Made by a program: the position numbers and the translations under genes
Shown here: positions 1-64,000 of the stretch, piece by piece
Layout: every line of letters starts with the position of its first letter
Numbering within the stretch: position 1 is the first letter of the stretch
The notes under the pieces: model-generated
Seen by the model: the letters and a program-made list of their open reading frames with translations, nothing else
The model's database searches: none
Told to the model about the DNA's origin: nothing
DNA from: Tetracentron sinense
Taxonomy: Eukaryota; Streptophyta; Magnoliopsida; Trochodendrales; Trochodendraceae
DNA: 64,000 nt
Direction: 5' to 3'
NCBI GenBank assembly: GCA_015143295.1
Contig: CM026561.1
Location: 45,202,875-45,266,874 of the forward strand

Positions 1-727
1 TATTATAGGCGAATTCAACCAAAGGCAAATGCTCTTCCCAACTGCCCTTGAAATCCAACATATATATCCGAAGCATATCTTCGATGATTTGGTTCACTCT
101 TTCGGTTTTTCCATCCGTTTGTGGATGAGAGGCGGTGCTGAAATCAAGTCGGGAACCCATGGCATCCTGAAAACTCTTCCAGAACTTAGACGTGAATCTT
201 GGATCCCGATCTGACATAATACTGACTGGCACCCCGTGCAACCGAACAACTTCTTTGATATATAACGCAGCCAATTGGTTCGAGTTGAACGTGGTCCGGT
301 AAGGTAAGAAATGCGTGGACTTCGTCAAACGGTCCACCACAACCAATATCGCATCTGAGTTTCTTACCCTTTTTGGCAAGCCAACAATGAAATCCATAGA
401 GATGTGCTCCCATTTCCACTCAGGAATAGGGAGAGACTGTAACAGACCCACCGGCCTTAAGTGCTCTGGCTTCGCCTGTTGGCACACCAAGCACCGGGAT
501 ACATACTCTGCAACATCCCTCTTCATGTTCCGCCACCAAAAGTGTCCCTTGAGGTTCCGATACAAGTTTATACCCCCAGGATGCACTGTGTACTTCGAAT
601 GGTGGGCTTCATCCATATTCTCTCTCCGAAGATCCGCATTAGCCGGAACACACAGTCTTCCCCTAAACGTAATAGCACCTCAGCTAGTGAGAGAGAAGTC
701 CTCACTACCCTTGGCAACTTCCTTGTC
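1..727 (-). pseudogene. integrase of element A (C-terminus off window)
   Basis: Would insert the element's cDNA into the genome. Reading leftwards, the minus strand shows the HHCC zinc-binding part (YTVHPGG, then YVSRCLVCQQ near 490), the catalytic core start ISMDFIVGLP near 400, RDPRFTSKF near 195 and TDGKTERVNQIIEDML near 75-120. These supply the D, D and E of the DDE triad. The reading frame changes along the domain and stops interrupt it. The core ends at the window edge around LPLVEFAYN, so the C-terminal domain and any chromodomain are not seen. Confidence 0.88.
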
Positions 728-1570
728 TCAGAAAGCTAACAAGTCAGCATCCGTGGCCTGAAACTCTTTAATCAAATCTATAATGTACGGTCTAACCGTG
801 ATATTTGCCAAAATAAGGCTGCAGACGGAATCATTCACACTGATGTCCAGATTTGCCAAATCTTCCAATAGCTTCCATTCCCGCACTAACATGTGAGCCA
901 ATAGACCTGGAGGTCTTCTACTCAAAGTGTCCGCCACTACATTTGCTTTACCCGGGTGGTATTGGATGGTGCATTCGTAGTCTTTCAAAAATTCCATCCA
1001 ATGCCGTTGCTGTAAATTTAGCTCCTTTTGGGAAAATAGGTACTTGAGGCTCTTGTGGTCCGTGAACACATAGAACTCTTCCCCGCAAAGGTAATGTCGC
1101 CAAATCTTAAGTGCAAACACGACTGTAGCAAGTTCCAAGTCATGTGTGGGGTAATTCTTTTTATGTTCTTTTAATTGCCTTGATGTATAGGCAATGACCT
1201 TCTTGTGCTGCATGAGGACACACCCAAGTCCAATGTGTGAGGCATCACTGAACACCTCATAACCACCATGTTCGGATGGTACCATAAGGACGGGGGCCAT
1301 GGTAAGCCACTTCTTCAGTTTCATGAAACTGATCTCGCACTTATCGCTCCATATAAACTTTGCATTTTTCCTTGTCAGATAAGTGAGCGGTGCTGCAAGG
1401 CTGGAGAAACCATCTACGAATCTCCTGTAATAGCCTGCAAACCCAAGGAAACTGCGTATCTCTGTGACACTCTTGGGCCTCGCCCAACTCATAACTGCCT
1501 CTATCTTCTTCGGATCCACCGAGATGCCTTTCGCAGATACCACGTGGCCTAGGAATGCCACTTCTTCCAA
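728..1570 (-). pseudogene. RT thumb/RNase H of element A
   Basis: A 280-residue open segment holds the end of RT ([28 protein letters not shown]) and a Ty3-type RNase H. The RNase H acidic residues are visible in order: [35 protein letters not shown] and [10 protein letters not shown]. The domain degrades the RNA strand of the RNA/DNA hybrid during reverse transcription. It opens directly after an in-frame TAG that replaces the Trp of the conserved CEFWLE motif at the junction with the upstream RT part. The RNase H itself looks intact. Confidence 0.9.
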
Positions 1571-2413
1571 CTAAAACTCACACTTGCTTAGTTTGGCATA
1601 CAGCTTGTGCTCTCTCAGCATTTCCAAAGCAAGGCGAAGGTCTCGCGTGTGATCTTCCCATGTCTGGGAATATATCAGGATGTCATCGATAAATACTATC
1701 ACGCATCGATCCAGGTATGGTCGGAATACCCGGTTCATCAGCCGGCGTATTCGTGAGACCAAAAGGCATCACCATGAACTCGTAATGCCATACCGAGTCC
1801 TAAAAGCAGTTTTGGGAACATCTTTAGCCTTGATCTTCAACTGGTGGTAACTCGACCGAAGATCAATCTTAAATAAAAATCTCGCTCCCTTTAACTGATC
1901 GAATAGTTCATCAATCCTAGGCAATGGATACCTATTCTTTATAGTGTCCTTGTTCAACTGCCTGTAATCGATGCACATCCGCATCGAACCATCCTTCTTC
2001 TTAACAAATAAAACTGGGGCACCCCACAGTGAGACACTTGGTCGAATGAAACCAAGGCCTTGCATCTCCTCCAACAGAGTCTTCAACTCCTTGAGTTCAA
2101 TCGGGGCCATCCTATACGGAGTCCGGAAGATGGGAGCTGTGCCTGGTGCTAGCTCAATCACAAACTCAATCTCCCTGCCTAGAGGCAACCCTGGTAACTC
2201 CTTTGGAAATACATCTAGGAATTCACTCACGACCGGAATAGTCGAAGAGTCCTTTGCCTCAGGATTCGGTAGGCTCAACGCCGCAAAGCGAGCAATATCT
2301 TTACTTCTCAACCCCCGAAAATGAAATGGCTTCCCCTCTACCAGCTTGAAGAGTACCATCTTCTCAAAACGAGCCACATGGCCATGATTCGCTGCTAACC
2401 AATCCATCCCCAA
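1571..2413 (-). pseudogene. reverse transcriptase of element A, frameshifted
   Basis: Contains the protease-RT linker ([29 protein letters not shown]) and the RT fingers/palm: [29 protein letters not shown] (catalytic Asp of motif A), TAFRTRYG and [11 protein letters not shown] (the two catalytic Asp of motif C). A one-base loss after RYG and a roughly 14-base loss in the MPFGLTN-LMNRVF region shift the frame at 1760-1790, and a stop follows CEF at 1570. It would copy the element RNA into DNA but cannot be made as one protein from this copy. Confidence 0.92.
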
Positions 2414-2643
2414 GATAACGTCGAAGTCCTAAATTCGAGGACGATAAGATCAACTGCCAATTCGTGGCTTCTAACCTGGATTGCACTACCCCTGAAATTA
2501 CGATCTGCCACTACTGTCTTGCCGAGAGGAGTCGAAATGAACAACTCTGGTTCCAATTGACTAGGCTCCATGGAAAAGCCTTGTGAAAAACTCGGTGAGA
2601 CAAATGAATGGGTAGACCTGGTGTCGATTAACACCCTAGCCAA
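2414..2643 (-). pseudogene. aspartic protease of element A, DTRS active site
   Basis: Retroviral-type aspartic protease segment that would cleave the gag-pol polyprotein. The active site reads LIDTRSTHSFVS where the family has D-T/S-G; the Gly is replaced by Arg, which should abolish activity. The downstream hydrophobic-glycine motif is carried by VILGMDWL at the start of the next block. A frameshift near 2425 separates it from RT. Confidence 0.82.
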
Positions 2644-2809
2644 ACATTCATTGACTAGTAAGGTTCCTAAAATTTTAACTAGCTAAGTCAATCCATGCAT
2701 CAACATCATATGTATAGATATATAGATATATAACACCCCATATACGTACACAAGGAATAAGGCATAACATGACAATTGTGGACAATTGAATAACTTTAAA
2801 CGAGTACCT

Positions 2810-4056
2810 TGCACTACATCATCCGATGCAAGTGCATCTCCCTCTGTCAAAGCAAATACTCACCCCTGATTCACCTGGAGAGGCAGAGGTGTAGATTAGG
2901 TAGGCTGGGAGGACACTTGGTATGATCCTGCTGGGCGTGCTAGGGGCCTAATCCCCTGAGACTAGCCTGGCAAATGCCGACTAGGGTAATCTCTGATCAA
3001 GTGGCCTTGGTGACCACAATGGAAACATCCACCCGATGCCCTTTGGTAATCTCCTACCGGATGCCTTTGGCCGCAAGACGTGTAGACTTCATGTGTGTAG
3101 CTCTGAGGGGCTGGAGGTGGAGCTTACCTCGCTGCCTGAGGTGCCACTGGTCGTGGGGCCGGGAGAGCCTAAGGTCGTGGAGCCTGTGGCATGTACTGCC
3201 GTGGAACTGGAGGCGCATAAGATGGCCTCATCGGTGGTGCTGGCCATGTGTACTGATAAGGGCCGGTCCGAGCCCGCCTCTCTGGAGGTGCTGAACTGCT
3301 AGATTGGCTTCTCGCCAAATCCCTCTTCTTAGATATGGCCTCTTAATTAACCTCAATCAACAAGGCCTTGTCCACTACTTCCAAATAAGTAGCATGCCTG
3401 AAAACCGATACGTTCTCCATAATGATGCCCTTGAGCCCTTGCTCAAACCTGCTTGTCTTCATTGCCTCAGTGACAATCATGTAAGTCGCAAAGCGTGATA
3501 GCTCTAAGAACTTGGCCTCATATTGAGCCACCGACATCGAACCTTGCTCAAGGTTGATGAATTCTCTCTCTTTCTTTTCCCATGCTCCAACCATGAAGTA
3601 CTTCTTATAGAAGGTATCCTTGAACTTGTCCTAAGTCCAGGGTTGACCTTGCATGGTCAAACCTCGAGTCCTTAAGGCGGACAACCACCAATGGTGTGCC
3701 TCACCCTCTAGCATGAAAACGGCCCATGCCACTTTCTCTTCCTCTGTCGGAGAGAGGACCGCAAATATCTTCTCCAACTGGAGGATCCAAGCCTCCACAG
3801 CAAGAGGGTCCACACTCCCATGGAAGGATGGAGGCCTCAGTCTCCGGAATGCCTCAACCCCAACTGTACGATATACTGGAGCTGCGGGCGGTGGAGTAGG
3901 TGCCACCAATGATGGTATAGACTGCTGAGCTGCCAGTATGGCGAGTGTCTCAGCAATAGAGCCTAAGACCTGAGAGAGGTCCGGCTACTCATCCTCATCC
4001 CGTGAAGAAGAGGACGCTCTGGTGTGTGGTCTGCGACCCCATGTGCCCCGCCTCAT
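2810..4056 (-). pseudogene. gag of element A with CCHC-like knuckle
   Basis: Gag would form the virus-like particle. The first Met (4056) gives MRRGTWGRRP, matching the MRRGxRG start of the other elements here. Further motifs are EAFRRLRPPSFHG, AEAWILQLEKIF-type and EGEAHHWWLSA (3690-3860), then NLEQGSMSVAQYEAKFLELSRFA (3480-3560), typical of the retrotrans_gag fold. The C-terminal nucleic-acid-binding knuckle near 2975-3035 reads CFHCGHQGHLIRDY, with its last Cys changed to Tyr. Stops near 3980, 3630 and 3300 interrupt the frame. The start was chosen by analogy with elements C, D and E. Confidence 0.85.
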
Positions 4057-4391
4057 GGCTAACGTCCTAAGAACAATAGCATCACATGAGTCAAACTTGG
4101 AACCACAATTTATCACAGCTCCATTTCACAACAGTTCAAGTGGTATTATTGCTACAATACTATCATACATTGCATCATAACCATCAGTGTATACATAATA
4201 GACTAGTGTTCTAGTGTTTCTAAGACCCGTACTTGGTTGAAACAACCATTTAGAGTAAGACTAAAGTTTAGTCTTACACTTGGAACATAACTCACTTCCA
4301 AGTTACTTCCTTCCTAACTTGCTTCCCAACATATGCTCTTGTCAAGCTATGGTACTAGATTCTAAGTGACCCTACGAAACCTAAAGCCTAA
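4057..4391 (-). other. untranslated leader of element A
   Basis: Non-coding stretch between the primer-binding site and gag. No open frame or strong secondary structure seen. Confidence 0.6.
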
Positions 4392-4403
4392 GCTCTGATA
4401 CCA
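4392..4403 (-). promoter_or_regulatory. primer-binding site, initiator Met-tRNA
   Basis: On the minus strand this reads TGGTATCAGAGC, complementary to the 3' end of plant initiator tRNA-Met, four bases inside the 5' LTR. It primes minus-strand cDNA synthesis and fixes the LTR boundary. Confidence 0.93.
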
Positions 4404-5109
4404 CTTCTGTCGTGACCCAAAACCCACCCTACGAGTTAGAGTGAATCTTGGATGACATATCATGACTTACATGACTTGCTTAACAAACCATCCTGCAAAA
4501 TATGCGGAGCATATACCATAGAGGACAATAATAGCGGAAGCATACACAACATGGCACAGCGGAAGACTAACCAAAACCTCTATATATATACATGATCCAA
4601 GTTACACAAAAAGGGAAAACAAAAGTAGGTGCGGACAGGTCCGCCAAAATATAGGAATACAATCTCTCACACTCACCCATAATCACCTAGAATCTACCAC
4701 TTAGTAGTAGCCCTCTACGGGAGGTTCCTCCACAGGTTCTTCAACATACTCCTCCTCCACTCATGGACCAGGAGCACAGATGTCAAAAGGATTCGCCGCT
4801 CCACTATCACCTGCCGACATGAGAAGTAAGGCTGAGCATGGAATACTCAGCGAGTACTAAATACTAACCAACAGTCATAGCATAATAATAACAAAAATAA
4901 GCAGGAAGCAGTTCATATAATAACAGGAAAGTAAGCAGTTTATATTTCATGCTTGCATCATATAAAAGCCGGAAAACTCTTGAAATCATCTTGTGCTTGA
5001 TGTGACTTGAAATACTCATTTCATGCATGAAAACTTTTCGTGTCTGTCTTGCTTGTCTGTCATGCGTGCTTGCTTGGAATTTAAACATGTTCATACAACT
5101 TGTGAGGTA

Positions 5110-5265
5110 CACTTGCGATGGAGGGGAGACCCCTCTTTCAATGAGATGCACTTGCGAGGGAAGGGAGACCCTTCTTTCAATGATATGCACTTGAGAGGTA
5201 AGGGAGACCCTTCTTTCAATGATATGCACTTGTGAGTGAGGGGAGACCCCTCTTTCAATGATGAA
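5110..5265. repeat. 39-bp tandem repeat, four copies, in LTR A
   Basis: Four units begin CACTTG at 5110, 5149, 5188 and 5227, exactly 39 bp apart. Each carries a GGGGAGACCCC or GGGAGACCC core followed by TCTTTCAATGA. The periodicity leaves an accidental repetitive open frame on both strands, which is not a gene. Confidence 0.95.
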
Positions 5266-6189
5266 GGGAGGGAAGTGTAAACTCCTTCATGTGTGATGCT
5301 TGTTCTTGTTCTTGTCAAAAGCGAGGCAAAACATATCTTAAGATATGCCCTACCTCTAATTACTAACCCTTATTCTTAAAAAAACACCGGTAAATCATGT
5401 CATGCATGCCGTGCTCGTGAAATCGTGTACATGCTTTCACTTGGAATTAAATATGACATTGAGATTCAACAAAGTATAGCATAACATTTATTTCAACAAG
5501 TAATTATACATGCCGTTGGAAAAAGGCAATTAAACACACTTTCATAAACCCTAGCAATTTCACACACTTTAAATCATAACTTTCTTGGTTTATAATTCAT
5601 TTTCTTCACCTTGGCATTTCATCAAACATGTGGTGTGTACATTATTGATTAAAGCCTATACCATGCTTTTCTAGATGGGTTTATATTCACAACATACATG
5701 TGTATTCATTATTGGTATAATACCCTTCCCATTTCATTCATCACACACATCCACATGACATCCATCTCCAAACATCCATTCTCACACCACAATCCATCTC
5801 CTATTATGTTCATACTTTAGGAAAAACAAGAAATGAGGGAAGAAAAGAGAGAATATGAGCTAGGAGGGTAGCATATGGTACCGACCTTGAAAAGGCAAGG
5901 AGTCATTCCAAAACATGCATGGAGTCGCTGCCCTAGCTTGAAGAATGTGTCTCTCACTTGCTTGAAGTTGGATTTGAAGAATCCAAGCCTTAAGGTGAGA
6001 TCTAGGGTCCTCAAACTCTTGATTCCTTCTCAAGTGAAAACCCTAGATTAGAATCTCCTCTCTCCCTTTCTCTCAATTTGATGCCTTAGGGTGTATAAAC
6101 CCCTCATGGCTTGGGCAAGCCTTAATAGGCAAGGGTGAAATGCCCAAATGATGAAAAAGCCCTTAATGAAATGCTGCAAAACGCGATAT

Positions 6190-6414
6190 ACTGATCGATC
6201 AGTGGTCAATACCGAGCGATTGGTCGCCTACCGAGCGACCGGTGTTCTTGACCGATCGATCGGTCAAAAACACCCTCTCTGGAATTTTTCCCCATACAAA
6301 AAAGTGCACCAGTCGATAGCTACCGATTGATCGGTTGTGGACCGATCGATCGCTAATATGGACCGAGTGATCGGTTATGGACCTATCGATCGCTCTCGTG
6401 ACCGAGCCATCGTT
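6190..6414 (-). promoter_or_regulatory. phased palindrome array, LTR A
   Basis: Nine 14-bp units related to ACCGATCGATCGGT start at 6190, 6211, 6230, 6251, 6322, 6341, 6362, 6381 and 6401, i.e. steps of 19-21 bp with one larger gap. The units at 6190 (ACTGATCGATCAGT) and 6251 are perfect palindromes. The cluster lies upstream of the putative TATA on the minus strand. Proteins binding it are unknown. Confidence 0.85.
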
Positions 6415-6680
6415 TTTCTGCAGGTTTTGACACTAAGTCTATTTTTTCACCCATTCCTACTACTTGGACTTATCCTACTTCCCTTTTGACCTCTTCTAAA
6501 CATGACTAGGACCCTTGTAAGGCTACGTCATATTAATAAATATTTTATTTAATTATGTAAAGCGTTCTTGCGAAATTTTCAAAGGTTTCCAAATTTTCAT
6601 TTCATGGAATTGGAGATTACAAGGCATCATGCCTTGACACTCATTCCAAGGCATAAAAAAAAAAGTTCCAGGGTTCTACA

Positions 6681-7271
6681 AAAGGGGTAGCAAGGACAAG
6701 TGCTATTCGCACAAAATATTATAACCACAAAATATTATGACTTGTTTGCTAGGGTGTATATATATATAATTTTTTTTTCTCTGTTCATTCCTTTTCTTCT
6801 CTTTTCTTTTCTTTTGTGTGATACATGGCATCATTATTGTAACCCCCGAGGGTGAAGACCAGTGGTCACTTGGACGAATTGTAAACTTGGAGGTCTGAAA
6901 TGCGATTCATTGGCTCCCCTCACTAACGACCGCATGGGTGGGGGTATTCTTTATATTAGCCCATGGGACTAGTCTGAGCTTTCAAGGCGTAGGATATCCA
7001 CGGTATTAAAATTAACACATTCAAAATTATGTCCCATGCGATTTTTTTTTTTCCTTGGTGATATTATTTTGCGACAACTCATTTTTACTTAGCATCTTGT
7101 TATTGTTGAATATCTTCAACTGATACTCCTCTTATAGTATATGTCATTGTGAATGTCCATACATTGAAACTTAGATCTCTCGTTCAAGAATCATTGTCTG
7201 ATAAGTACCTCTCTTATCATCACTATGAACAGATTCGTTGTAGATTACGATGTTTAGTTCATACGTGGACT
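6681..7271. other. intergenic, no gene seen; target of element B
   Basis: AT-rich sequence with a short TA run near 6755 and a T/C-rich tract (6765-6815). No gene recognised. The last part (about 7126-7276) is an open frame that continues beyond element B if the insertion is removed (see findings). Confidence 0.5.
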
Positions 7272-7815
7272 ACTTTTGTAGAGACCCAAAGCTTTCATTC
7301 ATGTCTTTAATTCGATTAACAAGGGTTTAAATGGTCAAAGATGCATTTTAATATATGTGATGCCTTGTTCCTTAATGATCTTAAGTAAAAATTTAAAAAT
7401 GACTAAGTGCAGGAATGTCAGAAATTCTAGAATGGGTGTGGTTTTAGTAAAAACATAAATTGTAGAATTTTGAGAAGATTTTTTTCCCGGAAATGGATGT
7501 TTATAGGTTAAATAAAGGTATGTGATTTTATGAGATTTTATTATTAAGTATAGAGTGGTTAACTCGTCTATCAAAAATCTTACGATGAACGAGATTTTTT
7601 CGTTTTTAGCCTAAAACTGAAAAATGAGATTTTGATTTATAAGGAATTGGATTTTCTAGTATTTTTTATTGAATTCAAAGAGGGGGTACTTTGTTATTTT
7701 AATTTAAAACTTACTTAAATATTTTAAAGTAAAATAAGTATACTGATGGGCTGATGCTGAAGAAGAAAGGGTGCTGATCCTGTTGCTACTGAAGAACAGC
7801 AGGAACTGTGCTAGC

Positions 7816-7962
7816 TGCGATCGATTGCAGGTAAGGTGCGATCGATCGCACACAGTCAAAAATTTCCAGAAGCTCTCGGTGTGCTTTGCGATAGATCACC
7901 ACTTATGTGCGATAGATCTCACTAGAGTGCGATCGATCGCAATGTAAGTGCGATTGATCGCA
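7816..7962 (+). promoter_or_regulatory. phased palindrome array, 5' LTR B
   Basis: Six 14-bp units of the TGCGATCGATCGCA type start at 7816, 7837, 7887, 7908, 7928 and 7949: steps 21, 50, 21, 20, 21 bp. The units at 7837 and 7928 are perfect palindromes; the others differ mostly by CG-to-TG or CA changes. The array ends 55 bp before the TATA box. Confidence 0.9.
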
Positions 7963-8017
7963 GTCGCGCCCAGAATTTTTTAAAAAGTTCAAAAATCAGG
8001 GTTTTGAACCCCTAACC

Positions 8018-8025
8018 TATAAATA
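8018..8025 (+). promoter_or_regulatory. TATA box of LTR B
   Basis: TATAAATA in the context CCTATAAATAGAGG, followed by AGTTTTAGGGTTCTAAAC. The same block occurs at 16858 in the 3' LTR and at equivalent places in LTRs of D and E. It probably sets the RNA start about 30 bp downstream. Confidence 0.8.
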
Positions 8026-9940
8026 GAGGTTCTATTTCGAGAGTTTTAGGGTTCTAAACATTTCTAAACCTAATTTGGCAAAGGAGAGAAGAGAACTTAG
8101 GCTATAAGGAATAAATTGCTTGGAGAGGAAGGAGATTGCTTGAGGATTGCAAGGAAAGCTTGAAGATCTTCCTCAAAGCCTCCTTGAGCGATTTGGATCT
8201 AAGGGAAGGATCCCAAAGGTTAATAACTTTTCAAACTCAACCCTATTTAGATGTTTTGTATGCTTAAATAAGAATATGTATGAATTATCAAGAGATTTAC
8301 GTGAAATGAATGAATTAAGGAATTAAAATATAAATTGAGGATTGATATTATATCTAGTCTAACTCTTGTATTATTATGATTATTGATTTAGCATGATAAA
8401 GAAAATAGATGTTGTTTATTGTTAATTGATATGATTACATTGAATATGAATGCTTAGAAATGATGGAGAATGAGTTCAAATAAAATGATTGTGGAGTATG
8501 AATAAATGAAGATGATGGTAGATGGGCTAAAATGGAGAATGGATGAATTATGAATGTATGGATTTGTGTTGGGTTTGGAAGGGATAAATGTGGTTTATGG
8601 ATGGGTATGTGATGGTTATGAAATATGAAAATGGGAAGGGTATTGCATACATAACTAACGCATGATAGGTGCATGTTGAAATGTCTAAGAACACTAAGTA
8701 TAGAAAATGATGATATTGGAAGGTTTTTATGAGTACAATAAGATATGCTATGATGTATTATGCCTAATAATGATGTTAGAAATGTTAGCATGAACATGAC
8801 AAGATATGAAGTATGTTATGATAAATTATTCTTATTCATGTTGCATGATGATTAATATTCGGATAGGCCAAAACCTAGAGGAAGTTATCCATATCGGGAA
8901 TTCTCTAACTAGGGAGATGTAATTTAGTGGTTTTTTGGCCGAAGATGAAATCTAAATAATGATCGAATTCGGATCTTAATCACGACACTCAATCACAAGT
9001 TCACATGCATAATAGTTTACAATTCTCACGGGTACACGAACATGACACAGACATTGCATGAACACGGACATTGCATGGACACTGGATACTGAAATACAAG
9101 GACAAGTACAAGGACTTTGAACACTGAAATACAAGTATAAGGACAAGGACACTGCATGATTTTATAAGGACCTTGAATTTCAAGTAGCTCCGGTATTCGT
9201 TGATGCTCTCCATGGATTAGATTTTAAATCTTGGATAATTATCATGGACATTTGGGATCTAAGAGCTCTAGGGGCTTACGCTTCTGTTGATGCACATCCA
9301 TGGATCTAAATACAAAGACCTCGATGACTATTTTTATTGAAAAACAAGCATGCATGACATTTATGATACAAGTTCAAGAGTAATACAAGTACATGAGTCA
9401 AGCTAAGTCATGATGTTCATATGTTTCCACACTCTGATTATGTTCATGTTATATTAAACTGCTATTGACTTTATAATTGTTACATGATTTGGATATTGGA
9501 TAAATGCATGTGCTATTGTTGGTTAGTTTGGATATCCGTTGAGTATTCAATGCTCAGTCGACTTGTTATTGTCGTTCAGGTCTAGTGCAAGATCAGGCAA
9601 CTGCTCCTTAAATGAAAGAGGAGTATTTTGAGGAAGTGAAAGAAGGTGATCTTTAGGTTGATGGAGCCCGGGATCCTGACCGGTTCCCGTATTACTAGTT
9701 TATTTCCAGTTTCAGTTTTGTTGAATGACAACTTGTAATAGACTTGAGACTTATTAGTAGATGTTACTTTAGTTTATGTTATACATTTTGGATATATTAG
9801 TTGACAATATTTGGATGAATTTTTTTATATTAAAAGAAATTTTATAGTTACTATTTTAGGGAGTATTATCTTTTAGTTCCGCCTTATTGCTATCGAGGTT
9901 AAGTAGGGATAAGTAATGTAGCGGACCATGGAACAGGAAG

Positions 9941-10649
9941 TTGTACGAGAGGATACCAAGAGGGCCATGGAACAGGAAGTGGTGGAGGAGGCTCTCCTGA
10001 TGATGATGGTCCACCGGATATGAGCTGTATACTGGAGACTATTGCTACTGCTATCACCCAGCAGACTACACTCTTAGCAGTTGAGAAGGTGAGGCAGAAA
10101 AGGAAGGCCGATGTTCATCCACCCCGGCATAATAGAGTGGAAGCTTTTAGGAGAATGAGTCTTCCAGCCTTCTATGGTAATATAGATCCCGCAGTTGCCG
10201 AGTTGTGGATCATGCAACTAGAGAAGATTTTCTTTGTGCTCGAGCCCATCGATGAGTAGAGGGTAAAATTGGCCTCTTTCGTCATGGAATGTGAGGCTGA
10301 ACATTGCTGGAGTGCCACATCTAGGCAAAGGAACGAAGTGTGAGCCGGGCAAGGGTGGATTTGGGGAGAGTTCCTCGACATCTTTTACGAGAGATACTTC
10401 TCGGTGTTTGTGAGAGATCAGAAGGAGATTGAATTCTCTACTTTAGAGCATGGGAGTATATCAGTGGCCAAGTATGAGGCCAAGTTCGTGGAGCTTTCTA
10501 GGTTCGCTCCTCACTTGATCGCCACGGAGAGAATGAAGGCAAATAGGTTTGAGTGAGGTTTGAAGGATTTTATCCGGGAGAAGGTTTCGATACTTCAGAT
10601 CGAAACATGTAGGGATGTGTGCCAGTGTGCCTTGCTAGCTGAGAAGAAT
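9941..10649 (+). pseudogene. gag N-terminal part of element B
   Basis: Recognisable from GYQEGHGTGSGGG-like residues onward. It has MSCILETIATAITQQTTLL and HNRVEAFRRMSLPAFYGN (10020-10180), LWIMQLEKIFFVLEP, then after stops EFLDIFYERYFSVFVRDQ and SISVAKYEAKFVELSRF (10370-10510). In-frame stops lie at 10257, 10340 and 10555. CATGGAACAGGAAG occurs twice, at the LTR junction (9927) and 38 bp later, marking a rearranged 5' end; the true start codon is lost. The block is cut at AGAAGAATTT by a 1.5-kb insertion. Confidence 0.85.
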
Positions 10650-12150
10650 TTAAAAAAAAAATTCGGTGAAACTCAAATCTAAGGTTTGAGTCGAGAACTC
10701 ACGAATCCAAGAGGCGATGGTTCGGTTTCCCTAAAAGTCTATCTACCCTTTTGAATATTTTAACAATTAAGTTATTAACTTAAGGGATGATAAGGAAATA
10801 GAAAACCAAGCAAACCACAATACAATGATTTTTACGTGGAAACCCTTCCGGGAAAAACCACGGGACCTAGTCCAGCCATGAGAATCCACTAAGACAAAGT
10901 TAACAAGAACTTATAAGACTCAAACTTGACTCATTCGGACTCGACACTACGATCCTTTAGTTCTTAGTCATCCACGCCTCGAAAAGTCATCATGAACTCA
11001 CAAGTCCCATGATCAACCGCAACCGCTTGTACTTCACTTTGTGTCTCGAAAATAATCCACGATCTTCCGATCGATCTCCGTCAATGACGGCTTCAGATTC
11101 CACCGACCAAATCACACTACCACGATCCTTCTCGGATCGATCTCCTTCGCAAAGGCTCCAGAACACTCTGGCCAAGTTGTTCTATTCAGAACGGGTTGAT
11201 GGTTTGTTTAAAATCAACTCTTTGATGGACTCCTTCAATGAAAAAGTCCAAGCAAGTAAGAATGGGGCTTTAGGCTTACAAACTCTAGGATAAAAGCAAC
11301 TAAAAAAGGAGAGGAGAAATATTAGTTTCCAAAGTTTTTAAGAACTCTAGAAGGAGTTAAAAAACCTTTCTATACTCTCTCAAAGTTGTGCTCCACGAAC
11401 TAGAGGGGTTCACACTTTATAGGGAATCAAAAACATGGTTTAGAAGATGCTAAAAGTGTTTAAAAACCAAAGAGGCAAGCAAAAACCGAATTGGCAATTT
11501 TTCCCATATCAGGGTCAACCATGGGGGTTACTTGGGCCGACCCAACTCCCTCACTTTGGTCGACCCAAACATCCTCCAGGGTCGACCCTCAATTTTGCTT
11601 GCTTCTGCCTCATTTTGCAATAGAAAAATTCTTAGACCCAGGGTCAACCCAAAACGCCCAGGGTCGACTTTGAGGTGCTGACCCAATTTTAAAATGTTAT
11701 TTTTAGCTCTTGCACCCTTCATGAAAGTTGTAGCACTTTTTGACGCGGTTGATTTGATATATTATAGAGCAAAATCCGAGCTACGTTTTGGGAGATATGC
11801 CACCTATAAGCAACCTTGAGTTTTTGAAAAATTTCATAATTTTTAACTTATTTTGCACTGCATATCTCATCTCCTTGGGTCCATATGATTAGTCTAGGAC
11901 ACTTACCAACTAAGGTATCATGTTAGGTTTATTCTAAGTCAATTCCCACCTATGGTAACATGATATCTAGGTCACTTACCATCCTATGAATGAAACGAAG
12001 GAAGTGATCAACTGAGTCTTCAAAGCTCTTCAACTTCACTTGTCGTGGATGCTTGACGGCAATGACACAAGATACACACCTAATCACCTAGACTCACTTG
12101 TTTTGACACTGGAATAAGTCAATCACATAAAACATGGACTTTACAAATTC
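10650..12150 (-). mobile_element. probable solo LTR (copia-like) inserted in gag B
   Basis: Element E keeps gag uninterrupted at this point (GAGAAGAATTTAGAGGAATTTTTGAAG), so the ~1.5 kb between GAATTT and GAATTTTTGAAG is an insertion. Read on the minus strand it has a palindrome cluster, then CTATAAAG (TATA, 11416-11421), then near its end GGTTTTTCCCGGAAGGGTTTCCACGTAAAAATC, a block I associate with plant copia LTR ends. No coding capacity. Exact TG...CA ends and TSD could not be fixed because both flanks are A/T-rich. Confidence 0.6.
11511..11670 (-). promoter_or_regulatory. GGTCGACC palindrome cluster in inserted LTR
   Basis: Six units centred on GTCGAC or close variants begin at 11514, 11536, 11559, 11581, 11644 and 11664, mostly 20-23 bp apart. 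Perfect AGGGTCGACCCT is at 11578. On the minus strand the cluster lies upstream of the TATA at 11416-11421, as in the chromovirus LTRs although the palindrome is different. Confidence 0.75.
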
Positions 12151-12640
12151 AAATGAATTTTTGAAGAAGAGGGAGAAGATGCAAGCAAGCAAGTATGGTA
12201 TCAGGACAAGAGGCCGAGGATGTCGAGTTTGGTGCTAGTTTCTAGGCCTACCCCTTACCAGAGGCCGGTACCAATGGCTCCTTAGACTCCACAGGCCGTT
12301 CCTCCTATTCCTTGGGCACCTACCCATCCGTCATGTGGCCAGTGTGGCAAGAGACACCTAGTTGGAGAGTGCCGATCAGCTACTGGGGGATGTTTTCGTT
12401 GTAGAGATCTTACCCACTAGATTAGAGATTGCCCAGTTCAGGCTCGACAGGTGCCACCACAGACTCAGCCTCAGGGAGTTTGGCCTTCAAGCAGGCAGCC
12501 CACACAACAAAGGTCACTTCAGGGTCCTAGACCTCAGCAGCCCCGCCAGCCAGCTCAAGGCCAGGTGTTTGCTACCTTAGAGCAGGATGCACAGGCATTT
12601 GACAACGTTTGTGCAGGGTACATATGGTTTGTAAATTCAG
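12151..12640 (+). pseudogene. gag C-terminus of element B, two zinc knuckles
   Basis: Resumes gag after the insertion (FLKKREKMQASKYG-like). It shows two CCHC-type motifs near 12335-12430: CGQCGKRHLVGEC and CFRCRDLTH-stop-IRDC, followed by a Gln/Pro-rich tail (TQPQGVWPSSRQP). These knuckles bind the element RNA. A stop interrupts the second knuckle. Confidence 0.82.
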
Positions 12641-12768
12641 TTTTGTATGTTATGTTCCTTCTATGCTTTGATGATGTTTGCTATTATGTATCAACATGCT
12701 AAATATATAATATCTGTTTGTGCACATGATTTGACACACTTAGTTATGTATCAAATTCAGGCACTTTG

Positions 12769-13020
12769 TTAGTAAATGACTTCTTAGCTCATGTGTTGGT
12801 TGATACCGATTTTACTCACTCCTTCATTACACCTAATTTTGTAAAAGAATTTCCTATGGAGCCAAGTCTGTTAGACCGTAAACTGTCTATTGCCACTCCT
12901 GTTGGTAGTTCAGTCATCACTGATAAGGTCTATTGAGCTTGTGATATTCAAGTAGGTCAGAGAGAAATGTTAGCCGATCTGATTGTTCTTGAATTCTAGG
13001 ACTTTGACGTCATACTAGGC
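12769..13020 (+). pseudogene. aspartic protease of element B, degenerate
   Basis: Reads [20 protein letters not shown]; the active-site DTG has become DTD. A stop occurs after DKVY (12934) and another near 12999. The VILGMDWL motif closes the domain. Inactive by sequence. Confidence 0.78.
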
Positions 13021-13760
13021 ATGGATTGGCTTTCCAAATATCATGGGCATGTCAACTGTTTTGGGAACGTAGTTAACTTTAGGCCAATTAGTGAGCTTCC
13101 TTTTCATTTTCAAGGATTGAAGAAGAAAGATTTAGCTCGATTCGCGGCATTGAGTCTTGCTACCTCGAAGATACCGGATTTCTCAAGTATCCCTGTTATA
13201 GAGGAATTCATGGATGTATTTCCCAAAGACTTGTTGGGTTTGCCGCCAGATAGAGAAGTAGAGTTTGCAATTGAGTTAGCTCCGGGCACAACACCCATCT
13301 CTAAAGCGTCATATAGGATGGCTCCAGCAGAGTTGAAAGAGCTAAAAGAGTAGATTAAAGAATTGCTCAATCTTGGATTCATTTGCCTAAGTGTAACACA
13401 TTGGAGAGCTCCGGTGTTGTTTGTGAAGAAGAAGGATGGTTCAATGAGGATGTGCATCGACTAGCGACAACTGAACAAGGTCACTATCAAGAACAAATAT
13501 CCTTTTCCTAGGATCGATGACTTGTTTGATCAGTTGCAATGGGCTAAGTGTTTTTCCAAGATCGATTCAAGGTCGGGCTACCATCAACTGAAGATAAAGG
13601 TCGAAGATGTGCCTAAATTTGTATTTAGAATCAGATATGGGTATTATGAATTTCTAGTCATGCCTTTTGGTTTGACAAATGCCCGGACAGCCTTTTATGG
13701 ATCTCATGAATAGAATCTTCAAGCCCACTTTTGACCGCTTTGTGATCGTGTTTGTGGATG
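13021..13760 (+). pseudogene. reverse transcriptase of element B
   Basis: Protease-RT linker ([20 protein letters not shown]), then [18 protein letters not shown] with a stop in place of the following Tyr, [17 protein letters not shown] (motif A, Asp present), [15 protein letters not shown] and [12 protein letters not shown] (motif C with both Asp). Stops occur at 13351 and 13461, and there is a frameshift at ~13690. The template for RT activity is complete but not translatable as one frame. Confidence 0.9.
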
Positions 13761-14520
13761 ATATTCTGGTGTATTCCAAGACCCAGAAAGAGTATGAGAT
13801 ACATCTCCGGACCACACTGAAGACACTCCGTGACCATGAGTTGTATGCTAAGCTCAGCAAGTGCGAGTTTTGGCTAGAAAAGATAGCATTTCTAGGCCAT
13901 GTGGTGTCAGGAGAGGGAATTTCAGTTGATCCGGCTAAGATAATAGCGGTGGAAGGATGGGGAAGGCCAAAGAGTGTCACAGAGGTTCGACGCTTCCTGG
14001 GCCTAGCTGGATATTATCGAAGATTTGTGGAAGGATTTTCTAGTTTGGTAGGACCGCTTACTACTCTAACTCGGAAGAACGCCAAGTTTGAGTGGAATGA
14101 GAAATTCAAGAAGAGTTTTCTTGAGTTGAAGAAGCGTCTCACTACCGCCCCCATATTGACTGTACCATCCGGTAGCGGAGGTTTTGTGGTGTATAGTGAT
14201 GCCTTACTCATTGGGTTAGGTTGTGTTCTTATGCAACATGAGAAATTTATTACCTATGCTTCTCGATAGTTAAAAGACCACGAGAAGAACTATCCTACCC
14301 ATGATTTGGAGTTGGCAGCATTAGTCTTTGCTCTCAAGATCTGGAGACACTACTTGTACGGTGAGCAGTTTGAAGTATTCACCGATCACAAGAGTAAAAT
14401 ATTTGTTCTCGTAGAAGGATCTGAAGTTGAGGTAACGCCATTGGGTGAAATTCCTAAAGGATTATGATTGCTCTATCCAGTACCACCCGAGGAAAGCAAT
14501 GTGGTAGTAGATGCCTACTG
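13761..14520 (+). pseudogene. RT thumb/RNase H of element B
   Basis: Continues with [49 protein letters not shown] and the RNase H residues [30 protein letters not shown] and FTDHKS. A stop follows YASR at 14267, and small deletions after 14390 break the end of the domain (the VVADALSR motif is damaged to VVVDAY). Confidence 0.88.
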
Positions 14521-14613
14521 GATTCTTGGCACACTTGATGGTCCAAGAATGGAAGCTACTTGAAGAAGTGTCTAGCCTTGACGTAGGGTTTCAGTGTTGG
14601 AACATCGGGAGCT

Positions 14614-15894
14614 TTGATGGTCAACATTATGATCAGGCCAACCATCTTGGACATGATTAAACACTTGCAATGGCATAATGGAGAATTGGACGCCGCTATG
14701 AACAAGTCGATTAGCAGCAGGTTTGAGGATTTCTCTTGGAGAGATGATGAAATCTCTTTCAAGGACAAACTTTGTATTCCAGATAATGAAGATTTAAGAA
14801 GAGAGATTCTGGATGAAGTACACAAGTCCAAGTACACTGTTCATTCGGGAGGTACCAAGATGTACCAGAACCTCAAGAAATATTTTCTGGTGGAAAGGTA
14901 TGAAAAAGGACGTGGCTACCTATGTGTCAAAGTGTTTGGTGTGTCAACAGGTTAAAGCCGAGCACCGAAGACCAGCCGAACTTCTTCAGTCACTTCCTAT
15001 TTCCAAGTGGGAGTGGGAAAATATCTCTATGGATTTCGTTGTCGGTTTGCCAAGGACAGCGAAGAACTTTGATGCTATTTGGGTCATAGTTGACAAGTTG
15101 AGCAAGTTAGCTCATTTTCTTCCATATCGGACCACTTTTAACTCCAACCAGTTGCCCAACCTTTATATCAAGGAAGTAGTCCGTTTGCACGGAGTGCCAG
15201 TCAGTATTGTTTTTAATCGAGACTCGAGATTTACTTCCAAGTTCTAGAAGAGTTTTCAGCATGCTATGGGTTCCTATTTGGATTTTAGTATGACATTTCA
15301 TCCGCAGACAGATGGACAAACGGAGAGGGTGAACCCGATCATAGAGGACATGCTACGGGCTTGCATGTTAGACTTCCAAGGCAGTTGGGATGATCACCTG
15401 TCATTGGTTGAATTTGTCTACAACAATAGCTATCAAGCAAGTATTCAGATGGCACTATTTGAGGCACTCTATGGGAGGAATTTTCGTTCACCATTATGTT
15501 GGGATGAAGTTGGCGAGAGGAAGCTTTTAGGTCTTAAGCTCGTTGGTCAGACTATGGATAGAGTTCAGTTGATCAGAGAGAGGTTAAAAACAGCTCAGAG
15601 TAGGCAGAAGAGTTATGCCGATACTCACAGAAGGGATCTTGAGTTTCAAGTTAGAGATTTTGTATTTGTCAAAATCTCACCTACAAAGGAGGTGATGAGA
15701 TTCGGAAAGCGGGGTAAGCTCAGTCCGAGATATGTGGGTACTTTTGAGATCATCACCCAGGTTGGAGAAGTTGCTTATTGGGTTGCCTTGCCACCTCACA
15801 TGGCAGGTGTGCATAATGTCTTTCATATCTCCATGTTGAAGAAGTACATCTCGGATTCTTCACACGTCATTCATTTAGATCCCTTGGAAATCTG
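14614..15894 (+). pseudogene. integrase of element B
   Basis: HHCC domain ([23 protein letters not shown]), catalytic core ISMDFVVGLPRTAKNFDAIW, NRDSRFTSKF and TDGQTERVNPIIEDML (DDE triad visible), then the C-terminal domain ending YISDSSHVIHLDPLEI before TGA. One extra base near 14890 shifts the frame inside the zinc domain, and a TAG replaces the Trp after SKF (15244). Family knowledge: strand transfer gives the 5-bp TSD seen around this element. Confidence 0.92.
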
Positions 15895-16067
15895 AGAAGA
15901 TTTGACTCTACTTGAGCAACCGGCTCAAATTTTGGACTGGAAGGAGCAAGTCTTGCGTACTAAAGTCTTTCCCCTTGTGCTCTTACAATGGAAGCATCAC
16001 TCTAAGGAAGAAGCTAATTGGGAGCGTGAACCTGAAGTTCGTGAAAAGTATCCTCACTTATTTGACT
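15895..16067 (+). pseudogene. chromodomain of element B
   Basis: After the stop the frame continues LTLLEQPAQILDWKEQVLR, VLLQWKHHSKEEANWE and EVREKYPHLFD: the spacing of hydrophobic and aromatic residues (ILD, W, W, YPxLF) matches plant chromovirus chromodomains. In this family the domain is thought to steer integration to particular chromatin. It lies at the C-terminal end of integrase just before the polypurine tract, as expected. Confidence 0.8.
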
Positions 16068-16100
16068 AAGGTGCATAAATTTCGAGGACGAAATTTTCTT

Positions 16101-16113
16101 AAGGGGGGGAGGA
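16101..16113 (+). promoter_or_regulatory. polypurine tract of element B
   Basis: AAGGGGGGGAGGA directly abuts the TGTAGA start of the 3' LTR; the plus-strand DNA primer site. Confidence 0.9.
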
Positions 16114-16655
16114 TGTAGATATCCAAAGTTTTCATTCATGTCTTCAATTCGATTAATAAGGGTTTAAATGGTCAAAGATTCATTTTAATATATGTGATGC
16201 CTTGTTCTTTAATGATCTTAAGTAAAAATTTAAAGAGAACTAAGCGCAGGAATGTCAGAAATTCTAGAAGGGGTGTGGTTTTAGCAAAAATATAAATTAT
16301 TGAATTTTGAGATGATTTTTTTCCGAAAATGGATGTTTATAATTAAATAAAGGTATGTGATTTTATGAGATTTTATTATTAAGTATAGTGTGGTTAACTC
16401 GTCTATCGAAAATCTTACGATGAACGAGATTTTTAGTTTTTAGCCTAAAATTGGAAAATAAAATTTTGATTTGTAAGGAATTGGATTTTCTAGTATTTTT
16501 TATTGAATTCAAATGGGGGGTACTTTTTTATTTTAATTTAAAACTTAAAGGAAACATTTACTTAAATGTTTAAAGTAAAATAAGTATACTGATAGGCTGA
16601 TGCTGAAGAAGAAAGGGTGCTGGTGCTGCTAAAGAACAACAGGAACTGTGCTAGC

Positions 16656-16802
16656 TACGATCGATCGCAGGTAAGGTGCGATCGATTGCACACAGTCAAA
16701 ATTTTCTAGAAGCTCTCAATGTGTTTTGCGACAGATCACCATTTAGGTGCGATAGATCACACTAGAGTGCGATCGATTGCAATGTAAGTGTGATCGATCG
16801 CA
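16656..16802 (+). promoter_or_regulatory. phased palindrome array, 3' LTR B
   Basis: Units start at 16656, 16677, 16727, 16748, 16768 and 16789 (steps 21, 50, 21, 20, 21), exactly as in the 5' LTR. The TATAAATA box is at 16858-16865, 55 bp past the array. The two LTRs differ at several CpG positions within the units. Confidence 0.9.
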
Positions 16803-18550
16803 GTCGTGCCCAGAATTTTTTAAAAAGTTTGGAAATCAGGGTTTTGAATTCTTAGGCTATAAATAGAGGTTCTATTTCGAGGGTTTTAGGGTTCTAAATA
16901 TTTCTAAACCTAATTTGGCAAATGAGAGGAGAGAACCTAGGGTTCTAAGGAAGAAATTACTTGGAGAGGAATGAGATTGCTTGGGGATTGCAAGGAAAGC
17001 TTGAAGATCTTCCCCAAAACCTTCTTGAGCGATTTGGATCCAAGGGAAGGATCCCAAAGGTCAATATCCTTTCTAACTCAACCCTATTTAGATGTTTTGT
17101 ATGCTTAAATAAGAATATGTATGGATTATCAAGAGATTTACGTGAAATGCATGAATTAAGGAATTGAAATATAAATTGAGGTTTGATATCATGAATTATG
17201 ATTATTGATTTAGCATGATAAAGAAAATTGATGTTGTTTATTGTTAATTGATATGATTACATTGAATATGAATGCTTAGAAATGATGGAGAATTGGTTCA
17301 AATAAAATAGTTGTGGAGTATGAATGAATGAAGATGATAATGGATGGGCTAAAATGGAGAATGGATGAATTATGAATGTATTGATTGGTGTTGGGTTTGG
17401 GTTTGGAAGAGATAAATGTGGTTTATGGATGAGTATGTGATGGTTATGGAATATGAAAATACGAAAGGCATTGTACACATAACTAATGCATGGTAGGCAT
17501 TTGTTGAAATGTCTAAGAACACTAAGTATGGTAAATGATGATATTGGAAGGTTTGTATGAGTACAATAAGATATACTATGATGAATTATGCCTAATAATG
17601 ATGTTAGAAATGTTAGCATGAGCATGACAAGATATGAAGTATGTTATGACAAATTATGCTTATTCATGTTGCATGGTGATTGATATTCGGATAGGCCAAA
17701 ACCTAGAGGAAGTTATCCATGTCATGATTTTTCTAACTAGGGAGATGTAACTTAGCGGAGTTTCTTGGCGGAAGATGAAATCTAAATAATTATTGAATTC
17801 AGATCTTAATCACGACACTTAATCACAAGTTCACATGTGTGATAGTTTACAAGTCTCACGGGTACACGAGCATGACACGGACATTGCAAGGACACTGGAT
17901 ACTGAAATACAAGGATAAGGAAAAGTACAAGTACAAGGACTCTGAACACTGAAGTACAAGGATAAAGACACTGCATGATTTTACAAGGACCTTGAATTTC
18001 AAGTAGCTCCGATATTCGTTGATGCTCTCTATGGATAAGATTTCAAGTCCTGGATAATTATCATGGACATTTGAGATCTAAGAACTCTAGGGGCTTACGC
18101 TTCTGTCGATGCACTTCCATGGATTTAAATATAAAGACCTTGATGACTATTTTTTATAGGAAAACAAGCATGCATGACATTCATGATACAAGTTCAAGAG
18201 TTACAAGTTCAAGAGTTACAGGTCCAAGAGTCACACAAGTACATGAGTCAAGTTAAGTCATGATGTTCATATGTTTCCGCACTCTGATTATGTTCATGTT
18301 ATATTAAACTGCTATTAACTTTACAATTGTTACATGATTTGGATATTTGATAAATACATGTGCTATTGTAGGTTAGTTTAGATATCCGCTAAGTATTCAA
18401 TGCTCAGTCGACTTGTTATTGTCGTTCAGGTCTAGCGCAAGATCAGGCAGCTGCTCCTTGGGTGGAAGAGGAGTATTTTGAGGAAGTGAAAGAAGGTGAT
18501 CTTCAGGTTGATGGAGCCCAGGATCCTGACCGGTTCCTGTATTACTAGTT

Positions 18551-18702
18551 TATTTCCAGTTTTAGTTTTATTGAATGAGAACTTGTAATAGACTTGAGAC
18601 TTATTAGTAAATGTTGTTTTAGTTTATATTTCCAGTTTCAGTTTTGTTGAATGAGAACTTGTAATAGACTTGAGACTTATTAGTAGATGTTGCTTTAGTT
18701 TA
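18551..18702 (+). repeat. 76-bp tandem duplication in 3' LTR B
   Basis: TATTTCCAGTTT... begins at 18551 and again at 18627; the two copies differ at a few bases. The 5' LTR has one copy (near 9700), so the duplication postdates or escaped LTR synthesis. Confidence 0.9.
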
Positions 18703-19174
18703 TGTTATGAATTTTGGATATATTAGTTGGCAATATTTGGATAAATTTTTTTATATTGAAAGAAATTTTATAGTTACTATTTTGGGGAGAATTATCTTTT
18801 AGTTCCGCCTTATTGCTATGGATGTTAAACAGGGATAAGTAATGCAGCGGACCCAAAGCCCCATTATGACCAAGGTGGGGTTTTGGGGTCGTTACAACTT
18901 TGCATCTAACAACTGATCGTCTTGTATGTGAAGAGGAGTATTTGTTTACAAATGATTTTTGAATTGTCCGTGTGGACAGTTTAGGAATGCATAATCCTGA
19001 ATTATGTGTTAATCGCCTGTGCACACTCAATTTGGAAATATTTTCGTCAGTCAGTCATCCCTATTGTTCTCTGGGTACATATTTGGAGGAGGAATGCATC
19101 TGTCCATTGTTTAAATCGTGTACTTGGAGAGCCATGAGGAGATGCTGCCGAAATTTTCCCAAAATTGTCTAATA

Positions 19175-19584
19175 TCATCCGCCACATATAAGATATTAGC
19201 AACGGAATTACTTCCGTCTCTCACTCATAATTAGAGACAGACATATTTTCGTGTCTAATATCAATTCAGAATTGGAAATAGTTCCGTTGCCAACACAATA
19301 TTAGAGGCAGAAATATTTTCGTCTCTAATAATAAGATGGAAAATAGTGATGTCATAAATGATCAATGACTCAGTTACGAATAAAGACTTTAGACACGGAA
19401 AATTTCCGTCTCTCATTGAATATTAGAAGCGGACTTCTTGTTCCGTGTCTAATAGCATCAGTGACGCAAGCATCAGCCATGGAATAGCGACGGCTGTTAT
19501 TTCCGTGTCTAATAGTATTAGACACGGAAACTTCCTATTAGCAATGGAAAATTTCTGTTGCTTGTCGGTAGATTTGTTGCAGTG
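19175..19584. mobile_element. CACTA-like transposon end with subterminal repeats
   Basis: Dense alternation of TTAGACACGGAAA-type motifs and their inverts (TTTCCGTGTCTAAT), e.g. around 19215-19260, 19390-19455 and 19495-19530, ending GATTTGTTGCAGTG at 19584. Read inward from the right that is CACTGCAACAAATC, close to the CACTACAA ends of CACTA/En-Spm elements, whose subterminal repeats look like this. No left end or transposase recognised; element B may lie inside the missing part. Confidence 0.6.
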
Positions 19585-20040
19585 ATTCTACAAATAATAT
19601 TACTGCCTTCATTTATAAGGTTATAAGACAGTAAAATTAGAAACCTCTATGCTATGTGGATGTATTTTGCATGTGCTCTCGCCTCCAAATGCATCCAGGG
19701 AAGGATAATGCTAGCAATTTTAATGCACTCTTAAAGAGATGGATAGAGTGTTGGTGTAAAACACATATCTTTATTTTAATGAAAGATAATAGCACATGCC
19801 TTTCCCTTAAGAGAGAGTGCACTTGAAGGAGAGTATAGCTAGCATTTTCAGCTAAGATATTAAAACCGAAAAAAAAATCAGGTGGATTCCACACATACAT
19901 GTAATAAATCTTTTTGTTTTATTACTCCAAGGGGGTAGCACCCCCCTTCTTCCCATATAGTGGATGATACATCACACATTATTGGGAAGGATCTATTGAA
20001 GTACTCTTCAAAAACCAAAAAAAAACATTTAATTTGGCTT
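19585..20040. other. intergenic, no gene seen
   Basis: AT-rich, no feature supported. Confidence 0.5.
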
Positions 20041-20250
20041 TGTTACCGTGTCCGTTAGGGTGTATCCCGGGTTTAGTCCTACATCGGTTGGGAAGTGGAC
20101 TTTAGGGATGTATAAGGGGCCATCAACCCTCCTTAAGACATGCCCTTTTAGAGTGGTTGCTTGGACTTACCCTTATGACACATTAGCAGCTACCTTAGGT
20201 GTGGTTGTATGTGTTCAGAGAGTTTGTCTTACATGATATCATTTAAACCA
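20041..20250 (+). repeat. small dispersed-type repeat with USE/TATA-like motifs
   Basis: AGTCCTACATCG (20075-20086) differs by one base from the plant snRNA upstream element RTCCCACATCG and is followed after 24 bp by TATAAG (20111). A run of A follows at 20250-20261. This combination is common in short plant repeats; a functional snRNA is not apparent because no snRNA body was recognised. Confidence 0.4.
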
Positions 20251-20790
20251 AAAAAAAAAAAGTTCTTCAAAACCATTGATGGTAATGATATAGCTAGTAA
20301 TTTGTAAACATCGTGTGATCACAATAATAATAACTTAACAGGGAAATAAAAACGTATTATCTATTTCAAACCAATACATATCTACACAGTGCATATCTAC
20401 ACAGTGCAGACCTAATCTTCAATTCTTACATTATCGAAAAGAATTTTGTATGCTTTTCTTATCTTGAGCTTCTTTTTTCTTTTCTTTTCTAGTCTTGACT
20501 CTTGACCTCTCTTTGAATGGTATCTGCTTTTGACACCATCCAACATCTCATTCTCAAATCTATCCTTTCCCCTTTTTACACACCCACCTACCCACCCACC
20601 CACACACTTCTTTGTATTGGTAAGTGCTTTTGACACCATTCAATATATATCTCCCCCTCGAATCTATCCTTAATTTCTCCCTTTTAAACACACAAACGGA
20701 CCTTCTCTCTGTGCAAGCAAAGACCCAAATCATAAAACACAAGTTGGAAAGTTTATCCATGCTACCCCCTTTCTTTAATTAACCCTTGTT

Positions 20791-22663
20791 CTATCTTTGG
20801 AATTGGAGGTGAGAACTCGATAGTAATTGGTGGTTGACGAATGGCTGGTTGAGTAAGTGGTACTGAGGGATGTCCAATCGATTAGTACTATTGTTGTTTA
20901 AGCTGCAGGAGTTGATGAGTTTCTTTGAGGGGTGTAATATAGCCTCCTCGATGTTCGTCACCATTGAGTGCTGGCGCTTGAACTGGTTTTCCATTACCAA
21001 AGCAGTTGAATCCATTTGAGGGAGGTTTTGAATCAAGTAGTTGCTACTGTTATTGTTGTTGCTGCTGCTGCTGCCGCTGCTGTTGTTGAAGATACGCTGG
21101 TCTAGATTGTCATAATTGAGAACTAGACTGGGTTGATGGGCAGCTGGGTCAGAATGGTTTCCGGATAGGAGATGAGCCAGTATCGAGTAATCCAAGGCAT
21201 CGAACAAGCTGGGGAAGGAGGATGAGTTTTGGAGCTTGGGGGTGTTTTGGCTTATGGGGTTTGGCAAGGTTGGTAAGAGGGCATCTTGGATCGAAGCGTC
21301 TTGTTCTTGATCGATTGTTGCTGTGATCGAAAGACTGTTGGACTTCTTATAGATTCGACAGATTACCCAATCATCTAACTGAAGAAAGAAAGAAAGAAAA
21401 TCATCAGTAGCGGTCTTAGTTAGAGCGCAAGCTGCAAAACATTTCCAAAATAAATTAGAACATTCAGTATGTGTTCTGTACCTAAAATGATGTTTCTAAT
21501 ATGTCCTTTTTTCCATCTAATAAAGGTATTTTAGTCTTAAAGAATTGGTTAATAAGACCTTGTTGATGAGCTGTTACATAGTAAGAAATGTCCATAAATG
21601 TTTATATTTACCAATGATTTGGGAGCGATACATAGAAAATCAAACCTTCAATTTAAACTCTTTATTTAAAGAGCAAAGTCAAGTCAAGTAGATTAAAACC
21701 AAAAAAAAAAGTCAAGTAGATAAATAAATTATATAGAAGGTTATTTTCGTTATTTTGTAAAAGTCAAAGTCATGGCTCCTCTAATTTTGTTTTATTTATT
21801 TTTGGTACAACATAGGGGCTTTATTGTCATTTAATTCGCAGGAAAATATAGGGGATTTTGGTATCTCTCTCTCTCATTATAAAAAACATTTCATAGATTT
21901 AAAGGCCCATTTGGGTGTATTTTGGCCATGGTTTCATGACATGGAGTCATTTTTTTTTATTTTTTTTATTTTTGAAAAGTCCTATGTATAAATTAAAGTG
22001 TATTGCTTTTTTCTTTTTGTCCAGAGAAGAAAAATAGAGGGTACTTAAGAGTCATTCAATCTTATTAAAGGTAATAATAGTGTAAGACTTTATGATATGA
22101 TAGAGTTGTCTAATGAATCTCACCCTCATGGATGAGTCTCTGAGCTTGATTGGCCTGTAGTGAGGGGCTTCTGCTAGGCGATATTCATGCATGATCCAAT
22201 TAGTCTTGATTCCCCTGGGAGGTCGACCCTTATAGAACACAAGAGCCTTCTTCACACCAATGTTCTTGTTCGATGCTGATATGGGCTTATCGGTTCCCGT
22301 TGCTTTCCAGTATCCGGAGGCGGCGGCTCGGTTTGGCCTTGCACCGTTGGGGTACTTTCGATCTCTAGGACTGAAGAAGTACCACTCTTTCTCGCCAAAT
22401 GCGGCTTTCGCTAATTAAAAGAAGACCGGTCGATTGTTAATAAAAACTTTATGATCATATATGGGATATTAGGATATTGGTATTAGAAACAAACCTGGTA
22501 ACTCCCATGGATCAAACTTGTAGATATCGACTTCGGCGATGATGGAAACTGGATAAGCCGTGGACTTATCTTTCTCCTTGTACCTCAGGTAATGGAGGAT
22601 GAGCTCTTCGTCTGTCGGGTGGAATCGGAAGCCTGGCGGAAGAGAAGACTCCGGATCCTTCAT
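20791..22663 (-). CDS. NAC047-like: NAC-domain transcription factor, NAP/NAC047-like clade
   Basis: Three exons on the minus strand: 22663-22495, 22410-22124 and 21378-20791, joined by GT-AG introns of 84 and 745 bp and giving a 347-residue protein. Residues 8-21 [14 protein letters not shown] (subdomain A), [13 protein letters not shown] across the first intron, [14 protein letters not shown] and [13 protein letters not shown] (C), [13 protein letters not shown] with NWIMHEYRL (D) and [12 protein letters not shown] at 153-164 (E) are all intact. Both introns sit at the positions usual for NAC genes. The C-terminal half is Asn/Ser-rich, partly coded by a GTT/GCT triplet tract (21050-21085), and ends SSHLQFQR, which I recall as resembling Arabidopsis ANAC047/SHYG; clade assignment is by memory. 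NAC proteins act as nuclear dimeric DNA-binding regulators. The gene is single-copy-like between transposons. Its upstream side carries three G-boxes, consistent with ABA or stress control (inference). Confidence 0.95.
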
Positions 22664-22823
22664 GCTTAATTTCCAACCTAATATACTATATTATTTCAAT
22701 CAAATATTCTCAAGAAGAACTAACAATTAAGCTATATGCATATATATTCCTCTCTCTCAATAACCCCACTCCAAGCTATCCTATATCAAGGAGGGTCTGA
22801 AAACACATCCCACATACGAGACT

Positions 22824-22846
22824 AGAGAGAGAGAGAGAGAGAGAGA
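22824..22846. repeat. GA microsatellite upstream of NAC
   Basis: Uninterrupted AG repeat about 160 bp upstream of the NAC start codon (CT on the coding strand), a common feature of plant 5' UTRs and core promoters. Confidence 0.85.
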
Positions 22847-23071
22847 TTGAAACTTTTGGGATAGCAGGATGGCAAGCTGTTTTATGGTTGTAGGATTTTG
22901 TCGTTTAGTGGAAAGGAGATTGGGGAGATAGAGGGGATTTTTTGAGTTTTTGGGGCGGGGGTCTGTTTGTAGACAGCCTGGAACTTGTGATTATTATTAA
23001 ATTAATTATTTTGTTTTCTTCCACATATGGATGAGGCTAATCTCATGACATCATCATTTTAATGCAACAGT

Positions 23072-23083
23072 GGACACGTGTCC
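23072..23083. promoter_or_regulatory. perfect palindromic G-box/ABRE, NAC upstream region
   Basis: GGACACGTGTCC, a 12-bp palindrome containing CACGTG, about 410 bp upstream of the NAC ATG. Recognised by plant bZIP (ABF/GBF) and bHLH (PIF/MYC) factors. Confidence 0.65.
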
Positions 23084-23517
23084 AAAAACAGTTAAGTTGG
23101 CGACTGAAGGCGACCTGGGAATGGCAGATGCGCTTTGCTTTTCATTGTGGCCATCCACGTCATCATGCTATAAATGCGTTTTTCCCTCTTTTTGAAAATT
23201 TCCTTCCTTTAATTTATTCCCTCCCATTCTCATCCAAAGGTGGTGGAAGAGCAAAAAGAAAGTTAGATTTGGTAAGCGACTCAGATGGAGTGCCATGGAT
23301 GGACCAAAAGGCCACGCTACCTTAGGCTGTTGAATTTTGGAACCAAAGAAAGGTTCTTTCTTCATGAAAGAAGAGAAAACTTTTAATTAAACTTACCTTT
23401 CTTTTTAATAGAAAATAAATTCTTTGAGTGGATGCATGGGCGATGGGCTTGAAATGGACATATTTTGAGATAGTATTTTTGAGTTAGTGAATGACAGGTG
23501 GAGAGATTTTGAAAAGA

Positions 23518-23557
23518 CACGTGGTGCCACGCAACCGTGATGAAAGCAAAACACGTG
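23518..23557. promoter_or_regulatory. two further G-boxes upstream of NAC
   Basis: CACGTG at 23518-23523 (GACACGTGGTGCCACGC) and 23552-23557 (ACACGTGTCA), about 0.85-0.9 kb upstream of the start codon. Three CACGTG sites within 0.5 kb is more than chance would usually give. Confidence 0.55.
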
Positions 23558-23599
23558 TCAGTCATAGTTCCATCCATCACTTGAGCATGCAATATGCAT

Positions 23600-24388
23600 G
23601 TGGTTCTCCTTCTTTCTTATCCGGTTTTGATTAGGGATGACAAATTGGTTAGTACTTAGTAATAGTGGTGAAGCCTTGATTCGGATCAGGTGACACAAGA
23701 TGAGAGCGAGTTCTGATTTGTCTTCTTTGGAATTAGTCTAACCAAACAAGAATCTCCACTTCCCTAACCCTAATTTACAAATCTCTCACAAAAGCAATCC
23801 CTTTCCACGAAAAAAAGACTTGCTCGTTCCAAAATCCAAATCATCATTGCATGCGTGGCGCGATTAGCTCAAGAGAAATGACCAATAATGGATCTAATAC
23901 CCTCATTGACTTGAAGGACCACTCCTGACACATGTCCTTCAGAATCCACTTATATTATAGAAGATGGGTCTCTACTAAGGTTGCTGCTTTTGATACTCAT
24001 AGATCCAACTAGGTCGTCTCTTATGGCAACCGTTTATCCTAGAAAATGAAATGACTTCTCCCCCAGATTATCGCTAGGTGCCCAATGATGCGTAAATGCA
24101 CGAGGTCCAACCTTAGGCATCCACCAGAGGTAAACCGAAGTCGTCTCTTATTATTTCGAGGTCCAACCTCGGGCATCCACTAGAGGTAAACCGAAGTCGT
24201 CTCTTATTATTTCTTGTTTAAGGCACATTGCCCAACAAGGGTGATCATCGTACGTTTCATGGCCACTGAGTCTACTCATCCCTCGATTTCATCCTCTTCT
24301 CGCGCACTCTCTTCTCTTTGGGAGCAAAAGGACAAGGATCTGGTGTGCATGGGACCTACAGGGAGCTAGCTTACACCATACCCTTATC
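23600..24388. other. intergenic with a 56-bp tandem duplication
   Basis: No gene. A block starting CGAGGTCCAACC at 24101 is repeated head to tail at 24157 (to 24212) with few changes. Confidence 0.7.
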
Positions 24389-24735
24389 TTGAGATGGAAT
24401 CACAGCCAATTGCTATTGAACTTGGGGAGAGTTAATCGTACCCATAGGCCAACAAATATCCCTTTATACCCTTGTTAAGATTCACTAACCCCTGAAGTTC
24501 AATAATATAACTTTAGTTTTTAAAAAGAAATATTAACCTTATGGGTTAAATTTCTTTAACTAGAGTTATATTTTCTAACAACCAAGGTTATATTGTTGAA
24601 CCCTAAAGTTAGCGAATCTTAACCACAATTAATAAGTGTGACCAACTGCCCATGTTGACCTGTGGGTGTGATTGAACTCTCCCACAATTCAATCACAATT
24701 GACTGTGATTTGATCCCCATTGTCTTGTAAACTCG
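24389..24735. repeat. long imperfect inverted repeat (foldback/MITE-like)
   Basis: The left arm (AATCACAGCCAATTG, GGGAGAGTTAATCGTACCCATAGGCCAAC, GTTAAGATTCACTAACCCCTGAAGTTCAATAATATAAC in pieces between 24395 and 24515) matches the reverse complement of the right arm (24575-24725, GGTTATATTGTTGAACCCTAAAGTTAGCGAATCTTAACC then GTTGACCTGTGGGTGTGATTGAACTCTCCC). A loop of ~60 bp separates arms of ~120 bp. No coding. Classification unknown. Confidence 0.7.
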
Positions 24736-24934
24736 AAATTCTCTCAAGTTGTAATGGGACACAATACAAGGTCAACACGTGTCCCCTTTAACACTCTTTA
24801 ATTTTCGTTAAGATTCACTAACTCTTACGGTTCAATCATCTAACTTTGGTCCTTTTTTTTTAATTGAAATATTAAGTACTCTAAATGTTAAAATTGATAA
24901 CCAAAGTCAAAAGATGAGTTAAAGAGGCTTTTGT

Positions 24935-24968
24935 GTTGTAACCGGACTCCTCTGAGTCCGGTTACAAC
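24935..24968. repeat. perfect 15-bp hairpin
   Basis: GTTGTAACCGGACTC, loop CTCT, GAGTCCGGTTACAAC. The sequence after it (ACAACTTGAGAGAAT) is the inverse of ATTCTCTCAAGTTGT at 24740, so it also closes a second, larger inverted repeat with the neighbouring foldback. Confidence 0.9.
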
Positions 24969-24969
24969 T

Positions 24970-26689
24970 TGAGAGAATCAATGAGTCTCTTGTCTTTTTG
25001 CACGAAATTAAGAAGGCGCGCGCATGCATTCTCAGGAAAGTGGGGGCAAGCACTTGTCTTTAAAATAATATAAATATGAGATAGATTCAAGCATAGCACT
25101 TTCCTTTAATAGAATTAATATGCGATAGATATAAATAACATGCACTGTATGTGGTTGGGGCTCATATGAAGCTCCTAAGTACTCCATCTTCATTTGCTAA
25201 TTGAGTAAATTATTTTCTTTTCAGTCCAGGTATGAACTCACCCTAGCTAACATTCGAACCACCTACATTTAATTTCGTGCGTTGGAGAGATGTCCACATA
25301 AGCATGTGATGACATGGCCAGATGGTGTGACAATTGTTATGGGTATGACATGGACGTGATATAAAGCGTACGAAAATAAAGAACAAAATTTGAAAACTAT
25401 ATATGGACCATCTAAGATATATAATGACAAATATTTCAAATCTATGAGGCCAGATGTAATAGGGCTTCATGGTTTAATACAAAATATGAGAGTACTTAAG
25501 GCTCCCTAGATTTGTGGAGGGTAGTTGTTATATATAAGGTCAAAAGAGGTTGTTTGGGGCCGGGGTGGTACTGAAAGACGAATTGTAGAGATGGGCTTGG
25601 AGTTCTTGTTTGGAAAATGAATACAAACCTTATTCATACTTATCGATCCTTTCAAAGATGATTTGTTTGGTTTTTATTTAAAATAAGGAGAGCTTCAGTA
25701 CTCTTTTTCTCTTCTTTTGGATTCATGTGGAAATACGTTTCAGAGTCACACCCCTATGTCACAGATGATGTAACTGCATGTATTTGTGGGGTGGGGGTTT
25801 CAAACTTCAAACTTCTTCTCTCTACCTCCACCTCCCTCCCCAAAGGTAGCTTGTTTTGCTAAAATTTCAGATACCCACATGTAAAATATGTAGAATTTGG
25901 ATGTCAAAATATAGTATTCGTAAGACAAGGTAAGCCCACAACTCTCTTGTATGAGTCTACTTCTTCAACAGAGAAGAAAAAGAAAACCTAAAACTAGAAA
26001 AGCCCAATATGAAAGAACATAAGTAACTATGTCTCCATGTGGTGATGAATGAGAAACTTCAGCCTTCTTGTGAGAGGGGAGGCTTGACTTTGAATTCATC
26101 TGTATAAGAAAATGCATGAAAACCTAACTAAAAGTAAGAGGTGTGAAGGGATATTCCAAATTTTAATATTTTCCATTGGGAGCCAACAAATTATCCTTAT
26201 CTTGCTTGAAAATCCATGGTTGCTTCTTACTATTTCCTTATAACTTAAATGCTATATAGAATATTTTACAAAGCATGATAATAACAGACATATTTGACCA
26301 GTCAAGGCATGCAAGCATATATGAACTGTTTTAGCTTATTTCCATCTGCACACAAGTCCTGATTGCGACGTGGAGTTCACCAATTCTGATGGGTAAGGCT
26401 TATCTAAACTCAAATGCAGTTGCTTTAATTTTCCAAAGTAGGAATATTTTTAATTGGCTATTTGGCTAAATCAGAGATGCTTTGGCCTAACCTCGACTTT
26501 AGCTACCGAAACTATTGGCAGACTAAAGGGGAACAGAGTAATTTTCACTCCCCTATACTTTTGTAATTTAAAATATTATCTGTGCTGGTTTATTAATAAA
26601 CCTAACCCCTACAGCTACAATAGTAGAAATAAAACTAGGTTCTTACATTTCTGAGACTCCCTATACCTATTTTATTCAAGTGAAGCAAA
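24970..26689. other. intergenic, no gene seen
   Basis: AT-rich sequence without an open frame or RNA gene I can support. Partial copies of the GTTAAGATTCACTAAC block occur just to its left. Confidence 0.5.
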
Positions 26690-27136
26690 GTCTTAGTTTT
26701 ACTTGGAATGTTATTATATGAAGTAATGAATTTTGATGTCATACTTTCATACTTAGTGTTAGCCATATAATCAGCTACAACATTAGCTTCATGGTAAATA
26801 TGATTGAGAGTTATTCTTGTTTGAAAGAAAGACTTTATTTTTTATCCCATTACCAGGTCTTCCAAGAGATTGAAGCTTTCCCATTCCAAGTATCAACCAA
26901 GCTTTTTGAATCTGATTCAATAATCATGTCTTGGATATTTAGGTTTTTGCACAAAACCAAACCATCAAGAAGGGCTTGAGTTTCTGTAATATAATTACTG
27001 AAGATATCATAATGGGAGAAAAAGCAAGCCATAAAATCTCCATTATCATCTCTAATAACTCCACTTCCTCCAACAATACCAAGGTTACCTTTAGAAGCTC
27101 CATCAATATTCAGTTTATATCTTTTCCGAGGAGGGA
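26690..27136 (-). pseudogene. L1 LINE RNase H remnant
   Basis: Minus-strand fragment of the C-terminal RNase H of an L1 LINE. It reads YKLNIDGASKGN, GSGVIRDDNGDFMACFFSHYD, ETQALLDGLVLC and ESDSKSLVDTWNGK, aligning to the RNase H of the full LINE at 56638-57747. Stops follow after WKTWYW. Its upstream part is cut at 27136/27137 by LTR element C, and the rest should lie beyond the right end of the window. Confidence 0.88.
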
Positions 27137-27341
27137 TGTAGAGACCCTGATTTCATCCATGTAAATTCTATGCTCATCAAGGGTAAAATGATCAAACTAA
27201 GTTGTATTTCATGGTTTGATATTAAGGAATTGTATTGATGAGTATTTTATCTTAAATTATGTCTTAGAATGGTTTTAAAGTATATATGTCTAAGCAAGCG
27301 AGGTAAAGTTGGTAGAAATGCAAAGAACAAAAATTTTGGGC

Positions 27342-27491
27342 TATTTGTTCGAACGAATTCCCAATCGTTCGAATGAAGCGAGGAAAATTCAATTGGGTGA
27401 ATATTCCAGCACCCATTTCCATTCGATAGGCCTTAGACTGGTTCGAACAAATTGAAATTCGTTCAAACAAAAATAAATCCGTTTGAACGAA
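27342..27491 (+). promoter_or_regulatory. phased TTCGAA palindrome array, LTR C
   Basis: TTCGAA-centred units (for example GTTCGAACGAA) at 27348, 27368, 27422, 27442, 27462 and 27482: steps exactly 20 bp except for one of 54. The last centre is ~71 bp before TATAAATA at 27556. Different palindrome, same layout as the GATCGATC arrays. Confidence 0.85.
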
Positions 27492-28112
27492 TTTGCACAT
27501 AAATGTTTTAAAATAGGGGTTAAGTCTAGATTTTTAGGGTTTTAAACCCTAGGGCTATAAATAGAAAGTCTATTTCGTGGGTTTAGAGTATTCTAACTCT
27601 TTTTAACTAATTTGGCAAAGAAATGGGAGAAAACCTAGTTTTCTAAGGAAAGCACTTGAAGACGCAAGGAAAAGCTTGGATTACACTCCTCAAGCCTTTC
27701 TAAAGCACTAGATCAAAGGGTTTCGATCTTGGAAAGTTGATACTCTCTACTAAATAATCTTGTTGTAATCTTTGATTGAAAGAAATGATGAAATCCATGT
27801 GTTTAATGTGAAGCTTTTGTTATACCCTATTAAATTGCTCATGTGGTGAATTCTTGATGAAGGAGAAGATAGGATGTATTGATTTGTGATGTAAAACATT
27901 TTGAAGAGATGAAATTATGTGTTTAAATTATATATGAGCATGTTTAGGACTATGAATTAGAAATTGAAATGCATATGCCATGTTATTGAAGTTTTATTGC
28001 CTATATGTCACTCACAAATGGTATATGAGCACTTGCAATTGCACGATCGAAGTTTTGCATAAGTATGAGTATCCAAAAAGTAAAGTAAAGAAGATGAACA
28101 ATTGTAAAAGAT

Positions 28113-28505
28113 GCTATTGGGAGGGTGATAGTGTGCTCAGACCAAGTACAACCCCTAGTCACCTGATCCGAAGTAAAACAAAAAGGAAAGAGATGGTATT
28201 GGGAGGATGTTAGTGTGCTCAGACCAGGTATAACCATTAGTCATCTGATCCCAAGTAAAAGAATGAATAAAGATGTTATTAGAAGGATGTTAATGTGCTC
28301 AGACCAGGTACAAACACTAGTCATCTGATTCCAAGTAAATATATTGAATAGAGATGATATTGGGAGGATGTTAGTGTGCTCAGACCAGATACAACCAATA
28401 GTCATCTTATTCGAAGTAAAAGAATGAACAAAGATGGTATTGGAAGGATGTTAGTGTGCTCAGACCAGGTACAACCACTAGTCATCTAATTCAAAGTAAA
28501 AATGA
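28113..28505 (+). repeat. ~80-bp tandem repeat, five copies, in LTR C
   Basis: Units starting at 28113, 28195, 28275, 28356 and 28436, each with TTAGTGTGCTCAGACCAGGTACAA and an ACTAGTCATCTGAT block. Confidence 0.93.
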
Positions 28506-29011
28506 TCAACTTGGCTAAGTTAAGCGTAAAGTAACAAAGATGATAATTGGGAAGTAAAAGTCACAAAGAAGCTTGTAAAAGTATATGGTTTTCAAAGAAA
28601 GCAAAGTAAAGTATATAGTTTTGAAAAGTATGCACATTGATATAAAAGTTATGTTTTCCGCGATTTGATTTAAAGTATGCATGTGGTTTGATTAACTGAG
28701 ATATATGAACTGTGAATGAGAGCATATTATTGTTTATGACATCATTATTTAGTGGTTAGTATACGTTGGGCCTTTCAATTCTTAGCCGAACTATTATCTT
28801 CGGCAGGTCCTTCTGATATCTGTGCGCCAGAACCATGGGTCGAGGAGGAGTATGTTGAAGAGGAACCCGTTGTGATCATCCGAAGGAAGAGTGGGCCCTT
28901 GATAAGTGGCCCTATCTTGATTTTTGTTGAGTGAGGAGAGGGAGTGATTGTATATATTCTGTTAATTGGAGATGTCTGTAACGGCGCCAAATCTTACCTT
29001 GACCAAAATAG

Positions 29012-31136
29012 TGAAGGGAATCTAGATAAAAATTTATGTAAAAAATTAGATCCCGAAGATCTTTACACCATAGAAAATAAATAATACTAACTACATGTTT
29101 AGAGAATTATCTCGGTGAATGATGTTCACCGGTGAAGCACAAAATCAATTTGAACCGTCAAAACTCTCTGTAGAGATTTCTCGAAGAAATATACTCAAAG
29201 CTCGATCCTTGTTCTTCGCTATCCCCACGGAGCTTTTCAATCTTTACTTGGTATTTGAATAAACAAAGAGAAGAAGATTGATGTTGGAGTAGATTTTCTA
29301 TCTCACAAAACCCTTAGGGTTCAAAACCCTAACCTTCAAAACTTAGACAAACCCTAGGGGCTCACGAAAATTAAGAGAGAGTATTCTCTCTCTATTGCTC
29401 ACAGTTTGGAGGGGAAGAAAAAATCCTTGAATGAATTAATTCCCACACATTTTGGGGTATGGAGTATATATAGATTAGGATCTTATCCTAATCCTCCTCC
29501 AATTAGAAGTTATCTCTTTTAAAAGAGTTACTAATTAATGATAACTCTTATCATTAGTTATAACTAACTTTCTAATTAAGGTTTCTTAAATGGGTGTAAC
29601 TAATTCCCTAGATTTTAGGAATCCCAACAAACTCCTAACAATTAGGAATCCTAATCAAATTAGGAAACCCCATAAGGGAGGCGTGAGCTATAGGAGAGGC
29701 GTGAGCTAGGGAGTCTTGCACTCGAAGTTTTGAAAAACTTCTAATCTTATCTCCTTCTTTCTTGCATTCCAAGTATTGGAATCTAATCCCATGAAATAAG
29801 GATTAATTATTTAATTAACAAAATCCTAATCCAATTAGGAAACTCCAAATGGGCCCCCACCCTAAAGATTTAATCCCATGGGCTTGGGCCCACTAGTAAG
29901 GTCCACTCTTCATGGGTTTTATGGATATGGATCAAACCCATTTCCCCTTATATTATCTTAATTAAATAATCATTCTTATTGTCCTTTAATTTAGATTAAC
30001 ATTTAATCTAAACCATAGATTAACATTTAATCCATTTTATTGAGCTTGTATTTCTTATGTGAGCATCTCCAGAGATTGCTCTGAGACATTCTAACCCTGG
30101 CTTACCCAATGTTATCTCATTGACCCTTAAATAGGAATGACATCGGAATTGCAAGTGACGTGAGATATCCATGTTGCAATTGAATTCCAGTGTAAGAACA
30201 TTAACCAATAAGGATCATGCCACATGAACTTTTAGTTCGATTGATCCTTCCAATAACATTATCCCTAATGGGGCTTCGAGATTAATATACTATCTAACTC
30301 ATAGCCCATTGTACATCATCTGGGTTTCCAAGACATTTGATTAAGCCATGAGAAATCATTTCTCATATAAAATATTTTGAAAAAAGATTTTATTATGTAT
30401 AATATATTTTAATAAAAATATATTTCATACTTGTTTGATTTCAAAATCACATGTGCAGGATTTAAGCTTAATCGACTGTCTTACCCGAAACTAGGATAAT
30501 CTCTTAATTTAATGAGCATGGATTTCTTATTTGAAATTCATCATGACTCGAACAACTTTCTGACTATCCAACCGTCACCTTATCGTAGTCCCTCAGTTAG
30601 AGAGTACTTAGGTATAATCAAAACAATCAGATTACTACTCAGTTATAAATGAACTCATCAGATCTAAGGATCATCGAAACTGTTCAATGTGAATGAGAGA
30701 CCAACTATCTGATAGTATATTTATGCAAGAGGTCTCTCATTACATGCAATCAGTCAGTGTACATTTAAGCACTCATTTACTGATGTATAGTCTTCACTAC
30801 AATAGTTTGAGATAAAACTATATCTCAACCATTGAGAACATCTTAGCATTGTGGCAGCCATATAAGGGAAGTGCCCAGCTTCACCCATACCTGTGACTAT
30901 ATAAGGTATAAGGAACTAGAAAACTATATCTGCCTGTGACAGTCTGATACCTATTATATAGCTTCCCTACAATATATCATATGGACCTTTGTCAATATCT
31001 CATATCGTATAGATCATCTCATGATCATGGTCAATTACCCATATTGAATTCACAATAGATAAAGAAGAAGTCTCTATTAATCTAATTAATAAGAATCTTA
31101 CAATCTAAATGACTTTTTTAGGCATAATGTCTGATA
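29012..31136 (-). mobile_element. solo LTR, copia-like, TSD AATAG
   Basis: 2125-bp non-coding insertion flanked by AATAG on both sides (29007-29011 and 31137-31141). Its plus-strand start TGAAGGGAATCTAG is, on the minus strand, an LTR end CTAGATTCCCTTCA. The other end reads TATCAGACATTATGCC, with the expected TG mutated to TA. On the minus strand GATCCTAATCTATATATACTCC provides a TATA, followed by a leader with CGTGGGGATAGCG and GATCTTCGGGATCT, features I associate with plant copia LTRs. No internal region: a solo LTR left by recombination. Confidence 0.8.
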
Positions 31137-31765
31137 AATAGGACTTTAGGTCGCCACATTTCTTAAACCTGCTTAAATCTCATGACATACAAGACATACA
31201 ACACGAGTCTCCAAAAATGAGAATAATAAAATTTCAAAATATAAAACTAAATCATCCTACTCAAGTCTATGGTCAACATAAACATAACCCATCGTAAACA
31301 AAAATAATTTGATACCCAACTATAAAGTAATCTGGTAAACAACATCATCTAAGAGTCTATTACAATTCTCTTAACCGAAGCAAATCATAACCAACTAATA
31401 GGGATAACTATCAAAACCCTTGGATCCCTCCTCGGAAGGCTCACCTTCTCCTCCTTCCTCGATGTAAGCCTCCTTAATCCATGGCTCACCTACAAACTCG
31501 GGCTCCACACCTACCAATACAAAATTCTAGCTGAGTACAAAAGCACTCGGTGCATAAAAAAATACAACCAACAACATAGTATCCCTGCACTTAGTTAGAA
31601 CCATAACCAATAGCATAATAATATAATCAGAGTGCGGAAGAACATGTGCTCATGTACATCATTCATCACCTTGACTCGTGTACTTGTGAGAATGTTAGAC
31701 TTAAGAGACAACATACTTATGAGATGCTTATGCTTATGCGACCACATGCTTATTAGATGCTTATG

Positions 31766-32037
31766 CTTATGAGTCTTTGAACAGCATATTCAGATCATAC
31801 ACTTATTTAGATCCCTCGCCGGGCTTATTCAGTTTATCAGGTGTATGCAATGCTTATGAGTCTTTGAGCAGCTTATTCAGAACATACACTTATTCAGATC
31901 CCTTATTGGGCTTATTTAGTCTATCAAGCATATGCAATGCTTATGCTTATGAGTCTTTGAGAAGCTTATTCAGAACATACACTAATTCAGATCCCTCATT
32001 GGGCTTATTCATCTATCAGGGGTATGCAATGCTTATG
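31766..32037. repeat. ~90-bp tandem repeat, three copies, in 3' LTR D
   Basis: CTTATGAGTCTTTGA starts units at 31766, 31853 and 31946. The 5' LTR has only two (55860, 55953). Confidence 0.92.
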
Positions 32038-32708
32038 CCTGTGGTCCACATGTGTGACTTGTGAGACTTTTATCTTAACACGCATGTAAGATTGTGCATA
32101 AGTGTCGTAATTAACATTCGAATTGGTCATCTCTTAGGTTCCAAACAAACCTCTGCTAAGAAACTCCGTCAGGTTACATCTCCCTGGTTAGAGAATTTTG
32201 AACATGGAAGTCTTTCCTCTAAGTTCTTACCTTCCTGAATATCAATTATCGTGCAATATAATTAGGCATAATTTAACAAACAGTCACATATATATACCTT
32301 ATCATAATTCTTAGCATATTTCATAATCAATATTTAACAATGCTCATCCTCCATCATATATATATAAACCATGAATCCATCATTTCTAGCTTAAACCATC
32401 TTAAACATACATAAGTTTATGATAGAAGTGAGTTAAATAGTATATTGACCTTTGGGATCGTTCCATTTGATCCAAAACGCTCACAAGAAGGTTTGATGTT
32501 GATTTTCAAGCTTTCCTTGCAATCTCCAAGAAATCTCCCTCCTCTCTAAGTAATCCCTTCCTTAGAACCTTAAGTTTTCTCTTCCCTCTTTGCCAAATTA
32601 GGGTTAGGAAAGTTAGAACCCTAAAACCCTCGAAATAGAACCTCTATTTATAGCCTAGGGATTTAAAACCTTGATTTCCATAACTTTTTAAAAATTTATG
32701 TGCGCGAC

Positions 32709-32905
32709 TGCGATCTATCACACATACACTGCGACTGATCGTAGCCTCCAGTGCGATCGATCGCACCTGATGGTGATCTGTCACATTCTAGCTAGAAAAT
32801 TTTCTAGATAATTGACTAAGTGCGATCAATCATAGCTCCCCTGCGATCGATCGTACACCAAACAGAGATTTCCCCAGTTTTCCACACTAAGTGCGATCGA
32901 TCGCA
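32709..32905 (-). promoter_or_regulatory. phased palindrome array, 3' LTR D
   Basis: Units of the TGCGATCGATCGCA type start at 32709, 32730, 32752, 32772, 32821, 32842 and 32892: steps 21, 22, 20, 49, 21, 50. The minus-strand TATA (TATTTATA on plus, 32645-32652) is 56 bp from the first unit. Confidence 0.9.
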
Positions 32906-33065
32906 TGCTCTATTTTTCTACCATTTCCAATAGTTAAGCCTTTTAAACCCTCTACATCGTTTAGCCATAATCATAATATGCATATAGCATATCAAAAGAC
33001 CAAACTATCCTTATTAATTCTATTAAAGGCATGAAAGAAAGTTTGGGTCTCTACATCCTTCGCCG

Positions 33066-33084
33066 CCCCCCCCCCCCCCCCCCC
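33066..33084 (-). promoter_or_regulatory. expanded polypurine tract of element D (G19)
   Basis: Nineteen consecutive C on the plus strand, i.e. G19 on the element strand, followed by CGGCGAAGGA and then the LTR start. The other elements have six or seven G here. Confidence 0.85.
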
Positions 33085-33089
33085 TTATG

Positions 33090-34171
33090 AGAATTTCGTC
33101 CTCGAAATTTAAGCACCTTAGTCGAATAAGTGAGGATACTTTTCACGAACTTCAGCCTCACGCTCACAAGTGACTTCTTCGCGGGAATGATGCTCCCATT
33201 GCAAAAGGACAAGAGGAATGACCTTATTGCGCAAGACTTGCTCTTTTCGATCCAAAATTCAAGCCGGTTGCTCAACTAGAGTCAAATCTTCTCGGATTTC
33301 CAACGGATCCAAATTAATGACGTGCGAAGGATCCATGATGTACTTCTTCAACATGGAGATGTGGAAGACATTATACACACTTGTCATATGAGGTTTTAAG
33401 GTGACCTGATAAGTAACTTCCCCGACCCGGGTGATGATCTCAAAAGGAACCACATATCTCGGACTGAGCTTGCCCCGCTTGCCAAATCTCATCACCCCCT
33501 TCGTAGGTGAGATTTTGACAAATACAAAATCTCCAACTTGGAACTCAAGATCTCTCCTACAAGTATCGGCATAGCTCTTTTGCGTACTCTGAGTTATTTT
33601 CAACCTCTCTCTGATCAATTGAACATTATCCACAGTCTGACCAACGAGTTCAGGACCAAGAAGCTTCCTCTCACCAACTTCGTCCCAATACAATGGTGAA
33701 CGAAAACTCCTCCCATAGAGTGCTTCAAATGGTACCATCTGAATACTCGCTTGATAACTATTGTTTGTAGGCAAATTCAACAAATGACAGATGATCATCC
33801 CAACTGCCCTGGAAGTTTAACATTCAAACTCATAGCATGTCCTCTATAATCTGGTTCACCCTCTCAGTTTGCCCATCTGTGGGCGGATGAAATGTCGTAC
33901 TGAAATCTAAACGGGAACCCATGGCATGTTGAAAACTCTTTCAGAATTTGGAAGTAAATCTTGGGTCTCGATCAGAAACAATACTAACTGGCACTCCATG
34001 CAAGCAGATTACTTCTTTGATATAAAGGTTGGTCAACTAGTTGGAATTGAACATAGTTCGATATAGAAGGAAATGAGCCGACTTAGTCAACCTATCGACC
34101 ATGACCCAAATGACATCAAAGTTTTTAGCCGTCCTTGATAGACCAACCACGAAATCCATAGAGATATTTTC
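33090..34171 (-). pseudogene. integrase core/C-terminus and chromodomain of D
   Basis: Reading leftwards from 34171: ENISMDFVVGL at the cut edge, [11 protein letters not shown] near 33960, then TDGQTERVNQI-like with stops, the C-terminal domain (YGRSFRSPLYWDEVG, VGDFVFVKISPTKGVMRFGKRGKLSPRYV, NVFHISMLKKYI, LDPLEIREDLTLVEQP), a stop, and the chromodomain (ILDRKEQVLR, VLLQWEHHSREE, EVREKYPHLFD). The N-terminal zinc part is on the far side of the partial LTR. Integration and chromatin targeting function by family. Confidence 0.9.
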
Positions 34172-34670
34172 TGTAGAGACTCAAAATTTAGTTTCTTGGC
34201 ATTCGTGCCATTTATATGAATTTCTTAAAATATGTGCCTGATTTTAAATGCATGAGCTCCTATGAGAATTTAATGTGAGATGCCTAGATGTAGTAACCCG
34301 TTATATAATAATAATTATAATAGTAATTAACTTATTATTATTATTATTAAATTAAAAATTTTGGGTTTAAGGGGTACCTCATTGCTTAAAATTAGGCTAA
34401 GGTATCTATTTTCTAACTTCTAGGAGTCTAGGGATTCAAACCTTGAGTTCTCAGTATTAACCCAAATATTTCAAGATTCGCTTTCACCTTCATCCAACTT
34501 GATTGGATATTTTGACCTACATAAATTTGAAATTAGGACTTGTCTATTAGACATGAAATTGTTCCCCTTCGAATAACGGTTCCAACGCAAGTTGAATCGT
34601 CAAATTCTGATGACCGAGTCAAAAGGGACGGGTAAAATACGGGAGTAAGGTTCAGAAACAAGAGGAATCC

Positions 34671-34745
34671 GACCGATCGGCCAACTAGCGCCAATCGATC
34701 GGTGGTGGCGAGGATTGATTAGCCAAAACTCACTAATCAATTGGT
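34671..34745 (+). promoter_or_regulatory. phased palindrome cluster, partial LTR
   Basis: Four degenerate units (ACCGATCGG, CCAATCGATCGG, GGATTGATTAG, CTAATCAATTGG) with centres about 20-22 bp apart, the last ~73 bp before TATATATAA at 34812. Confidence 0.7.
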
Positions 34746-35969
34746 GGGCACTGAAACATGCTTGAAAACATCGATTTTTGACTTTCTAAGTCCCCTTTGG
34801 TCCCTAAACTCTATATATAACCCTCTAACTCGTGAATTAGGTTTTCTAGAGCCTCATAAACATCAAAAAGAGAGAGAATAGAGTATTTTGAGAGATCCAA
34901 AGAGGGAAAAACCTAGAGATTTCAAGGATTTAACTAAAAAAAACAGGAAGAAGGAGGCTTGAAGATCAAGATTGAGTCGCAAGCGATAGATCGTAGGGAA
35001 GCGATCAAGTGAGGTAAATAACTTTTCATAGTTCTCAATTTTATAACTATTAATCTAAAGTATGAATCTAATGATAAGATCAATGTAAAGAACATGATTG
35101 ATAGTAAGATAAAGAGATTTTGATCATCCCTCATGTAATGTTTTTATGAATAATGTAAATATGAATTTCTTTCTAACAATATGATGATTATTAATATAAA
35201 TAAGAATAAATATTTTAGATTTAAAGTAAGAAAACAAGATCAAAGCATGTTATATTATGTATATCCCTTATTAAATATGTTCATGATTTTTAGAGATATT
35301 TTATTTATGATTTTTATGATGTATATCAACAACTGGAAAGGGAATACAAATTGTGATGTATGTATGGATTGAGAACAGATGAAGTGATGAGATTTTGGAG
35401 TTGAATGTAATGTATGAAATAATTGAATGATGGATATAGATTATTTGTGATATTAAGGTTACATGTTAGTGTGTTTTGTGGATATAATCTATGAGAATTA
35501 TGATTGATAAATTATGTAGTGTAATTATGATATTGATCTCGATTAAAAAGGGAGTTGTTGATATTTAAATTAAATTGTGAATTATGTATGTAGAAAAGTA
35601 AACTGTGGTTAAAGCCTGTTAAATTATTTGGAACATGAATGTTGTTGTGTGTTTATTTTATATTTTCATACATAATATATTGTTGGGTAAATGAACCTTT
35701 GATGAAAGTTAAGCTTTTCTAGACCTGGTTAACATAGTGGAATGTAACGTTATAGTGAGATGTCCTATGGCCCTTAACAGATAGTCTTAGGTATAATTTA
35801 ACCAATAGTATATTACCGTGCACTCACTCAAGATAATGAATATGTAAGAGCATGATAAAAAGCAAGATTACAAGTATTATACAAGTACACACGAAAGCAA
35901 TGAATGCATGATTGAGTTTTGCATTAACCGAGTACCCACAAGCCTAAGATCAAGGCAAGACAGGGCGTA

Positions 35970-36118
35970 TATACCGGATAATGTGTAGACAAGTCATATA
36001 CACTGGATAATGTATAGATAAGCTGTATGCACTGGATAATGTGTAGACAAGCCGTATACACCGGATAATGTGTAGACAAGCCGTATGCACCGGATAATGT
36101 GTAAATCATGTGGTACCT
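35970..36118. repeat. 29-bp tandem repeat, five copies
   Basis: GGATAATGTGTAGACAAG begins at 35976, 36005, 36034, 36063 and 36092, exactly 29 bp apart. Confidence 0.95.
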
Positions 36119-36867
36119 CAGAAAATAGGGTATATGTTCATCTCTATCCAATATATGGGGTAGAGTTATTTTAAGTTATTGCATAGTGCATGTTGTTTGA
36201 TTTATTCATGAAAAAAAAAAAGACAAGTCAGAAAAATAAGATAAGAAAGACAAGTCAAGAAAAGTATAAAAAGAAAGAAAAGTCAAGTAATAAGACAAGC
36301 AAGATAAATAAGATATGTACAAGTGAACATATGAAAGAATTGAAAAGAAAATATGTTCCTCACTCTGAGTTATGTATGAGAATTGTAATTGAACTGTTAC
36401 TGGTATGCATGTTATAGTTATGATATTGGTTACTATGGATTGTTATATATGCGGAGTAATCTTGTTACTCAGCTGATGACTTTTGTTGTCGGCAGATTCG
36501 AGATTTAATAATTGTACGCAGGAGTCCTGAGTTGAAAAAGAGTACGTAAGAAAGATCTTATAAGTGATCATCCCGAAGAGGAACGGGATTTCGATTTTAG
36601 TTTATTAGAAATTGTTTAAATTTCAGATGGATTGTAATTAGTTTATTATGTTTTAGTTTTTAAATTGAGATATTTAGATTCGATATGTTTAATTAAAGAG
36701 TTGAGAATCAGGAGGATGATTCAGATTATGTAAGGTCAATTTAATTACAAATTTTAATTGATATTCAGTTGAGGTATTAAATGTTATTCTATTGAAGAAA
36801 TTTTTAAGTTCAGATTTTTGTATGCCTTTAAAGCTCATTAAATGGATTAAGTCAAGTAAGTCACGTG

Positions 36868-37843
36868 CCAAAGACTTGGACACATAAGTAGCCACATCAT
36901 TTTTCATGCCTTTCTCCCAGAAATATTTCTTGAGGTTTTGATACATCTTGGTACCTTCTGAATGGACAGTGTACTTAGACTTGTGTGCTTTGTCTAGAAT
37001 CTCTCTTTTCAATTCCTCATTAGCCGGAACACACAGTCTATCCTTGAAGGAGATCCCACCATTTATGTAGGAGAAATTCTCAAACCTGCTACTGATCGAC
37101 TTGTTCATAGTAGCGTGTAGTTCTTCATCCTCCCATTGCAGGTCTTTAATCCTGTCCAAGATGGTAGGCCTAACCATGACGTTAGCCACCAAGGCTCCAG
37201 ATGCTCCAACACCAAAACCCATGTCAAGGTTAGACACATCTTCAAGTAACTTCCATTCTTGGACCATTAGATGTACCAAGAATCTTGTAGGTCTTCGGCT
37301 TAGCGCATCTGCCACCACATTTGTTTTTCCTGGGTAGTATTGGATAAAACAGTCATAGTCCTTAAGGAATTCCATCCAACGGCATTGCCTCAAGTTTAGC
37401 TCTTTCTGTGAGAATAAATACTTTAGACTCTTGTGATCGGTGAATACCTCAAACTGTTCACCCTACAAGTAATGTCTTCAGATTTTCAGAGCAAAGACAA
37501 CGGCTGCAAATTCCAAGTTATGAGTAGAGTAGTTCTTCTCGTGGTCTTTTAACTGCCGGGAAGCACAAGCAATCACATTCCCGTGTTGCATAAGAACACA
37601 CCCTAACCTGATGAGTAAGGCATCACTGTACACTACAAAACCTTTGTTGCCCGATGGTACTATTAAGATGGGAGCAGTTGTGAGGTGCCTCTTCAATTCA
37701 AGGAAACTCTTTTCACACTTTTCATTCCACTTGAATCTAGCATTCTTCCAAGTTAGATGAGTGAGTAGAGCTGCCAAGCTGGAAAATCCTTCAACAAATC
37801 TCCAATAATAACTAACAAGGCCTAAGAAACTTCGGATTTCCAT
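36868..37843 (-). pseudogene. RNase H and integrase zinc domain of D
   Basis: From 37843 leftwards: [18 protein letters not shown], RNase H motifs [40 protein letters not shown] and [10 protein letters not shown]. Then the pre-integrase linker ([21 protein letters not shown]) and HHCC part ([19 protein letters not shown]) which is cut at 36868. One stop lies at 37465 (before GEQFEVF) and the frame changes near 37390. The C-terminal residues read through into the foreign LTR are not part of the protein. Confidence 0.9.
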
Positions 37844-38486
37844 GACACTCTTTGGTCTTTCCTAACTTTCCACTGCTTCTATCATGGAAGGATCCACAAA
37901 AATCCATAGAAATACCCTCTCTTGACACCACGTGGCCTAGGAATGCCACTTTCTCAAGCCAAAACTCACATTTACTCAATTTCGTGTACAACTGATGTTC
38001 CTTTAGTGTCTTCAGAGTTATTCGAAGATGTCTTTCATGATCTTTTTGTATTTTGAAGTATACCATAATATCATCCACAAATACGATCACAAAGCGATCT
38101 AGAGTTGGCCTGAATATTCGGTTCATCAAGTCCATGAAAATTGTCAGTGCATTAATCAGACCGAAAGGCAAGACTTCATAATGCCTATATCTGGTTCTAA
38201 ATGCAGACTTGGGGACATCCTTGGCAAATGATATTTGCTCTAGATAATGACCTTGTTCAATTGCTGATAGTCGATGCACATCCTCATCGAACCATCATTC
38301 TTCACAAATAGAATTGGAGCTCCCCAAAGTGATACACTTGGGCAAATAAATCCAAGGCTGAGCAACTCTTCAATCTGCTCCTTTAGCTCTTTCAACTCTA
38401 CTGGAGCCATCCTATACGACGTCTTGGAAATGGGTGCCGTGCTTGGAGTCAAATCAATTGCAAACTTAATCTCCCTATCCGGTGTC
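37844..38486 (-). pseudogene. reverse transcriptase of D lacking motif A
   Basis: Contains [51 protein letters not shown], then jumps to [43 protein letters not shown] and [14 protein letters not shown]. The part between QLNKV and KDVPK, which should hold [12 protein letters not shown] and the [12 protein letters not shown] motif with a catalytic Asp, is missing (about 110 bp, near 38235). Frame shifts follow. Enzymatically dead whatever the frame. Confidence 0.9.
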
Positions 38487-40913
38487 TGTAGAACCCCGGA
38501 TCTTGATGGTATGGTTGTGAATAGTATCCAAGGCTTATAACCTATTGTAAGGTTTTGAATGGTTATCAAGCTAATGAGAACCATGGTTTGATATATTTTA
38601 GGTTTATGATGTTTGAGGACATGCAGTAAGCTTTAAGAATACCTTTTTAAGTATATCGGTGTTTGGGATGAAGAAAGTAAGATTATAGAATACTCTTAAG
38701 TATCAAAAGGTTTATGCCTTAGCATACCCTCAATCATAAGAAGCTTTAGTTTTGTCACCGCTTATCGGAATCGAGAGATTCTTAAATTTTTGGAAAGGCA
38801 TTGGAACCCTCTTTAAGGTTCAAGTTTATCATTTCTCCATATTTTAAGTCGGCGTCGAGTAAAAAGTTGGATTTCCAAAGTCGGATTGTTGAAAATCTGG
38901 GCATTTCCAGACTAGTTGGCTTTAGATCCCTTGTAGGCAATTAAGACCTTAGATTTAGGACTTGTCCATTAGAGATAAAAATTTTCCCCTTTGAATGATG
39001 AGTCCAACTCAAGTTGAATCGTCAAAATCTAATTAACGAGTCAAAAGTTATGGCCGAAATACCGAAGCATGAAAATCTGGAAACTTTCTGTCGGAGTTAT
39101 GATGGCTCGTAAACAACCTACGAACGATCGTAGGGAGCCTACGAATGATTGTAAAGTCCCAGAAATGGGAAAACTCTCTGGACATCCTACAATCGATCAT
39201 GGAAGAGCTACGAACAATCGTAGGTCGCGAATCAGATTTCTGAAATGCATGATTTTTAGGGTTTTTTAACCCTTGGCCTATAAATAGAAGATCATTTTGG
39301 GGGTTTTGGTTTACCCTAAACCTAAAGAGAGACCTTGGAAAAGAAAAGAGAGAAGAAAGGAGCTTCCAAAAAGGTTTTTGGATTGGAGATTAAGAGGAGC
39401 ATAAATCAAGGAGGTATCTTTCTTAATCAAGTAGGGATTCTACTCAAAGGTTTTCTCAACATAGAAGTTGATCAAGAAGTACGTACTTCTACCATCTAGC
39501 TTTGCTATTATTTCAATATTGAAATGAGAGTGAAATTATGATTTGAATCTATCATTCCACTATGTTATGATGCAAATAGGAAATGTGGGATTTTGGGGGT
39601 GAACTACATAATGATCAAATGAATAAATAGGGGTTCAAGATTTGGGGGGTTTTTCAATAAGGGAGTGAATGCGGCTATACTTGTAAGTGAATATTATGAT
39701 CCCTAAATAAATAATGATTCTAACTATAATGGGATGAAATAGGCTTAGAGGCCATGATCTTGATGATGTGATGCAATGAATGAAATGTTCTACGTTCTAG
39801 AATTGTTTAAGTATACTATGATGCTATTACGTCTTGTGTGAACCATGTGAAGTGTTAAATCTTTCCCTATGTATCTAATGATGTTTACACGTACTCCACG
39901 CACGATAAGCTTCATATGACTGAGGTTTTCGCATAAGCATGTATTTCAAAGAAATCATAAGAAAGGTTTTCAAAGGCAATTCATAAGAAAGAAGCATAAG
40001 TGCATAAGCATTGACAAAGCCAAACTTTGGGTTGGTATTTCTAAGATCAGTTATCGCATGCTCACAAGGATCAAGTCCAAGATCTTGTATAAACTCCAAG
40101 GATCATAAATCTCACAAGGCTTTCAAGAACTCGTAAGAAATGCATAAGTCTAAGAATCTTGCATAATTCTCCAAGGATCATAAGCTCACAAGAACTCGCA
40201 AGCTCACAAGAAGCTCATAAGAAATCGAATCTCACAAGAAAGGTTATAAGAACTCAAAAGCTCATAAGAAATTCATAAGAACTCATGAGGCTCATAAGCA
40301 TTCATAAGAACTCATAAGCATGAACAAGTGGTTGGTTTTCCATGAAAATATAAGTTTTACGAAAGGTTTTTCATGACAGGTTTTAAGCATAAATGTTGTG
40401 ATTATTATTCTTTTAAATGCTTGTATGTAGTATTCCTGTTATTATAGTACTATTAGCTAGTAGTTTGTGCTCGCTGAATATTCCATGCTCAGCCGTACAT
40501 TTTATGTCGATAGGTTAGTTCGACATCCCCAACCCGGAGCCATGGGTTGAAGAAGAGTACGAGGAAGAAACGGATTCACCTATCCCGTTGCAGCCACAAG
40601 AGGATAGAGATCTAGATGTGTGGCCATATCTAGACTATTGCTTAGGGGAGTGATAGTGAGGGCCATTTTGTATTTTGATAGGTGGGTATGTCCACCTTTA
40701 CTTTTGTTATGTATGTACAAACTTAGAATACAGAGTATATATAGAAAAGAAATTTTTGGGTTACGCTTCCGCACTTTGATTAAGCTTCCGCATTACTTTA
40801 TGTCTCTATTTATGCATTGCCTTGTATATTTTGACAGGATGGTTTGGTATCGGATATGGCACATCACGAGCCAAAGTATCCCTAACTCCCAGGGGGTATT
40901 TTGGGTCGCAACA
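38487..40913 (+). mobile_element. solo LTR in RT/PR region of D
   Basis: 2427 bp, TGTAGAACCCC to GGGTCGCAACA, flanked by GTGTC (38482-38486) and ATGTC (40914-40918), a TSD with one change. The D coding sequence continues on both sides (CCGGTGTC...CAAACCC). It contains the palindrome cluster, TATAAATA at 39279, and degenerate short repeats of CTCATAAG/CTCACAAG (40080-40320). It is related to the solo LTR at 44404, which carries the same CTCATAAG-type repeats on the opposite strand. Confidence 0.9.
39117..39225 (+). promoter_or_regulatory. phased palindrome cluster, solo LTR 38487
   Basis: Four units like CCTACGAACGATCGTAGG start at 39117, 39138, 39186 and 39207 (steps 21, 48, 21). The last centre is ~62 bp before TATAAATA at 39279. 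Confidence 0.82.
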
Positions 40914-40918
40914 ATGTC

Positions 40919-41261
40919 AAACCCAATAAGTCTTTAGGAAAGATATCTAAGAAATCCTTCACCACTGAATATTAGATGAGTCTGGTACTTCCGAAGTAGT
41001 AAGACTCAATGCTGCAAATCGAGCTAAATCTTTCTTCTTCAATCCATTGAAACGGAAAGGAGACTCACCAATAGGCTTAAAGTTGACGACTTTCCCGAAA
41101 CAGTCAACATGCCCATGGTATGTGGAAAGTCAATCCATGCCCAAGATAACATCAAAGTCTTGGAAATTAAGTATAATTAAATTGGCTGACATTTCTCGCT
41201 GGCCAATCTGGATCATGCAAGTATGGTAGATCTTATCTGTGATGACAACACTGCCAACAGG
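40919..41261 (-). pseudogene. protease end and PR-RT linker of D
   Basis: Minus strand reads [38 protein letters not shown], a stop, [33 protein letters not shown] and DIFPKDLLGL. It joins protease (right of element E) to RT (left of the solo LTR). Confidence 0.88.
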
Positions 41262-43845
41262 TGTAGAGACCCAAACCGTCTTTCATAACTTTAATACATT
41301 CAATATGGGTATAATAGTTTTTTGTTATGTTTTAATGCGTATTTAATTATATCTAATGGTGTGCTATAGTCTAAATGTTTTTAGTATTAATAAGGTGAGG
41401 AATCAGAGCTGACGATCGATCGCAAGAGATCGATGTCGATCGCCTAGAACCTGAAACCAGGGTAAGCCCTTGTTTTATGTGACAATCGATCGCACTAACG
41501 GGACAATCAATTGTCGGAATCAGGAAATTTGGGGAAGTTTCTGTTTCTTGGATGATCGATCGCAGCAGACGCGACAATCGATCAACCAATATGACGATTG
41601 ATCACAATCACGCCCAAATTTTTTTAAAAGAGTTGCGGATTTTGGAGTTTTAACCCTTAGGTTATAAATATAGGTTATATTTTGAGGGTTTAGGGTTCTA
41701 ACTATTCTAAAACCTAATTTGGTAAAGGAGGAGAGAAAACCCTAGGTTTTCAAGAAGTTTTGGCTTGGAGAGGAAGAAATTGCTCAAGGGAGAAGAAGAT
41801 TAGTTTGGAAATCAACCCCAAAGCTTGAAGAAGCTTCATCTAGCAAGTTGGATTCAAGGGAAGAATCCCTAAGGTCGATATCCCTTCTAACTTAACCCTA
41901 TTAAGATATTTTACATGTTTAAATAAGAATATGTATGAATTTTCAAGGGTATTATATGATTATGCAAAGATAGTTAGGTTGTGAGCATGAATGAGGGATT
42001 TTACGATGGAAGTTCTGCATGTGTTCAAAGCTCTATTGGTTATGAATTGTCGATATCCTTTCTAATTCAACCCTAGTAATGCTTTTATATGTTAAGATGT
42101 GAATGTTTATGGATTATCAAGAGATTTACATGAATATATATGAATTAAGGAATTAAAATTATGAATTGAGGTTGAAATCATATCTAGTCTAACTCTTGTA
42201 TTATTATGATTATTGATTTAGCGTGATAAATGATAAATTAGTAAAAGAGTTGCATGTTTAAAAAGGGATATGGATGGATTCTTAGGTTATTTGCTTAAAT
42301 TGAATTAGGGATTATGTTATGGATTATGGATGTATGGAAATGATGAAGGATGGGCTAAAATGGAGAATGGATGAATTATGAATGTGTGGATTGGTGTTGA
42401 GTTTAGAAGAGATAAATGTGGTTTATGGATGGGTATGTGATGGTTGTGGAATGTGAAAATGGGAAGGAGATTGTATACATAACTAACGCATGGTAAGTGT
42501 TTGTTGAAATACCTAGGAAAACTAAGTATGAAAAGATATTGGAAGGTTTGTATGAGTATGATAAGATATGCTATAATGAATTATGCTTAGAAATGATGTT
42601 AGAAATGTTAGCATGAGCAAGACAAGATATGACGTATGTTAGGATAAATTATGTTTATTCATGTTGCATGGTGGTTGATATACGGATAGGCCAAAACCTA
42701 GAAGAAGTTATCCATGTTGTGAATTCTCTAACTAGGGAGATGTAACCTAGCAGAGTTTCTTGACGGAAGCTGAAATCTAGGTGATGACCGAATTCGGATC
42801 TTAATCATAACACTCAAGCACAAGTTCACATGTGTGGTAGTTTATGAGTCTCACAGGTACGCAAGCATGAACATGGACATTGGATACTGAATTACAAGGA
42901 CAATGACAAGTACAAGTACGAGCACTCTGAATATTGAAATACAAGTACAAGGACTCTGAACACTGAAATACAAGTACAAGGACACTGCATGAATTTACAA
43001 GGACCCTGAATTTCAAGTAGCTCCGGTATTCGTTGATGCTCTCAATGGATAAGATTTTAAGTCCTGGATAATTATCATGGACATTTGGGATCTAAGAGCT
43101 CTAGGGGCTTACGCTTCTGTCGATGCACCTCCATAAATCTAAATACAAAGACCTCGATAACTATTTTTCTGGAAAAACAAGCATGCATGACATTTATGAT
43201 ACAAGTACATGAGTCAAGCTAAGTCATAATGTTCACATGTTTTTGCACTCTGATTATGTTCAAGTTATATTAAACTACTATTGACTTTACAATTGTTGTA
43301 TGATTTGGATATTGGATATATACATGTGCTATTATTGATGTTGGTTAGATTTGATATCCGCTAAGTATTCATTGCTCAGTCGACCTGTTATTGTCGTTCA
43401 GGTCTAGCATAGGATCAGGCAGCCACTCCTTAAGTGGAAGAGGAGTGCTTTGAAGAAGGAGAAGTGGGTGAGCTTCTAGAGGAGGGAGCCATGGATTTTG
43501 ATAGTTATCCCTACTAGTAGACAGTAGTTTACTTTCTGAGTTGTTTTGTTTTAGACTTATGTTATTTCAGGATGTTGCTTAGACTGTTCACTGTTATTTG
43601 ATTACTTTATTCTACCCGATCATGGTGGGCATGTTGGGCTTATTTCAGATTATGTTTGTGGATTCGGATTATTATCGGTTTATTATATATCAGATGAGAT
43701 GTTTTATGGAAAGAAAATTTGTAGTTACTATTTGGGAGAATTATCGTTTAGTTTTGCCTTATTGCTATGGAGGTTAAGAAGGGATAAGTATTGTGGCGGA
43801 TCCAAAATCCCATTATGACCAAGGTGGGGTTTTGGGGTCGTTACA
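41262..43845 (+). repeat. 5' LTR of element E
   Basis: 2584 bp, TGTAGAGACCC to GGGGTCGTTACA, followed after four bases by the PBS. Contains palindrome array and TATAAATA at 41663. Confidence 0.94.
41411..41606 (+). promoter_or_regulatory. phased palindrome array, 5' LTR E
   Basis: Units of GACGATCGATCGCA type at 41411, 41432, 41481, 41502, 41551, 41573 and 41593: steps 21, 49, 21, 49, 22, 20. The last unit ends 56 bp before the TATA. Confidence 0.9.
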
Positions 43846-43849
43846 GAGG

Positions 43850-43861
43850 TGGTATCAGAGC
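43850..43861 (+). promoter_or_regulatory. primer-binding site of element E
   Basis: TGGTATCAGAGC, intact Met-tRNA complement, four bases (GAGG) after the LTR. Confidence 0.95.
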
Positions 43862-44047
43862 AAAGGAATTAGAGTCCTTAGGACCAAGATATTATGTTCA
43901 AGAATAAGGGATTGGATTGATCTATCTTAGAAAAGCAACACCAAGTCTAGAACCTTAGGTGTACTCTAGGCTTATGTTTAGAATTAGTGTTGTTTGTAAA
44001 CTATTTTCTAAATGATGAAAGGGTTGTTGTGCTTCAAGATTGAAGTT

Positions 44048-44403
44048 ATGAGGCGTGGCACAAGAGGATACCAAGAGGGCCATGGAACAGAAAGTAGTGG
44101 AGGAGGCACTGCTGATGATGATGGCCAGCCAGATATGGGCCGCATACTGGAGACTATTGCTACTACTATCACTCAGCAGACTGCACTCCTAGTAGCAGGG
44201 TAAGTGAGGTAGGAAAGGCCGACTGATGTTCACTCATCCCGATATAATGGAGTGGAACCTTTTAGGAGGATGAATCCTCCAGCATCCTATGGTAGTAAGG
44301 TCCCCCAATTTCCGAGTTGTGGATCATGCAACCAGAGAAGATATTCTCAGTTTTCGAGCCCACCAATGAGCAAGGTGAAATGGGCCTCCTTCATCATGGA
44401 AGG
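44048..44403 (+). pseudogene. gag N-terminal part of element E
   Basis: Starts MRRGTRGYQEGHGTESSGGG, then DMGRILETIATTITQQTALLVAG before a stop at 44202, and in another frame VEPFRRMNPPASYG and KVKWASFIMEG. It is cut after GGAAGG by a solo LTR. The start follows from the shared MRRG/MRCG start of gag here. Confidence 0.86.
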
Positions 44404-47017
44404 TGTCGCAATCCAAAATACCCCCTACGAGTTAGGGATACTTTGGCTCATGATGTGCCATATCCGAGACAAGCCATCCTGTAAAAATGCCCAAGGCATA
44501 ACATAACAAAATCATGAAATAATGTGGAACCGTAAACTAAATTTTTCTTTTTATACATGTGACTGTATTCCAACTTTGTATAATAATAAAACCAAAACAA
44601 GAGTGGACATGCCCACTCATCAAAATACAATGTAATCTCTCCTCACTCACTCTTAGTAATATCCAGGATAATGCCACCTATCAAGGTTCTTATCCTCCTC
44701 TGGCTGAGCCTCTGCCAGCTCTTCCTCGCCGTAGTCCTCCTCGACTCAAGGACTGGGATCATAGATGTCGAACTAACTTGCCGACATAAAATGTATGGTT
44801 GAGCATGGAATACTCAGCATGTACAAACTACTAACTAACAGTGCTATAATAACAATAATATCACATTTAAATACTTAAAAGAATACAATTCATAAATTCA
44901 TGCTTAAAACCCATCATCAAATCTTATCTTTTGTGGAAAATAAAACCCATCGTATAAGCCTTATGAGTTCTTATGAGCCTTATGAGTTCTTATGAGTCTT
45001 ATGAATTCTTATGAGTTCCTTATGAGCATTGTGAGCCTTATGATCCTTGGAGGCTTGTAAATCGATTTTAGACATGATCCATGGAGCTTATGAGCACTTA
45101 TGAGCCTTGTAACCGACCTTAGACTCATGCATATCTTATGAGTTCTTAGAAGCCTTACAAGACTTATGATCCTTAAAGCTTATGCAAGATCATAGACATG
45201 ATCCTTGGAGTATGAGGTAACCGATCTTAGAAATACCAACCCAAAGTTTGGCCTTGTCAATGGTTATGAACTTATGCTTCTTCCTATGAATTTTCTTTTG
45301 AAAAACTTTTTCTATGATTCTTGAAATACTATGCTTATGAGAAAACCTCGGTTATGTAAAACATAGAGTGTGTGGAGTACTTGTGAGCATCACAATATAC
45401 TTAGGAAATTTTAAACATTTCATACATGTTCATACAAGACATATTAACATCATAGTATATTTGGAAAAATCCTAAAAACATGGAACATCTTCATTCATAT
45501 CATTACATCACAATAATCCTGGTCATTAAGCCTATTTCATCAACATTCTACTCACATCACATTTTCTTTAAAGATAATAACCCAAAAATAGATTTATCAT
45601 TGACCTTGAGAAAATCCTCAAACTTAAAACCCTTATTTCTAGGTTGCATCATAGCAAGATTAGAGAATAGGTATATTTACTTATGAAATTACAACAAGCA
45701 AGTTAGTAGAGTGTAAACGGATTTTGACGATTCAACTTGTGTTGGACTCATCATTCAAAGGGGAACAATTTTTTGTGTAATGAAAAAATCCTAATTATGA
45801 GTTATTAATGGTCTAAATGGGCTCTAAAGCTGATTGGTCTTGGGATGGATACAATATACCAAAATTTCAGCAACCAGACTTCACAAATCTAACATTTAAC
45901 CTAACTTCGACTAAAAATCTGGAACAATGATAAACATGAACATCGAAAATGGTTTCAATACCTTTCTAATGGTTCAAGAATCATTTGATTCCAATAAACG
46001 GTGACAAAACTAGAGTTCCCCAAAATTGAGGGTATGTTAAGACATAACCCTTATTGACACTTAAGAGTATTTTGTACTCTTACTCCTTCATCCCAAACAC
46101 CCATAAACTTAAGAAAATGTTATTAAGGCTTTACTACCCGCCATAACACATCATACACCCGAAATATATCAAAACCATGTTCTCATTATCATTGATAACC
46201 ATTCAAGTCATTACAATAGACTTTAAGCCTTAGACACTATTCACTACGCTATTCACAACAGTATTCACAACACTATTAACCAGATAGTGCAAGTGAATTC
46301 TCAACACTCTAAATGCCTAGAGTAAGCGTTCATACTCTTCCTTTGATCACCTAAACACTCACAGCCCTTAAAGTACTTTACTCTTAGTTGCAACCCTCTT
46401 TTAGTTGCAACCCTTATGAATATTAAATGGATCCGTATAGACCTAAAACACACCAAGACTTAGGGTATTTTCATACCCTTCGTGTTTAACACATAGAGCA
46501 TCATGATATTCTTATTTTGAGACCCAACACACATACATCGAACCATCATTTCACTGAGAAACACCCAAGAAGATACATAGAGGCCTTGACCTCTATATGC
46601 ACTATTCACTTAACACTTAGAGTATGTTTTATACTCTTTGCTTGCTTTCCCAAAGACACCTCACACCCCTTGACTTATACACTAAACTCACATCACAGTA
46701 ATGTTATGTGAAAACCCTCACTCTCTTTAACCAAACCCAACTATAATGAAGGCCTTTGGCCCTTCCAATACTAGTGCACTCAGTACTATTCACAGCACTA
46801 TTCACAGTGCATGTGAACTTGGTTTTCACCCTTAAGGCTCACAACACACTCAATCCTCAACTCATACAATACATATCACACGGTTTACACAAAAATGTGT
46901 TCCCCTTAGTATTAACCAAATGCTAAGATCATATGGAAGACCTTGGCTTGAACACACCTAATGCAAAGCACTATTCACTCACATGATCAGTGTTTGCAAA
47001 AAATCTGGGGCTCTATA
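44404..47017 (-). mobile_element. solo LTR in gag of element E
   Basis: 2614 bp; on the minus strand it begins TATAGAGCCCC (TG mutated to TA) and ends TTGGATTGCGACA. TSD GAAGG at left (44399-44403) and AAAGG at right (47018-47022). Gag continues on both sides (MEG / GEVKHW). Contains degenerate CTTATGAG repeats (44955-45150) and CACTATTCAC repeats (46230-46280). No palindrome array was found in it. Confidence 0.88.
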
Positions 47018-47022
47018 AAAGG

Positions 47023-47850
47023 CGAGGTTAAACATTGGTGAAGGGCTGCATCGAGGCAGAGGAACGAAGTGTGAGCCAGGCAAGAGTGGACATGGGGCGA
47101 GTTCCTCGACATCTTCTACGAGAGATACTTCCCGGTATTTGTGAGAGATCAGAAGGAGATTGAATTCACTACTTTGGAGCAAGGGAGTATGTCTGTGGCT
47201 GAGTATGAGGCCAAGTTTGTGGAGCTTTCTAGGTTCGTTCCTCACTTGATCGTCACAGAGAGGATAAAGGCAAAGAGGTTTGAGCGAGGTCTGAAGGATT
47301 TCATCTGAGAGAAGGTTTCAATACTTCTGCTTGAAACATATAGGGATGTGTACTAGTGTGCCTTGATGGTTGAGAAGAATTTAGAGGAATTTTTGAAGAA
47401 GAGGGAGAAGATGCAAGCAAGCAGATGTGGTCCTCAGGACAAGAGGCTGAGGATGTCGGGTCCAGTGCCAGTTGCTAGGCATACCCCTTACCAAAGGCCG
47501 GTACCAGTGGCTCCACAGACTCCATGGGCCATTCCTCCAACTCCTTGGGCACCTACCCATCTGCCATGTGGCTAGTGTGGCAAGAGGCACCCAGTTGGGG
47601 AGTGCCAATCAGCTACTGGAGGATGTTTCCATTGTGGGGATCTTACCCATCGGATCAGAGATTGCCCAGTTCAGGCTCGACAGGTGCCACCGCAGACTCA
47701 GCCTCAGGGAGTCAGACCCTCAGGCAGGTAGCCCATAGAGCAGAGGCCATCCCAGGGCCCTAAACCTCAGCAACCCCACCAGCCAGCCCAGGGCCAGGTG
47801 TTTTCCACGTCAGAGCTGGAAGCACAGGCGTTTGACGACGTTGTGTAGGG
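47023..47850 (+). pseudogene. gag C-terminal part of element E, zinc knuckles
   Basis: Continues as RNEV, ARVDMGRVPRHLLREILPGI-type shadow of the true frame with GEFLDIFYERYFPVFVRDQKE, EQGSMSVAEYEAKFVELSRF and FLKKREKMQASRCG, then the knuckles GKRHPVGECQSATGGC and CFHCGDLTHRIRDCP near 47580-47680, and a Gln/Pro-rich tail. Stops lie at 47307, 47354 and 47573. Confidence 0.84.
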
Positions 47851-47997
47851 TACATTTAATTATAAAATTAGTTATGTATTCTAGTATTGTGATTATGTTA
47901 TGATGATGTTTGTTGCTATGTATCAACATGCTAAATATATATTATTTATTTGTTCACATGATTTCACACACTTAGTTATGTATCAAATTCAGGCACT

Positions 47998-49000
47998 TTG
48001 TTGGTAAATGATTTCTTAGCTCTTGTGTTGGTTGGTACGGGTTCTACTCACTCCTTCGTTACTCCTAGTTTTGCTCAAGAATTTTCGATGGAGCCAAGTC
48101 TGCTAGACCATGAACTATCTATCGCCACTCCTGTTGGTAGTTTAGTCATCACTAAAAAAGTCTATGGAGCTTGTGGCATTCGAGTGAGTCAGAGAGAAAT
48201 GCCAGCTGGTCTGATTGTCCTTGAATTCCAAGACTTCGACATCATACTAGGCATGGATTGGTTTTTCAAAAAATACCATGGGCATGTCGACTGTTTCGGC
48301 AAAGTAGTCAACTTTAGGCCAATCAGTGAGCCTCCTTTTCGTTTCCAACGGTTGAAGAAGAAAGATTTAGCTCAATTTGCGGCATTGAGTCTTGCTACCT
48401 CGGAAGCACCAGATTCTTCAAGTATCCCTGCTGTAGAGAAATTCATGGATGTATTTCCCAAAGAATTGTTGGGTTTGCCACCGGATAGAGAAGTAGAGTT
48501 TGCAATTGAGTTAGCTCCGGGCACGGCACCCATCTTCAAGCCGCCATGTAGGATGGGTCCAGCAAAGTTGAAAGAGCTAAAGGAGCAGATTGAAGAGTTG
48601 CTCGATCTGGGTTTTATTCGCCCAAGTATGTCACAGGGAGCTTCGGTCCTATTTGTGAAGAAGAAGGATGGTTCGATGAGAATGTGCATCGACTATCGGC
48701 AATTGAACAAGGTCACTATCAAGATCAAGTATCCTTTGCCGAGGATCGACGACCTATTTGATCAGTTGCAAAGAGCGAAGTATTTCTCCAAGATCGATTT
48801 AAGGTCGGGCTACCATCAATTGAAGATAAAGGCTGAAGATATGCCTAAGTCTGCATTTAGAACCCATTATGAGCATTATGAATTCCTAGTCATGCCATTT
48901 GGTTTGACAAATGCCCTGTCAGCCTTTATGGATCTCATGAACAGAATCTTCAAGCCGAATCTTGAGCGATTTGTGATCGTATTTGTGGATGACATTTGGT
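47998..49000 (+). pseudogene. protease-RT open block of element E
   Basis: The longest intact retrotransposon frame of the window (350 residues). The protease active site reads [16 protein letters not shown]; the catalytic Asp of DTGS is Gly, so no proteolysis is expected. [90 protein letters not shown] and VIVFVDD show a complete RT palm with motif A and motif C Asp. A one-base loss after VDD (near 48993) ends the frame. Confidence 0.92.
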
Positions 49001-49760
49001 GTATTCCAAGACCCAAAAAGAGCATGAGATACATCTCCGGGCCATACTGAAGAGACTCTGTGAGAATGAGTTGTATGCTAAGCTTAGCAAGTATGAGTTT
49101 TGGCTAGAAAATGTAGCATTTCTACGCCATGTGGTGTCAGGAGAGGGGATTTCAATTGATCCTACTAAGATAAAAGCAATGGAAGGTTGGGGAAGGCCAA
49201 AGAGCGTCACATAAATTCGAAGCTTCTTGGGCCTAATTGGATATTATCGAGGATTTGTTGAAGGATTTTCTAGTTTGGCAGCTTTGCTTACTCATCTAAC
49301 TTGAAAGAACGCCAGATTCGAGTGGAATGAGAAATGCGAGAAGAGTTTTCTTGAGTTGAAAAAGCATCTTACTACCGCCCCCATCTTGATTGTATCATCT
49401 GGTAGCGGAGGTTTTATGATGTATAGTGATGCCCCACTCATTGGGTTAGGTTGTATTCTTATGCAACACGGGAAAATTATTGCCTATGCTTCCTGGTAGT
49501 TGAAAGATCATGAAAAAAACTATCCTACCCATGATTTAGAGTTGGAAACATTAGTGTTTGCTCTCAAGATCTGGAAACACTACTTGTATAGTGAGCAGTT
49601 TAAAGTATTCACTGATCACAAGAGCCTAAAGTATCTGTTCTCGCAGAAGGAGCTAAATTTGAGGTAATGCTGTTGGGTGGAATTCCTCAACGATTATGAT
49701 TGCTCTATCTGGTACCACTCAGGAAAAGCAAATGTGGTGGCAGATGTACTAAGTAGGTGA
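49001..49760 (+). pseudogene. RT thumb/RNase H of element E
   Basis: Reads [29 protein letters not shown], then with stops at 49212 and 49302: [76 protein letters not shown]. All four RNase H acidic positions remain, but five or more stops interrupt. Confidence 0.87.
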
Positions 49761-51040
49761 CCTACTGGATTCTTGGTATACTTGATGGTCCAAGAATGGG
49801 CGTTACTTGAAGAGGTGTCTAGCCTTGATGCAGGTTTCGGTATTGAAAAGTCTAGAGCTTTAATGGCCAACATTATGGTCAGGCCAACTATCTTGGACAG
49901 GATTAAAGACCTACAGTGGAATGATTGAGAACTACACACTATCATGAACAAGTCGATTAGCAACGGGTTTGAGGATTTCTCTTGGAGAGATGGTGGAATC
50001 TCTTTCAAGGATAGACTTGTGTTCCGGATAATGAAGATTTAAGAAAGGAGATCCTGGATGAAGCACACAAGTCTAAGTACACTATCCATCTGGAAGGTAC
50101 TAAGATGTACCAGAACCTCAAGAAATATTTCTGGTGGAAGGGTATGAAAAAGGATGTGGCTACCTATATGTCCAAGTTTTTGGTTTGTCAGCAAGTAAAA
50201 CCCAAACACCGGAGAATGGCAGGACTTCTTCAGTCTCTTCCTATTCCCGAGTGGAAGAGGAAAAATATCTCAATGGATTTCGTTGTTAGTTTGCCAAGAA
50301 CAGCTCAGAACTTTGATGTCATTTGGGTCGTGGTCTATAGGTTGACTAAGTCTGCTTATTTTCTTCCATATCAGACCACTTTCAACTTCAACCAGTTGGC
50401 TAACCTCTATATCAAGGAGATAGTCCGTTTGCATGGAGTGCTAATCAGCGTTGTATCTAATCGAGACCCGAGATTTACTTCCAAGTTCTAGAAGAGTTTT
50501 CAGCAGACCATGGTTTCCCGTTTAGATTTCAATACGACATTTCATCCACAGACAGATTGGAAAACTGAGAGGGTGCACCAGATCATAGAGGACATGCTAC
50601 GAGCTTGCATGTTGGACTTCCAGAATAGTTGGGATGATCACTTGCCTTTGGTTGAATTTGCCTACAACGATAGCTATCAAGTAAGTATTCAAATGCTCCA
50701 TTTGAGGCACTCTATGGGAGAAGTTTTCGTTCACCATTGTGTTGGGACAAAGTTGCCGAAAGGAAGCTTCTGGGTCCTGAGCTCGTTGGTCAGACTATAG
50801 ATAGAGTTCAGTTGATCTGGGAGAGGTTGAAAGCAGCTCAGAGTAGGAAGAAGAGCCATGTCGATACTCGCAGGAGAGATCTTGAGTTCCAAGTTGGAGA
50901 TTTTGTATTGTCAAGATCTCACCTACGAAGGGGTGATGAGATTCGGCAAGCGGGACAAGCTCAGTCTAAGATATGTGGGTCTTTTTGAGATCATCACCTG
51001 GGTCTGAGAAGTCACTTATCGGGTTACATTACCACCTCAC
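49761..51040 (+). pseudogene. integrase of element E
   Basis: Zinc domain (KYFWWKGMKKDVATYMSKFLVCQQVK, first Cys of CxxC lost to Phe), core [30 protein letters not shown] and TDWKTERVHQIIEDML, and C-terminal domain fragments (YDTRRRDLEFQVGDFVLSRS, ISMLKKYI next block). DDE residues are present. Frameshifts lie at 50030, 50690 and 50920, with a stop at 50489. Confidence 0.88.
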
Positions 51041-51320
51041 ATGGCAGGTGTACATAATGTATTCCACATCTCTATGTTGAAGAAATATATCTCAGATCCT
51101 TCGCACATCAATAATTTAGATCTCTTGGAAATCCGAGAAGATTTGACTCTAGTTGAGCAACCGGTTCAAATTTTAGATTGGAGGAGCAAGTCTTGCATAC
51201 TAAGGTCATTCCTTTTGTGCTCTTGCAATGGGAACATCATTCTAAGGAAGAAGCTACGTGGGAGAGAGAAGTCGAAGTCAGCGAAAAGTACCCGCATTTT
51301 TTTGTTTAAGGTGCGTAAAT
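51041..51320 (+). pseudogene. integrase tail and chromodomain of element E
   Basis: AGVHNVFHISMLKKYISDPSH, LREDLTLVEQPVQILD, then shifted frames with VLLQWEHHSKEEATWEREVEVSEKYPHFF, a degenerate but recognisable chromodomain next to the polypurine tract (ACGGGGGGAGGA). Confidence 0.78.
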
Positions 51321-51353
51321 TTCGTGGAAGAAATTCTTTTAACGGGGGGAGGA

Positions 51354-53420
51354 TGTAAAGACCCGAACCATCTTTCATACCTTTAATACATTCAATATAG
51401 GTATAATAGTCTTTTGTTATGTTTTAATGCATATTTAATTATATCTAATAGTGTGGTGTAGTCTAAATGATTTAAGTGTTAATAAGGTGAGGAATCAGAG
51501 CTGACAATCGATCACAAGAGATTGACGATCGATCGCCTAGAAACTGAAACCAGGGTAAGCCCCTGTTTTGTGCGATGATCGATCGCACTAACGGGACGAT
51601 TGATCATTGGAATCAGGAAATTTGGGGAAGTTTTTGTTTCTTGGATGATCGATCATAGCAGACGCGATGATTGATTGCCAAGCAAGAGACGATCGATTGC
51701 CCAATATGAAGATCGATCACAATGGAACCCAGAAATTTTTAAAAGAGTTGCGGATTTTGGGGTTTTAACCCTTAGGCTATAAATAGAGGTTCCATTTTGA
51801 GGGTTTAGGGTTCTAAACTATTCTAAAACCTAATTGGGCAAAGGAGGAGAGAAAACACTAGGTTTTTAAGAAGTTTTGGCTTGGAGAGAAAGAAATTGCT
51901 CAAGGGAGAAGAAGACCTATCTTGGAGAGTAAACTCAAGGCTTGAAGGAGCTTCATCTAGCGAGTTGGATTCAAGGGAAGAATCACTAAGGTCAATATCC
52001 CTTCTAACTTAACCCTATTAAGATGTTTTGCATGTTTAAATAAGAATATGTATAGATTTTCAAGGGTATTATATGATTATGCAAATATAGTTAGGTTGTG
52101 AGCATGAATGGGGGATTTTACTCATGAAATGGATGTTTTGCATGTGTTCAAAGCTCTATTGGTTATGAATTGTCGATATCCTTTCTAATTCAACCCTAGT
52201 AATGTTCTTATATATTAAGATGTGAATGTTTATGGAGATGTGACCATGATGGGAATTCTCAAACTAGGGAGATGTAACCTAGCGGAGTTTCTTGACGGAA
52301 GATGAAATCTAGGTGATGACCGAATTCGGATCTTAATCATGATACTCAAGCACAAGTTCACATATGTGGTAGTTTACGAGTCTCACGAGTACACAAGCAT
52401 GAACACAGACATTGCATGGACACCGGATACTGAATTACAAAGACAAGGACAAGTACAAGTACAGGGATTCTGAATACTGAAATACAAGTACAAGGACTCT
52501 GAACACTGAAGTACAAGGACAAGGACACTGCATGATTTTACAAGGACCCTGAATTTCAAGTAGCTCCAGTATTCGTTGATGCTCTCCATAGATAAGATTT
52601 CAAGTCCTAAATAATTATCATGGATATTTGGGATCTAAGAGCTCTAGGGGCTTACGCTTCTGTCGATGCACCTCCATGGATCTAAATACGAAGACCTCAT
52701 AACTATTTTTCTGGAAAAACAAGCATGCATGACATTCATGATACAAGTCCAAGAGTCACAAGTTCAAAAGTCACACAAGTACACAAGTCCAGCTAAGTCA
52801 TGATGTTCACATGTTTTCGCACTCTGATTATGTTCAAGTTATATTAAACTATTATTGACTTTACAATTGTTGTATGATTTGGATATTGGATATATGCATG
52901 TGCTATTATTGATGTTGGTTAGATTGGATATCTGCTGAGTATTCAATGCTCAGTTAACCTGTTATTGTCGTTCAGGTTTAGCGCAGGATCAGGCAGCTGC
53001 TCCTTGGGTGGAAGAGGAGTACTTTGAAGAATGAGAAGTAAGTGAGCTTCCAGATGAGGGAGCCAGGGATTTTGATAGTTATCCCTATTAGTAGACCGTA
53101 GTTTACTTTCTGAGTTGTTTTGTTTTAGACTTATGTTATTTCAGGATGTTGCTTAGACTGTTTACTGTTATTTGATGACTTTCTTCTACCCGATCATGGT
53201 GGGTATGTTGGGCTTATTTCAAATTATGTTTGTGGATTCGGATTATTATCGGTTTATTATATATCGGATGAGATGTTTTATGGAAAGAAATTTTATAGTT
53301 ACTATTTTGGGAGAATTATCTTTTAGTTTTGCCTTATTGCTATGGAGATTAAGCAAGAATAAGTAATGTGGTGGACCCAAAGTCTCATTATGATCAAGGT
53401 GGGGTTTTTGGGTCGTTACA
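51354..53420 (+). repeat. 3' LTR of element E, internally deleted
   Basis: 2067 bp, TGTAAAGACCC to GGGTCGTTACA. Compared with the 5' LTR it lacks a ~0.6-kb block (5' LTR 42114 to ~42705) at 52235, where GTTTATGGA runs into GATGTGACCATGATGGG. Confidence 0.92.
51503..51721 (+). promoter_or_regulatory. phased palindrome array, 3' LTR E
   Basis: Eight units at 51503, 51524, 51574, 51595, 51644, 51666, 51688 and 51708 (steps 21, 50, 21, 49, 22, 22, 20), one more than in the 5' LTR. TATAAATA at 51778 is 56 bp past the last unit. Confidence 0.9.
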
Positions 53421-53660
53421 GCAAGAGTAGCAATGGATAGTCTTCGATCTAACCGACTTAGTTCTTTAGGAAAAGCTTGAGCAAAACTTGGTGTGATGAA
53501 GGAGTGAGTAGACCCAGTATCGATCAATAAATGAGTGAGAAAATCATTTATCATCAATGAGCTTGAATTAATATACAAAGCTAATGGTGTCATACTATAA
53601 ATACATACATACATCATACACAAAGCATATTCATGCATAATATTGAACATTACATACATA
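53421..53660 (-). pseudogene. protease N-terminal half of element D
   Basis: LMINDFLTHLLIDTGSTHSFITPSFAQAF followed by PKELSRLDRRLSIATLA: an intact DTGS aspartic protease site, the only one in the window. It is cut by element E after IATLA; the second half is at 41261. Confidence 0.9.
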
Positions 53661-53689
53661 GCATCAGAATAACATTTAATTAACTAAAT

Positions 53690-54905
53690 TCATAAGTAGA
53701 CATACCCTGCACAACGTCGTCAGACGTCTATACAATTTGCTCCAATGAGGCAAACACCCAGCCTTGAGCTGGCTGGTGGAGCTGTTGGGGTCTTGGGCCC
53801 TGGGGTGGCCTTTGCTGTATCGACTGCCTCATCGGTGGCCTGACTTCCTGAGGCTACGTCGACTGGAGCCCCTGCTGGTTGAGGAGTGGACAATCCTTGA
53901 ACCGATGAGAAATATCTCCGCAATGAAAACACCCTCCTGTAGTTACCCTACACTCTCCTTCTCAGTGCCTCTTCCCACACTGATTGCATGCATCAAACAA
54001 CTGAGTCCCAATAGTAGGCAGAGTAACCTGTGATGCCTGAGGTGCTACCTGAGTAGGCCTCTGATACGGGGTAGGCCTAGCAATCGGCATAGTACCTAAT
54101 GTCCTTGGCCTCTTATCTTGCAAGCCTTGTCTATCTACCTGCATTCCTCTCTTCCTCAAAAACTCTACTGACTTCCTCTTGACAATCAAAGCTCTCTCCT
54201 TAACTTCCTAGCAAGTCCCAAGATACAGGATCTCAACCCTGTTTCAGATGTAGTCTTTGAGACCCCTCTCAAATCTCATCGCTTTTATGCTCTCTGTGGT
54301 GATCAAATGAGGCGTGAACTTAAACAGCTCAGCAAACTTGGCCTCATACTCGGCCACCGACATGCTCCCCTGCTGTAGAGTGGAGAACTCAATTTCCTTT
54401 AGCTCTCTCACTGAAGTTGGAAAGTACTACTCATAGAAGACATCGAGGAATTCTCCCCATGTCCATGAATGTCCTGCTCGCACTTCATTCCTCTTCCTGG
54501 CTTTAGCCCTCCACCAATGCTCTGTCTCGCCTTCCATGACGAAGGAAGCCCACTTTACTCTCTGGTCCTCAGAAGGCTCGAGCACAAAGAATATCTTCTC
54601 TAACTATATAATCCACCGCTCTACTACAATAGGATCAGTACACGTATAGAAAGCTGGAGGGCCCATCCTCCGGAAGGCTTCCACTCTGTGATGTTGGGGT
54701 GGGTGGACCTCAGCTGGCCTCTCTTGCCTGGCTTGCTCGACTGCTAGCAAAGCAGTCTGCTACGCCATAATTTCAGTTTGTCGAGTCATGGCTGCTGCAA
54801 TAGCCTCCATAGCCCAACTTTAATTGGGCTGGTGGGCACCCTCCGGGTATCCCCATCAGTCACACTACTCCCTCCATTCCTATTATTCCTCGCACCTCTC
54901 CTCAT
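53690..54905 (-). pseudogene. gag of element D with two zinc knuckles
   Basis: Met at 54905 (MRRGARNNRNGG). Then VEAFRRMGPPAFY, LEKIFFVLEPSEDQRVKWASFVMEGETEHWW, NEVRAGHSWTWGEFLDVFYE, LQQGSMSVAEYEAKFAEL and ERGLKDYI. The knuckles near 53885-53990 read CNQCGKRH and CFHCGDISHRFKDCP. In-frame stops lie near 54605, 54430, 54240 and 53965. Confidence 0.86.
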
Positions 54906-55091
54906 GACTTCCAAATCCCAAAGTTAATCAGAAACCAGTCATCTTTTAGAAACAACTTCACAAAACATTCAATTCACAGACTCAATCCTAGGGTTCAACC
55001 TAAATCCTAACTTGATGTTACTTCCTTAATATAGGTTAATTTCCTTATTCCAAAACCTAATACCTTAGCCCTACGGACTCTAATGCATTGC

Positions 55092-55103
55092 GCTTTGATA
55101 CCA
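55092..55103 (-). other. second, degenerate PBS-like copy
   Basis: Plus strand GCTTTGATACCA (one change from GCTCTGATACCA) with the same flanks (CTAATGC before, CC after) as the true PBS 102 bp away: a duplicated leader segment. Confidence 0.75.
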
Positions 55104-55193
55104 CCTCTGGTATCAAACCCATAATTTAGAATTAATCTGAGTTCTAATTTCAACTCAGAGAACAGCCTTGCCCTAGGGAACCTAATGCCTTGT

Positions 55194-55205
55194 GCTCTGA
55201 TACCA
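55194..55205 (-). promoter_or_regulatory. primer-binding site of element D
   Basis: TGGTATCAGAGC on the minus strand, four bases inside the 5' LTR. Confidence 0.93.
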
Positions 55206-55859
55206 CCTATGTAACGACCCCAAATCCTATCTTGACCAAAATAGGACCTTGGATCGCCACATTTCTTAAACCTGTTTAAATACCATGACATACAAGGCAT
55301 ACAACACGAGTCACCAAAAATGAGAATAATAAAATTTTGATATATAAAACCAAAATCATCCTGCTTAAGTCTATGGTCAACATAAACATAACCCACCGTA
55401 AACAAAAATAGTCTCATACCCAACTATAAAGTATTCTGGTAAGCAACATCATCTAAGAGTCTATTACAATTCTCGTAATCGAAACAAAAGATAACCAACT
55501 AATAGGGGTAACTATCAAAACGCCTAGCTCCCTCCTCGGAAGGTTCACCTTCTCCTCCTTCTTCGATGTAAGCCTACTTAATCCACGGCTCACCTACAAA
55601 CTCGGGCTCCACACTTGCCAAGATAAAAGTCTGGCTGAGTACAAAAGCATTCGGTGTATATAAAAATCCAACCAACAACATAGTATCCCTGCACTTAGTT
55701 AAAACCATAACCAATAGTATAATAACATAATCAGAGTGCGGAAGAATATGTGGTCATATACATCATATCATCACCTTGACTCATGTACTTGTGAGAATCT
55801 TAGACTTAGGAGACAACATGCTTATACTTATGAGTCCACGTGCTTATTAGATGCTTATA

Positions 55860-56046
55860 CTTATGAGTCTTTGAGCGGCTTATTCAGATCATACACTTAT
55901 TCAGATCCCTCATTGGGCTTATCCATTCTATCAAGCGTATATAATGCTTATGCTTATGAGTCTTTGAGCAGCTTATTCAGAACAGACACTTATTCAGATC
56001 CCTCATTGGGCTTATTCAGTCTATCAGTCGTATGCAATGCTTATGC
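55860..56046. repeat. ~93-bp tandem repeat, two copies, 5' LTR D
   Basis: Units at 55860 and 55953, the counterpart of the three-copy array in the 3' LTR (31766-32037). Confidence 0.9.
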
Positions 56047-56637
56047 TTGTGATCAGCATGTGTTACTTGTGAGACTCTTATCTTAACACACATGTGAGTT
56101 TGTGCATAAGTGTCGCAATTAACATTCGAATCGGTCATCCCTTAAGTTCCAAACCTCCGCTAAGAAACTTCACCAGGTTACATCTCCTTGGTCAGAGAAT
56201 TCTCAACATGAAAGTCTTTCCTCTAATTTCTTACCTTCCCAAATATCAATTACTATGTAATATAATTAGGCATAATTTAACAAAAAATCACATATATATA
56301 TACCTTATTATAATTCTTAGCATATTTCATAATCAATCTTTAACAATACTCATCCTCCATCATATATATATCTCCTTCCTCTATTTGTACATATTGCACC
56401 AACCATATAAACCATGAATCCATCCACATACATTTAAGAAAAGAAAAAAAAACCACTTAGAGGGAGTGGGGGGGGGGGGGGGACATAAAACCTTACCCCT
56501 AAAAAAAGACAAACAAGGGAAAGGGGAATTAAAAACCCCCCAACCCTTTACAAACTAAAAACCAATCAAAAAACTCTAATGTTACCAAGGCCCACTTTAT
56601 CCAAAAAGATAAGAGCCCTAAGACGAGGAGAGCTGTC

Positions 56638-59600
56638 CTAAAGGGACTGAATAAGACCCGAATGCTGAATATCACACCCATAATTAGCTAAAAAATCTGC
56701 AACCTGATTTGCTTCTCTATAAATGTCATTAAAAGAAGAGCAAATACTATTTATTCTTTTAATTTTTTGATTCCAATACCAAGCAGACCAAGGGTGTTGG
56801 CATTTTCCATTCCAAGCTTCTACAAGGGTTTTAGAATCTGATTCTACCTCTATCTGAATATAACCCATAGAAAGACATAGAGTGATGCCATCAAGAAGAG
56901 CTCTGGTCTCGGCAATATAGCTGGTAGTATGGTCATAAAAAGAGAAGAAACAAGCTAACATATCCCTATGATGATTTCTAATAATTCCTCCTCGACTAGC
57001 TAAACCGGGATTACCTCTAGAAGCTCCATCCACGTTTAGCTTTAGGGTACCTTGAAGAGGCCGGATCCATTTTGTAAGAGAGATATATTTTCTAACTTTA
57101 GGAGAAGAAGACATAATGCCAAAAGGAGAAAGGTCCAGTCTTCTTTTAGAAGGAATTTTCCCCAGATCCGCTAGCCAAGCTTTGATTTGAGCAATAATAA
57201 TGTCCGAAGTCTTCCTTATATTCTTGAATCTTCTCGAGCATCTCTCCTTCCAAATTTCCCATATGATAAGAAGAGGAAGCAAATTGAAAATATCATTATG
57301 ATTCCTCTCATAGGCTCTGAACCATCTCATAAGAAGGCATTGAATGGAGTCACTGGGCTGGAGAACAATGGAGCAATACCTAGCAAAATATCTCCAAATT
57401 CTAGCTGCAAAATCACTTTGATAAAGAAGGTGAGATAATGTTTCAATATTACCAATATTACAACAAGAGCATCGACTGACTAAAGGAATTCCTAGAGATT
57501 GAACCATATTATCAGTCAAAATAGCACTATACATTACCTTCCAGCCAAAGATTTTAATTTTTATTGGAATATTAGAATTCCATATATTCTTACTCCAATC
57601 CTTACGAGCATTATGGATTCTAATAGAATCCCAAACAGATTTTACTGTAAACTTACCATTCAAACTGGGATTCCAAATAAACTTATCCTCAGAGTCAGAA
57701 GTAAAATAACCTACAGCTCGAATATCTATCTTCAGGTGATCAGGCATATAATCATTAACAAGATAAAAGTCCTAGTTTCCATTAGAATCAAGCATATCTG
57801 AAATAAAAGGAAAAGACTGAGGGGAAGAAATAGCATTATCAATTAGAGGAACCTTTCCAAAACAACAATCTAACCAGAAATTTATCTTATTGCCATTTCC
57901 AATTAGAGCAGTTGATTTGTATATCACCTCTTTACACGTTTGACTAATTTTTATCCAGGTTTTTGAAGCATTAGGACTATAAGAGGCATGCCATATATGA
58001 TTAAATTGATATTTCTTCCTGAAAAAGTTTGACCAAAGGTTATTCGATTGGTAAAGGTTCCAAACTTGTTTCATTCTAAGAGCATTAAAAAACTCATTCA
58101 TATTACGGATACCAAGACCCCCTTCCAACTTGGGAAGGGAAGTATTCCAATTAATCCAGTAACGTTTTCTAACCTCATTTGTATTATTCCAAAAAAAATT
58201 TACCATAATTTTGTCAATTTGAGAAGTAATCCCTTTTGGCACATAAATGCCAACTAGAAGATAGGTGGGCATGGAAGATAGGACATGTTTAATCAGAGTA
58301 AGGCGACCACCTGACGATAAGAGTTTTGCCTTCCACCCTTCCACCTTATAAGAGATTTTATCAATAAGAGAGTTAAAGTAGATCTTTTTAAGGCGGCCTT
58401 TATGAAGAGGGATTCCTAGATAAATAAAAGGAAATTTTTTCCTAGGGATTCCCACCCAATTAGAAATATTATCAAGTCTCATTCTATTCATCTTATCAGA
58501 ACAATAGAAAGAACTTTTAGATCTATTTATTAGTTGACCTGAAGCTTTCTCATAGTTTGAAATGAAATTAAAAATTTTCTTTATATTCTGCTTTCTACCA
58601 TTACAAAAAATAAGAGTATGATCAACAAATAGAATGTGAGAAATAGGAGTACCATACCTTCTCAATTTATAAGTAGAAGAAAGGTTTTGAGATATGTTTT
58701 TGAGACCCCTACTAAGAGCTTTTTCTGCAATAATGAAAAGAGCTGGGGACAAAGGATCACCTTGACGAAGACCCCTCGAACTCTAAAAAAAACCTTGAAG
58801 TTGCCCACTAATAAGAATAGAGAAAGATTGGTTATTCAGACAACCTCGAATCAATCTGATAAATTCCTCTTTAAAACCCATCTTTTGTAAAACAGAAAAA
58901 ATAAAAGTTCATTCCATTCTATCATAGGCTTTAGACATATCAAGTTTAAAAATAATATTACCTCCCAGAGTTTTCCTATCAATGTCTTGCACCATTTCCT
59001 GAGCTATGCTAACATTTTCTAGAATATTCCTTCCTTTAACAAAGGCACTTTGCTCATCAGAAATAATGTTAGGAAGTAATAATCCAATCCGATCAGCCAA
59101 AATACGAGATATGATCTTATAAAGAAAATTGCAAAGACTAATAGGTCTAAAATCCCAAAAAGACACATAAGAACATTTAGGGATTAGAGTTATAGCAGTT
59201 GCATTTATAGCTCTAGGAATTTTAGTAATCACAGAAAAGAAGTTAATAGCATGAAATAAATCCTCCTGAATAATTTTCCAGCAAGAATGAAAAAAATGAC
59301 CAGAAAATCATCAGGACCAAGCGCACTATCTGCTGACATACTAAACACAACTTTTTTATTTCTTCTATAAAGGGAGAAGAAGATATGGAGATATTTTGAT
59401 CCTCAGAAATAATATAAGGAATATGATGCAAAATATTATTATCATGAATAGCATTATCAGAAGAGAGCAATTTTTGGAAAAAATTAATCGCTTCATTACC
59501 AATATCTTCCTGAGATTCTAGCCAATTTCCTTGATCATCTTGGATTCTAGATATGCAATTACGACTCCTTCTAGATTTTGTGACCATATGAAAAAACTTT

Positions 59601-60681
59601 GTATTATTGTCATCTTCTTTGAGCCATTGAATTTTGGATTTCTGTCTCCAGAATATTTCTTCATAAAGAAGAAAAGACTGCAATTCATCTTTAAGGTTAG
59701 ACAATGAAGTATTTTTCACATTGTCCCAAGATCTTTGAATATCCTCTTCCAACTCAGAAATTTTACTTTCAAGAGAGTTAATTTTTTGGAAAATATTACC
59801 AAATACATCTCTATTCTAGATTTTCAAAGATTTTTTAAGCCTTTTAAGTCTAAGGAAAAAAGAGATGAGAGGATTAGCTAAAATTGGATGCCCCCATGAT
59901 TCAGAAATAATTCTAAAAAAATCCGGATGATTAATCCACATTTGCTGAAATTTGAAGAAGAGGGCCTTCTGGTTTGATTATTACCAAATTCTAATAAAAT
60001 AAGAGCATGATCTGAAGCAATTCTAGGAAGATGTTTAGCTGAAGAGATATTGAAATTATTATTCCAATCAGAATTAAACAGAATACGATCAAGACGGGCA
60101 TAAATACGATGGATACCTACCTGATTGTTGCACAAAGTAAATTTATTGCCAGCAAAGCCCATATCCATCAGACCTAACTCGTTAATCATATTATTAAAAT
60201 CTTCCATAGAATCGAGATTAACATCTCTGCCACCCAATTTTTCATCAGAAGCAGAAATGGCATTGAAATCGCCACCTATAAAGAAAGGACCTGAAAAAGC
60301 AATAAAAGCAGCACAAAGGTCTTCCCAAATGGATAATCTTTCCATTCTAGTACATTTGGCATAGATGAAAGCACATATTATAGTGTTAAATTCTACTGAA
60401 GAAATATCAACAATAAGCATTTGATCAGCAGATGAAACATAATTGACTTGAAGATGATTCTTCCAGAACAACCAAATCTTAGAATGAGAATTTCGAACAT
60501 CTAAATAAGAATCCATACCAATAAACTTGCAAACTTCAGGAAGGATATCCAATTTATTTTTTGGTTCTATAATAGCCGAAAAAACAATATGGTTAAAATT
60601 TATTAATTGTTTTAATCTAGTTTTCGAGATGAGATTAATACCCCTAATATTCCAAATGAGAAAATTATTCATTAATAACAT
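56638..60681 (-). pseudogene. LINE ORF2: endonuclease, RT, RNase H
   Basis: The APE-type endonuclease starts MNNFLIWNIRGI and has IEPKN, GGDFNAIS, RLDRILFN and ASDHALILLEF, the catalytic signatures of the EEP fold (60681-59940). A linker (IQWLKEDDNNTKFFH) precedes RT (58900-59290): RPISLCNFLYKIISRILADR, DEQSAFVKGRNI, FKLDMSKAYDR, RGLRQGDPLSP, then HILFVDHTLIF at ~58620 where the family has F/Y-A-D-D, so the second catalytic Asp is His. The zf-RVT part and RNase H follow (KLNVDGASRGNPG, ETRALLDGI, ESDSKTLVEAWNG, REANQVADFLA). Breaks lie near 59880, 59290, 58910, 58780 (stop) and 57770. It would nick target DNA and copy LINE RNA. Confidence 0.93.
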
Positions 60682-61204
60682 TATTGGGGTTGTTAACCAA
60701 ACAAAGGATCGCTGATCTAGCCCGAGTAATTCTATTAGTAGAAATCTTAACTTTGTTTCCTTTAGATTTATACTTTCCTGTTCTATCTTGATAAGATGAA
60801 AAGAGGTCAGAATCGAGAAGTCTTTGAGAGAATTTTTTCCCATCCTCCTTGAAGTATTCAATATCATTTAATAACCATGGATTAATGGTAGAATGATATT
60901 CAAAGGTTTTGAGAATTTTCAAACAAGATATTACTGATATTCGAACACTTTTTAGATATGGGATTATCTTCTAGAGTGTTTAATAGTTTTTCTCACATAC
61001 GATACTACAGATATTGATTGGAGGAAGCATTATGCTTCTTGTTTGTAGTTTCTAAAAGACCTTTAAGTTTTGATTTAGTAAGAATACTTCTATTATTTAT
61101 CAAAGAACCATCTTTTAAATTTTCATCCAAAATATAGGGTTTGTAACAATTCGAAAAAGTTGCAGTCTGTGCTTGCATCAGGCTGCTATTTTCCTCACGC
61201 AAAT

Positions 61205-62406
61205 CGGCATCTTTCTTGTTAGATTATGAGATTTTATTTGCATCATAATTGAGTTCGTTTATCAGGTTGTAAGATGAATCTAAATCAAGCAAAATAAGTT
61301 CTTTAGGATGAGGTGAAATTGACTTACCTGTTGTAGAGAGAGAACCGAGGTCTATAGAATGTTTAGAAGGGATTTCAGTGCCTCGCTCACCTGTAGCCGC
61401 TGCCCCATTAATGGTATTCTGGTTTTCTGATCTAAGGACAAGATCAGAGGTTTCTTTTTTATTCAAATCTTGTTGATATATTTGTAAGGATGGCTCTGAA
61501 ACGTTAATCTCTCCAGGGTTTGGTTTTGCTGGGAATTGTTTCACCACCCATTGTTTGGTGGTGAGCTTTTGCATTCCCTCTTCAGCATCTTTGCAAGCAT
61601 CAACTACAAATTCTTTTCGATCTGGTACTTTAGATCTAGGGTTAGATCTATTTCTTATACCTGCTACACATGAAGAGTCCTCATAATTGCTTGCAATATT
61701 TGAACTTTTTTTCATATTCCACTGTTTGCCAACGACCATGAGTCCCCAGCCCCAACAAAAATCTGTTCGGGTTTAGTTTGAGCAGATCCATCTCGATGCA
61801 GATTCTTGCTGCACTTGGTCTGGACAAAGTTGTCGTGGCTCCATCAATTTTCAGCACCCTCCCAAAAATACTACCAATTGATTGTAGGGCTGAATCATTG
61901 AATAGATGTAAGGGAAGATTAGGGAAGCAAACCTAGACCGGAACGATGGAAGATTCAATTCCGGAGATGAAAGATGGAGTCCATTTAAAGAATCGAAACA
62001 AAAAACCTTTGATATATACTACCTCTTTGATCCATATCATTAGAAAATCATTCTCTGAGGTAAAACGAAACAAAAGATGTCTTGAATCTAAAATACCAAC
62101 TGTAAAATCCATTCGAAGCCCCTCAGATTTCTTCATGTGAGACTTGATATCATCAAGGGAGGGACGACCATATGAGCACTTAGCCACAAGAGATAGAGCA
62201 TGCGGTTTAACTAAGGCTGTATTTTCTTCCTCCAAAAAAAATATTGGAGGCTCTCCCTTAAAAGAAGAAGGTATTTTGAGGGGAATAAAAGAAGAAGAAG
62301 ATTTGGATGGAGGTCTACCTACTATTTCCTTAAAGGAGAAGGGAGGGTTAAGCGGCCGACAAGAGGAGTCCCCTTCCTTGCCACCGGCAACCCTAGGGTT
62401 TTCCAT
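61205..62406 (-). pseudogene. LINE ORF1 (DUF4283-like)
   Basis: Starts MENPRVAGGKEGDSSCRPLNPPF, with a DUF4283-type region (CSYGRPSLDDIKSHMKKSE, DSRHLLFRFTSENDF, VVYIKGFLFRFFKWTP, and in the gap LPLHLFNDSALQSIGSIFGRVLKIDGAT, RPSAARICIEMDLLK). The zinc-finger part that should follow WQTVEYE is frameshifted near 61735, so the Cys/His pattern is lost. The C-terminal ~170 residues are low-complexity and polar. ORF1 proteins bind LINE RNA. Stops lie near 61930. Confidence 0.82.
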
Positions 62407-63047
62407 GAAACCCTAGCAAATTTCCTCCAAAGTATGCTAACATGCACCTAAAAACTAAATTTGCTAACTTGCACCTCCAGAGCAAAAATTCCTACTTGAT
62501 CATCCATCCACATACATTCCCATCCTCCATTTGTACACAATTCAACAACCATATAAAACAATAAATCCATCCACCTACATTCCCATCCTCCATTTACTCC
62601 ATTCTTAGAGCTAAACATCATCAATTTCATAAGAAAACTTCATATTATATTCATAGTCATACCTATTCATAATAACCTATAATCCTCATATTATTATCCA
62701 TAATCTTATCAATAATCCATCATTTCTAACTTAAACCATCTTAAACATACATAAGTTCATAATAGAAGTGAGTTGGATAGTATATCGACTTTTGGGATCG
62801 TTCTTTCGATCCAAAACGCTCCCAAGAAGGTTTGATGTTGATTTTCAAGCTTTCCTTGTAATATCCAAGAAATCTCCTTCCTCTCCAAGCAATCTCTTCT
62901 TTAGAACCTTAGGTTTTATCTTCCCTCTTTGCCAAATTAGGTTTAGGAAAGTTAGAACCCTAAAACCCTCGAAATAGAACCTCTATTTATAGCCTAGGGG
63001 TTTAAATCCCTGATTTTCGTAACTTTTTAAAAATTCTTGTCCGTGAC

Positions 63048-63244
63048 TGCGATCGATCGCACATACACTGCGATCGATCATAACCTCTATTGCAATTGAT
63101 CGCACCTAACGGTGATCCGTCGTATTCTACCCAGAAAATTTTCCAGGTAATTGACTGAGTGCGATCGATCGTACACCGAATAGAGATTTCCCTAGTTTTT
63201 CACACTGAGTGTAATCGATTGTAGGTCTCCTGTGATTGATCACA
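63048..63244 (-). promoter_or_regulatory. phased palindrome array, 5' LTR D
   Basis: Units at 63048, 63069, 63091, 63111, 63160, 63210 and 63231 (steps 21, 22, 20, 49, 50, 21). The first is 56 bp from the TATA on the minus strand, the same as in the 3' LTR. Confidence 0.9.
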
Positions 63245-63395
63245 TGCTCTTTTTTTCCAAAATTTCCAACACTTAAGTCTTTTAAACCCTCTACACCGCT
63301 TAGCCATAATCATGACATACATAATAATATAACAAAAGACCAAACTACCCTTATTAATTCTATTAAAGGTATGAAAGAAAGTTTGGTTCTCTACA

Positions 63396-63579
63396 GTCCA
63401 CTTCTGACGGTCTACTTTTGTTGAACTCGTTTATACTTGGAATACAGTTTAGAGTTGTGTTATAAAAGAAATTTTAGCTTCCACTTTTTGTATGCCCTTT
63501 ATGTTCTTGCAAGATGGTTTGATGCTTAAGTCACGAGCCAAAGTCTCCAAAACTTTTAGGGGGATTTTGGGTCGCGACA
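63396..63579 (+). repeat. 5' LTR of element C, right part
   Basis: Continues the LTR broken at 28976 and ends GGGGGATTTTGGGTCGCGACA, immediately followed by a primer site, which identifies it as an LTR end on the plus strand. It matches the ends of solo LTR 38487 and LTR A. Confidence 0.82.
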
Positions 63580-63583
63580 GAGT

Positions 63584-63600
63584 TGGTATCTGATCTGAGC
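63584..63600 (+). promoter_or_regulatory. altered primer-binding site of element C
   Basis: TGGTATCTGATCTGAGC: the usual TGGTATC...GAGC with extra bases in the middle (TGGTATCAGAGC expected). Confidence 0.75.
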
Positions 63601-63862
63601 AAAGGCATTAGGTCTATATGGGGAGTCATATTCCAATTATAGACTAATCACTTACTCTTAGTCTTAAACCAGTTGATGCCTCAACCGAATTTAGTGTCTT
63701 TCGCTAGGAACACCTCAGTTGTATGCTTATACTATTGGGTGTATACTTCGATGTATTATTATACAATTCTATAAGCACGTCATGCTAATTGAATTGCTAT
63801 GTTTAAGGAACTTGGTTTTCCAAGTTAGACTCATGGTTTATTATTGTTCTCAGGATCTGATC

Positions 63863-64000
63863 ATGAGATGCGGTAACAGGAGTCGAGGTTACCAAACTAG
63901 AGGAAGTGGAGGGGAAACTCCATTGGGTGATGAGCAGCCCGACCTCACACAAGTCTTGCTGTCTATAGCAGAGACCATGGCTATGCTTACAGCCAGATCG
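63863..64000 (+). CDS. gag N-terminus of element C (runs off window)
   Basis: ATG opens MRCGNRSRGYQTRGSGGE, then QPDLTQVLLSIAETMAMLTARS, matching the gag start of elements A, B and E (MRRGxRGYQ, ILETIATTI). The 46 codons in view are open to the window edge. Whether the rest is intact cannot be seen. Confidence 0.75.
   Translation, partial: MRCGNRSRGYQTRGSGGETPLGDEQPDLTQVLLSIAETMAMLTARS

Follow-up and report, generated by a model that had tools for sequence, protein, structure and literature searches.

LTR retrotransposons in a 64,000-nt window of the Tetracentron sinense genome (GCA_015143295.1, CM026561.1, positions 45,202,875–45,266,874, forward strand; the whole stretch analysed is called the window) carry arrays of short palindromic sites with a common core. 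The base pairs just outside this core, at positions ±6 and ±7, are uniform and mirror-symmetric inside most arrays and different between arrays, and the linkers from ±8 outwards are near chance. From the sequence, this outer mark looks like an address for a DNA-binding protein.

The arrays and their host elements

A site was counted where at least 8 of 10 positions match CGATCGATCG. By this threshold the window holds 56 sites, compared with a mean of 8.5 and a maximum of 18 in 200 dinucleotide shuffles. Adjacent sites are 19–23 bp apart in 26 cases (shuffle average 0.01) and 48–52 bp apart in 4 cases (0.005). Together, the segments that hold the nine arrays span 1,591 bp and contain 47 sites (local shuffles: mean 2.7, maximum 8). 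Across the 1.16 Gb host genome there are 14,443 exact doublets 18–24 bp apart and 0 in the reversed control. The shuffles and this control rule out a chance origin, and the window arrays are confirmed as real. A preliminary description of the window had named equal periodicity in shuffled sequence as evidence that would speak against the arrays; the shuffles show next to none. All nine LTR copies that it reported were located, and are given here with the parts of two host elements, E1 and E2.

6190–6414, minus strand: array of 9 sites; mark ACC..GGT in 15 of 18 half-sites; without a clear TATA
7277–9780, plus strand: E1 5′ LTR, Ty3/gypsy, part recovered by alignment; starts TGTAGAGACCC; carries array 7816–7962
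7816–7962, plus strand: array of 6 sites; mark TGC..GCA; steps 21, 50, 21, 20, 21; TATA at 8018
15248–15892, plus strand: C-terminal part of E1 integrase (SH3_Tf2-1)
16114–18896, plus strand: E1 3′ LTR, preceded by integrase SH3_Tf2-1 (E 9e-23)
16656–16802, plus strand: array of 5 sites; mark TGC..GCA; steps 21, 71, 20, 21; TATA at 16858
32709–32905, minus strand: array of 6 sites; TGC..GCA in 9 of 12 half-sites; TATA at 32645–32653 (minus)
34668–34703, plus strand: decayed array; 2 sites at 8/10 or better; weak TATA 115 bp away
39119–39222, plus strand: array of 3 sites at 8/10 or better, 5 in a looser scan; mark TAC..GTA; TATA at 39279
41262–43845, plus strand: E2 5′ LTR, Ty3/gypsy, followed by a primer site at 43850
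41411–41606, plus strand: array of 5 sites; left mostly GAC, right GCA-like (asymmetric); TATA at 41663
47962–49047, plus strand: protease of E2 (RVP_2), with the first part of its reverse transcriptase (RVT_1)
51354–53420, plus strand: E2 3′ LTR, 87.5 and 89.1% identical to the E2 5′ LTR in two aligned parts
51503–51721, plus strand: array of 7 sites; left mostly GAC, right GCA/GCC-like (asymmetric); TATA at 51778
63048–63173, minus strand: array of 4 sites at 8/10 or better; TGC..GCA in 6 of 8 half-sites; TATA at 62984–62992 (minus)

The reported 4–9 palindromes per LTR apply to seven of the nine copies; at the threshold used, 2 sites are counted in the LTR at 34671 and 3 in that at 39117. 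CpG observed/expected is 1.20–1.62 in the nine arrays versus 0.23–0.74 in 200-bp flanks, and TG/CA variants occur at core CpGs, in agreement with the earlier picture of CpG-rich units undergoing CG-to-TG/CA decay.

The E1 5′ LTR is 88.4% identical to 16114–18630. Just after the E2 5′ LTR comes the primer site TGGTATCAGAGC, which we take to be of the tRNA-Met type. Domains in the window elements run protease–reverse transcriptase (RT), then RT–RNase H, with integrase SH3_Tf2-1 last; because integrase ends E1, the order is that of Ty3/gypsy. A weak chromodomain-like tail (E 0.01, under the cut-off) precedes the E1 3′ LTR, and the integrase of locus L021 has a Chromo domain match (E 4e-5) whose 23.9 bits are just under the curated cut-off of 25.1. 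With integrase downstream of RT/RNase H and a chromodomain, the elements can be classed, on sequence features, as Ty3/gypsy chromoviruses, presumably of the Tekay-like lineage. They have the core in common with at least one Ty1/copia-type element: a Ty1/copia-type LTR pair has the same core with a 39–40-bp gap. Locus L054 looks like Ty1/copia.

Core, outer mark and spacing

In 32 arrays (197 sites), information content is 1.36–1.95 bits in the core, 0.41 and 0.46 at +6 and +7, and 0.10 at +8. The A/T core positions are conserved as well as the CpG positions. T occupies +3 in 99% of half-sites, a figure favoured by choosing sites for core similarity, with all core positions weighted alike. The most frequent half-site mark accounts for 50% or less in 8 of the 32 arrays.

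Uniformity within arrays was measured on 19 arrays (99 sites) picked regardless of mark, five near copies having been removed from 24. It is 0.758 at ±6/±7 versus 0.325 after shuffling (z 21). The linkers at ±8 to ±11 keep only a slight similarity (0.306 versus 0.266, z 3.9), and the core gives 0.857 versus 0.844. Mirror complementarity is 0.65 and 0.61 at ±6 and ±7 versus 0.33 and 0.32, a level that none of 300 array shuffles attains; minor excesses at ±8 and ±10 are reached by 3 and 2 of 300. The two larger sets, 27 arrays out of 37 and 32 out of 42, omit eight near copies (L001, L003, L006, L012, L015, L017, L022 and array 16656) as well as 34671 and L011, which have fewer than three sites. 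Related arrays are still present in all three sets (19, 27 and 32 arrays), and sites are not independent because many arrays have common ancestry.

Site calling settles register ties by palindrome count, which slightly biases it towards symmetry; a test on doublets contains no such step. It used 39 distinct strings from 50 places (the first on C1, of 14,443), with 11 repeats omitted. For 35 distinct linkers, concordance is 0.66 versus 0.34 at ±6, 0.71 versus 0.39 at ±7 and 0.26 versus 0.32 at ±8, and both mark letters match in 49% of these doublets versus 15% expected.

Genome-wide, 16,389 doublets have 0–30 bp between cores, the 14,443 at 18–24 bp among them. Like neighbours are common: ACC-ACC 2193, TGC-TGC 1084, TAC-TAC 670 and GAC-GAC 108. 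ACC and TGC, the two commonest marks counted, have no exact doublet in common where independent marks would predict about 3084, and TAC/TGC has 24 where about 1704 would be predicted. Unlike neighbours are thus nearly absent for the two mark pairs tested. The core is not enriched throughout the genome, since a random 40 kb (20 × 2 kb) contains 7 core-like sites and nine control decamers give 1–13.

The near-invariant core, mirror-symmetric outer pairs and free linkers point to a sequence-specific dimeric factor, as first proposed. The related arrays 41411, 51503, L018 and L023 are asymmetric in one consistent orientation, so a single strict homodimer fails for these four.

Short steps are 20.8 ± 1.0 bp, or about two helical turns, and the spacing is shared by diverged LTRs, as had been claimed for otherwise differing LTR families. 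The further claim that all sites lie on one DNA face agrees with the short steps but is unproven over the 50-bp gaps. At 10.5 bp/turn the 49–52-bp gaps throw blocks out of register (R = 0.42), and strict same-face phasing at that pitch is rejected over gaps. The best fit is 10.15 bp/turn (R = 0.854). Under a conservative null in which every shared gap class is moved as a single event, 7.6% of 1000 draws attain this R, so we do not count the fit as a result. An earlier, less conservative null (0/2000 at 10.2 bp/turn) was set aside because it was pseudo-replicated.

The last palindrome centre is 62–63 bp from the TATA box in seven of the nine window arrays, matching the 62.5–63.5 bp reported for seven LTRs. 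The exceptions are 34671 (115 bp, weaker TATA) and 6190 (80 bp, poor TATA-like match). A TATA scan of 32 loci found none in 11, including every one of the eight loci in the first TGC set.

Relation to known repeated motifs

This kind of feature is already known. Sireviruses, which are Ty1/copia elements, carry many palindromic boxes in the upper LTR half, upstream of a conserved TATA and forming CpG islands (Bousios et al., 2010; PMC2829016, excerpt), so the earlier statement that no named plant element is of this type does not hold. According to the same excerpt, the motif is present in 13 of the authors' Sireviruses and in none of the compared classic Ty1/copia elements; its consensus is 66.5–100% uniform within an element and varies between elements around a common core, CGG-CCG, to which Tnd-1 is the only published exception (PMC2829016). 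The Tnd-1 motif ACAATCGATTGT and the window core have an ATCGAT centre in common, and Tnd-1 is described there as having neither a CpG island nor a conserved TATA.

Like the Sirevirus motifs, the window arrays are high-copy palindromic boxes upstream of an LTR TATA (weak or poor in two of nine) and, judged from CpG observed/expected against flanks, CpG islands. They differ in their core, CGATCGATCG; in having 2–9 sites, mostly below the at least 8 per Sirevirus element; and in occurring in Ty3/gypsy chromoviruses plus one copia-type element. They also have 19–23- and 49–52-bp steps, a measured two-base mark and free linkers, whereas the excerpted text reports no spacing rule for Sireviruses (PMC2829016). 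Repeat arrays in TE cis-regions are mentioned elsewhere (PMC10760457, excerpt), and the excerpted text of a machine-learning study of plant LTRs does not contain ‘palindrom’ (PMC11656987). In open-licence literature, the core letters retrieved only an unrelated pepper paper and a bacterial paper. For a Ty3/gypsy counterpart only the Sirevirus paper surfaced, none being evident among the matches listed. New, with no print counterpart in that literature, are the occurrence in Ty3/gypsy elements, the core sequence, the spacing and the mark as measured here.

Plant LTR retrotransposons such as Tnt1 and Retrolyc1 have repeated regulatory U3 boxes that differ between subfamilies with similar coding parts; to our knowledge these have fewer copies and no palindromic core common to superfamilies. 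Retroviral U3 enhancers also place repeated factor sites upstream of TATA, as long direct repeats of mixed sites rather than single palindromes on a step.

Possible readers of the arrays

We lean, with slightly more confidence than doubt, towards the arrays being U3 enhancers of plant LTR retrotransposons, in which a dimeric DNA-binding protein of the host would occupy each 14-bp palindrome. Every member of the protein family would read the common core (half-site GATCG), and paralogs would differ in reading the two base pairs past it, so that, as we propose, most LTR lineages would hold one address across the array. Sites about 21 bp apart upstream of TATA would load the factor in rows and lead to transcription. 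The protein reader, its host origin, activation and cooperative binding in rows are what we infer here. The preliminary interpretation survives in its sequence-specific dimer and its spacing common to diverged LTRs, and loses its strict phasing and its lack of a named precedent. GATA12, GNC and GNL are reported to bind a GATC core (PMC6918188, excerpt), which by analogy may make GATA-type factors a lead.

More tentatively, the outer dinucleotide could be an address system. A diversified family of dimeric DNA-binding proteins in this plant, host or element-borne, would recognise the common core GATCGATC together with a 2-bp mark specific to each paralog. In both retrotransposon superfamilies, lineages would each be on one address, changed by promoter-cassette swap or at all sites together, and addresses would co-evolve with the reader family.

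It is quite unlikely, in our view, that the geometry merely records descent from a minisatellite-like ancestral array, with marks made uniform by slippage, gene conversion or template switching during neutral turnover. Simple inheritance, raised in the preliminary description as a counter-explanation, does account for part of the pattern: 25 of 32 loci form one sequence-similarity group, some through links in neighbouring or coding sequence. L021 (ACC) and L004 (TGC) are 91% identical in an integrase stretch, where a long 87% match also sits, upstream of the LTR array. Their array regions are not alignable and that of L021 resembles other ACC LTRs, as if a promoter block had moved as a cassette. 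Alignment across arrays of differing marks is unreliable, and none runs end to end. Against descent alone, linkers have diverged and sites are kept, with a sharp boundary at ±7/±8, and the core recurs in the Ty1/copia-type element, where the gap is 39–40 bp. Recent unit amplification would homogenise linkers, and their near-chance uniformity disfavours it as the only cause of uniform marks. CpG-rich sites should also decay fastest in neutral DNA.

Recruitment of an anti-silencing activity in place of an ordinary activator, by a dense-CpG reader or a sequence-specific protein like the VANC of VANDAL DNA transposons, we consider unlikely. In most of the arrays here the units carry a common mark, and VANC likewise recognises tandemly repeated short motifs in non-coding TE DNA, whose units change together and which differ between related TEs (PMC5735166, excerpt); the high CpG content against CpG-poor flanks would suit such a role. 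VANC, however, is TE-encoded and its motif, YAGTATTAY, is not palindromic (PMC5735166), whereas a forward-strand scan of four stretches (gag and LTR) in the two decayed window elements found no open stretch above 110 aa outside pol. A pure CpG reader would not need the conserved A/T positions, and the fixed distance to TATA in seven of nine arrays is a further difficulty.

Very unlikely, finally, is a structural constraint from hairpins, formed either in single-stranded DNA or in RNA (the 3′ end of the genomic transcript carries U3), with small RNAs mapping there. Array RNA does fold much better than its shuffles in 5 of 5 cases (z −3.1 to −7.7; two control stretches, +0.6 and +1.3), and maize Sirevirus palindromes are reported to be small-RNA hotspots (Bousios, 2016, as cited in excerpts of PMC10760457 and PMC5311732). 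Structure alone does not fix letters, though, and the core is common to all arrays, the near-fixed +3 T included (sites being chosen by core similarity). It is the outer two pairs that vary, and a TATA-anchored position has no obvious RNA role.

Thousands of loci in one genome follow a single putative enhancer plan, each lineage having its own mark. The old question of fast-changing palindrome clusters in plant LTR promoters becomes a directly testable one: do paralogs that read the core distinguish the marks? A feature of Sireviruses would extend to Ty3/gypsy, which suggests that unrelated elements may have converged on one reader family.

Host elements and array geometry

Each array is a row of core palindromes in an LTR, in most loci upstream of a TATA box. 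Pairwise alignment delimited the LTRs of two window elements, E1 and E2, with pair identities of 87.5–89% over the aligned parts.

LTRs of the window elements, from pairwise alignment
from 7277: E1 LTR
16114–18896: E1 LTR
41262–43845: E2 LTR
51354–53420: E2 LTR

The primer site TGGTATCAGAGC adjoins the 3′ end of the E2 5′ LTR. In the window elements, the domain order runs from protease and RT to a final integrase with SH3_Tf2-1, placed before the 3′ LTR. A related locus, L021 (L numbers denote other loci from this genome), matches the integrase core weakly and a Chromo domain at E 4e-5, both hits falling under the curated cut-offs. Judged by sequence, the window elements are Ty3/gypsy of the chromovirus type, presumably ‘Tekay-like’.

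The window also holds tandem units of ~81 bp (28106–28509; 84–86% alike) and a tandem duplication of ~87 bp (31763–32038) inside a stretch that recurs at 55239–56371. On its minus strand are Exo_endo_phos, RVT_1, zf-RVT and RVT_3 domains (56641–60867), pieces of a non-LTR retrotransposon that we take to be LINE-type, and a 234-aa open frame (20794–21495) with no Pfam match at E 0.001.

Scanning the window (C11:45202875–45266874) for at least 8/10 matches to CGATCGATCG gave 56 sites, mostly within nine clusters where the preliminary description had placed palindrome-bearing LTRs. Dinucleotide shuffles (n = 200) averaged 8.5 sites, with a maximum of 18. The described periodicity withstood this permutation, with 26 steps of 19–23 bp observed against 0.01 in shuffles. 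A random 40 kb from the same genome (1.16 Gb, 1479 contigs) had 7 such sites, not above control decamers, which ties the sites to particular repeats. Two GATCGATC sites spaced 66 bp apart in identical 16-bp contexts, at window 11072–11138 and at 691–757 of a random genome stretch (L042), represent a separate repeat family with this motif, not among the described arrays.

Over 27 arrays, 91 of 134 adjacent steps were short (mean 20.8 bp, s.d. 1.0); the remainder comprised 22 at 49–52 bp, 11 at 69–71, 4 at 40–41 and 6 others. The pattern recurs in later-fetched arrays marked TAC (e.g. 21,21,20,49,20,21,21). Genome-wide, 14,443 of 16,389 doublets (two neighbouring exact cores with 0–30 bp between them) fell at 18–24 bp; among the matches listed, those outside this range were mostly at ~36–40 bp, roughly two steps, and several doublets formed pairs ~5.7–7.9 kb apart, as expected of 5′ and 3′ LTRs, and in most of these pairs the linker was identical. 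The 49–52-bp gaps (e.g. around window 7850–7890 and 51605–51645) contain an AT-rich block, partly alike by eye, which is perhaps a second binding site.

The last centre lies 62–63 bp from TATA in seven of nine window arrays, agreeing with the 62.5–63.5 bp first described for seven LTRs, and 71–72 bp away in four ACC-marked LTRs. A TATA scan of 32 loci found none at 11 (L001–L008, L014, L021, L022) and poor matches only at a few more. Just 3′ of TATA, AGGGTT-type stretches (around window 8040–8065 and 51800–51825) are alike across aligned LTRs and, we assume, resemble plant telo-boxes.

The outer mark

Beside the core (half-site GATCG), the letters at ±6/±7 form a mark (such as ACC, TGC, TAC or GAC). 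Across 27 arrays and 161 sites, conservation of the core was similar whether sites were compared within arrays or between them; agreement at ±6/±7 was 77–83% within arrays versus 32–34% between, and at ±8 to ±11 31–36% versus 25–30%. As some of these loci had been fetched with a mark-specific pattern, we repeated the analysis on 19 arrays picked blind to the mark. Uniformity at ±6/±7 was 0.758 against 0.325 shuffled (z 21), and in linkers 0.306 against 0.266 (z 3.9). Shuffling roughly halved mirror complementarity at ±6 and ±7; the slight surplus at ±8 was reached in 3 of 300 shuffles and that at ±10 in 2. A separate test on exact core doublets with 35 distinct linkers left the boundary of uniformity unchanged.

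Like-like doublets are abundant genome-wide (ACC-ACC 2193, TGC-TGC 1084, TAC-TAC 670, GAC-GAC 108). For the two mixed pairs counted, ACC/TGC occurred 0 times on both strands and TAC/TGC 24 times, against ~3084 and ~1704 expected with independent neighbour marks. Shared descent accounts for part of this shortage, because each mark is a property of a set of families.

The commonest half-site mark made up at most 50% of half-sites in 8 of 32 arrays, and both mark letters were concordant in 49% of the 35 doublets (15% expected). In some families, then, adjacent sites often differ in mark. In arrays 41411, 51503 (named by window start), L018 and L023 the two halves differ: one is GAC and the other GCA/GCC, with constant orientation to TATA. 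The rule thus reads ‘uniform in most arrays’, and mark symmetry likewise holds in most arrays, not all. ACC arrays L010, L012, L015 and L017, and reverse-complemented L021 and L022, contain, besides the perfect palindrome, a version that differs from it by one letter, CGATCGCTCG; the orientation of this version relative to the LTR is constant in the ACC arrays read.

Descent, possible exchange and a second superfamily

Descent of all copies from one recent LTR would reduce the geometry to simple inheritance, as the preliminary description recognized. One similarity group does take in 25 of 32 loci, some linked via neighbouring or coding sequence, and to that extent the objection stands; on sequence comparison, shared descent does not explain why linkers lost their similarity while marks kept theirs. 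On a small, nine-row integrase tree, L021 (ACC) sits beside L004 (TGC), at 91% amino-acid identity, and 16656 (TGC) beside 51503 (GAC), which is long-branched (support 0.79). Marks therefore differ among relatives, close ones in one case. Because the array regions of L004 and L021 are unalignable and that of L021 resembles other ACC LTRs, their sequences suggest cassette exchange. In 16656 and 51503, the last palindromes occupy corresponding positions in the alignment, and their flanks differ.

Both LTRs of L054 (3112–3654 and 5428–6008, 83.6% identical) carry arrays, with marks GCC/ACC; between them lie a zinc knuckle and a Pol_BBD domain, which we take to be Ty1/copia-type. At L044 a copia-type gag adjoins a GAC array, and the short element L055 combines two paired LTRs, a primer site and an array of like type, with no domain match. 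By sequence, the array type appears to extend to a second superfamily, with one clear case, L054.

Candidate mechanisms and known counterparts

A common core and two variable, mirror-symmetric outer pairs are what one would expect if related dimeric DNA-binding proteins recognized the sites. RNA hairpins are also strongly predicted: folding against shuffles gave z of −3.1 to −7.7 in 5/5 arrays and +0.6 and +1.3 in two controls. In a purely structural hairpin the core letters would be free to drift, yet 99% of half-sites have T at +3. The predicted hairpins may be relevant to small RNAs; PMC10760457 and PMC5311732 report, second-hand, palindromes of maize Sireviruses as small-RNA hotspots. For the putative array-binding protein, GATA12, GNC and GNL, for which PMC6918188 reports binding to a GATC core, are a lead only.

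The preliminary description knew of no named plant element of this type. That claim fails, as a counterpart is on record: the palindromic repeated motifs of 13 Sirevirus elements (Bousios et al., 2010; PMC2829016). These have 8–32 copies, 66.5–100% uniform per element, with a CGG-CCG core, lie upstream of TATA and form CpG islands; the tobacco Tnd-1 motif, ACAATCGATTGT, is close to the Tetracentron core. Relative to that account, what is new here is the other superfamily, the other core, the spacing pattern and the measured mark. The evolutionary behaviour of the arrays recalls the targets of VANC, the anti-silencing proteins of VANDAL transposons; the units of those targets likewise change together (PMC5735166).
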